Source: Gammaproteobacteria bacterium (GTDB lineage Bacteria; Pseudomonadota; Gammaproteobacteria; Steroidobacterales; Steroidobacteraceae). From it: a stretch of DNA of 39,794 nt. The stretch covers positions 1-39,794 of the forward strand of contig VGUP01000006.1 of NCBI GenBank assembly GCA_016874175.1, in the 5' to 3' direction. A program made the position numbers and the translations under genes. Positions 1 through 39,794 of the stretch are shown one piece after another (positions within the stretch are counted from its first letter, which is position 1; each line of letters starts with the position of its first letter). The notes below the pieces were generated by a model, which saw nothing but the letters and a program-made list of their open reading frames with translations, was not told where the DNA came from and did no database searches.

Positions 1-893
1 ATCACGGACACACAGAGCGCCGCCGCCAGGGCGATGTTGATCAGGCTCAGCCATTTGACGCCGACCTCCAAACCCAGCACCACCGAGAGCGTGGTCACGG
101 CAGCAATCGAGACGATCAGCAGGATCTGATTGAGCGGGCTGAATTCGATGCCAAAGAGATAACCCATGCCCGCCAGTGCCTGCTGCGCGCCGAGTCCGAG
201 CGAAGTCGCAAGACCCGCAACCGTCGCGACGATGGCAAGCCCATCCACGATATGCCCAAGCGGACCCCAGACGCGCTCGCCGAAGAGCGGATAAAGGCTG
301 GAGCGAATGGTGAGCGGCAAACCGTGGTTATAAGAGAACAGCGCGAGTGCGACCGCCACCACCGCAAAGATCGACCACGGATGAATGGTCCAATGAAATA
401 TCGTCGCTGCCATCGCGAGGTCGGTTGCACCTCTGAGGTCGCCTGCCGTACCGCCCAAGGGCGCGGCACCGGCCGCATCACCCACGGCCGCCAGCGAACT
501 CGAGAAATGCGAGATCGGCTCGGCGACCGAGTAAAACACCATGCCGATGCCCATGCCGGCCGCGAACAGCATCGCGAACCAGGCGATGTTCGAAAACTCG
601 GGGCGCGCATCGGCGCCACCGAGGCGCACGCTGCCATAGGGTGTCACCATCAAGAAAATGCAGAACAGCACGAAGAAATTGGCCAGCGAGGCCATCAGCC
701 AGCCCGCTTCGCGGGTGATGAACCCGAGCGCCGCGTCAAAGATTCCGGCGGCAGGCTTCGGGAAAGCGATGACGAGCGCGACGATGAGCACAATGACGGC
801 CGCCGCGACCGGAAATACCACCCGGTGCACATCGAAGCCGCGCCACCGCCGGTTGTGTTCGCCGATCCGATGCTCGCTGCGATAACTCGCCAT
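1..893 (-). CDS. BCCT family betaine/carnitine/choline transporter (N-terminal part, cut by window edge)
   Basis: The frame opens at an ATG (891-893) and runs off the left edge, giving about 297 N-terminal residues. It is an inner-membrane sodium- or proton-coupled symporter for quaternary amines. A hydrophobic first helix lies near residues 25-45. The family glycine motif GMGIG is at about 113-117, followed by FYSVAEP, and HWTIHPWSIF with its conserved tryptophans is at about 167-176. The last glycine of the motif matches the BetP position where choline carriers tend to have Asp, so a zwitterionic substrate (betaine, carnitine) seems likelier than choline; this is inference. The start lies 7 bases after the stop of the GMC oxidoreductase gene, so the two are almost certainly co-transcribed, and it is the last visible gene of the operon that starts at 5184. 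Family assignment is secure; substrate is not. Confidence 0.93.
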   Translation of the reverse strand, partial: MASYRSEHRIGEHNRRWRGFDVHRVVFPVAAAVIVLIVALVIAFPKPAAGIFDAALGFITREAGWLMASLANFFVLFCIFLMVTPYGSVRLGGADARPEFSNIAWFAMLFAAGMGIGMVFYSVAEPISHFSSSLAAVGDAAGAAPLGGTAGDLRGATDLAMAATIFHWTIHPWSIFAVVAVALALFSYNHGLPLTIRSSLYPLFGERVWGPLGHIVDGLAIVATVAGLATSLGLGAQQALAGMGYLFGIEFSPLNQILLIVSIAAVTTLSVVLGLEVGVKWLSLINIALAAALCVSV

Positions 894-900
894 GTGGATG

Positions 901-2541
901 TCAGCCCTGCCTGTCCTGACTACGCTGATCTTCGAGCAGCATCTCTACGCCCTTCTCGGCCACCATCACCGTCGGCGCATTGGTATTGCCTGAGGTGACG
1001 GTCGGAAAGACCGAGGTATCGATGATGCGCAAGCCCTGGAGCCCGTGGACCCGCAAACGCGAATCGACCACGGACTCGCGCGGATCAACGCCCATGCGGC
1101 AGGTACAGGTTGGGTGGTAGACGGTGTCGGCGCGTCGACGGAAGTCGTCGAGCAGTTCGTCATCGCTGACCACCTTGGGACCCGGGTAGAGTTCTTCGGT
1201 GATGATGTCGGCAAGCGGTCGTGTAGCGGCAATTTGGCGCAGCAGACGACAGCCCATCCGCGCTTCCTCGAGATCGCGCTCGGTGGACAAATAATTCGGC
1301 TTGATGCTCGGCGCCACGCGCGGATCGATGGAACTGACACGCAACTCACCGCGACTCGTGGGCCGGCAGGAATTGAACGAAATAAGAAACGCCGAGAATG
1401 GATCGGGATTGAGAATCTTACGATCGGACAGCGGTGTGCGCGTGTAGCTCACGGGATTGAAGTAGAGCTGCAAGTTGGGCACAGGCTGCGCAGGGTCGCT
1501 GCGGATGAACCCCCCGCCGGAGTTCACGCTCATGGCGAGCGGGCCACGGCGCGTCAGGACATAACGCAAGGCCGCACGCACCTTGCCGAAGAAAGGCCCG
1601 AGTTGATCATTGAGCGTCGGCACGGTCGAGCCATAGAAATAGCTGACGGCGAGATGATCTTGCAAATTACGACCCACCGCAGGACTGTCCTGCAGCGTAT
1701 TGATTCCGAGGGCCTGCAGCCGCGCGCCATCCCCCACCCCCGACAGCTGCAGCAACTGCGGCGTGTTGATGGCACCCGCAGACAGCACCACCTGCCGCCG
1801 CGCAGTCACCTCGACTTCGCGATTTTCTTGCAGGTAGCACACGCCGACCGCACGCTTATCTTTGAACAGGATACGCGAGGCAAGCACGCGCTTGCGTACG
1901 GTGAGATTGCTGCGGTGGCGAGCGCGCCGCAAATGCTCGTTGGCACTAGAAGAGCGCAGGCCGTTACGGGTGTTGATCTGATAAATGCCGACGCCCTCGC
2001 CCTGCGCGCCGTTGAAATCGGGCGTGCGCGCAAAACCGAGCGCCTCGCAGGCGGCCAGGTAGCGATCGCAGAGCGGGTGCACATCGCGCGACACGTCACT
2101 GACGTGAATCGGACCGCCGCGCCCGTGATACGCAGGGTCGCCGTCATCATGATCTTCGGCGCGGATGAAATACGGCAGCACGTCGTCGTAGCCCCAACCG
2201 GAGTTACCGAGATCACGCCAGTCGTCGAAGTCGTGACGCAGGCCGCGCATGTAAACCATGGCGTTGATCGAACCCGAGCCACCCAAAACCTTGCCGCGCG
2301 GCCAGAAACTGCGTCGACCGTTGAGTCCGGCATCGGGCTCGGTCTCGTACAGCCAATTCACGCTTTTGGCGAACAACAAACGCGCGTAACCGATCGGCAG
2401 CTGAACATAGGGCCGCAGATCGCTGCCGCCGGCTTCGAGCAACATCACACTTGCATCGGTATTGAGCGCGAGCCGGCTGGCTACCACACAACCTGCGGTG
2501 CCACCGCCCACGACGATGTAGTCAAAAGTTTCCTGCGTCAT
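901..2541 (-). CDS. GMC-family FAD oxidoreductase, choline dehydrogenase-like
   Basis: A 546-residue glucose-methanol-choline flavoenzyme expected to oxidise a primary alcohol (choline-like, or another) to an aldehyde. The Rossmann FAD motif GGGTAG lies near residues 12-17 and LLEAGG near 34-39. GMC signature 1 (RGKVLGGSGSINAMVYMRG) is at about 82-100 and signature 2 (GAINTPQLLQLSGVGD) at about 256-271. The catalytic His is in YHPTCT (about 476) and the partner Asn in GNTNAP (about 521). I start at the ATG at 2539-2541; a TTG one codon upstream is possible but less likely, and GGGAAG lies five bases before the ATG. The flanking aldehyde dehydrogenase and BCCT genes recall a betA-betB-betT arrangement. 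An enolase-superfamily gene sits between the two dehydrogenases, so a sugar-derived alcohol cannot be excluded. No signal peptide is seen. Confidence 0.92.
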   Translation of the reverse strand: MTQETFDYIVVGGGTAGCVVASRLALNTDASVMLLEAGGSDLRPYVQLPIGYARLLFAKSVNWLYETEPDAGLNGRRSFWPRGKVLGGSGSINAMVYMRGLRHDFDDWRDLGNSGWGYDDVLPYFIRAEDHDDGDPAYHGRGGPIHVSDVSRDVHPLCDRYLAACEALGFARTPDFNGAQGEGVGIYQINTRNGLRSSSANEHLRRARHRSNLTVRKRVLASRILFKDKRAVGVCYLQENREVEVTARRQVVLSAGAINTPQLLQLSGVGDGARLQALGINTLQDSPAVGRNLQDHLAVSYFYGSTVPTLNDQLGPFFGKVRAALRYVLTRRGPLAMSVNSGGGFIRSDPAQPVPNLQLYFNPVSYTRTPLSDRKILNPDPFSAFLISFNSCRPTSRGELRVSSIDPRVAPSIKPNYLSTERDLEEARMGCRLLRQIAATRPLADIITEELYPGPKVVSDDELLDDFRRRADTVYHPTCTCRMGVDPRESVVDSRLRVHGLQGLRIIDTSVFPTVTSGNTNAPTVMVAEKGVEMLLEDQRSQDRQG

Positions 2542-2566
2542 CAAGCTTCCCGCGTCATCGCCAATC

Positions 2567-3757
2567 TCAGCCCACCGACGGCTGCTGTGTCATCTCGAGA
2601 TGCAGCATCTGCCCTCGATAAGGATTGGCCCGCGCAACCTCCTCGTTGAGCTCGACCCCCAACCCGGGCTCGCGCGAGGGAATGACATAGCCGTCTTGCC
2701 AAGTAATCGGCTTGCGCAAAATGTCGGCATGGAACCCCTGCCAACGCTCGATACCCTCGAGGATCAAAAAATTCGGGCTGCAGGTGGCAAGCTGAATATT
2801 CGCCGCGCCAACGATCGGCCCACAATAAAGATGCGGCGCAATCTGCACGTGCTGTGCCTCGGCCATCCCCGCGATTTTTTTGGCCTCGAGCAGACCGCCG
2901 ACGCGACCGAGATTCATCTGCAGGATCGCCGCCGCCCCAGCGCGCAGTACCCGCGCGAAATCGTATTTGGTGGTCAGCCGCTCGCCGGCTGCGATCGGAA
3001 TGCTGGTCGCCCGCGCAACCACCGCCATTTCTTCGGGCGAATCGGGCGGCACGGGCTCTTCAAACCAGAGCGGGTCGGCAAACTCGAGGCGCTTGGCGAG
3101 GCGGATCGCGCCCGCGGCGGTCATCTGCCCGTGCGTACCGAAAAGCAAGTCCATCTTGCTGCCGACCGCCTCGCGAATCAGGCGCACGAACCGTTCGCTG
3201 CGATCGAGTTCGTGCAAAGAGAGCTGCCGCCCATCAAAAGCTGTGTAGGGACCCGCCGGATCGAATTTGATCGCCGTGAAACCCTGCTGCAGGTACTCGA
3301 CCGCGCGCTCGGCTGAGCGCTCGGCGTTGTGGTAGATCGAGTCGTTTTCGCTCGCCGTCGGGTAGATGTAGGTGTAGGTGCGGATCTTCTCGTGCACCCG
3401 CCCACCGAGCAGTTGATAGACCGGCTGCCCCGCCGCTTTGCCGATGATGTCCCAGCAAGCCATCTCGAGCGCGCTCAGCACGCCCATGAGCGTCAGGTCA
3501 GGATGCTGCGTGAAGCCGCTCGAATACACGCGACGCCACATGGTCTCGATCGAGTGCGGATCTTGCTCCGCCATGTAGCGCGCGAAGACATCTTCGAGCA
3601 TGCGCGCCACGAGATCGGGATGAAACGGTACACAATAGGCCTCACCCACGCCCGAGACGCCGTCATTGGTCGTGAGCTTCACGAACACGAAATAGCGGCC
3701 ACCGAAAGCCGGCGGCGGATTGCCGACGACGAAGGTCTCGATATCTTTGAGAATCAT
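2567..3757 (-). CDS. enolase-superfamily (mandelate racemase/muconate lactonizing) protein with altered active-site positions
   Basis: A 396-residue protein with the two-domain enolase-superfamily layout: N-terminal capping domain to about 125, then a barrel. Members abstract a proton next to a carboxylate and act as acid-sugar dehydratases, racemases or cycloisomerases. Visible are KFD at 164-166, FEEP with Glu233, GER with Glu259 and APH with His309. Metal ligands in the mandelate racemase branch are spaced 26 and 26 residues apart. Counting back from Glu233 the first ligand position is Gly207 (in GTHGQ), not Asp. The acid of the His dyad, 27 residues before His309, is Asn282 (in QMN) rather than Asp. 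The gene overlaps the upstream aldehyde dehydrogenase by 4 bases (ATGA) and ends 25 bases before the GMC start. Fold is certain; substrate is unknown. Confidence 0.9.
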   Translation of the reverse strand: MILKDIETFVVGNPPPAFGGRYFVFVKLTTNDGVSGVGEAYCVPFHPDLVARMLEDVFARYMAEQDPHSIETMWRRVYSSGFTQHPDLTLMGVLSALEMACWDIIGKAAGQPVYQLLGGRVHEKIRTYTYIYPTASENDSIYHNAERSAERAVEYLQQGFTAIKFDPAGPYTAFDGRQLSLHELDRSERFVRLIREAVGSKMDLLFGTHGQMTAAGAIRLAKRLEFADPLWFEEPVPPDSPEEMAVVARATSIPIAAGERLTTKYDFARVLRAGAAAILQMNLGRVGGLLEAKKIAGMAEAQHVQIAPHLYCGPIVGAANIQLATCSPNFLILEGIERWQGFHADILRKPITWQDGYVIPSREPGLGVELNEEVARANPYRGQMLHLEMTQQPSVG

Positions 3758-5184
3758 GCTGCGTAGAATCCGTTGATCGACTTGAGCTCGAGAAACTCAA
3801 GCAAACCGTAGGCACCGCACTCGCGTCCGTTGCCCGACTGCTTGAAACCGCCGAAAGGCTCGGCATAGCCTTGCGAAGCGCCGTTGACGTGCACACTTCC
3901 CGCGCGCAGCCGGCGCGCGACTGCGCGCCCCTTGTCGAGATCGCCCGTGTGCAGGTAGGCCGCAAGCCCATAGGGGGTGTCGTTGGCGATGGCGACGGCC
4001 TCTTCCAGGCTCGTGAACGGAATCATCGCCAGCACCGGCCCAAAGATTTCCTCGCGGGCGATACGCATCTGATTATTGACATCGGCAAACACCGTGGGCT
4101 TGACGAAAAATCCGCGCTCAAACCCGACCGGGCGCCCCGGGCCGCCAGTGACGAGGCGCGCGCCTTCATCGATACCGATCTGCATGTAGGCTTGCACACG
4201 CTCGAACTGGATGCGCGACGCGAGCGGTCCGATGTGACGACCGCTTTGCTGCGGGTCACCGACCTTGGTAGCTTCGGCGATGCGCTTGACGATCGCCACA
4301 GCCTGCTCGTACACGCTGGCCTCGACCAACATGCGTGTCGGCGCATTGCATGATTGCCCGGTGTTGTAGAAACAGCGACGTACCGAATTGGCGAGCGCAC
4401 GTTCGAGATCAGCATCGGCAAAAATCAAATTGGGCGACTTGCCACCGAGTTCTTGTGCGACGCGCTTGACGGTATCTGCTGCGGTTTTTGCGACATCGAT
4501 ACCCGCACGAGTGGAACCCGTGAACGACATCATCTCGATCTCCGGATGCGCACTCAGCGCGTGGCCGATCGCAGGACCCGTGCCGTGCACCATGTTGAAT
4601 ACGCCGCTCGGCAGACCTGCTTCGTCAATGAATTCGGCCGTGAGCTGCGCCGAGAGCGGCGCCTGTTCGCTGGGCTTGAGCACCATGGTGCAGCCGGCGG
4701 CGAGCGCGGGCGCCACTTTGGCCACGATTTGGTTGATGGGCCAGTTCCAGGGCGTTACCAGACCGCAGACGCCGACGGGTTCGCGTACCACGTTCGAGCC
4801 ATTCAAGCGGGTTTCCCAATCGAGCTGCTGCGCAGCGACGATGGTGGCTTCGATGTGATCAGGACCGCAGGCCGCCTGCGCTTCGCGCGACATGTCGCGT
4901 GGCGCGCCCATCTCGGCAGTGATGGCATCCGCCATTTCTTCTAAGCGCCGCACGAACACGGCCTTGAGGCGGCGCAGCGCCTCGAGGCGCTCGGCAAGTG
5001 GCGTCATCGACCAAGTCGGAAAAGCGCGCGCGGCGGCGGCCACGGCGAGATCGACATCCGCCGCTGAACCCATGCGGATCTCGGCGACCTGCGCTTCATC
5101 GGCTGGATTGATGACGGCAAAAGTAGCGCCGGGCTGGACGGGCGCAACCCAGCGACCGGCGATGTAATGCTGCAATATCTTCAT
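3754..5184 (-). CDS. NAD(P)-dependent aldehyde dehydrogenase
   Basis: A 476-residue member of the aldehyde dehydrogenase superfamily, of usual length, oxidising an aldehyde to an acid in the cytoplasm. Visible are PWNWP with the oxyanion Asn147, Lys170 in LKPSEQ, FTGST at 221-225, the general base Glu245 in QELGGKSPN and the nucleophile Cys279 in GQSCN. It is the first gene of a minus-strand operon. Its stop overlaps the start of the enolase-superfamily gene, followed by the GMC alcohol dehydrogenase and a BCCT carrier. An obvious reading is oxidation of the aldehyde made by the GMC enzyme, for instance betaine aldehyde. The sequence alone does not fix the substrate, and general aldehyde dehydrogenases look alike. 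The start ATG (5182-5184) has no strong ribosome site. Confidence 0.93.
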   Translation of the reverse strand: MKILQHYIAGRWVAPVQPGATFAVINPADEAQVAEIRMGSAADVDLAVAAAARAFPTWSMTPLAERLEALRRLKAVFVRRLEEMADAITAEMGAPRDMSREAQAACGPDHIEATIVAAQQLDWETRLNGSNVVREPVGVCGLVTPWNWPINQIVAKVAPALAAGCTMVLKPSEQAPLSAQLTAEFIDEAGLPSGVFNMVHGTGPAIGHALSAHPEIEMMSFTGSTRAGIDVAKTAADTVKRVAQELGGKSPNLIFADADLERALANSVRRCFYNTGQSCNAPTRMLVEASVYEQAVAIVKRIAEATKVGDPQQSGRHIGPLASRIQFERVQAYMQIGIDEGARLVTGGPGRPVGFERGFFVKPTVFADVNNQMRIAREEIFGPVLAMIPFTSLEEAVAIANDTPYGLAAYLHTGDLDKGRAVARRLRAGSVHVNGASQGYAEPFGGFKQSGNGRECGAYGLLEFLELKSINGFYAA

Positions 5185-5266
5185 GAATCAGGACCCCGTG
5201 GTTGGTGTAGCTATACTGCCAGAGCGCAACGAAACGCGCGGCCCGTAGCGTGGAGCGAACGACGCA

Positions 5267-6595
5267 ATGCAAATTATCAAAACCAGATCTTTGCTGATGA
5301 CCGGGCTCATGGCGATCTCGCTGTGTGCCGCCTCGCTGGCCGATGACCGCACGCCACTGCCCCGCGCAAAACCCGAGTCCGTAGGGATGTCATCGACGCG
5401 ACTCGCCGCCATAGGCGAGTTTTTCCGGCGCGAGGCAGAGCGCGGCGCGGCGGGCGGCTACACGATACTCGTCGCCCGCGACGGCAAGCTCGTTTACTCG
5501 GCTGCGGTCGGCCTGCGCGATCGCGAGAACGCTGTGCCGATGTCACTCGACACGCGTTTTCGAATTTTCAGCATGAGTAAACCCGTGACTTCGGTGGCCG
5601 TGCTGATGCTCTACGAAGAGGGCAAATTACAGCTCGACGACCCGGTATCGCGTTTCCTGCCGGCCTTCGCCGATATGCGCGTGTTCACGGGTGTGGATGC
5701 TGCGGGCAACATCCAGACCGAGCCCGCACGCGAACCGATCACCATTCGGCATCTGCTCACGCATACCGGCGGCTTCGGCTATGGCGCCGGCTACGATCGA
5801 AATTCGCCGCTTGGTCCGCTCTGGGCGGGGGTCAATCTCGGCGGCGAGGTCACGAGCGAAGAAAAAATCCGCAAGCTCGCCGCGCTGCCTCTCTATTTTC
5901 AGCCTGGCACGCAGTGGCGCTATAGCTATGCGACCGACGTCCTCGGGTATCTCGTCGAAGTGGTCTCGGGCGTGCCTTTTGCGGAATTTTTGCAGACGCG
6001 TCTCTTCGATCCGCTCGGTATGTCGCATACCAGTTTTTATTTGGCGCCATCGGAGCTGAAGCTCATGGCCACGGTGTATCGGCGCGTGGCAAGCGACGGC
6101 GGCAAAGCCGGTAAACTCGAGCGGGTCGATGGTCCGTTCGCCACGCCGCCCACCTCACCGCCCGCACTGCCCTCGGGGGGCGGCGGTCTGATCTCGACCG
6201 CCGGCGATTACCTGCGCTTTGCGCAGATGCTCGCCAACGGCGGCCAATTTGCCGGCCGCCAATACCTTGCGCCGTCAACGGTCGAACTGATGACGAGCCA
6301 ACAAGTCGCCGATGATGCGCAGGCCAAAGCCTATGGCGAAAAATGGCGCGGTCTCGGATTTGGTCTTGGCGTGTCGCCCGTCATCGATTTTCGCCGTATG
6401 CCGCAGGCGAATCGCAATGGTGATTACACCTGGCCGGGCGTACTCGGCACCAACTGGATGGTGAGCCCGAGCACCGGCGTGGTCGCCGTGGTGCTCACGC
6501 AAGTGGTGCGTGGCGCCGACGGTCTGCCGAATCGCACATACCAAGACATGCACAATCAGGTCTATCAGGCGATCCTCGACCTTGATCGGCGTTAA
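5267..6595 (+). CDS. secreted serine hydrolase, class C beta-lactamase/family VIII esterase-like
   Basis: A 442-residue serine hydrolase with an N-terminal signal peptide (about residues 1-25, ending near SLAD), so probably periplasmic or envelope-bound. The nucleophile motif SMSK is at residues 102-105. The second motif is YSY at 219-221, as in EstB-like esterases, rather than the YxN of true cephalosporinases. HLLTHTGGFGY and SGGGGLISTAGD are typical family blocks. Near the C terminus GTNW stands where beta-lactamases have KTG, again favouring an esterase or peptidase over antibiotic hydrolysis. A GGAG precedes the ATG by 11 bases. It is transcribed away from the aldehyde dehydrogenase operon across 82 bases and appears monocistronic. 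The physiological substrate is unknown. Confidence 0.9.
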   Translation: MQIIKTRSLLMTGLMAISLCAASLADDRTPLPRAKPESVGMSSTRLAAIGEFFRREAERGAAGGYTILVARDGKLVYSAAVGLRDRENAVPMSLDTRFRIFSMSKPVTSVAVLMLYEEGKLQLDDPVSRFLPAFADMRVFTGVDAAGNIQTEPAREPITIRHLLTHTGGFGYGAGYDRNSPLGPLWAGVNLGGEVTSEEKIRKLAALPLYFQPGTQWRYSYATDVLGYLVEVVSGVPFAEFLQTRLFDPLGMSHTSFYLAPSELKLMATVYRRVASDGGKAGKLERVDGPFATPPTSPPALPSGGGGLISTAGDYLRFAQMLANGGQFAGRQYLAPSTVELMTSQQVADDAQAKAYGEKWRGLGFGLGVSPVIDFRRMPQANRNGDYTWPGVLGTNWMVSPSTGVVAVVLTQVVRGADGLPNRTYQDMHNQVYQAILDLDRR

Positions 6596-6730
6596 ATCCG
6601 CAACCGAGCGGAGCGCAATATTTTCTTGAACGGCGTAAAGCCGTGCGTGGATGTCGTATTTTTACCTCATCGATTTCATACGATAGGTGTGAACCCGCGC
6701 GTCGGTTTCGAAGAGCACGTGCACGGCACC

Positions 6731-6760
6731 TTGTTAATCGCGCAGACCTCGTTCTATCCT
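6731..6760 (+). promoter_or_regulatory. possible sigma70-type promoter for the TonB receptor gene
   Basis: In the 271-base gene-free stretch 6596-6866 the best match is TTGTTA (6731-6736), an 18-base spacer and TATCCT (6755-6760), four of six matches in each box. It would give a leader of about 100 bases. Otherwise the stretch holds only a weak 5-bp hairpin (6630-6644), with no T-tract and no riboswitch-like fold that I can recognise. Pattern match only. Confidence 0.35.
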
Positions 6761-6852
6761 TGCGTTGAGAAGGTTTCTGCGTCGGCCCCCACGTCGTCGC
6801 CGAAACCCGAACGTGGGGAAACTCAATCAAACAGCGCTACCGCTGTGTTGCC

Positions 6853-6860
6853 AAGGGGGA
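6853..6860 (+). promoter_or_regulatory. ribosome binding site deciding the TonB receptor start
   Basis: AAGGGGGA ends six bases before a GTG at 6867. The protein from that GTG begins with a plausible signal peptide. The longer frame from 6765 would add 34 Arg/Pro-rich residues with no ribosome site, so the GTG start is preferred. Confidence 0.8.
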
Positions 6861-6866
6861 GACACC

Positions 6867-9545
6867 GTGAACAAAAAGATTTCGGCGGCCGTATTCGCCG
6901 CCCTCGCCTCGCAAGGCCAGAACGCCACCGCCCAAACCAGCGGCGGCGAAGATAGCCGGGGGCTCGATGAAATCGTCGTGACGGCCCAGCGCCGCAATGA
7001 AAACATTCAGGACGTGCCGATCACGGTGCAGGCCCTGACCACCGAAACGCTCGAAAACCTCAAAGTTTCGACGATCGATGAATTCGTGAAATTCCTGCCC
7101 AACGTGCAGGCGTCGTCGGCGGGTCCGACCCACGGCAACTTCTCTATTCGCGGTCTCAGCATCGGCGCCGCTGTTCTGCAAGGCGGCGGCACTGTGGGTC
7201 AATGGCCAACCGTCGGCCTCTACCTCGACGACCAGGCGGTACAGCTTCCCGGCCGTAACCTCGACGTCTACGCAGCCGACCTTGAGCGAATTGAGGTGCT
7301 GGAAGGCCCGCAGGGCACGCTGTTCGGTGCGGGCGCGCAAGCCGGCGTCGTTCGCTACATCACGAACAAGCCGAAGCAGGGTATCACTGAGTCGTACTTC
7401 CGTGCGGGTTACTCGACCACCGCGGGGGGCGACGAGAGCTCAAACGTACAGGGCGTGCTGAATCTACCCGTGTCCGACAAAATGGCTGTTCGCCTCGTTG
7501 CCTATAACGACTCGCGCGGAGGCTACATCGATAACGTACCCTCGACCTTCACGCGTCGCACGACGGATACTGCATTCAGGGTGCTCACCGGTGGTCGTGT
7601 ACCAACAGATTCTGTGGCTATCGACAACTTTAAAATTGTCCGGGATAACATCAATCCCGTGACTTTTAAAGGCGCTCGGCTCGGGGTGTCCTATGATTTA
7701 AACGACAGTTGGAATGTGCTCGTCGCACAGAGCTTCCAAGATATTGACAGCAGCGGCGTGTTCTATGAAATGCCCTTTGGCTCAGATTGCCCAGATCCGA
7801 AAAGGGAAGCCACCTGCACCCAAGGTGGTCCACAAAATGCCGCTGTTCGCGGCAAACCTCTGGGTCGCTATCAAGTCACGCTGTTCAACGACAGTATTAC
7901 CAAAGACAGCTATAGCAACACGGCCATCACCGTCACCGGGAGGGTGGGAGAGTTAGATCTCGTGTACTCGGGCTCGAGATTGAGCCGGGACAACTTCATC
8001 CAAGGCGACTACACCAACTACGCACGTGGCCTTTATGGCGTTTACTACCAGTGCACGGGTTACTCTGGTGCATCGGTTGATAAGTGCTACACGCCTTCGT
8101 CGATTTGGCAGGACACTATTAATAACACCAACGTTAGTCACGAACTGCGTCTTAGCACGCCGTCCGACTGGAACGTCGCCGCCATCGCCGGCGTTTTCTA
8201 CGAAGAGCGCAAACTCAACGACGATACCGAGTGGCTATATAAGTCGGTGCCTGAGTGCACCATCGGCGGCCCAAAAAGCTGCTTCTTTGCTCTCAACCCC
8301 GGCGCCACGCCAAAGTTTGCAAATGCGTCATTCAATAATCCGGGTCTGCGTAATTCGTCGACGGGGTTCTTCAATGATTTCAAGCGCACATATGAACAGA
8401 AGGCGGCGTTCCTCTCGGTCGACTGGAAGCTGACCGACTCCGTGACCGTGACGGCGGGCACCCGCTACTTTGACGGCTACAACCAGATGCTAGGCGGTAA
8501 CGTGGGCAGCTTTTTTTGTAAACAGTACGGCACCGGACTCTCCGATAAGACCGGTATCTGTACGGGTCCCGCCAATGGGTCTGCGCCCTACGGGACTAAC
8601 GTTAACAATCAGGCTATCAACAGCTTCACCGATAAGGGCTTTCGAAGTCGCGTCAACGTGAGCTGGAGGATGTCGGATGACCTCTTGCTCTACGCCACGT
8701 GGTCGGAGGGCTTCCGTCCGGGCGGGTTTAATCGGGGCTCTAGCGCCGTGCTGCAGTCGGTCGATCGTAGCTCTGGAGTAGCGAAGGCTGGTACTGCCAG
8801 ACAGTTCCAGATTCCGCTGTTCTTCAAGTCGGACGATCTCGTGAACTACGAGCTCGGTTGGAAGAGCACGATCATGGAAAATCGGGTGGTCTTCAATGGG
8901 GCGGTTTACCAGGTAAAGTGGGAAAATGCTCAGTCAGGTATTTTTGCTCCGCAAGCGGGCTTCGGTAACCTGACGGTGAGCGTCAACGGTCCGAGCTACG
9001 AGACCAAGGGCATCCAGATGAGTCTGAGCGCCCGCGTCTCCGAGGCTCTGACGATCGAAGGTGCAGCCTCGTACAACAAGGCTGAACTCACCAATAACCC
9101 GCAGTTCATCAACAACATCGCAGGCACTCCGGGCTTCGGCAAGCCGATTACCGAGTCTTGGGTCGGTGGGCCGGTGTCGGTGGCGAACGTGTTCGGTGTC
9201 GAGGGGGACCCGGCGGCGAATGCACCGAAGATCCAGGGCAACGTCCGCTCGCGTTACGAGTGGAGCGCGAACGAGTACGACTACTACTGGCAGCTCGGTC
9301 TCGTGTACATGGATGATCGTCGATCCGCAGCGAACCGCTTACAGACCTTTCAGCTGAAGTCCTACACTGATGTAAGCCTGTCAGCCGGTGTCGCCAGAGA
9401 TAAATGGACAGCGGAGTTGGTCGTGAGCAACCTCACGGATCGTCGTGAGGCGGACTTCGCCTCAAGCTCGCAGTTCGTCGAGACGCGTAACCCGCCGCGT
9501 CCGCGCACGATTGGCGTGCAGTTCGGCTACAACTTCGGCGAGTAA
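6867..9545 (+). CDS. TonB-dependent outer-membrane receptor
   Basis: An 892-residue outer-membrane active transporter. It starts at GTG 6867 with a short signal peptide (MNKKISAAVFAALAS to about residue 23, ending near ATAQ). The TonB-box-like stretch LDEIVVTAQRR begins at about residue 33. A plug domain follows (DVPITVQAL, SIRGLS, ERIEVLEGPQGTLFGAG, VRYITNKP), then a long beta-barrel with alternating aromatic strands. WSEGFRPGGFN is a typical barrel block, and the chain ends at YNFGE. Such receptors import large or scarce substrates (siderophores, glycans, cobalamin); no feature identifies this ligand. The middle of the gene (about 7560-8660) looks less GC-rich than its flanks. A strong terminator follows at once, then a TPR-sulfotransferase gene, a pairing I recall from TonB-receptor-rich proteobacteria. 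Confidence 0.96.
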   Translation: MNKKISAAVFAALASQGQNATAQTSGGEDSRGLDEIVVTAQRRNENIQDVPITVQALTTETLENLKVSTIDEFVKFLPNVQASSAGPTHGNFSIRGLSIGAAVLQGGGTVGQWPTVGLYLDDQAVQLPGRNLDVYAADLERIEVLEGPQGTLFGAGAQAGVVRYITNKPKQGITESYFRAGYSTTAGGDESSNVQGVLNLPVSDKMAVRLVAYNDSRGGYIDNVPSTFTRRTTDTAFRVLTGGRVPTDSVAIDNFKIVRDNINPVTFKGARLGVSYDLNDSWNVLVAQSFQDIDSSGVFYEMPFGSDCPDPKREATCTQGGPQNAAVRGKPLGRYQVTLFNDSITKDSYSNTAITVTGRVGELDLVYSGSRLSRDNFIQGDYTNYARGLYGVYYQCTGYSGASVDKCYTPSSIWQDTINNTNVSHELRLSTPSDWNVAAIAGVFYEERKLNDDTEWLYKSVPECTIGGPKSCFFALNPGATPKFANASFNNPGLRNSSTGFFNDFKRTYEQKAAFLSVDWKLTDSVTVTAGTRYFDGYNQMLGGNVGSFFCKQYGTGLSDKTGICTGPANGSAPYGTNVNNQAINSFTDKGFRSRVNVSWRMSDDLLLYATWSEGFRPGGFNRGSSAVLQSVDRSSGVAKAGTARQFQIPLFFKSDDLVNYELGWKSTIMENRVVFNGAVYQVKWENAQSGIFAPQAGFGNLTVSVNGPSYETKGIQMSLSARVSEALTIEGAASYNKAELTNNPQFINNIAGTPGFGKPITESWVGGPVSVANVFGVEGDPAANAPKIQGNVRSRYEWSANEYDYYWQLGLVYMDDRRSAANRLQTFQLKSYTDVSLSAGVARDKWTAELVVSNLTDRREADFASSSQFVETRNPPRPRTIGVQFGYNFGE

Positions 9546-9562
9546 TGCTCGGCCAACCCAAG

Positions 9563-9596
9563 GCGGCGGATCGGCAACGGTCCGCCGCTTTTTTTT
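9563..9596 (+). terminator. intrinsic terminator after the TonB receptor gene
   Basis: GCGGCGGA (9563-9570) pairs with TCCGCCGC (9581-9588). The stem extends inward through one T-G wobble and two G-C pairs to a GCAA tetraloop (9574-9577), about 11 bp in total. It is followed by a run of eight T (9589-9596). This is a textbook rho-independent terminator lying only 10 bases before the proposed TTG start of the next gene. Confidence 0.93.
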
Positions 9597-9606
9597 ACTG
9601 CGTGCT

Positions 9607-11601
9607 TTGACCAACGAAACCACCACAGTCCTTCCCGACCTCGAAAATATTCTGCCTGTGCTGCGGCAGTCGCTGGGGCGTGGCCGATATGCCGAGGTTC
9701 TGCAGGTGGCCGATGCCTACCTAGGCGGGCATCTTGGGCATCGCGAGCTGCTTTATCTCGTCGCGGTCGCGCAGCGCATGCTGCAGCGTATTCCCGAGGC
9801 CTTGGGCACCCTCGCCACGCTGCAATCCTTTCATCCCAAGTACTCGCGGCTCTTTCAGGAGCGTGGGCACTGTCATGTGTTCACACGCGATGCGGCGAAA
9901 GCCGTCGAGGCTTTCGAATGGGCCATTCGCTACAACCCGGCGCTGCCTGCGAGCTGGCAGGCACTGGAGAAGCTCTATCGCATCGTGGGTCGAACCCAGG
10001 ACGCAGCCAATGCGGCAGGACACGTGGCCAAGCTCGCGAACCTGCCGGCTGAGGTCGTCGCCGCGCGCAGCATGGTGGCCGATGGCGAGTTCAAGGATGC
10101 CGAGCGCACCACACGCGCCTACCTCGCTACCCATCCGGACGATGTCGAGGCCCTGAGGGTGCTGTCGATGATCGCTCGCCATTTCGAATACAACACCGAT
10201 GCCGAGGTGCTGCTCGACAAGCTGCTCGCCAAGTCCCCCACCTACAACTCGGCGCGCTACGACCTCGTGCTCACGCTCGTCGATCTGCACAAACATCAGC
10301 GAGCTCGCGAGCAGGCCGAGATTTTATTGGCTGCCGAGTCGCGCAACCCAGGCGTCCGTGTCACCTATGCAGGGATCCTCATGGCACTCGGGCAGGTCAA
10401 TGAGTCGATCGAGCGCTATCAGCAGCTACTCAAAGAAATGCCGCGAGATTCCGAGCTGCACCAGTCACTCGGTCACGCCCTCAAGACCACCGGCGAGGCC
10501 GCCAAAGCCATCGAGTGCTATCGGCGAGCCGTCGAAATACGTCCCGATTTCGGCGAGGCTTACTGGAGTCTGGCCAATCTCAAAACCTACCGGTTTCCCG
10601 AGACTGAACTCGAGCGTATGCGCCACTACGAGGCGCAGCCCTATCTGCAGCAAACCGACCGGTACCACTTGTGTTTTGCTCTCGGCAAGGCGCTCGAAGA
10701 TCGTGGCGAGCATTCCGAATCCTTCACTTATTACGAACGTGGTAACGCGCTCAAAAAAGAAGGCAGCCTGTACCGCGCCGCGGCCCAGGAGCGCGCGGTG
10801 CGCAGGCAAATGGAGATCTGCACCCCCGAATTCTTTGCCGAGCGACGCGGCTGGGGCTACCCCAACGCTTCGCCGATCTTCGTGCTGGGTCTGCCGCGCG
10901 CGGGCTCGACGCTGCTCGAGCAAATTCTTGCCTCGCACTCGCAGGTCGAGGGCACGATGGAGCTTGCGAATATTCCGCGGCTCGTGGGTTCGCTAGGTAG
11001 TGGCGATAAATTCGGCGACACGCATTACCCGGGTGTGCTCACGGACCTCACGGTCGAGCAATGTCGTGAGTTTGGCGAGGCCTATATTCGTGACACGCAG
11101 GTGTACCGCAGCGGCGCGCCGTTCTTCATCGACAAGATGCCGAACAACTTTCGCAACATCGCGCTCATCCAGCTGATTTTGCCGAATGCCAAAGTCATCG
11201 ACGCGCGGCGCGATGCCATGGATTGCTGCTTCAGCAATTTCAAACAGCTCTATGCGAACGGGCATCCGTTCTCGTACAACCTCGAGGATATCGGCCGGTA
11301 TTACCGTGCTTACGTCGAGCTGATGAGCCATTGGGACAGGGTGCTGCCCGGGCGGGTGCTCTGCGTGTACCACGAAGAGGTGCTTGACGATCTCGAGAGC
11401 AGCGTACGTCGCATCCTCGATTATTGCGGCCTGCCCTTCGAGCAAGGCTGCATCGAGTTCCACCGCAATGAGCGGCGCGTACACACCGCGAGTGCCGAGC
11501 AAGTGCGACGGCCCATCAATCGCGATGGCGTCGGTCAGTGGCGCCCGTACGAGCCGTGGCTGGGGCCACTCAAAGAAGTGTTAGGCCCCCTCGCCCGCTG
11601 A
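9607..11601 (+). CDS. TPR-repeat sulfotransferase family protein
   Basis: About 664 residues. The first 400 or so are tetratricopeptide repeats (for example the block around ALPASWQALEKLY and the repeat with AIECYRRAVEIRPDFGEAY). The C-terminal part is a PAPS-dependent sulfotransferase domain, with the 5'-phosphosulfate loop GLPRAGST at about 428-435 and a 3'-phosphate-type region near DARRDAMDCCFSNF. It would transfer sulfate from PAPS to an alcohol or peptide tyrosine on a partner held by the repeats; the acceptor is unknown. The open frame extends upstream into the receptor gene, but any start there would precede the terminator. I choose TTG 9607; GTG 9658 is the alternative, and neither has a clear ribosome site. 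The stop abuts the stop of the convergent gene with no spacing. Confidence 0.9.
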   Translation: MTNETTTVLPDLENILPVLRQSLGRGRYAEVLQVADAYLGGHLGHRELLYLVAVAQRMLQRIPEALGTLATLQSFHPKYSRLFQERGHCHVFTRDAAKAVEAFEWAIRYNPALPASWQALEKLYRIVGRTQDAANAAGHVAKLANLPAEVVAARSMVADGEFKDAERTTRAYLATHPDDVEALRVLSMIARHFEYNTDAEVLLDKLLAKSPTYNSARYDLVLTLVDLHKHQRAREQAEILLAAESRNPGVRVTYAGILMALGQVNESIERYQQLLKEMPRDSELHQSLGHALKTTGEAAKAIECYRRAVEIRPDFGEAYWSLANLKTYRFPETELERMRHYEAQPYLQQTDRYHLCFALGKALEDRGEHSESFTYYERGNALKKEGSLYRAAAQERAVRRQMEICTPEFFAERRGWGYPNASPIFVLGLPRAGSTLLEQILASHSQVEGTMELANIPRLVGSLGSGDKFGDTHYPGVLTDLTVEQCREFGEAYIRDTQVYRSGAPFFIDKMPNNFRNIALIQLILPNAKVIDARRDAMDCCFSNFKQLYANGHPFSYNLEDIGRYYRAYVELMSHWDRVLPGRVLCVYHEEVLDDLESSVRRILDYCGLPFEQGCIEFHRNERRVHTASAEQVRRPINRDGVGQWRPYEPWLGPLKEVLGPLAR

Positions 11602-12810
11602 TCAGTGCGTCGCCTTGATGCGCTCGAAATCGAGCACCCGATCGTCCGGCGATGAGTTGATGGCGGCCACCCGCTCGCGGTGGGCGTACAGCAGATAGCC
11701 GATGCAGGCGAGGTAAATGCCCACCACCACGCTGCCGATCCACTGAATACGCAGCCACTGCGTCTGGAACATCACCGCGAGCGCAAACAATAGCGCGACA
11801 TTCATGGTGATATGTCGCCAGCGCCCCAGTCGACTGACCGTCAGGCCCAAGTTGTCGGTGTAGAGCCTAATCAGACTGTCGAGCGAATTGATCACGAATA
11901 CGCTACCGACCACGATCATCGAGAGATTGACCAGACCCGAGGTGTCGATGGCATGCAGGTGATAGTGATAAAGCAACGCAAACCAGACTGCGATCGGAAT
12001 GGACGGAATCGTCAACAACGCGAGCAGCAGCTGCCAAGTGCGCAAGCCGCCGACGAAGCGCGAAGTGAATTGCCCAATCATGATCGACCAAGCGAACCAC
12101 CAGAAAAGATAAAACTCGTGGTAATCGTTCATCGGCAGAACGAAGCGGTCCAAGTGGGTGAAATATTCGTTGACGCCACTCAAGGTGCGACCGAGGGTTG
12201 TGGGCCCGATATCAGCGTGCACGGCAAGTCCAACGATCAGCGCGAGGAACATCCAAACGGACGCCAAGCTGAGCAGACGTAAATATTTGATGTCGGTGGC
12301 GGTCACCGCAGAGGCCAGAATCACCAGCAGGGTGATCACATAAAATGGACCAATGACGTTTTTGCCATCTCCCATTTCCGGGATGTAGCTCGGCAGATTC
12401 GCCAGAAAAAGTGACGCAGTGAATGCACAGGTGCCCATGATCACGACATTATTGAGGATCCGCACCAGCGGGATCTCGAAGAAACGTACACGCGGTTCGA
12501 TGACGCAAAAATAGAAACTGGTCAGAAAATAAAAGGACCAAATGAGAAAACCCCAGAAGCCGAACTCGATGGCCAGCGGGTTGGCAAACGCGTACTCGGG
12601 GTTGGCTCCGGTATCCGCATAAATCGGAAACTCGGTCAGCGGCAGCATGATGAGCCCCACGTCCAGACCGGACGTGAAGAGAATGGAGATCAGCGTGAAT
12701 AACGGCACCGGGGTCTCGCCGATACAGCGGACATTCCCCCACTTCCAGAGGCAGAAAGCGGCCAAGAAGAGCACCAGCAACACGCCAACCGAGATGATGA
12801 TCGTCAGCAC
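11602..12810 (-). CDS. short, divergent BCCT-like membrane transporter
   Basis: A 402-residue polytopic inner-membrane protein, about 100 residues shorter than a typical BCCT carrier. Its first helix starts at residue 3. TSGLDVGLIMLPLTE (46-60) lines up with the BCCT glycine motif AAGMGIGLMFWGVAEP but has Asp in place of the central Gly. FYLFWWFAWSIMIGQFTSR lines up with the Trp-rich BCCT helix FYWAWWIAWSPFVGMF. I therefore call it a divergent BCCT protein, which implies transport of a quaternary amine or relative, but function could have shifted. The start is GTG (12808-12810) with purine-rich sequence just before it. It stands alone, divergent from the MFS/ABC operon across 105 bases and convergent with the sulfotransferase gene. 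Confidence 0.75.
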   Translation of the reverse strand: MLTIIISVGVLLVLFLAAFCLWKWGNVRCIGETPVPLFTLISILFTSGLDVGLIMLPLTEFPIYADTGANPEYAFANPLAIEFGFWGFLIWSFYFLTSFYFCVIEPRVRFFEIPLVRILNNVVIMGTCAFTASLFLANLPSYIPEMGDGKNVIGPFYVITLLVILASAVTATDIKYLRLLSLASVWMFLALIVGLAVHADIGPTTLGRTLSGVNEYFTHLDRFVLPMNDYHEFYLFWWFAWSIMIGQFTSRFVGGLRTWQLLLALLTIPSIPIAVWFALLYHYHLHAIDTSGLVNLSMIVVGSVFVINSLDSLIRLYTDNLGLTVSRLGRWRHITMNVALLFALAVMFQTQWLRIQWIGSVVVGIYLACIGYLLYAHRERVAAINSSPDDRVLDFERIKATH

Positions 12811-12880
12811 CGCCCACCCCGCACTCGACCGCCCCCACTGACTATTAACCCTACCACGACCGCAACTCGCCGAAAGCCGC

Positions 12881-12886
12881 TATGAT
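12881..12886 (+). promoter_or_regulatory. possible -10 box for the MFS/ABC transporter operon
   Basis: TATGAT matches five of six positions of the -10 consensus and would start a transcript about 20 bases before the GTG at 12916. No good -35 box lies 16-18 bases upstream, so a regulator-assisted promoter or a chance match are both possible. Confidence 0.3.
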
Positions 12887-12902
12887 CGAGCCGGTCATAT
12901 TC

Positions 12903-12908
12903 GGGGGA
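12903..12908 (+). promoter_or_regulatory. ribosome binding site for the MFS transporter
   Basis: GGGGGA stands seven bases before the GTG at 12916 and supports that start; the resulting protein has a short hydrophilic N-terminal tail before the first membrane helix. Confidence 0.75.
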
Positions 12909-12915
12909 TTGCATC

Positions 12916-14232
12916 GTGCAAGAAAACGATAAAACCGGGTCGACCGCCTCGCCGTTCACACGTTGGTACGTGTTACTCGTGATGGTGGGCGTCTATTCGC
13001 TCAGCATCGCGGACCGCTATGTCATATCCACCCTGCTCGAGCCGATCCGGCTTGAACTGCAACTCACCGACTCCGGAATCGCCTTCCTCACCGGTGTGTC
13101 GCTCGCGCTGTTTTATGTGCTGTTCGGTTTCCCGATGTCCTGGCTCATCGACCGCTATAGCCGACGAAATATCATCGCGCTCTCGGTCATCGCCTGGTCG
13201 GCCATGACCACATTCTGCGGTCTTGCACAAAATTACTGGCAGCTGCTGATCTCGCGCATCGGTGTCGGGGTGGGTGAAGCCGGCGGGACACCCGGCGCAA
13301 GCTCGATTCTCTCCGACTACTTCCCGGCCTCGCAGCGACCCATGGCTCTCACCGTGTTCGCGCTCGGCGCATCTATCGGCGCCTGGGTCGGCGCCGACGT
13401 CGCCGGACAACTCGCCGACCTTTACGGCTGGCGTTCAGTATTTCTTTGGCTCGGCATTCCGGGTGTCATCTTTGGTCTGCTGATTTTCTTCACCATCCGC
13501 GAACCGCGTCGCGGGCAGCTCGATCTCAAGGCGGCCGAACAAGCGCCGGACTTCATGACCACGATGCGTTATCTGTGGACGCAGCGCTCGGCGGTGCACG
13601 TGATGATCGGCAGCGCGCTCACCGCGCTTTGGGGTTGGGGACTCATTTGGTGGACGCCAACCTTCTTGATGCGCAATTTCGGTCTCACGGCGGGCGAAGC
13701 CGGCACCTTGACCGGACCCATGCATCTGATCGGCGGCAGCCTCGCCACAGTGTTCACCGCCTGGCTCGTTGCGCGTCCCTCCATGGCCGACCCGCGACGC
13801 GTCGTCTGGCTGATGGGCGCGGTCATCGGCGTGGCCTCGGTAGTGTCGTGGTTCATCTACACCAGCCACTCGCTGGCCACCACCGAGATCTTGTTCTGGC
13901 TTTTCATCCCATCGATTTATTTCTATATCGGACCCTGCTTCGGTCTGCTGAACAATCTCGCCGAACCGCGCATGCGAGCCATCTTCTGCGCGTCGACCTT
14001 GTTCGTCGCCAATGTGGGTAATCTCATCATCGCGCCGCAACTCGTCGGCTGGCTGAGTGACTCGTACATCGCCGATGGCATGAACAACGCCGCATCCCTG
14101 CGCACCGCGATGCTGTGGCTGGTGCCCACGGGCCTCTGGGCCACCTTCCATTATTTTTGGTCAGCACGGCAAATCGTCAGCGATCAAGTTCGGGCTACGG
14201 GTATCGATCCGGCGGCCGAGGCGCGTACATGA
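12916..14232 (+). CDS. major facilitator superfamily transporter, spinster-type
   Basis: A 438-residue, twelve-helix inner-membrane carrier. After about 18 hydrophilic residues the first helix starts (WYVLLVMVGVYSLSIADRYV). The loop between helices 2 and 3 has the MFS signature DRYSRRN. GVGVGEAGGTPGASSILSDYF on helix 4 and the loop after it is characteristic of the spinster-like group in bacteria, followed by DLYGWRSVFLWLGIPG. It exchanges a small organic solute, identity unknown. It starts at GTG 12916 after a good ribosome site. Its stop overlaps the ATG of the binding-protein gene (ATGA), so a secondary carrier and a whole ABC importer share one operon. That suggests they handle related compounds, or uptake and export of one compound and its product. 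Confidence 0.92.
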   Translation: MQENDKTGSTASPFTRWYVLLVMVGVYSLSIADRYVISTLLEPIRLELQLTDSGIAFLTGVSLALFYVLFGFPMSWLIDRYSRRNIIALSVIAWSAMTTFCGLAQNYWQLLISRIGVGVGEAGGTPGASSILSDYFPASQRPMALTVFALGASIGAWVGADVAGQLADLYGWRSVFLWLGIPGVIFGLLIFFTIREPRRGQLDLKAAEQAPDFMTTMRYLWTQRSAVHVMIGSALTALWGWGLIWWTPTFLMRNFGLTAGEAGTLTGPMHLIGGSLATVFTAWLVARPSMADPRRVVWLMGAVIGVASVVSWFIYTSHSLATTEILFWLFIPSIYFYIGPCFGLLNNLAEPRMRAIFCASTLFVANVGNLIIAPQLVGWLSDSYIADGMNNAASLRTAMLWLVPTGLWATFHYFWSARQIVSDQVRATGIDPAAEART

Positions 14233-15302
14233 CGCGGTGGTCGGTGGCTCTGCGCGCGGCGCTCTGGGCCGGCCTGCTGAGCTGCGGCGCATCGATCGCG
14301 AATGCAGCCGGCGGTACGCTGCGCATCATCACTTGGGCCGATTATGTGCCCGCTGATGTAGCCGCACAGTTCACCAAAGAAACCGGCATCAAGGTCGAGG
14401 TTGCGCTCTCCAACAACGAAGAGCTAATCTCCAAGCTGCGCGCGACGCGTGGCGCCGGCTTCGATCTCGCCCAGCCCTCGCAAGATCGCATCCTCGGGCC
14501 CCAACAAGAATTCGGCATCTACAAGCCGATCGACCTTGCCAAGGTTCAGGTCGATCGTATTCAACCCGACCTGCTCGCGACGGTGCGTCGTAATGCCACG
14601 ATCGGCGGTCGTCTCTACGCCCTGCCCTATGTTTGGGGTGCCGAGGGCTTGGTGGTCAACACCAAGCGCACGCAGATCAATGATTATCTCGATCTCTGCC
14701 ATGCCGATCTGCGCAGCCGTACCTCGGTGCGCTTGCGTCGCCCGACCTTGATGGCCTTCGCCTTCGCGATGGACAAAGATCCGTTCGCGCTCTACGGCGA
14801 CACCAAAGCCTATACCGCACTGATGGAACAAGTCGGTGCGCGACTCATCGCCTGCAAGGCCAACTTCCGCTTCTTTTTCGATAATCGCGATCAACTTCTG
14901 AACGGCATGCGCTCGGGCGAACTGCATGCCGCGATGATGTGGGACTCGGGCGGTTGGAGACTCAACCGCGAAAATCCGGACATCAAATTCATTGCGCCAA
15001 AATCGGGTGCGCTCGGCTGGCTCGACACTTACGCCCTGCCTGCGCGCGGCAAGAACGAAGCGGCCGCCTACGCCTGGATCAACTTCACCCTGCGACCCGA
15101 GATCGCGGCGCGTATCGCCAAAGCCATCGGTAATTTCTCGGCCGCCAAGGGCGCCGACCAACTCACCGATCCCGTGCTGCGCGCGCAGTTCGCGGCAAGC
15201 TTCCCGGAAGGCTTCAAGAGCGTACGCTGGTATCCGGCGATTCCGCCTGGTCTCGAAGAAATCGAGGGCCGCATACTCGATCGCGTCAAGGCAGCCAAAT
15301 AA
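14229..15302 (+). CDS. periplasmic substrate-binding protein, spermidine/putrescine (PotD/PotF) type
   Basis: A 357-residue ABC-importer binding protein with a cleavable signal peptide (residues 1-26, ending ASIANA before AGGTLRII). The opening of the mature part, LRIITWADYVPADVAAQF, is the usual start of polyamine-type binding proteins, and YALPYVWGAEGLVVN is a second family block. The open frame extends 38 codons upstream, but the ATG at 14229 overlaps the MFS stop and puts the signal peptide at the N terminus. With the next three genes it forms a complete importer. PotD-type proteins also bind other cationic amines, and the nearby methylamine-oxidising flavoproteins make a methylated amine a fair guess. 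Confidence 0.92.
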   Translation: MTRWSVALRAALWAGLLSCGASIANAAGGTLRIITWADYVPADVAAQFTKETGIKVEVALSNNEELISKLRATRGAGFDLAQPSQDRILGPQQEFGIYKPIDLAKVQVDRIQPDLLATVRRNATIGGRLYALPYVWGAEGLVVNTKRTQINDYLDLCHADLRSRTSVRLRRPTLMAFAFAMDKDPFALYGDTKAYTALMEQVGARLIACKANFRFFFDNRDQLLNGMRSGELHAAMMWDSGGWRLNRENPDIKFIAPKSGALGWLDTYALPARGKNEAAAYAWINFTLRPEIAARIAKAIGNFSAAKGADQLTDPVLRAQFAASFPEGFKSVRWYPAIPPGLEEIEGRILDRVKAAK

Positions 15303-15314
15303 ATCGCGGCTTGC

Positions 15315-16427
15315 ATGACGACGTTCGATCTCGAAGCCAAGGCTCTCAGCAAGCGCTTCGCCACGCACACCGCGGTCGATGCGCTGTCGTTCGGCGTCGA
15401 ACGCGGCAGCTTTTTCTCGATCCTCGGCCCCTCGGGCTGTGGCAAAACCACCCTGCTACGCATGGTCGCGGGGTTCATCGAACCTGACGGCGGCGATGTC
15501 GAAATCGGCGGCCGCAGCATGTGCGGCGTGCCACCCAATCGCCGACCTGTGAACATGGTGTTCCAGCAGCTCGCGCTGTTTCCGATGATGTCGGTGGGCG
15601 AAAACGTCGCCTATGGCCTCGCGAGGCGCGGCGTGGCGCGCGCGGATCGTGAGCGCAAGGCAGCCGAGATGCTCGACCGTGTCGGCCTGCCAGGCTTAGC
15701 CGCGAAGCGGGTTGATCAGCTCTCGGGCGGACAACGACAGCGCGTGGCCATCGCGCGCAGTCTCGTGCTCAAACCTACGCTGTTGCTGCTCGACGAACCG
15801 CTCGGTGCGCTCGATCTCAAACTGCGCGAGCGTATGAAGATCGAGCTCAAACAATTGCAGGCGGCGTTCGGCACCACCTTTGTCTACATCACCCACGATC
15901 AATCCGAGGCGCTGGTGCTCTCTGATCGCGTGGCCGTCATGAATAGCGGCCGCTTTGAACAGGTCGGCACGCCGCAGGAACTGTATTACTCCCCGGCAAC
16001 GCCCTTCGTCGCGGGTTTTGTCGGCGCCAACAATCGCATCGATGGCCAGGTGTCCGCGATCGATGGCGACCTTGTAGAGATTCGTTCCGCAGCAGGCTGG
16101 ACCGTGAAAGCCCGTCGGCATGGCACGCTCAAGCCGGGGGATGCCGCAACGATCTTCGTTCGCCCCGAGGTCGCCGTGCTCGGTCGCTCGACGGCCGACC
16201 TTGCGCTCGCGGAACCGGCGGCGGTGCATCAAGGCACGGTCGAGAGCCTGCTCTTCGATGGCGCAAATTCTGCGGTGCTGCTGCGCGAGCAGGCGAGTCG
16301 CTGCGAATTCCGTGTGGCCCTGCCGCAAACGGGACGCTATGCCGATCTGAAAGTGAACGAACCCGTGTTCTTCAGCTTCGCTGCGGACCGTGCCGTGTGC
16401 TTTGGCGTCGGGTCGTCCCATGGCTAA
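15315..16427 (+). CDS. ABC transporter ATPase, PotA/PotG type
   Basis: A 370-residue ATP-hydrolysing subunit that powers import by the adjacent permeases. Walker A is GPSGCGKTT (about residues 37-45), the Q-loop lies in NMVFQQLALFP, the signature is LSGGQRQRVAIARSL, Walker B is LLLLDEPLGALD, and the switch His is in YITHDQSEAL. The C-terminal third (from about 250) resembles the TOBE regulatory domain of polyamine importers. The gene starts 12 bases after the binding-protein stop, and its last 8 bases overlap the first permease gene. Confidence 0.95.
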   Translation: MTTFDLEAKALSKRFATHTAVDALSFGVERGSFFSILGPSGCGKTTLLRMVAGFIEPDGGDVEIGGRSMCGVPPNRRPVNMVFQQLALFPMMSVGENVAYGLARRGVARADRERKAAEMLDRVGLPGLAAKRVDQLSGGQRQRVAIARSLVLKPTLLLLDEPLGALDLKLRERMKIELKQLQAAFGTTFVYITHDQSEALVLSDRVAVMNSGRFEQVGTPQELYYSPATPFVAGFVGANNRIDGQVSAIDGDLVEIRSAAGWTVKARRHGTLKPGDAATIFVRPEVAVLGRSTADLALAEPAAVHQGTVESLLFDGANSAVLLREQASRCEFRVALPQTGRYADLKVNEPVFFSFAADRAVCFGVGSSHG

Positions 16428-17298
16428 GGCCACGGCCAGCGCCTCGCAGCGACTTATTCTTTGGTTGCTGCTGGCGCCGGCGCTGCTCTGGCTCTTCGGG
16501 CTGATCCTGTTGCCGCATCTTGATCTCGCCCTGCTGTCGCTACGCGAACGCACCGGCCCGGGCGAATATGCCTTCGGGCTGGCGCAATACCGGACTTTTT
16601 TCACCGAACCCCTGTACTGGGATGTGTTCGTGCGTACGGCAACGATCTCGCTGATCGCCACGGCGCTCACGCTGTTACTCGCCTTCCCCATCGCCTGGAC
16701 CATCGCCAAGCTCACCCGTGGTCGCCTGAGCACACTGCTCTTTGCCGTCTGCCTGATTCCTTTTTGGGTCAGCGAAACCGTGCGCACGCTCGGCTGGATG
16801 ATTCTGCTGCGCGAAACCGGCGTCATCCCCGGCCTGCTGGTGACGCTCGGCATCACCGAAGTGCCGATCGAAATGCTTTATCGCGATCCGACTATCCTGG
16901 TCGGCCTTGTCTACACCTCGCTCCTCTTCATGGTGGTACCGCTCTACGGCAGTCTCGAGAGTCTCGATGATTCTTTGATCGAGGCGGCTTATGACCTGGG
17001 TGGTAACGGCTGGACCGTATTGCGCACCGTGGTGATCCCGCACGCCTCGCCCGGCATCACCGCCGGCTGCATCGTGGTGTTCATGCTGACGCTCGGCAAT
17101 TATCTGACGGCCTCGCTGCTCGGCGGCAAGAACTCGCTGTGGTTTACCGAGCAGATCTATACACAGTTCATCACCCGCTTCAATTGGGAGCAAGGTGCGG
17201 CATTTGGCTTCTTGCTGCTGCTGCTCTCCAGCGTGATGGTCTGGACGGGTTTACGCCTCAGCGGACAAAGATTTTCGGACGTCATGAGTCGGACCTGA
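16420..17298 (+). CDS. ABC transporter permease, PotB/PotH type
   Basis: A 292-residue inner-membrane permease. The N-terminal helix is near residues 12-30 (LLLAPALLWLFGLILL). The EAA loop that docks the ATPase is seen in SLIEAAYDLGGNGWTVLRTVVIP. I choose the ATG at 16420, which gives an N terminus MAKATAS. A GTG at 16390 in the same frame would overlap the ATPase gene by 38 bases. The gene ends MSRT-stop inside a three-copy 14-base repeat that leads to the next permease. Confidence 0.92.
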   Translation: MAKATASASQRLILWLLLAPALLWLFGLILLPHLDLALLSLRERTGPGEYAFGLAQYRTFFTEPLYWDVFVRTATISLIATALTLLLAFPIAWTIAKLTRGRLSTLLFAVCLIPFWVSETVRTLGWMILLRETGVIPGLLVTLGITEVPIEMLYRDPTILVGLVYTSLLFMVVPLYGSLESLDDSLIEAAYDLGGNGWTVLRTVVIPHASPGITAGCIVVFMLTLGNYLTASLLGGKNSLWFTEQIYTQFITRFNWEQGAAFGFLLLLLSSVMVWTGLRLSGQRFSDVMSRT

Positions 17299-17340
17299 TG
17301 AGTCGCAACCGATGAGTCGCAGCTAATGGCCCGCCCATGA
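17284..17340 (+). repeat. 14-base tandem repeat forming a chain of overlapping micro-ORFs between permease genes
   Basis: Three copies begin at 17284, 17298 and 17312 (ATGAGTCGGACCTG, ATGAGTCGCAACCG, ATGAGTCGCAGCTA). The first encodes the end of the PotB-type permease, MSRT-stop. Its TGA overlaps the ATG of a five-codon ORF (17298-17315, MSRNR). That stop overlaps a second ORF (17312-17326, MSRS), whose TAA overlaps a third (17326-17340, MARP). The stop of the third overlaps the ATG of the PotC-type permease at 17337. I read this as a translational relay or a repeat expansion, not as peptide genes. Confidence 0.85.
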
Positions 17341-18203
17341 TCCCCTCACTCCCCCGCCCACTTTGGCTACGCGCTGCCACGATATTTTTTGTCCTGGGGT
17401 TTCTGGTGTTGCTGTTCATGCCGCTCGTGACCGTGGCGGTATTTGCCTTCAACGATGCGCCCTATCCCGCACCCCCTTGGCAAGGCTTCACGCTCGACTG
17501 GTTCACCGGCAACGAAGCACACGGGCGTACCGGGCTCTTCAGCGACGAGGAATTGCTCGGCAGTATTCTCATCAGCATGTTGGTTGCGACTTGGGTCACG
17601 GTGCTCTCGGTGACCATTGGCACCACGAATGCATTTTTGATGGAGCGCATGAGCTTTCGTGGTCAGGGCGTGCTCGCGCTCTTGATGCTGGTCCCACTCG
17701 TCATTCCGGGCGTCATCCTCGGTATTTCGATTTTGGCCTTTGCGAGCCGCGTGGCCGATCTGCTGGGTAATCTCATGGGCTGGGAAGCCGAGTTCCTGCG
17801 GCCGGGCCTGCCCCTCGTGGTGCTCGGACAGGTGTCGTACATCATCGCCATCTCGACCTTGACCATCAGCGCGCGTCTCAAGCGCTTTGACCGCACACTC
17901 GAAGAGGCCGCCTGTAACCTCGGCGCCTCGCGACTCGCCGTGCTTGGCACGATAGTGCTGCCCTATCTGCGGCCCGCGCTCATCGGCTCGGCCGCCATCG
18001 CCTTCCTGATGTCCTTCGAGAACTTCAACACCACGCTCATGCTGGTGGGCGCAGATTCGCCGCTGACCGTGATGATGTACGGCCGCATGCGCGACGGTGC
18101 CACCCCGGTGCTCAATGCCGTGAGCGTATTTTTGATGGTGGCCTCGGCGGCGATCGCACTCGCGCTCATGCGTGGCGATCGGCGTGACGCGCAGCGCAGC
18201 TGA
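17337..18203 (+). CDS. ABC transporter permease, PotC/PotI type
   Basis: A 288-residue second permease of the importer. The first helix lies near residues 13-36 (FFVLGFLVLLFMPLVTVAVFAF) and is followed by the family-typical FNDAPYPAPPWQGFTLDWF. The EAA loop is seen in TLEEAACNLGASRLAVLGTIVLP. Last gene of the MFS-ABC operon. It has no ribosome site of its own, and its ATG overlaps the stop of a micro-ORF, so translation probably depends on coupling. It is convergent with the flavoprotein operon, with only 23 bases between stops. Confidence 0.92.
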   Translation: MIPSLPRPLWLRAATIFFVLGFLVLLFMPLVTVAVFAFNDAPYPAPPWQGFTLDWFTGNEAHGRTGLFSDEELLGSILISMLVATWVTVLSVTIGTTNAFLMERMSFRGQGVLALLMLVPLVIPGVILGISILAFASRVADLLGNLMGWEAEFLRPGLPLVVLGQVSYIIAISTLTISARLKRFDRTLEEAACNLGASRLAVLGTIVLPYLRPALIGSAAIAFLMSFENFNTTLMLVGADSPLTVMMYGRMRDGATPVLNAVSVFLMVASAAIALALMRGDRRDAQRS

Positions 18204-18218
18204 TCCGCGCAACGATGT

Positions 18219-18234
18219 GCGCCTGGTCAGGCGC
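18219..18234. terminator. perfect hairpin at a convergent gene junction, overlapping a stop codon
   Basis: GCGCCT-GGTC-AGGCGC is a perfect inverted repeat (six-pair stem, four-base loop) spanning the stop codon of the minus-strand flavoprotein gene (18227-18229) and lying 15 bases past the PotC-type stop. There is no T-tract on either strand, so it may be a weak two-way terminator, an RNA 3'-end stabiliser, or chance in GC-rich DNA. Confidence 0.35.
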
Positions 18235-20647
18235 GCAACCGCAAGTTCTGCGGATCGTAGAGTGGCTCGGTGGCCACCACCGCGCGTCGCCGCTCGCCGA
18301 GAATCTCTACACTGAGTTCGGTACCCGGCGCCGCGAAATCGGTGCGCACATAGGCGAGCGCAATGCTCTGACGCAGACGATATCCATAGCCCCCGGAGGT
18401 CACTAGCCCCACCTGCTCAGCGCCGCGGAAGACAATCGACACCGCCGCCGCATCGGCATCCGCCGCATCGACCAGCAAGGGCACGAAACGCTCACGCAGA
18501 CCGCTCGCGGCTTCGCGGCGCAGCGCCTCCTGACCGAGAAAGCCACAAGTTTTGTCGAGTTTGACGAAGCGATCGAGTGAGGCCATGAACGGCGTGTACT
18601 CGGTGGTGAGATCGCCCTTCCAGCCGCGATAGCATTTTTCGAGTCGCAGGCTGTCCATGGCATAGAGACCAAAGTCATGTATGCCAAGGGACTCACCGGC
18701 TTCCATCAACAAATCGTAGACCGACAACAGATGTTCGGCGGGAAGGTGTAACTCCCAGCCAAGCTCACCCACATAATTGACGCGCATCGCGAGCGCTCGC
18801 GTATAGCCGAGCTCGATCTCGCGAACCGAAAGCCACGGCAAATGGGTATTTGAGAGATCAGCCGCCGTGAGTCGTGACAGCAGGTCTCGAGAACGCGGAC
18901 CAACCACGATCAAGGTGCCATAACGCGCCGAAAGATTATCGATGCGCACGCCCGAAGCCGGCAGATGTTCGCGCAACCAGTGTTCGTCGTGTCGCTCACC
19001 AGCGGCCGCGCTGATCAACCAGTAACGATCTGCATCAAAAGTCGTAAGCGTCATCTCGGTGACGATGCCACCCCGCTCGTTGCAAAAATAATTGAGTGCT
19101 GTACGACCGGGCTTGGGCACCACGCCGGTGACCATGCGATCGAGCCAATCGCGCGCACCGGCGCCGCTGACTTCGAATTTGGTGAAGCCTGGCAAGTCGA
19201 GTACCGCGACCCGCTGCTGCACGGCCTCACATTCGCGCGCCACCGCTGCGTGCCAGGTAGGACGACGGAACGACGTCTCTGGTCCCGTCGGATCGCCCGC
19301 TATAGGGAAATACACGGCCCGTTCCCAGCCACCGCGCGCACCGAACTTCGCGCCCTTCGCGCGCAAACGCGAGTACGCCGGCGAAGTTTTCGCGGGACGC
19401 CCGGCGGCGCGCTCCTCGGCCGGATACCCGATACCATATTCGTTTTGGTAAGTCTCGATCGCCTTGGCAAGAGTGAACTTGTGATTGTGGCAATCGAGGT
19501 AGCGGCGCGAGTCGAGCGGCCACATATCCCACTCGGGTGTGCCGTGCGCAACCCACTCGGCAATCAACTTGCCGGCGCCACCAGCTTGCGCAATACCAAA
19601 AGTGAATGCACAGCAATGATAAAAACCCGGCAATCCTGGCGCCGGCCCCATCAAAGGATTGCCGTCCGGCGCATAGGGAATCGGTCCATTGATGACGCGC
19701 TTGATGCCGACCGAGCCCAGGATAGGAACGCGCTCGCAGGCCGCTTCGATATAGTTTTCGATGCGTCCGAGATCGTCATCAAAAAGTTGATGCGCGAATT
19801 GATCGGGAATGGCATCGAGCCAATGCGCCGTCGCCTTCCACTCGTAAGGACCGAGAATGAGGCCGTGACGTTCTTGTCGCAGGTAATAGCTCACGTCCGG
19901 GTCGCGCAACAGCGGTAATCGATCGCTGCCGCGCGCCGCAAGCTCAGGGATATCGTCGGTGACGAGGTACTGGTGAGAGAGCGTGACGATCGGCAGATAC
20001 TGGCCGACCATCGCCGCGACTTCGCCACCGCGATAACCTGCCGCGTTGATGACTTTCTGTGCCTGAATCACGCCCTTGTCGGTGGTGATGCGCCATTCCC
20101 CCGAAGCCGTGCGCTTAATCGCCGTGACTCGCGTGTGACGATGGATGGTCGCGCCCGCATCGCGCGCGCCCTTGGCGAGCGCCTGCGTCAACTGCGCGGG
20201 ATCAATGTCGCCATCGTACGGATCGTAGAGTCCGGCCTTAAGATCGTCGGTGGTGACGAAGGGATAGCGATCGCGCAGCTCCGCGGGCGTCAACATCTCG
20301 AACTCGATGCCCTGTGCCCGCGCCTGCGACACCACGTGCTTGAACTCATCGACTCGATCTGCGGTGTGCGCCAACCGAATGCTGCCGGTGATGTGATAGT
20401 TGATGTCGTAGCCCACACGCTGCGCCAGTTGCGAGTAGAGCCGCGTGCTGTGCCGCTGCAGCTTAATGAGGTTCCACGAGGTCGAAAAATTCGGGCAATT
20501 ACCCGCGGCATGCCAGGTGGAACCCGCCGTCAATTCATCCCGCTCGAGTAGCACCGCATCGGTGACCCCGAGTTGCGTCAAGTGATAGAGCGCACTGCAA
20601 CCCACGGCGCCACCGCCGATGATGACCATCTCAGCATGCGTTTTCAT
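18227..20647 (-). CDS. dimethylglycine/sarcosine dehydrogenase-like flavoprotein with GcvT domain (copy 1)
   Basis: An 806-residue two-module enzyme. The N-terminal half is a DAO-type FAD oxidoreductase with IIGGGAVG at 9-16. GSTWHAAG contains His46, matching the His that covalently binds FAD in dimethylglycine dehydrogenase (human His91). YYLRQERHGLILGPYE is also shared with that enzyme. The C-terminal half, from about residue 430, is a GcvT-like tetrahydrofolate-binding module (GELGWELHLPAEHLL, AMDSLRLEKCYRGW). The expected reaction is oxidative N-demethylation of a di- or monomethylated amine with transfer of the one-carbon unit to folate. The open frame extends 63 codons upstream of the ATG (20645-20647) into the preceding gene; AGGAG eight bases before it supports the choice. 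Third gene of a minus operon, 11 bases after copy 2. Confidence 0.93.
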   Translation of the reverse strand: MKTHAEMVIIGGGAVGCSALYHLTQLGVTDAVLLERDELTAGSTWHAAGNCPNFSTSWNLIKLQRHSTRLYSQLAQRVGYDINYHITGSIRLAHTADRVDEFKHVVSQARAQGIEFEMLTPAELRDRYPFVTTDDLKAGLYDPYDGDIDPAQLTQALAKGARDAGATIHRHTRVTAIKRTASGEWRITTDKGVIQAQKVINAAGYRGGEVAAMVGQYLPIVTLSHQYLVTDDIPELAARGSDRLPLLRDPDVSYYLRQERHGLILGPYEWKATAHWLDAIPDQFAHQLFDDDLGRIENYIEAACERVPILGSVGIKRVINGPIPYAPDGNPLMGPAPGLPGFYHCCAFTFGIAQAGGAGKLIAEWVAHGTPEWDMWPLDSRRYLDCHNHKFTLAKAIETYQNEYGIGYPAEERAAGRPAKTSPAYSRLRAKGAKFGARGGWERAVYFPIAGDPTGPETSFRRPTWHAAVARECEAVQQRVAVLDLPGFTKFEVSGAGARDWLDRMVTGVVPKPGRTALNYFCNERGGIVTEMTLTTFDADRYWLISAAAGERHDEHWLREHLPASGVRIDNLSARYGTLIVVGPRSRDLLSRLTAADLSNTHLPWLSVREIELGYTRALAMRVNYVGELGWELHLPAEHLLSVYDLLMEAGESLGIHDFGLYAMDSLRLEKCYRGWKGDLTTEYTPFMASLDRFVKLDKTCGFLGQEALRREAASGLRERFVPLLVDAADADAAAVSIVFRGAEQVGLVTSGGYGYRLRQSIALAYVRTDFAAPGTELSVEILGERRRAVVATEPLYDPQNLRLRA

Positions 20648-20658
20648 TGAACAAACTC

Positions 20659-23118
20659 CTAAGACTTGATGCGCTCGCCTTTCGGGTCGTACCAAGGCTG
20701 CAACTGCACTCGGGCTGCATGAGGCACGCCCGCCACTTCGATTTCCCAGCGCCCTGCGGCCAACCAATCGGACGTGACGCCGGCATCGCAGTGCACATAG
20801 CCCATGCCGATCGAGCGCTCGATACGATGACCCCAAGCGCCGGAGCGCGTGGAGCCGACGATCTCGCCATCACGAATGATCGGTTCCTCGTGATACAGCA
20901 TCGGCGCCGCGGCAGAATGATCTTCGAGCATGAGCTGCACCAGTCGCTTCGGCAGCGTACCGCGTTGTTTTTGCGCCAGCAGCGCGCCGCGACCAATGAA
21001 ACCGCCTTCTTTGTCCCAGGCTACGGTGAAACCGAGCCCCGCCTCGAGCGGCGTGTCTTCATCGGCGATGTCGTGGCTCCAGTGACGGTAGCCTTTTTCG
21101 ACGCGGCAAGCGGCCATCGCGTGATAACCCGCATGCTGCAGACCGAACTCCGCCCCGGCCTCGACCAAACGTTCATAGACATCAAGCACCTGCTCGGCGG
21201 GGATGTACAACTCCCAGCCGAGCTCACCCACATAAGTGATACGACTCGCTCGCACTCGCGCGTAGCCGATCTCAATTTCGCGTGATTGGCCGAAGGGATG
21301 CGCAGCATTGGACAAATCTGCACCCGAGACTTTTGTCAGTAGCGCCCGGCTCTGCGGGCCCATGACGCCGAGCATGGCAATGCCCGCAGTGACATCGGTC
21401 GCCGTGCAATGCAGCGCCGGGTGATCGTCGAGATAACGCGTGAGCCAAGCGAGATCGCGTGTCTGAGAGATGGCCGAAGTCACCACCAAAAATTTATTGG
21501 CTTCGAGACGCGTGATCGTGAGATCCGCCTCGATGCCGCCGCGTTCATTGAGCCATTGGGTATAGACAATACGTCCGGGCGCGACATCGAGATTGCTGGT
21601 CGAGAGCCGATTGAGCACCGCGCAGGCATCGCGGCCCTGCACCAAATATTTGGCGAAGCAGGTTTGATCGAAGAGCGCCACGGCATCGCGCACGGCGCGA
21701 CTCTCATTACCGCAGTAATCAAACCAGTTCTGCCGACCGTAGGCGTATTCGTAGCGGGGCTCGACACCCGCCGGCGCAAACCAATTGGGCCGCTCCCAGC
21801 CTGCGGTCTCACCCATGCAGGCGCCGAGCGCGAGCAATCGATCATGCAAAGCCGTGCGCCGTGCGCCACGCGCGGTTTGGTATTGGTAGTAGGGCCAGTG
21901 CATGGCGTACAACAGCCCCAACGTCTCGACCGTGCGATCGTGGAGATAGCGACGGTTGGACTGAAACGGCAGTGCACGGCGGATGTCCACGTCGGCAAAA
22001 TCCATCGGCGGTCGGCGATCGAGAATCCACTGCGCGACCACCTTGCCCGCACCACCACTCGCGGCGATGCCTACCGAATTGAAACCCGTCGCCACGAACA
22101 GATCACGAACTTCGGGCGCCTCGCCGATGTAGTAGCGATCATCCGGCGTGAAGCTCTCGGGACCATTGAAGAGAAGCTGGATGCCGGCATCGGCCAGCAC
22201 CGGCACGCGGCGCACCGCCGCGGCCAGAATGGGCTCGAAGTGATCGGCGTCTTCGGGCAAAGAATCGAAGCAGAAACTCTCCGGAATTCCGTTCATGCCC
22301 CAAGGCTTGGCCACCGGCTCGAAGCAACCCATCAAAATTTTTCTGGCATCTTCTTTGTAATAGGCGCATTCATCGTAAACGCGCAGCACCGGTAAGTTCG
22401 ACGGTAACTGGGCGATCGGCTCGGTGACGATGTAGAAGTGCTCGGCTGCGTGCAGCGGAATCGACACCCCCGCCGCCCGACCGAGCGCATGTGACCACAT
22501 GCCGGCACAGAGCACGACGGTATCGGCCGCAATATAACCAGACTCCGTCTCGACACCGACCGCGCGTCCTTTTTCGACGCGGATGCCCTGCACCTTGGTG
22601 TTCTCGAATATTTTGGCGCCCCGCATGCGCGCGCCCCGCGCAAACGCCTGCGTGGTGTCGATGGGATTGGTCTGCCCGTCCTTACGAATGAAAATACCGC
22701 CGACGAGATCACCGACCTCGAGCAGCGGCCAGCGCTCGCGGATCTCTTCCACTCGAAGGTGATCGATCTCCAGACCAAACGTTTTGCCCATCGAGGCGCC
22801 GCGATAGAGCTCCTCGAGACGCGCAGGCGTCTTGGCAACGCTGATCGAGCCGTTTTGTTTGAAGCCCGTCGCCTGCCCCGTCTCGGCCTCCAGCGATCGA
22901 TACAGATCAGCGGTGTATTTGGCCAGCTCGGTCAGATTGCGGGTCGCACGCAACTGCCCGACCAAACCCGCCGCGTGCCAAGTCGTGCCACAGGTGAGCT
23001 GCTTGCGCTCGAGCAGCACGACGTCGCTGATGCCGATCTTGGTGAGGTGATACGCGATCGAACAGCCAGCCACACCGCCGCCGATGATCACCACGTTCGC
23101 GTGGCTGGGGAGCGACAT
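20659..23118 (-). CDS. dimethylglycine/sarcosine dehydrogenase-like flavoprotein with GcvT domain (copy 2)
   Basis: 819 residues with the same two-module plan as its downstream neighbour but clearly diverged from it. FAD motif IIGGGVAG is at about 11-18, and the FAD-linking His equivalent is His48 in TTWHAAGLVGQLRATRN. The start of this region, up to TRNLTELA, resembles sarcosine-dehydrogenase-type proteins. The folate module has WLNERGGIEADLTITR and GELGWELYIPAEQVLDVYERL. It probably demethylates a different intermediate from copy 1, for example dimethylglycine against sarcosine; this is inference. The ATG lies 6 bases after the stop of the MttB-family gene, pointing to translational coupling of methyltransferase and dehydrogenase. 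Confidence 0.94.
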   Translation of the reverse strand: MSLPSHANVVIIGGGVAGCSIAYHLTKIGISDVVLLERKQLTCGTTWHAAGLVGQLRATRNLTELAKYTADLYRSLEAETGQATGFKQNGSISVAKTPARLEELYRGASMGKTFGLEIDHLRVEEIRERWPLLEVGDLVGGIFIRKDGQTNPIDTTQAFARGARMRGAKIFENTKVQGIRVEKGRAVGVETESGYIAADTVVLCAGMWSHALGRAAGVSIPLHAAEHFYIVTEPIAQLPSNLPVLRVYDECAYYKEDARKILMGCFEPVAKPWGMNGIPESFCFDSLPEDADHFEPILAAAVRRVPVLADAGIQLLFNGPESFTPDDRYYIGEAPEVRDLFVATGFNSVGIAASGGAGKVVAQWILDRRPPMDFADVDIRRALPFQSNRRYLHDRTVETLGLLYAMHWPYYQYQTARGARRTALHDRLLALGACMGETAGWERPNWFAPAGVEPRYEYAYGRQNWFDYCGNESRAVRDAVALFDQTCFAKYLVQGRDACAVLNRLSTSNLDVAPGRIVYTQWLNERGGIEADLTITRLEANKFLVVTSAISQTRDLAWLTRYLDDHPALHCTATDVTAGIAMLGVMGPQSRALLTKVSGADLSNAAHPFGQSREIEIGYARVRASRITYVGELGWELYIPAEQVLDVYERLVEAGAEFGLQHAGYHAMAACRVEKGYRHWSHDIADEDTPLEAGLGFTVAWDKEGGFIGRGALLAQKQRGTLPKRLVQLMLEDHSAAAPMLYHEEPIIRDGEIVGSTRSGAWGHRIERSIGMGYVHCDAGVTSDWLAAGRWEIEVAGVPHAARVQLQPWYDPKGERIKS

Positions 23119-23124
23119 CGCGAC

Positions 23125-24681
23125 TTAGCGCTTCAGCATTGCCGAACGTTCAAGCTTGACCGGATAGCGCTGCCGAATCGCCTCGTCAATTTTTTCCGGG
23201 ATGTGTGCCGGATGATGTTCGGTGAGGATGTCGCGCACGCGCTGGGCGGCGCGCTCGAGCGCATCGGTGGAACCCTGCTCCGCCCACTCGTTCGGACTGC
23301 GGCGGTCGCCAATGGCTGGATAGAGGTACTCGGTCTGCATCAGCTCGAGCGTCTGCGAACTGCCGAGATAGTGCCCGGGACCATTGAGGCAAACATCTTT
23401 GATGGTCTCGAAGGACAGCCGCTCTTCGTTGACCTCGATTCCTTTGATGGTGCGCTGCGTGGCGCCGATGATGTCGTTGTCGATCACCAGACTCTCGAGC
23501 GAAAAGCCAAGCAGGCTCGCGTGCATGCCCGCCGATTCATAGATGAGATTGGCGCCGGAGTTGCCAACCAACGCATGGTTGAGGGCCTTTTCGCCCGCCG
23601 ACTGCGCATCAGCCACCTTTGAGTCGGTCATACCCGAAGCGGTACCGATCGTCAGGTCATAGAAATTGCCCATCTGCCCGGCAGCCGCGGACAGCAACGC
23701 CTGTTCGGGACTACCGCCCGACATCGCGCCGGTACGCAAATCAGATACGAAACACCAGGTGCCAAAAATTGCCGGCGCGCCGGGCTTGATCGCGTTCACG
23801 TACACGATACCGGCGAGCACTTCCGCGACCTCTTGCGCGAGTGCACCGGCAAGCGCCGCCGGAGCCGTGGCTCCCGCCTGCCCTGCCGACAACAGGAGCA
23901 CCGGCATGCCGCCGAGCACCGCCATCTCGAGACAACGACAGGCATCTGCCGCGAATTTCATGGGTGGCACGACGAAGCAGTTGGACTGACTGACGAACGG
24001 TCGCTCGCGCCATTTGTCTTCGCCACCGGCGATCGCATACAGCATCTGCAGCGAGGCCTCGAGGTGATCGGGGTGGACCCAACTGCTACCGACATGTTTG
24101 GTGGTGCTGCTCACCGCGGCGTAGCAGGTGTTGAAATCCATTTCGAACGGATCGGGAATGTCGCGCGGCACGACGGCGCGCTGGAAGAAATGGATGTGCT
24201 CCATTTGATCGACGACCCGACCGATATCGTAGAGATCACGAATGGTCGATTCACGATAACTGCCCGAGGCATCGACCATGTTGACTGCGGCGCCCGCCGT
24301 GCCGAAATAGGCACGCTTCTCCCAAGGCTCGAGGTCGTGCCGCGGATCTTGTCCATGCAGGGTGAACTTGCGCCCGGCCTTGGCGACCATGTCTTCCACG
24401 AGCGCGCGGGGAAAAAGCAGTCGCCCCGTGACACTCATTTCGCATCCGGCGGCCGTCATGATCTCGATGCCGGATTCGGTGGCATCCGCGAGGCCCACCT
24501 CGGCAAGCAACCGCAGCGCCGTCTGATGGATCTGCTCGATGCCGTGCTGGGTCAGCGGCTGGAAACGACCGCTTTGCATGCCTGGACGGACCGGGCGCAG
24601 GTGATCAGGCAGGGGGCCCGAACGCTGGGCTCTGCGGGCATCACGACCAGAGGGACGCCGGGCAGTCTGCGGTTCGCTCAC
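23125..24681 (-). CDS. trimethylamine/glycine betaine methyltransferase (MttB) family protein, pyrrolysine-free (copy 1)
   Basis: A 518-residue member of the MttB (COG5598) superfamily. Studied members move a methyl group from a quaternary or tertiary amine to a corrinoid protein. Visible blocks are an Arg-rich N-terminal tail (RRPSGRDARRAQR), DIP at 174-176, the small-residue barrel segment GQAGATAPAALAGALAQEVAEVLAG, PGAPAIFGTW, and TDSKVADAQSAGEKAL in the region where archaeal MttB carries pyrrolysine. The whole frame is sense codons, so it belongs to the non-pyrrolysine group that includes glycine betaine methyltransferase MtgB. It starts at GTG (24679-24681) with GGAG eight bases upstream. 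First gene of the operon with two dimethylglycine-dehydrogenase-like genes, and divergent from cobS across 70 bases. The amine substrate is inferred from context; no corrinoid protein gene is in view. Confidence 0.92.
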   Translation of the reverse strand: MSEPQTARRPSGRDARRAQRSGPLPDHLRPVRPGMQSGRFQPLTQHGIEQIHQTALRLLAEVGLADATESGIEIMTAAGCEMSVTGRLLFPRALVEDMVAKAGRKFTLHGQDPRHDLEPWEKRAYFGTAGAAVNMVDASGSYRESTIRDLYDIGRVVDQMEHIHFFQRAVVPRDIPDPFEMDFNTCYAAVSSTTKHVGSSWVHPDHLEASLQMLYAIAGGEDKWRERPFVSQSNCFVVPPMKFAADACRCLEMAVLGGMPVLLLSAGQAGATAPAALAGALAQEVAEVLAGIVYVNAIKPGAPAIFGTWCFVSDLRTGAMSGGSPEQALLSAAAGQMGNFYDLTIGTASGMTDSKVADAQSAGEKALNHALVGNSGANLIYESAGMHASLLGFSLESLVIDNDIIGATQRTIKGIEVNEERLSFETIKDVCLNGPGHYLGSSQTLELMQTEYLYPAIGDRRSPNEWAEQGSTDALERAAQRVRDILTEHHPAHIPEKIDEAIRQRYPVKLERSAMLKR

Positions 24682-24751
24682 TTTGAAACTCCAACGAGAG
24701 ATTTGCGGGTTAGTATCTCATTTATCCGTCAGATAGAGCACTTGCACTCCG

Positions 24752-25735
24752 ATGTCCGATACCGATTCGCTGCTGCCGTTGCGCCCCGATACCGAGGTGT
24801 CGGCAAGAAAGTTTGGTGTTCCGCTCGACATGATGGTGCCGGCGTTCAGCCAACGCTCCGAGTACGTCCCTGAGATCGACCCGGCGTACCACTTCGACCC
24901 CGACACCACCCTCGCCATCCTCGCGGGTTTTGCCCACGATCGCCGCGTGATGGTCCAGGGCTATCACGGTACGGGCAAATCGACGCATATCGAACAAGTC
25001 GCCGCACGTCTCAACTGGCCGTTGATTCGCATCAATCTGGATGGCCACGTGAGTCGCATCGATCTCGTCGGTCGCGATGCCATCGTGGTGACCGACGGCC
25101 GACAGGTCACCGAGTTTCGCGAAGGGCTGCTGCCTTGGGCGATCCAACGACCGGTCGCGCTGTTGTTCGATGAGTATGACGCCGGGCGCCCCGACGTGAT
25201 GTTCGTGATTCAGCGGGTGCTCGAATCGAGCGGCAAACTGACGCTGCTCGACCAAAATCGGGTGATCACGCCGAACCGCTCTTTCAGGCTCTTTGCCACC
25301 AGCAACACCATCGGACTCGGCGATTCCTCGGGTCTCTATCACGGCACGCAACAGGTCAATCAGGGACAAATGGATCGCTGGTCGATCGTCGCCGTGCTCA
25401 ATTACCTGCAGCACAACGTCGAAGCCGCGATCGTCGGCGGCAAAGTGCCGGGCTACGAAGACAGCGCAGGTCAAGGCAACATCAGAGCGATGGTCAGGGT
25501 CGCAGACATGACCCGCAACGCCTTCATGAACGGCGACATTTCGACTGTGATGAGCCCGCGTACCGTCATCACCTGGGCGCAGAACGCGAAAATCTTTGGT
25601 GATCTCGCGCTCGCATTCAAAGTCAGTTTTCTCAATCGCTGCGACGAGCTCGAGCGCCCAACCATCGCCGAATTCTATCAGCGTGCCTTCGGTGTCGAGC
25701 TCGCGCTCGGCTCGTCACAACTCAAGGTGCTCTAA
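24752..25735 (+). CDS. cobS: CobS, AAA+ ATPase subunit of aerobic cobaltochelatase
   Basis: 327 residues, the full length of CobS. Walker A is GYHGTGKST with Lys76; Walker B is [14 protein letters not shown] with Asp140-Glu141. [19 protein letters not shown] and [10 protein letters not shown] are blocks I recognise from alphaproteobacterial CobS. CobS with CobT forms the AAA+ motor that lets CobN insert cobalt into hydrogenobyrinic acid diamide. Here it heads an operon that ends with cobT, with three other genes between. CobN is not in the window, and no cobalamin riboswitch precedes the gene; the 70-base gap to the divergent mttB-like gene is too short for one. It may serve the chelatase elsewhere in the genome or a local corrinoid enzyme. 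The ribosome site is weak. Confidence 0.93.
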
Positions 25736-28528
25736 ATGCATATCACTCGTCCGTTCGTGGCGGCGACGCTGGCTGCGGTGCTCGTGCTCAGTGCCGCCGC
25801 ATCGCCAGCGTCTGTAGCCGCGGAGCCTGTTGCAGCAGCCTCTGCAGCGGCCTCGGCAGCGGCGCGCGAACTCTCGCCGCTGCAGGCCAAAGCGCGCGAA
25901 ATATTCGCCCGCATCATCGGCTTCAAAAGCATCGCCCCGGGATACGAAACGCCGCAGCTCGTCGACTATCTTGCAGGCGAGTTGCGCGCTGCGGGTTTCG
26001 AAGAAAAGGACATGTTGCGCGGGCGGCTCGCTGACACTGCCTATTTGGTGGTGCGCTACCGCGGTCGACCGCTCGCGGGTACCGCGCCACTCAAGCCGGT
26101 CTTGCTGTTGTCGCATCTCGATGTCGTGCCGGCGCTGAAAGAACACTGGAAGCGCGATCCATTTCGGCTCGATGAAGCGAACGGGTTTTTCTATGGTCGC
26201 GGGACACTCGATGTCAAACCCGGCGTAACCTCGCTCGTCATGCTGTTCCTGCGCTTGAAGCAGGAAAACTTTGTGCCGACGCGCGATCTCGTGATGGTAT
26301 TGAGCGGTGACGAAGAAACGACCGGCGCCACCACGAGCAAGCTCCTCGAAGAGCACCGCGATTGGGTGGATGCCGAATACGCCCTCAACACCGATGCAGG
26401 CGGCGGTACGCTCGATCGCGAGGGACGCGCACGGTCGTACAACATTCAAACGGCGGAAAAAACTTACGCAAGCTACAAGCTGAGCGCCTACAACCCGGGC
26501 GGTCACAGCTCTCAACCCCGCGCCGACAACGCCATCTACGAACTCGCTGATGCCTTGAAGGCTGTGCAGGCTTATCAGTTTCCGGTGCGGTGGTCGGCTA
26601 CGACACTGGGCTTTTTCCAGGCAACGGGCGCCATCACCGACGGGCCTTTGGGCGCTGCCATGCGCAACTTCGCGGCGAATCCGGGCGATGCGAACGCGGC
26701 TGCCGAACTCGCCAAACATCCGGTGTATATCGGCGCGACCCGCACCACCTGCGTCGCCACCATGTTGCGCGCGGGGCATGCCGAGAACGCTCTGCCACAA
26801 CAGGCGACCGCCACGGTCAATTGCCGAATTTTTCCCGGCGTTACTCCGCAGGGGATTCGTGACGCTTTGCAAAAAGTCGTCGGCGAACGCATCGAAGTCG
26901 AGACGATCGACAACCCCCGTTACAGCGACGCCTCGCCGCTGCGCCAAGATGTGGTCGATGCCGTGACCGCTGCCGTGCATGCACGTCACCCCGGCATCCC
27001 CATCATCCCCGTTCAGGAATCAGGCGCGACGGATGGCCTCTTCTATCGTGCCGCGGGCATTCCGACCTACGGTATCGGCGAGACTTTCATCCGCAACGAG
27101 GATCAGTTTGCGCACGGTCTCGACGAGCGCATTCCCGTCCAGTCTTTTTACGAAGGGCTGGAGCATTGGTACCGCATCGTGCAGACCCTCTATGCGCCAC
27201 CGAAGGGTACGGCCAGTTCGCTATTGATCGACTGCGGTCGCTTGATCGATGGCGTTTCGGACACGGTACGAGAGCAGCAGCGCTTGCGGATCGAAGACGA
27301 GCGCATCGTGTCGGTGCAGCCGATCGCCGCCAGCGGCTCGACCACAAAGAATCCGCCTCAGGCTGCGCCTTATCTCGATTTACGCGCGCACACCTGCATG
27401 CCGGGTCTGATCGATCTGCACACCCATCTGACCGACATCCCGGAAAACACCGCCGATTTTCGGATCTATCCGCGTCGCAGCCCCGCAGATCATCTCCAGC
27501 TTGCAAGGCCAAACGCCGCCGCGACTTTGCAGGCCGGCTTCACCACCGTTCGCGATGTTGGCGGTTATGTGGGCGGACTCGACCGCGAATTACGCGATGA
27601 AATCAACGCCGGTCGCACCCAGGGCCCGCGCATGCAGGTGGCGATCGGCTATCTCACGATCTCGGGCGGTGGCGGCGATATGCTGCTGCCTGGCTTTCCG
27701 CGTGCCGAGGCCCGCACCCCTATCGCGCGCCTACGGCGCGGCGTCGCCAAGGGACCCGAGGAATTTGCCGCCCGGGCCCGCGATTTTCTCGACGATGGCG
27801 CCGACGTCCTCAAAATAATCGCTTCGGGCGCAGTGTTGTCACCGGGTGGCGTACCGGGCTCACCCGAAATGACACTCGCAGAAATTTCTGCAGTGGCGCG
27901 CTCAGCTCACACTCGCGGCAAACGCCTTGCCGCCCATGCGCACGGGGCGCGCTCGGTCAAAGAAGCGATCCGTGCCGGGGCCGACACCATCGAACATGCC
28001 TCGTTGATCGACGAAGAGGGGCTGCTGCTTGCGCGCGCGAAGAACGTCGCCCTGGCGATGGATGTCTATAACGGCGATTACATCGATACCGAAGGTCGTC
28101 GACAGGGCTGGCCCGCCGAATTCCTGCAGAAAAACATCGACACCACCGAAGCGCAGCGCCGCGCGTTCACCCGCGCCGTGCAACTCGGCGTACCCATCGT
28201 TTTTGCGACCGATGCCGGGGTGTATCCGCACGGTCTCAATGCGCGTCAGTTTCGCATCATGGTCGAGCGCGGCATGACGCCGATGCAAGCAATCCAAGCA
28301 GCGACCGGTACCGCCGCGCGCTACATGGGTTGGGACGACCGTGTCGGCGCTCTGCTGCCCGGTCGGTACGGCGACCTCATAGCCGTTCGTAACGATCCGC
28401 TGCGAGATATCAGCGCACTCGAACGCATCGATGTGGTCGTCAAAGGCGGCGCAGTGCTCAAAAGCGATACGGTCGTCATCGGCGACGCGCTCGTCAAAAC
28501 CCCCGCGACGGCGCGGACGGGCACGTGA
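25736..28528 (+). CDS. secreted M20 peptidase fused to an amidohydrolase (prolidase/imidazolonepropionase-like)
   Basis: A 930-residue fusion of two metal-dependent hydrolases behind one signal peptide (residues 1-29, followed by an Ala-rich linker). Residues about 50-485 are an M20 exopeptidase/deacylase with HLDVV (His127, Asp129), Asp159 in LDVKPG, GDEET with Glu193-Glu194, and a dimerisation domain starting near PGGHSSQPRADN. Residues about 490-930 are an amidohydrolase with HTH (562-564), Lys in VLKIIASGA, His in AAHAHG and IEHAS, and Asp in FATDAGVYPHG. Both active sites look complete. Together they could clip an acylated or peptide-like compound in two steps in the periplasm. The ATG directly abuts the cobS stop, and the end overlaps the next gene (GTGA). 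No frameshift is present between the halves, so this is a true fusion. Confidence 0.92.
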   Translation: MHITRPFVAATLAAVLVLSAAASPASVAAEPVAAASAAASAAARELSPLQAKAREIFARIIGFKSIAPGYETPQLVDYLAGELRAAGFEEKDMLRGRLADTAYLVVRYRGRPLAGTAPLKPVLLLSHLDVVPALKEHWKRDPFRLDEANGFFYGRGTLDVKPGVTSLVMLFLRLKQENFVPTRDLVMVLSGDEETTGATTSKLLEEHRDWVDAEYALNTDAGGGTLDREGRARSYNIQTAEKTYASYKLSAYNPGGHSSQPRADNAIYELADALKAVQAYQFPVRWSATTLGFFQATGAITDGPLGAAMRNFAANPGDANAAAELAKHPVYIGATRTTCVATMLRAGHAENALPQQATATVNCRIFPGVTPQGIRDALQKVVGERIEVETIDNPRYSDASPLRQDVVDAVTAAVHARHPGIPIIPVQESGATDGLFYRAAGIPTYGIGETFIRNEDQFAHGLDERIPVQSFYEGLEHWYRIVQTLYAPPKGTASSLLIDCGRLIDGVSDTVREQQRLRIEDERIVSVQPIAASGSTTKNPPQAAPYLDLRAHTCMPGLIDLHTHLTDIPENTADFRIYPRRSPADHLQLARPNAAATLQAGFTTVRDVGGYVGGLDRELRDEINAGRTQGPRMQVAIGYLTISGGGGDMLLPGFPRAEARTPIARLRRGVAKGPEEFAARARDFLDDGADVLKIIASGAVLSPGGVPGSPEMTLAEISAVARSAHTRGKRLAAHAHGARSVKEAIRAGADTIEHASLIDEEGLLLARAKNVALAMDVYNGDYIDTEGRRQGWPAEFLQKNIDTTEAQRRAFTRAVQLGVPIVFATDAGVYPHGLNARQFRIMVERGMTPMQAIQAATGTAARYMGWDDRVGALLPGRYGDLIAVRNDPLRDISALERIDVVVKGGAVLKSDTVVIGDALVKTPATARTGT

Positions 28529-30000
28529 TCCGCAATCGCTGCATCGCCAGTATCGCGATTAGCGCTGCCGCGCTCGCCAGTGCCGCAAACCTTGCGCAGA
28601 GCGCAGCGCCAGCGCCAGCGCCAGCGCCGACGAGCTTGCGCGTCATGACGTTCAACATTTGGTACGGTGGCGAGCAAGTCAACTTCGCAAGCGTCGCCGA
28701 AGCAATTCGTGCAAGTGACGCCGATGTAATCGGCATTCAGGAATCTGAGGGTAACCTGCGCAGGCTCGCTGCCGCAGCCGGATACGCCCACGTAGACACC
28801 CGCCGCAATCTGCTGGCGCGGTTTCCCATTTTTGATGGCGACTTGCATGCCTGGGTAATGGTGCGCCCGGGCGAAGTGGTCGCCGTCGCGAATACCCACT
28901 TGAGCAGCGATCTGTATGGCCCCGAATCCGTGCGTGATGGTGCTGCGCTCGAGGCCGTGCTTGCCGATGAAGAACGTAGCCGTATCCCCGAACTGCGCCC
29001 CCTGCTCAAGCTTGCCGATTTGCCTGCCAGTACACCGATTTTTTTGACTGGCGATTTCAACACGCCTTCGCATCGCGACTGGACCGTGCGGATGCAAAGC
29101 CAGCGCCCCGCGGCGATCCGTTACCCGATCGAGTGGCCGGTGACTCGCTTGCTCGAAAATGCAGGGTTTCGTGATTCCTTCCGCGAGGTTTTCCCCGACC
29201 CTGCGCAGCGCCCAGGCTTCACCTGGACCGCAGGTATGCCACACCCGTATCTAAGACCGCGCGAGACCATCGACCGCATCGATTTTGTTTGGACCAAGGG
29301 CCCCGTCGAAACGCTGCGCAGCGAGATCGTGGGTGAGCCCGGCGGTGACGGCGTCGATATCTCCATCAATCCCTACCCTAGCGATCATCGCGCCGTCGTC
29401 TCGACGTTCCGTGTGGTGCCCACGGCTGCGCCCGCACTCGTCAGTGTCGCGCCGCGCGTTGTGACCAAAGGCGAGGATGCGCTGGTGCGTGCACATGATC
29501 CGCGCTCGGAAGGCTGGCGAGTCGTGATCGTGCGCGCCGGCGCTGCAGCCGCCAACGCCGTCCTGCGACTCGAGGAGTCGGTCACGGCGTGGCGACCCGC
29601 GGGGCGCTTGGCGACGCGCAGCCTTGCGAGCGGCGAATACGAGGCGATTTTACTTGCTGAAGATGGCAAAGAAATCGCCCGTAACCGCTTCGCTATTCGC
29701 GACCCGGCGCTGCCGGTGCAACTGCTCATCCCGGTCACCGGGACCCGCAGCGGCGAGCCACTGCGCGTCCGGTGGTCGAATGGACTCGGTAACAAGCACG
29801 ACTCGATCGGCATCTTTAGGGTCGGTGCTGCCGTCGGCGATGCGCTCGCGCGCGGCTACCTCGATGCGCGTTACGCCGGCGAAATCGTCATACCGACCAG
29901 CACGGCGGACGGGCCCATCGCACCGGGTATCTATGAGCTGCGCTTTTTGCGCGATGATTCGCCGACGATCGAAGCCACGCTTCCCTTCCGACTGTTTTGA
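28525..30000 (+). CDS. secreted endonuclease/exonuclease/phosphatase-fold protein with C-terminal extra domain
   Basis: 491 residues, GTG start overlapping the stop of the fusion gene. The signal peptide (about 1-27) is followed by an Ala-Pro run. The EEP catalytic domain spans about 35-295: TFNIWYG, Glu in GIQESEG, TGDFNTPSH, and SDH at 286-288. This fold includes DNases, sphingomyelinases and inositol phosphatases; a secreted protein in a catabolic operon more likely cleaves a phosphodiester or phosphoester. Residues about 300-491 form a beta-rich extension that I do not recognise (two similar-looking halves, with VVTKGEDALVRAHDP and LIPVTGTRSGEPLRVRW). Release of choline or a related head group from a phospholipid is an attractive but unproven role. 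Confidence 0.88.
   Translation: MIRNRCIASIAISAAALASAANLAQSAAPAPAPAPTSLRVMTFNIWYGGEQVNFASVAEAIRASDADVIGIQESEGNLRRLAAAAGYAHVDTRRNLLARFPIFDGDLHAWVMVRPGEVVAVANTHLSSDLYGPESVRDGAALEAVLADEERSRIPELRPLLKLADLPASTPIFLTGDFNTPSHRDWTVRMQSQRPAAIRYPIEWPVTRLLENAGFRDSFREVFPDPAQRPGFTWTAGMPHPYLRPRETIDRIDFVWTKGPVETLRSEIVGEPGGDGVDISINPYPSDHRAVVSTFRVVPTAAPALVSVAPRVVTKGEDALVRAHDPRSEGWRVVIVRAGAAAANAVLRLEESVTAWRPAGRLATRSLASGEYEAILLAEDGKEIARNRFAIRDPALPVQLLIPVTGTRSGEPLRVRWSNGLGNKHDSIGIFRVGAAVGDALARGYLDARYAGEIVIPTSTADGPIAPGIYELRFLRDDSPTIEATLPFRLF
28606..28629 (+). repeat. hexanucleotide repeat (GCGCCA)3-GCGCCG
   Basis: Four tandem six-base units encode the Ala-Pro run just after the signal peptide of the EEP-fold protein. 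Copy-number change would lengthen or shorten the linker by two residues without a frameshift. Confidence 0.85.
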
Positions 30001-30023
30001 GTCGACTGGAAAAGAGGGGCAGC

Positions 30024-31565
30024 ATGTCGGAAGGTGGTTTGGTTTCGAGACGCAGTCGGCAAAGTCGCAGGGCCGTACGCAGTCAGCAAGCTACGGCGAA
30101 GCTCGCCTATATTCAGCGGAAAATCCCGGTCGTCGAGCTGCTGCATGCCGAAGCCGTCGAGATCATCGAGCACAACGCCGAAACCATCCTGCAAGAAATC
30201 GGTATCGAGTTTCGCCGCGATCCGATTTCGCTGCAGCTTTGGCGTGAGGCGGGCGCCGATGTCACCGGTGAGCTCGTACGCTTTCCGCGCGGCCTGTGTC
30301 GCAAGCTGCTCGAGACTGCACCAAAGATTTTCGCGGTGCATGCACGAAACCCCGCCAAGACGGTGCGGTTCGGCGGCGATGCCACGGTGTTTTCGCCCGT
30401 TGGTGGCCCACCCTTCGTCACCGACCTCGATCGCGGTCGACGCTATGCGACCCTCGAAGATTTGACCAACTTCATCAAACTTGCGCACACCGCGCCGGCG
30501 ATTCACTTCCTCGGTGGCAGTGCCTGCGAACCGATGGATATCCCGCCGGGCAAACGCCATCTTGATGTGCAGTACGCCTACTTTCGCTACAGCGATCAGG
30601 CCTGCGAGGGGACCCCGGAAACCCCCGGTCACGCGGCCGATGCCATTCGCATGGCGCAAATCTTGTTCGGTGCTGATTTTGTCGATTCGCATGCGGTGCT
30701 GCTCGGCAACATCAACTCGAATTCGCCGCTGACCTTTGATGGTCGCATGCTCGGCGCGCTACGCGAGTTCGCGATGCATAACCAGGGCAACATCGTGGTA
30801 CCTGCCGTGCTCGCCGGGGCGATGGGGCCGGTCACACCCGCCGGCTGCATGGCGGAAGTCTTGGCCGAAACTTTGGCGGGCATGGCACTCACGCAGCTCG
30901 TCCGGCCTGGCGCGCCGGTGATCATGGGCTCTTTCGTCGGCGCCGTTTCCATGCGCTCGGGATCACCCACCTTCGGAACGCCCGAGGCCACGCAGATGAT
31001 CTTCGCCACCGCTCAACTGGCGCGGCGCCTTGGCGTGCCCTGTCGCAGCGGTGGCTCGCTGTGTTCCTCGAAGATTGCCGATGCCCAGGCGGCTTACGAG
31101 AGCGCACACACCCTGCTGCCGACGCTGCTCGCCGGCGTACATCTGGTGACCCACGCTGCAGGCTGGCTCGAGGCGGGACTGGTTGCAGGCTACGAAAAAT
31201 TCGTCATGGATGTCGATCAACTCGCGATGATGCAATCGCTCGCTGCGGGCATGGATCTCAGCGAGCGGGGTCAGGCGATGGACGCGATACGCGAAGTCGG
31301 TCCCGGCAGCCATTTCCTCGGCTGCTCGCATACGCTCGCCAACTTCGAGACGGCGTTCTATCAATCGACCATCGCCGATTATTCCTCGTTCGAGCAATGG
31401 TCCAGCGAGGGCAGTCTGACCGCCGAGCAACGGGCCAACGGCGTCTGGAAAAAAATGCTGCGTGAGTACAGCGACCCGGGTCTCGATCCGGCGCGCGATG
31501 AAGCATTGCAAGAGTTCATGATCCGCCGCAAATCAGAACTCGGCGATGCGGTGGAGGAAGAGTGA
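30024..31565 (+). CDS. trimethylamine/glycine betaine methyltransferase (MttB) family protein, pyrrolysine-free (copy 2)
   Basis: 513 residues from the ATG at 30024, preceded by AGAGGGG; a start at 29997 would give nine extra residues but lacks a ribosome site. The Arg-rich tail ([12 protein letters not shown]) and DIP at 172-174 match copy 1, and [25 protein letters not shown] and [10 protein letters not shown] are family barrel blocks. [19 protein letters not shown] lies where archaeal MttB carries pyrrolysine, and all codons are sense. It looks closer to copy 3 than to copy 1 (shared SGSPxFGTPE, LARxxGxPxRS, DAQxAYES and HAAGWLExGL). Expected role: methyl transfer from a methylated amine to a corrinoid protein. 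Its stop overlaps the cobT start (GTGA), the tightest physical link between an mttB-like gene and cobalt chelation in this window. Confidence 0.92.
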
Positions 31566-33388
31566 AACCCGCCGCACCGCGCCCGTTCGAGCGAGTGCTT
31601 GCCGAAGCAACGCGGGCGCTTGCCGGCGATACCGATCTGCGCGTGATCTTTGGCCCCTCGGGGCCACGACTCGAAGGCGATCGGATACTGCTGCAACCCA
31701 CGCCCGAAAGTCCAACGCCCGAAGCACTGACCTTGGCGCGCGGGCAAGCCGATCGACTCGCCCTGCGTCATGCGCATCATGACCCGCAGTTGCATGCGCG
31801 CTATCGACCCACGGGCTATCGCGCGCGGGCGCTTTTCGATGCGCTCGAGGACGCGCGCTGTCTGTCGCTGGGTGCTCGCGATCTCGCGGGCGTCAATGCC
31901 AATCTGGCCGCCGTACTGCACGATGAGTTGCGACGCAGCAATATTTTGCGCGGTCCTGGCGACAACACGGAGGGTATGTCGCAGGCGCTGACTTTGCTGC
32001 TGCGTGAGCGGCTCGCCGGCATTCCCATTCCGACCGAGGCGCAAGTCCTCGTCGCCCGCTGGCAGTCATTCTTTGACAAGCGAGCGACCGCAAGCCTGCA
32101 GCGACTCGGTCAAGACACTCGTGATCAGGAAGCCTACGCGCTCGAGCTATACCAGCTACTGCGTGCACTCGGTTTCGGTCATGAGATTTCGACCCCACCG
32201 CCGAGTGCGCCAAGCAAGCCTGCGGCGGCCGTAACGCTACCGATACCGACTCGGGTCAAGCCTCGCGGCCTCGATGCTGCCGAAGGTGCCGTGCAAGAAG
32301 CGAAAGAAATTGCCGAGGAGGACGAGCCGGATATCGAGCCGCAGCGACCCTCGAGCGAAACGCGCTCGCCGCAAGCCAAACACCACACCGAGGATGGCAG
32401 TGAGGAATCTCCGGTCGGGAGTCGCCTGAGTCGCCTCGGCGATACCGACTCCACTCATCCCAACCGCAGTTATCGCGTCTATACGCGGGCGCACGACGAA
32501 ATCCTCGAAGCAACGGATCTCGGCAGCAGCGAGGAACTGATTCGACTGCGGGCGGTGCTCGATGAGCAGACGAGGCAACTGCCGGGTATCGTCGCCCGCC
32601 TTGCGCGCAAGCTCGAGCGCGTACTGCGCGCGCAGCAGCGTCGTCGCTGGAATTTCGATCTCGAAGAAGGCGTTCTCGATGCCGCACGTCTGGCGCGAGT
32701 CCTGACCGACCCCCTCGTACCGCTAGCTTTCAAACAAGAGACCGAAACCGAGTTCAAAGATACCGTCGTCACTTTATTACTCGACAATTCGGGTTCGATG
32801 CGTGGCCGACCCATCCTGCTGACTGCCCTGTGTGCCGACCTGCTGGCAAAGACACTGGAGCGCTGCGGCGTCACCACCGAGATCCTCGGCTTCACCACCG
32901 TCGAGTGGGATGGCGGCAAGGCCAGACGCGACTGGATCGCCGCCGGCGCGCCACGAAATCCCGGCCGACTCACCGACGTGCGCTACATCATCTACAAATC
33001 GGGGGATATCGCCTGGCGGCGCTCACGCAACAACCTTGGCCTGCTGCTGCGCGATGATCTGATGAAAGACAACATTGACGGCGAGGCCTTGTGGTGGGCG
33101 CATCAAAGATTGCGGGCCCGACCCGAGCAGCGCCGGATATTGATGGTGATCTCCGACGGCGTACCACTCGAGCAAACCACCTTGTCGGTGAATCCGGGCG
33201 GCTACCTCGATCAGCACCTGCGTCAGGTGATCAAGTGGATCGAGGAGCGCTCGCCCGTGGAACTCGCGGCCGTGGGCATCGGCCACGAGGTCGGGGACTA
33301 TTACTCGCGGGCATTGGCAATCGGCAGCGTCGACGAATTGGGCCCTGCCATGATCTGCAAGCTCGCTGAGCTGTTCGCACCGCGCTGA
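31562..33388 (+). CDS. cobT: CobT, VWA-domain subunit of aerobic cobaltochelatase
   Basis: 608 residues, close to the usual CobT length. The N-terminal helical part has the family blocks [15 protein letters not shown] and [12 protein letters not shown]. An acidic, charged linker (about 235-300) follows, then the C-terminal von Willebrand A domain with metal-site motif DNSGS at 408-412, [26 protein letters not shown] and [18 protein letters not shown]. CobT couples the CobS ATPase ring to CobN during cobalt insertion. GTG start overlapping the stop of the mttB-like gene, last gene of the operon that begins with cobS. Separation of cobS and cobT by an mttB-like gene and two secreted hydrolases is unusual, since they are normally neighbours. 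Confidence 0.94.
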
Positions 33389-33415
33389 CTACGCGGCCAA
33401 CTCTTGATGACTTGT

Positions 33416-33469
33416 GCTCGTCGGGAAGTTGCGCGAGCGGCTCGGGACCTCACTTGAGCTCGTCGGGAA
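33416..33469. repeat. 12-base direct repeat at the cobT/dehydrogenase convergent junction
   Basis: GCTCGTCGGGAA occurs at 33416-33427 and again at 33458-33469. The second copy codes for the C-terminal residues FPDEL of the minus-strand dehydrogenase, and the first lies just past its stop. It looks like a small duplication of the gene's 3' end. The gap (33389-33449) has no clear terminator. Confidence 0.7.
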
Positions 33470-34358
33470 AACCCGGTGCGCGCAAATCGGTGCCAAGCGC
33501 ATCCTCGAGCAACTTCACGATTTGCGTCGATTGCGCTTCACCGCCGTATTGCGAGCGCCCGCGACGGAAAATCTGTTCGGTGAGCCCGGCGAGCTCGAGC
33601 GGCACACCGAACTTGCGCCCGTATTCATAGGCGAAGCCAAGATCTTTGCAGGCGAGATCCATGGTGAAGTTAATGTTGTAGCTGCCATTGAGGACGAGCT
33701 GGCTTTCGGTCTCGTGAACGAAGCTGGTGCCGGAGCTCGCCTTGATCGCATGGAACACCTGGGCGAGATCGAGCCCACCGCGCTTGGCGAGCATCAGCGC
33801 CTCGCCGGCTGCCACCAAATGAATGAACGCGAGCATGTTGGTGATGACCTTGATCACGCTCGCCTTGCCAAGCTCGCCCATGTAGAAAATTTGCCCGCCC
33901 ATCGCCTGCAGGGCCTCACGATGTTGCTCGAACACGGGCTGCTCGCCGCCCACCAATACCGTGATCTTGCCGGCTGCTGCCAAATGCACGCCACCGGTCA
34001 CCGGACACTCGAGTGTCGAGATCCCGCGCTCTGCGGCAATCGCCGCCACGCGCTTGATCTCGCGCTCGTCGGTGGTGCTCATTTCGATCCAGGTGCCGCC
34101 CTTGCGCAGCCCCTGCAGCACGCCGTCGGGACCCGTCAGCACGGCGTTCGAGGCGGCGGGTGACGGCAAACAGGTAATGACGCAGTCCACCTGCTCGGCG
34201 AGCGCGCGCGGCGAATGCACCCAGATGCAGCCGGCGTCGAGCAGCGACTGCGCGGCCTCGCGATGCAAATCATTGACGACGACGGTGAGGCCCGCGCGGC
34301 GCAGACTGGCCGCCAGGTGCTTGCCGAGATTGCCGAGACCAATGTATCCGTACTTCAC
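33450..34358 (-). CDS. 3-hydroxyisobutyrate dehydrogenase family NAD(P)-dependent reductase
   Basis: 302 residues from a GTG (34356-34358) with GAGGAG eight bases upstream; the open frame reaches much further back, but only as antisense to the enolase-superfamily gene. Rossmann motif GYIGLGNLGKHLA is at 4-16. The substrate loop has VTGG (120-123) where the family normally has V-S-GG. The catalytic Lys170 and Asn174 lie in GKASVIKVITN. The family includes hydroxyisobutyrate dehydrogenase, tartronate semialdehyde reductase and related beta-hydroxyacid dehydrogenases. It follows the enolase-superfamily gene by 14 bases, so a two-step route (dehydration of a hydroxy acid, then reduction or oxidation of the product) is likely. 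The exact substrate is unknown. Confidence 0.92.
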   Translation of the reverse strand: MKYGYIGLGNLGKHLAASLRRAGLTVVVNDLHREAAQSLLDAGCIWVHSPRALAEQVDCVITCLPSPAASNAVLTGPDGVLQGLRKGGTWIEMSTTDEREIKRVAAIAAERGISTLECPVTGGVHLAAAGKITVLVGGEQPVFEQHREALQAMGGQIFYMGELGKASVIKVITNMLAFIHLVAAGEALMLAKRGGLDLAQVFHAIKASSGTSFVHETESQLVLNGSYNINFTMDLACKDLGFAYEYGRKFGVPLELAGLTEQIFRRGRSQYGGEAQSTQIVKLLEDALGTDLRAPGFPDELK

Positions 34359-34372
34359 TTGTCTGCTCCTCT

Positions 34373-35473
34373 TCAAAGTTTTGCGCAGCGATACTCGGCG
34401 CGAGCCAACCACTGCGGGTTGATTTCGACACCCCAACCAGGTTCGGCGGGGATTTGTACATGACCGTCGACGACGCGGTACGGATCGCCGAGAAAAAGTT
34501 CCTGCTGCCAAGGGTAGTAATCGGCGCCCTCGATCGAAAGTTCGAGATACTTTCCGGCGTTCGGAATAGCCCCGAGCAGATGCATGGTGCACATCGTCAC
34601 CAAAGAAAGATTGGCGCTGTGCGGGGTCACCGGCAGACCCGCCGCCGCCGCCATGCGCGCCACGGTCAGCGTGCGGGTCAGACCGCCCATGTACATGACA
34701 TCGGGCTGCACCACATCCACCGCGCGCAGGTCGATCATGCGTTGCCAAGTCGCGAGGTCGAAGTCCTGCTCGCCACCGGTGACATCGAGCGCCAGCGCAT
34801 CGGTTACTTGCTTGGTGTCGTCGAGATGCCAGTAGGGGCAAGGCTCTTCGAAATGGCCGACGCCCTCGGCTTCGAGCAAACGCCCCACCGCGATCGCGCG
34901 CCCGGGCGAATAGCCACTGTTCGCATCGACGAGTTTGTCGATCCCGGGTCCCAATGCCCGCGCCACCGTCGGCACAATCTCTTCGGTACGGCCGGGCCAC
35001 TCATCGACATCGCGACCACACTCGGCGGCCACTCGCCACTTGAACGCCGTGAAGCCGAACTCATCGCGCAGGCGCACGAGGCGCAGGGCCTCATCGCGTG
35101 GCGTGATGTCACGCTTCATCGACGACGCATAAGCTCGCAGGCGCCCTGGTTTGCCGCCCAGCAACTCGACCACGGGCTGACCAGCCACGCGACCCTGCAA
35201 ATCCCAGAGCGCGGTATCGAGGCCCGCCAGCGCGCGGCAGCGGTAACTGCCCGGAAACTTGTGCTCTTTCTCCTCGACGCGATCGATCAACGCCTGTATG
35301 TCATGCGCTTCGCGACCCAGCACCCAAGGCACCACCTGTCGGTGGAATACCGTGGCCGTGATATCGGCGTTATACGTCGAAGTCTGCCCCCAGCCGATGG
35401 CGCCCGCGTCCGTCGTCACTTTGACGAAGCAGACGAACTCGTTGGCGTAGGTTTCGAGTGTGGTGATTTTCAT
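34373..35473 (-). CDS. enolase-superfamily (mandelate racemase branch) protein, intact active site
   Basis: 366 residues from ATG 35471-35473, where the first strand (MKITTLETYA) begins as usual for the family; the longer open frame upstream adds only a non-homologous tail. Metal ligands have the expected 26-residue spacing: Asp183 (VDANSGY), Glu209 (FEEP) and Glu235 (GGEQ). The His-Asp dyad is Asp258 (QPD) and His285 (PHS), 27 apart, and the second base region is KWR at 145-147. This is the mandelate-racemase-type set typical of acid-sugar dehydratases, so dehydration of a sugar acid fits better than betaine epimerisation, which uses a Lys-Lys pair. In an operon with the hydroxyisobutyrate-dehydrogenase-like gene and divergent from the SDR operon across 161 bases. 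Confidence 0.93.
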   Translation of the reverse strand: MKITTLETYANEFVCFVKVTTDAGAIGWGQTSTYNADITATVFHRQVVPWVLGREAHDIQALIDRVEEKEHKFPGSYRCRALAGLDTALWDLQGRVAGQPVVELLGGKPGRLRAYASSMKRDITPRDEALRLVRLRDEFGFTAFKWRVAAECGRDVDEWPGRTEEIVPTVARALGPGIDKLVDANSGYSPGRAIAVGRLLEAEGVGHFEEPCPYWHLDDTKQVTDALALDVTGGEQDFDLATWQRMIDLRAVDVVQPDVMYMGGLTRTLTVARMAAAAGLPVTPHSANLSLVTMCTMHLLGAIPNAGKYLELSIEGADYYPWQQELFLGDPYRVVDGHVQIPAEPGWGVEINPQWLARAEYRCAKL

Positions 35474-35570
35474 CTTGGCCGCGGATGCTAGCCGACCGCG
35501 CGAACACGGCACCACCAGGACCACGATGGAATGCGACGCTCGCTTGCAAGATTGCGGCGCGCAACTTCAC

Positions 35571-35599
35571 TTGGAGCGATCTCGACTCGTGGTCATAAT
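35571..35599 (+). promoter_or_regulatory. possible promoter of the SDR-mttB-flavoprotein operon
   Basis: TTGGAG (35571-35576), a 17-base spacer and CATAAT (35594-35599) sit 36 bases before the TTG start at 35635. The -10 matches five of six positions; the -35 keeps only TTG. It lies in a divergent intergenic region, so a shared operator nearby is possible, but I see no clear palindrome. Confidence 0.4.
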
Positions 35600-35634
35600 C
35601 CGCCGCGGGGTGGAGTCACGAGGAGCGGGTCATC

Positions 35635-36420
35635 TTGAGCACAGCGGCAAAACGCGTCGCCGTCGTCACGGGTGCAGCACAGGGGCTCGGTCGCGTGACC
35701 GCGCGCATGCTTGCCGAAGCCGGCCACAACCTCGCGCTGCTCGATCAGCAGCCGCTCGACGCGGTCGTACACGAACTGCAGCACGCGGGCCATCGCGCGA
35801 TCGGTCTCTCGGGTGATGTCGCCGACGAAGCTTTCGTGATCGCGGCGGCCGCCCGCGTGCGCGAAAATCTTGACGGCGCCGATGTTCTGGTCAACAACGC
35901 CGGCATCAGTCAGATCATCCGCGCCGAAGATCTCACGGCGGCGCAATGGCGTCGCGTCATGGATGTGAATCTGCTCGGGCCTTTTTTGCTGTGCCGCGAA
36001 TTCGGCAAACAAATGCTGCAGCGTGGGCGCGGCAGTATCGTCAATGTGGCCTCGGTCGCCGGCTTGCGCGCGGTTGCGCACCGCAGCGCTTATAACACCT
36101 CGAAGCACGGGCTGATCGGCCTCACGCGCACCCTTGCTGCCGAGTGGGGTGGGCGCGGCGTGCGCGTCAATGCCGTGTGCCCGGGCTGGATCAAAACCGA
36201 AATGGACGACGCTGATCAGGGCTCGGGCAACTACACCGACGCCGATATCATTGATCGCGTGCCGATGGCGCGCTTCGCGAAGCCCGAAGACATTGCTGCA
36301 GCGATCGTGTTTCTCGCCGATGCGCGCAGCGGTTTCATCAACGGTGTCAGTCTGCCCGTCGATGGCGGCTGGACGGCGGACATCGGCTGGGAATCCCTGC
36401 GACGCAAGACCCGCGCGTAA
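35635..36420 (+). CDS. short-chain dehydrogenase/reductase (SDR)
   Basis: 261 residues, classical SDR length. The cofactor loop is TGAAQGLGR at 12-20, NNAG is near 88-91 and the catalytic pair is YNTSK with Tyr153 and Lys157. PVDGGWTADIGW near the C terminus is the usual substrate-loop end. It oxidises or reduces a hydroxyl/keto group with NAD(H) or NADP(H). The start is TTG 35635 with AGGAG nine bases before it; no ATG fits. First gene of an operon with an mttB-like gene 34 bases on and a dimethylglycine-dehydrogenase-like gene. It may process the carbon skeleton of the amine being demethylated (for example a carnitine-like hydroxyl), but that is a guess. Confidence 0.93.
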   Translation: MSTAAKRVAVVTGAAQGLGRVTARMLAEAGHNLALLDQQPLDAVVHELQHAGHRAIGLSGDVADEAFVIAAAARVRENLDGADVLVNNAGISQIIRAEDLTAAQWRRVMDVNLLGPFLLCREFGKQMLQRGRGSIVNVASVAGLRAVAHRSAYNTSKHGLIGLTRTLAAEWGGRGVRVNAVCPGWIKTEMDDADQGSGNYTDADIIDRVPMARFAKPEDIAAAIVFLADARSGFINGVSLPVDGGWTADIGWESLRRKTRA

Positions 36421-36454
36421 GACCAGCAAAATTTTTCAAGGAGCAACTCCATCC

Positions 36455-38026
36455 ATGACTGAGGCAGACCCGGGATCAAGCACTGCGGCACCGGCCGCCG
36501 ATCGACGTGGGCGCAGGCGCAGTGCGGCGCAAACCGTCGAAGCCCCGGCGCGCCAGTCGCGCTACCGGCACCTCGTCAATCCGTTCGAACCGCTCAAAGT
36601 ATTCTCGGACGATCAGGTCGCCGCCATTCACGCGAGCGCCCTCACGCTACTCGCAAATCAGGGTATACGGGTGTTGCTGCCCGAAGCCCGCGAGGCCTAT
36701 CGCCGCGGCGGCGCACAAGTCGATGAATCGACGCTGACGGTTCGCCTTGATCGCGGCCTCGTCGAGCAGTGCTTGAAGATGGCACCGCGCGAAATCGTCA
36801 TGCGTGCCGCCAAGCCCGAGTTCGACATGCCCGTGTGGGGTCGGCATGTGATGTTTGCACCTACCTCCGGCCCACCGAACATCATGGACAGTGTCCGCGG
36901 CAAGCGCGCGGGCGCGTTCGAAGACTTCTGCAACATCATCAAAATTTGCCAGAGCTTCGAGGTCCTGCACGGTCTTGGCGGTCTCGTCGAACCGCAGGAT
37001 ATTCCGGTGCAGTTCCGGCATCTCGAAACCACCCGTGCGATGCTGCTGATGTCCGACAAGATCCCCAAGGTCTATGCGCGCGGCCCGGGACAGACCGTCG
37101 ACAACTTCGAAATGATCCGTATCGCCTACGGACTCTCGGTCGAAGAATTCCAATCACGCCCCTGCGTCACCACCATCATCAACACCAACTCGCCACTGCA
37201 ACTCGATATCCCGATGGCGAACGGCATCATGGATTACGCTGCTGCGGGGCAGGTACTGATCATCACGCCGTTCACGCTCGCGGGCGCGATGGCGCCAGTA
37301 ACCATTGCAGGCGCGCTCACCCTCGCCCACGCCGAAGCGCTGGCAGGCCTGACCCTCGCGCAAATCATTCGCCCGGGTGCACCGATCATCTACGGCAGCT
37401 TCACGTCGAACGTCGACATGAAGTCGGGTTCGCCCGCATTCGGCACGCCGGAATACGTGAAAGCGGCTTTCGGCGCCGGACAACTCGCCCGCTACATCGG
37501 TCTGCCGTGGCGCTCGTCGAACGCAACGGCTTCGAATTGCCCCGATGCGCAGTCGGCTTATGAATCCGAAATGAGTCTCTGGGGCGCACTGCTCGGCGGC
37601 TGCAATTACATCCTGCATGCCGCGGGATGGCTCGAAGGCGGCCTCACGACGTCGTACGAAAAACTCATCCTCGACATCGAGATGCTGCAGATGTTCGCCG
37701 AAGTCTTCCAGCCGGTGGGGGCGAGCACCGACGACATCGCGCTCGACGCCATCGCCGAAGTGGGTGCGGGGGGACATTTCTTTGGTTGCGCCCATACCAT
37801 GGCCCGCTATCGCAATGCCTTCTATGCGCCACTGGTCTCGGATTGGCAGAACTTTGGCCGGTGGCAGGCCGCGGGTGCCAAAACCGCCACCGAGCGCGCC
37901 ACGGAGATCTGGCGCCAAACAGTCGATGCGTACCAGCCGCCACCCCGCGATCCTGCGATCGTCGAGGCGCTTAATGATTTCGTCGCCCGGCGTACGGCCG
38001 AAGGCGGCGCACCTCCCGTCAGCTGA
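36455..38026 (+). CDS. trimethylamine/glycine betaine methyltransferase (MttB) family protein, pyrrolysine-free (copy 3)
   Basis: 523 residues from ATG 36455 with AAGGAG eleven bases upstream; the open frame extends back into the SDR gene but has no credible start there. It has an Arg-rich tail (DRRGRRRSAAQ), DIP at 182-184, the barrel segment TLAGAMAPVTIAGALTLAHAEALAG, PGAPIIYGSF, SNATASNCPDAQSAYES in the pyrrolysine region (all sense codons) and HAAGWLEGGL. This is the same superfamily as copies 1 and 2, and it looks nearer to copy 2. Its position directly before a dimethylglycine-dehydrogenase-like gene mirrors copy 1 on the other strand, so the mttB-flavoprotein pair occurs twice here. 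Likely substrate is a quaternary amine whose dimethyl product feeds the flavoprotein; this is inferred. Confidence 0.92.
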   Translation: MTEADPGSSTAAPAADRRGRRRSAAQTVEAPARQSRYRHLVNPFEPLKVFSDDQVAAIHASALTLLANQGIRVLLPEAREAYRRGGAQVDESTLTVRLDRGLVEQCLKMAPREIVMRAAKPEFDMPVWGRHVMFAPTSGPPNIMDSVRGKRAGAFEDFCNIIKICQSFEVLHGLGGLVEPQDIPVQFRHLETTRAMLLMSDKIPKVYARGPGQTVDNFEMIRIAYGLSVEEFQSRPCVTTIINTNSPLQLDIPMANGIMDYAAAGQVLIITPFTLAGAMAPVTIAGALTLAHAEALAGLTLAQIIRPGAPIIYGSFTSNVDMKSGSPAFGTPEYVKAAFGAGQLARYIGLPWRSSNATASNCPDAQSAYESEMSLWGALLGGCNYILHAAGWLEGGLTTSYEKLILDIEMLQMFAEVFQPVGASTDDIALDAIAEVGAGGHFFGCAHTMARYRNAFYAPLVSDWQNFGRWQAAGAKTATERATEIWRQTVDAYQPPPRDPAIVEALNDFVARRTAEGGAPPVS

Positions 38027-38058
38027 TTACAGTAGAAAGACAAGCGGAAAAACAAGTC

Positions 38059-39794
38059 ATGAAAAATCAGGCAAAAGTAGTCGTGATCGGCGGTGGCGTA
38101 GTCGGCGTCAGCGTGCTTTATCACCTGACCAAGGCCGGCTGGCGCGATGTCATGCTGATCGAGCGTGCCGAGCTCACCTCGGGCTCGACCTGGCACGCCG
38201 CAGGCGGCATGCATACCGTCAACGGCGACCCGAACGTCGCCAAGCTGCAGCAGTACACCATCAATCTTTACCGCGAACTCGAGCAGATCTCAGGTCAATC
38301 CTGCGGCCTGCACATCACCGGCGGTCTGATGCTCGCCGGCACGCCGGAACGGCTCGACTGGCTGAGGATGACGGTGGCGCGCGGCCGTTATCTCGGCATG
38401 GATCTCGAACTCATCGACATGGCCGAGACCAAAAAGCGTTTTCCGCTGCTGGACGAAAAACATTTCGTCGGTGCGATCTATGACCCCATTGAGGGTCACG
38501 TCGATCCGTATGGCGTCACCCACGCCTACGCCAAATCGGCGCAAATCGGCGGCGCTGAAATCGTCCGACAAAATCGCGTGACCGATCTCAAGCAACGCGC
38601 TGATGGCAGTTGGGACGTGATCACCGAGCAAGGCAACGTACACGCCGAGCATGTCGTCAACGCCGGTGGACTATGGGCGCGTGAGGTGGGTCGCATGGTC
38701 GGCCTCGAGTTGCCGATTCTCGCCATGGAACACCAATACATCATCACTGATGATCTGCCCGAGTTGGCGGGTCAACCCGAGTTGCTGCACGTCATCGACT
38801 TCGAAGGCGAAATCTACATGCGACAAGAGCGCGGCGGCGTGCTGCTCGGCACTTACGAGCGCGCGGGCGTGCCCTGGTCGACGCGTACCACGCCTTGGGA
38901 TTTCGGTCAGGACCTGCTGCCCAACGATCTCGAGCGTATCGCGCCCAGCCTGGACGTCGGCTTCAAACATTTTCCACGACTCGGCGAAGTCGGCATCCGC
39001 AAAATCGTCAACGGCCCCTTCACCTTTGCACCCGATGGCAATCCCCTCGTCGGCCCCGTTCCGGGATTGCGTAATTTTTGGGTGGCCTGCGGCGTCATGG
39101 CAGGTTTCAGTCAGGGCGGCGGCGTGGGTCTCGCGCTCGCGCACTGGATGGTCGATCGCGACCCCGGCGCCGACATCTGGGGCATGGACGTTGCGCGCTA
39201 CGGCGAGTGGGCGACCCGTCGCTACACCAATGTCAAAGTCCGCGAAAATTACTCGCGGCGCTTCCGCATCCGCTTTCCGAACGAAGAATTGCCAGCCGCC
39301 CGCCCGCTCAAAACCACGCCGATTTACGATCGGCTGCAAGCCGAGAACCCGGTCTGGGGCGATTACTGCGGACTCGAACACGCGCTGTGGTTCGCGCCCA
39401 AGGGCAGCGACGCCCGCGAAGATGTCACCTTCCGTCGCTCCAATGCCCATGCGCATGTCGCCGCCGAGTGTCGCGCTGTACGCGATGCCGTAGGCATGAT
39501 CGAAATCTCGAACTACGGCAAGTTTGAAGTCACCGGACCCGACGCCGAGCGCTGGCTCGCACAGATCATGGCCAACAAGGTACCGGCCAACGGACGCGTG
39601 ACGCTAACACCGATGCTCAATGAAAACGGCAAGCTCATCGGTGATTTCACCATGTGTCGGATCAGCGTCGAGCGCTTCCTGCTGGTTGGCACGTATGCGG
39701 CAGAGCGTTTTTATCAGCGCTGGTTCGAAGCGCGCTTGGCCGGCTTCAAGGTACAAGTACGCGCCTGCGCGATGGAGTGGCTCGGGCTGTCGAT
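38059..39794 (+). CDS. dimethylglycine/sarcosine dehydrogenase-like flavoprotein with GcvT domain (copy 3, cut by window end)
   Basis: The first 578 residues are present; the rest lies beyond the window. FAD motif VIGGGVVG is at 9-16. His46 in GSTWHAAGGMHT is the flavin-linking His position. YMRQERGGVLLGTYE and NGPFTFAPDGNPLVGP are shared with dimethylglycine dehydrogenases. The folate-binding module starts at about residue 440 (FRRSNAHAHVAAECRAVRD, YGKFEVTGPDAERWL, LNENGKLIGDFTM). It starts at ATG 38059, 32 bases after the mttB-like stop, with only a weak ribosome site. Expected to demethylate oxidatively the product of the neighbouring methyltransferase and load the one-carbon unit on tetrahydrofolate. 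Confidence 0.93.
   Translation, partial: MKNQAKVVVIGGGVVGVSVLYHLTKAGWRDVMLIERAELTSGSTWHAAGGMHTVNGDPNVAKLQQYTINLYRELEQISGQSCGLHITGGLMLAGTPERLDWLRMTVARGRYLGMDLELIDMAETKKRFPLLDEKHFVGAIYDPIEGHVDPYGVTHAYAKSAQIGGAEIVRQNRVTDLKQRADGSWDVITEQGNVHAEHVVNAGGLWAREVGRMVGLELPILAMEHQYIITDDLPELAGQPELLHVIDFEGEIYMRQERGGVLLGTYERAGVPWSTRTTPWDFGQDLLPNDLERIAPSLDVGFKHFPRLGEVGIRKIVNGPFTFAPDGNPLVGPVPGLRNFWVACGVMAGFSQGGGVGLALAHWMVDRDPGADIWGMDVARYGEWATRRYTNVKVRENYSRRFRIRFPNEELPAARPLKTTPIYDRLQAENPVWGDYCGLEHALWFAPKGSDAREDVTFRRSNAHAHVAAECRAVRDAVGMIEISNYGKFEVTGPDAERWLAQIMANKVPANGRVTLTPMLNENGKLIGDFTMCRISVERFLLVGTYAAERFYQRWFEARLAGFKVQVRACAMEWLGLS

Follow-up and report, generated by a model that had tools for sequence, protein, structure and literature searches.

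Cobalamin-dependent demethylation of quaternary amines has long been regarded as an anaerobic chemistry, and the question raised by this locus is what several methyltransferase genes of the MttB superfamily, accompanied by flavoprotein genes, do in a gammaproteobacterium that, judging from its relatives and from the presence of bchH, is probably aerobic. The window considered here is the whole stretch of DNA that was analysed (39,794 nucleotides; Table 1), and the genome to which it belongs is 96% complete. A first-pass annotation of the window had proposed that MttB proteins perform the first demethylation of quaternary amines, which flavoproteins would then complete with folate as acceptor. 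Gene content, gene pairing, co-occurrence and residue patterns are what we observed, and from them we infer all reactions and substrates; they point to a cobalamin- and folate-dependent demethylation of quaternary amines of the MtgBCD type as the probable function, in which the various MttB paralogues would differ in the substrates they accept.

Table 1. Features of the window (bits refer to profile or structure-chain matches; DG, dimethylglycine-dehydrogenase-like flavoprotein).
Feature	Position	Strand	Evidence and context
Polyamine (Pot)-type ABC transporter genes	14115..18203	+	PotD- and PotA-like matches below cut-off; PF00528 twice; beside DGb
DGb	18227..20647	-	PF01266, PF01571, PF08669, PF16350; ATG at 20647; start 11 bases past DGa stop
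DGa	20659..23118	-	FAD and folate domains PF01266, PF16350, PF01571, PF08669; start 6 bases past MttB1 stop
MttB1, MttB-superfamily methyltransferase	23125..24681	-	PF06253, 387 bits (cut-off 25)
cobS, AAA+ cobaltochelatase subunit	24752..25735	+	TIGR01650, 588 bits (cut-off 558.6); divergent from MttB1, 70 bases between starts
M20 peptidase and amidohydrolase fusion	25736..28528	+	PF01546, PF01979; between cobS and MttB2
Endonuclease/exonuclease/phosphatase-family protein	28525..30000	+	PF03372
MttB2, MtgB-like	30024..31565	+	PF06253, 707 bits (cut-off 25; longer frame from 29997 scanned)
cobT, cobaltochelatase VWA subunit	31562..33388	+	TIGR01651, 654 bits, below cut-off 759; PF11775 and PF06213 above cut-off; 4-base overlap with MttB2
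3-Hydroxyisobutyrate-dehydrogenase-like protein	33450..34361	-	NF043037 and TIGR01692, both below cut-off; conserved neighbour in genus
Enolase-superfamily enzyme (MR_MLE)	34373..35524	-	PF13378; conserved neighbour in genus
Short-chain dehydrogenase	35635..36420	+	PF13561; immediately upstream of MttB3
MttB3, MttB-superfamily methyltransferase	36455..38026	+	PF06253, 661 bits (cut-off 25)
DGc	38059..39794	+	Open at contig end, C-terminal half on contig C159; best match dimethylglycine dehydrogenase 4p9s, 443 bits

The three MttB-family genes and the three DG genes that the first-pass annotation had reported are indeed present. No internal stop codon interrupts the reading frames of MttB1, MttB2 and MttB3, so that the in-frame UAG for pyrrolysine is absent; at the corresponding alignment column MttB1 has Met, MttB2 has Leu and MttB3 a one-residue gap. 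Contig C159, which overlaps the end of the window by 409 bases (98.8% identity), carries the remainder of DGc, a fourth paralogue, MttB4, and a homocysteine-methyltransferase-like S-methyltransferase gene, the product of which is closer to homocysteine S-methyltransferases, with every model match below cut-off. All four MttB proteins belong to the PF06253 family without pyrrolysine. The order of mttB followed by a flavoprotein occurs twice in the window, on opposite strands (MttB1-DGa and MttB3-DGc), as had been claimed; downstream of MttB2 there is cobT and no flavoprotein. DGa and DGb contain the DAO, FAO_M, GCV_T and GCV_T_C domains and the His motif of the dimethylglycine dehydrogenase family, and so does DGc together with its C-terminal half on C159. 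The motif reads TTWHAAG in DGa, whose best PDB match is 5l46, and STWHAAG in DGb and DGc, and we take this [ST]TWHA-type motif to be that of covalent FAD attachment. FAD, FAO_M, the GcvT-type folate domains and the motif are thus common to the three proteins and to dimethylglycine dehydrogenase (4p9s, 5l46), from which DGa, DGb and DGc differ in being separate paralogues beside MttB genes.

A system of this kind would need a corrinoid protein, a corrinoid-folate methyltransferase and a RamA-like activator, for which a search outside the window had been suggested, and all three are in the genome. In particular, an MtgC-like corrinoid protein (235 aa, PF02310 and PF02607) scores 212 bits against the nearest NCBIfam cut-off of 370, an MtgD-like methyl-corrinoid:folate methyltransferase (326 aa, PF00809) reaches 363 bits with NF005719, above the cut-off of 259, and an activator of the RACo/RamA type scores 375 bits for AcsV (cut-off 800) and 99 for RamA (cut-off 500). 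Together with DUF1638, an MTHFR C-terminal protein and MetF, they are all encoded on two overlapping contigs, C114 and C108, the latter also holding a soxA-like frame. A GbdR-like regulator (408 bits, cut-off 480), a fourth DG gene (DGd) and soxB adjoin mtgC, and in the relative G051 an uninterrupted run, mtgC-DUF1638-VF-MTHFRC-metF-mtgD-ramA (locus L177), is found. A point against such a system is that the genome also encodes a near-complete MetH (1199 aa in one frame), which about 70% of the genomes with MtgBCD are reported not to have (Mausz et al., 2025, PMC12478193). Of the two roles of mtgC and mtgD that mark the aerobic MtgBCD system, in methionine synthesis and in betaine use, the former may, with MetH present, not apply here.

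The alternatives to this route known for aerobes were also sought. GbcAB, not seen in the window, was not found elsewhere either: no Ring_hydroxyl_A Rieske oxygenase of the GbcA type was matched at E 0.001 in the 96% complete genome. For betaine-homocysteine methyltransferase (BHMT), likewise not seen in the window, the genome has a BHMT-like fragment of 64 residues at the edge of contig C20 (best model NF005718); the bacterial BHMT-like type has been interpreted as a homocysteine module, MtgE, and not as a betaine demethylase (Mausz et al., 2025, PMC12478193). Nor are GbcAB and BHMT any longer the sole routes known from aerobes, as the first-pass annotation had assumed, since an aerobic MtgBCD route for glycine betaine was demonstrated in the marine bacterium Ruegeria pomeroyi, where MtgBCD is presented as a glycine-betaine methyltransferase and split methionine synthase (Mausz et al., 2025, PMC12478193).

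The distribution of these genes in other genomes is consistent with a functional association. Across 118 relatives, which are mutually related and not independent observations, MttB and RamA are both present in 43 genomes and both absent from 68, with MttB only in three and RamA only in four; in other families of the order MttB1 adjoins mtgC (loci L159, L160 and L162). The pair of mttB and flavoprotein, whose recurrence had been proposed as a check, is found in other lineages, presumably aerobic, and MttB1 is accompanied by both DGa and DGb from the lineage of the window to Sinorhizobium and Shinella. A same-strand DG gene lies within 1 kb in 14 of the 36 open reading frames having MttB1 as best match among the four paralogues, and no adjacent same-strand DG gene is seen in the other 22, some of which are at contig ends. 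Among named plasmid loci (10 examined of 148 matching records), nine have a DG gene near MttB1, in three of the nine on the opposite strand, and the run DGb-DGa-MttB1 (50-59% identity) occurs in three, two from Sinorhizobium and one from Shinella. For MttB3, 62 of 80 named loci had 3 kb on each side and were counted: in 33 a DG gene with 40% identity or more lies on the same strand no further than 1 kb away, and 29 have none by those criteria. The many MttB loci without an adjacent flavoprotein, and the sugar-acid-type enzymes and peptidases in the window, would suit catabolic genes that are unrelated and adjacent by chance, in which case the flavoproteins do not act on the products of MttB. 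Such an origin is nevertheless highly improbable, as at 12 loci in the family, not counting the window, the DGa open frame starts no more than 11 bases from that of MttB1 or overlaps it, Rhizobiaceae also have the DGb-DGa-MttB1 set, and in roseobacters the open frames of DGc and MttB3 abut or overlap.

The paralogues can be told apart by the residues predicted to contact betaine in MtgB, which derive from docking of betaine and not from a ligand-bound structure (PMC6855144). The pocket columns of the alignment read YNRHF in MtgB, YNRHG in MttB4, GNRHG in MttB2, SNRHG in MttB3 and GFGEL in MttB1; the predicted contacts Y94, N199, R309 and H345 are thus all kept in MttB4, Y94 is changed in MttB2 and MttB3, and all four are changed in MttB1. 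The same four residues differ in all 33 other aligned members of the MttB1 group, and Tyr94 is absent from all 90 other aligned members of the MttB3 group (a clade of 91 rows). Since it has none of the predicted contacts, MttB1 appears from its sequence unlikely to act on glycine betaine, and its substrate is probably not bound via a carboxylate as glycine betaine is; MttB4 is the likely glycine-betaine enzyme. In the tree, MttB2 and MttB4 (59% identity) cluster with the Sinorhizobium protein 4yyc, the nearest solved chain to MttB2 (647 bits), and MttB1, 26-28% identical to the other paralogues, falls on the side of the true, pyrrolysine-containing MttB, with long branches.

These patterns bear on two further explanations. 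All MttB paralogues might be redundant MtgB copies for glycine betaine, with the flavoproteins as dimethylglycine dehydrogenase isozymes, as suggested by the closeness of MttB2 and MttB4, by the GbdR-like regulator, DGd and soxB next to mtgC, and by the increase of two MttB proteins on betaine in Ruegeria (PMC12478193); the divergence of MttB1 and of its whole group in the pocket, the missing Tyr94 of the MttB3 group and the fact that MttB4, DGd and SoxB already form a candidate set for betaine without MttB1 and MttB3 make this quite improbable. Instead, MttB1 could be a pyrrolysine-free methyltransferase for trimethylamine or tetramethylammonium and not for a larger quaternary amine, an unlikely assignment. 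It is favoured by the position of MttB1 in the tree, by a TIGR02369 score (369 bits) exceeding those of MttB2 (251) and MttB4 (261), and by a tyrosine that HMMER aligns with Tyr364 of MttB, but the score is below the cut-off of 525, the branch is long, some homologues have His, Thr or Cys in place of the aligned tyrosine, and Met replaces pyrrolysine, the residue thought to form a quaternary adduct with trimethylamine (PMC9842639, PMC12155760). Furthermore, with two adjoining flavoproteins, a product larger than dimethylamine is the better fit. The Met itself is Ile in five of ten more distant homologues.

In the probable MtgBCD-type system, each MttB would act on its own trimethylammonium compound and move a single methyl group onto the cob(I)alamin of a shared MtgC, from which MtgD would pass it to tetrahydrofolate, and MetF would oxidize the methyl-folate, with RamA (and DUF1638) re-reducing inactivated cobalamin. 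The DG flavoproteins would then remove the next methyl group or groups oxidatively, folate being the one-carbon acceptor. The two-stage scheme of the first-pass annotation is upheld so far as gene content can show, with the exceptions that MttB2 has no flavoprotein partner and that glycine betaine is an unlikely substrate for MttB1. MttB2 is a relative of the predicted glycine-betaine enzyme MttB4, MttB3 with DGc may serve another carboxylated betaine, and MttB1 with DGa and DGb would carry out a stepwise demethylation that could take a trimethylated amine to the primary amine in three steps.

The other genes were considered for what they might tell of the substrates. From its position, the ABC transporter beside DGb may be linked to MttB1. 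In S. meliloti, Sinorhizobium K101 and Shinella, too, the surroundings of MttB1 include a transporter of the Pot type, together with an aminobutyraldehyde dehydrogenase; as the permeases are just 25-30% and the dehydrogenase 37% identical to those of the window (ATPase, 48%), too divergent for orthology to be shown, the transporter was dropped as evidence for a polyamine-type substrate. In Ruegeria pomeroyi the genes after the MttB1 homologue encode a class III aminotransferase (nearest to glutamate-1-semialdehyde aminomutase, below cut-off), two DG proteins and a TPP enzyme. Taurine betaine, which this locus brings to mind, is a lead only, the TPP enzyme scoring 394 bits against the sulfoacetaldehyde acetyltransferase cut-off of 676. 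Sugar-acid-type enzymes and peptidases are also present in the window. The enolase-superfamily protein matches 3tcs, a chain with no name beyond 'Racemase, putative', at 572 bits; a proline-betaine epimerase is unsupported, the four best solved matches carrying only family-type names.

The presence of cobS and cobT flanking MttB genes was unexpected. In the genome, at its 96% completeness, neither CobN (cobalt insertion) nor CbiC (corrin synthesis) was found; the long candidate in the CobN search is BchH (TIGR02025, 1165 bits, cut-off 829), and a further stretch of roughly 50 residues, at one end of contig C75, received no assignment. Among the 118 relatives CobN is above cut-off in three and CbiC was found in two, all outside the 22 with a clear CobT (a count leaving out G034, G044, G050 and G064, with 20-25-bit matches), and 13 of these 22 have no CobN-model match of any kind. 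Given this distribution and the identity of the CobN-like protein, it is improbable that cobS and cobT are plain parts of an aerobic cobaltochelatase for cobalamin synthesis, although CobS exceeds its cut-off, genes may be missing from the assembly and S. meliloti is reported to have its cobalamin operon next to mtg genes (Mausz et al., 2025, PMC12478193). CobT as an obligate partner of MttB was rejected too: MttB goes unmatched in five of the 22 genomes with CobT, and CobT in 17 of the 34 with an MttB1-type protein (identity at least 46%). For G021 at least, where the contig breaks off at cobS next to MttB1 (L143), the missing CobT may be an assembly gap. Nor was an ancestral overlap of cobT with MttB2 retained; it looks derived, because cobS and cobT are adjacent in most CobT-bearing relatives and MttB2 and two other genes stand between them in the subclade of the window. 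A Caulobacter control genome matched CobT_C and not CobN; B. subtilis matched CobT_C as well, so that such a match by itself is no proof of CobT. A Caulobacter gene named cobT has a fitness effect under EDTA (PMC12004947), and a CobST pair without CobN may belong to a wider puzzle. A joint reading, very unlikely as a whole, would have MttB1-DGa-DGb as a complete line from a non-carboxylated trimethylammonium compound to the primary amine in aerobes, through a pyrrolysine-free relative of the pyrrolysine trimethylamine methyltransferases, while the AAA+/VWA proteins CobS and CobT would have been taken over to assist the MttB system, using ATP to load or reactivate cobalamin.

The kind of system is already known from aerobic MtgBCD, and the MttB1 set looks suited to a different amine. 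Often a genome has more than one MttB paralogue, with as many as seven, and other compounds may be their substrates (Mausz et al., 2025, PMC12478193); sorting them by pocket residues and flavoprotein partner turns the many paralogues into testable substrate classes. Since the MttB1-DGa-DGb module is present in hosts tractable in the laboratory, namely Sinorhizobium and, in a more distant version, Ruegeria pomeroyi DSS-3, standard genetic methods should suffice to look for its substrate. No paper in open-licence PubMed Central combined MttB, dimethylglycine dehydrogenase, aerobic and cobalamin, and a wider open-licence search there gave, among the matches listed, none with both MttB and dimethylglycine dehydrogenase.

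With the R. pomeroyi system the genome shares an MttB-family protein, MtgC, MtgD, RamA, DUF1638, a MetF paralogue, several MttB paralogues and later steps performed by other demethylation enzymes. It differs in having MetH too and four MttB genes apart from mtgC and mtgD, two with their own flavoproteins; the introduction, results and discussion of PMC12478193 describe no counterpart of the MttB1 module and its two flavoproteins. MtgB of Desulfitobacterium hafniense (2qne, to which 9yce is identical in aligned sequence) is likewise a PF06253 protein without pyrrolysine, with its four betaine-contacting residues kept in MttB4, but it comes from an anaerobe with MtgA in place of MtgD, and MttB1, MttB2 and MttB3 depart from it in pocket columns. 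The pyrrolysine trimethylamine methyltransferase MttB of Methanosarcina barkeri (7xcl) groups with MttB1, which in contrast has Met for pyrrolysine and is followed by two flavoprotein genes. Finally, Eubacterium limosum, likened here by description, has many MttB paralogues, with different ones (MtpB, MtcB, MtyB and MthB) serving different quaternary amines, as proposed for this gammaproteobacterium; it is an anaerobic acetogen, in which MtpB, MtcB and MtyB use one common corrinoid protein, MtqC (PMC8604678, PMC12155760).

The first-pass annotation had placed three MttB-family genes (MttB1 to MttB3) and three dimethylglycine-dehydrogenase-like genes (DGa to DGc) in the window. By profile match and uninterrupted frames, the former are real and complete, with unchanged coordinates; the latter are also present, with the domain layout complete in DGa and DGb and DGc running off the contig. 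All three flavoproteins, and a fourth encoded elsewhere in the genome (DGd), carry the [ST]TWHA motif, whose histidine we take to be the covalent FAD holder. The window's final 409 bases recur, at 98.8% identity, on contig C159, which completes DGc and also carries genes for an S-methyltransferase (PF02574, 313 aa) and a fourth MttB protein, MttB4. This continuation is supported by relatives, since eight of their loci (L060, L061, L141, L145, L146, L170, L171, L178), some of which may share one genome, keep the three genes contiguous in this order.

Features located in the window and in the compared sequences
Feature	Sequence	Position	Strand	Remarks
TonB-dependent receptor, then TPR-sulfotransferase protein	window	6765-11601		similar pairs near MttB genes in several relatives
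DGb	window	18227-20647	-	FAD domain, FAO_M, two GcvT-type domains; start codon read from sequence
DGa	window	20659-23118	-	FAD domain, FAO_M, two GcvT-type domains
MttB1	window	23125-24681	-	PF06253 far above cut-off; no internal stop
cobS	window	24752-25735	+	start 70 bases from MttB1 start, opposite strand
M20 peptidase + amidohydrolase	window	25736-28528		single open frame, 930 aa
MttB2	window	30024-31565	+	PF06253 far above cut-off; no internal stop
cobT	window	31562-33388	+	overlaps MttB2
MttB3	window	36455-38026	+	PF06253 far above cut-off; no internal stop
DGc	window	38059 onward	+	type as DGa/DGb; truncated by contig end
bchH	C102 (L016)	4744-8427		magnesium chelatase subunit H
DGa homologue	S. 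meliloti Ak57 pSymB (L207)	9454-11731		split over two frames, without annotation
MttB1-like gene run	R. pomeroyi DSS-3 megaplasmid (L209)	10004-19324		see text

A genome search found all the partners whose presence elsewhere was to be checked, namely a corrinoid protein, a corrinoid:folate methyltransferase and a RamA-like activator. On contig C114, a GbdR-like regulator shares its strand with mtgC (235 aa; B12-binding cap and domain), DUF1638, a 'virulence factor' family protein, an MTHFR C-terminal protein and the beginning of metF, while DGd and soxB diverge from the regulator. This contig overlaps C108 (628 bases, 97.6%), which continues metF-mtgD-ramA with overlaps of 4 bases. MtgD clears the threshold set for NF005719, which models a domain of methyl-tetrahydrofolate:corrinoid/iron-sulfur protein methyltransferases, and RamA has all four RACo-type domains; the names MtgC, RamA and GbdR are given by type, because their scores are below the cut-offs of the nearest NCBIfam models. 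The genome also encodes a MetH-like frame of 1199 aa (N-terminus on C54) and a 64-aa BHMT-like fragment at the C20 edge, and a profile search of it found no Ring_hydroxyl_A protein.

Judging from these families, the first methyl group would pass from MttB to MtgC-cob(I)alamin and, through MtgD, to tetrahydrofolate, the next would be delivered by the DG proteins as methylene-folate, and oxidised cobalamin would be rescued by RamA. MttB1 with two DG proteins would fit three demethylations down to a primary amine. Among 118 related genomes, MttB matches (query MttB1, E 1e-10) occur in 46 and RamA matches in 47: both in 43, neither in 68, MttB without RamA in three (G060, G088, G107) and RamA without MttB in four (G050, G079, G093, G098), a pattern rather than independent trials, because the genomes are kin.

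The substrates may be approached through the predicted betaine contacts of MtgB, which, from docking, are Y94, N199, R309, H345 and F/Y353 (PMC6855144). In an alignment of 150 sequences, from which the pocket and pyrrolysine columns were read, MtgB is YNRHF and S. meliloti 4yyc YNRHG. MttB4 is YNRHG, like 13 of the 15 others of its group, and MttB2 GNRHG, like four of five others; MttB3 is SNRHG, the 90 others of its group being ANRHG (48), GNRHG (27), SNRHG (14) and ASRHG (1). MttB1 reads GFGEL, as do 28 of the 33 others of its group, and the remaining five also are without Y, N, R and H. On these columns MttB4 would suit glycine betaine as substrate; of the four predicted contacts, MttB3 lacks only the Tyr and MttB1 lacks all. 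In the pyrrolysine column, the 33 MttB1-type rows show Met, those of MttB2 and MttB4 show Leu and those of MttB3 are gapped; in 10 named MttB1 homologues it is Met or Ile (five each), with Gly or Ser in the Arg column (10/10) and Glu (8/10) or Gln (2/10) in the His column. A quick maximum-likelihood tree groups MttB1 with Pyl-MttB, a placement that carries a long-branch warning; MttB1 cannot be claimed as new among described classes since this tree is without the characterised proline betaine, carnitine, butyrobetaine and phosphocholine enzymes.

The cobS and cobT genes are present in a genome in which neither CobN nor CbiC was found. The CobN search returned an unassigned fragment (about 50 residues) at the C75 edge and a 1228-aa candidate that is BchH, which PF02514 alone would name CobN; since bchH is present, the organism may make bacteriochlorophyll. 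Among the 118 relatives, CobN is above cut-off in three (G059, G066, G092) and CbiC found in two (G059, G066). Clear CobT occurs in 22, none with CobN above cut-off or CbiC: a CobN-model match is absent in 13 and below cut-off in nine, such matches having been classed (as BchH) in the window's genome only. MttB1-type proteins accompany CobT in 17 of these 22 genomes and any MttB match is absent in five; conversely, a CobT match is absent in 17 of 34 MttB1-type genomes. In G003, G007 and G020 cobS-cobT is divergent from MttB1; the arrangement recurs in G032, G037 and G060, where an aldehyde dehydrogenase gene separates them. The control genome of Caulobacter vibrioides has a CobT_C match and no CobN or MttB match, so CobST may have another role; a CobT_C match alone is not proof, because B. 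subtilis also has one.

In other genomes the mttB-flavoprotein pair recurs often, without being universal, for MttB1 and MttB3, and does not recur in the MttB2 rows examined. Among 36 ORFs with MttB1 as best match of the four (genome G015 entering twice), 14 are accompanied by a DG gene on their own strand no more than 1 kb away; in 13, all in the window's family and including the window, DGa is downstream, and in an alphaproteobacterial MAG (L124) it is upstream. Ten of the 148 plasmid records that match MttB1 were examined, and nine have a DG gene nearby, on the opposite strand in three (L215, L216, L218); five of those loci have two DG genes, and the run DGb-DGa-MttB1 is found in S. meliloti, Sinorhizobium sp. 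K101 and Shinella (50-59% identity). The tenth, Leisingera caerulea, instead has a gene for a ring-hydroxylating dioxygenase adjoining MttB. For MttB3, 62 of the best 80 of 594 related loci have 3 kb either side, and in 33 of them a DG gene of at least 40% identity lies on the MttB3 strand no more than 1 kb away (20 upstream, 13 downstream); the other 29 lack one. In roseobacters the two frames generally touch or overlap. For MttB2, none of the eight rows examined has a DG gene on its strand within 1 kb.

In R. pomeroyi DSS-3 and Ruegeria sp. THAF33 the order is MttB1-like, aminotransferase, DG, DG and TPP enzyme. The DSS-3 run, whose aminotransferase is of class III and whose TPP enzyme is a relative of sulfoacetaldehyde acetyltransferase, resembles a complete amine pathway, and the aminotransferase would agree with a primary-amine end product. 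Glycine betaine demethylation by the MtgBCD route has been shown in R. pomeroyi by proteomics and mtgC and mtgD mutants, and further MttB paralogues have been suggested to serve other methylated compounds (Mausz et al. 2025, PMC12478193). By gene content, the cluster is an R. pomeroyi-type system, with a variant module, in a gammaproteobacterium near Nevskiaceae (the nearest named MAGs).
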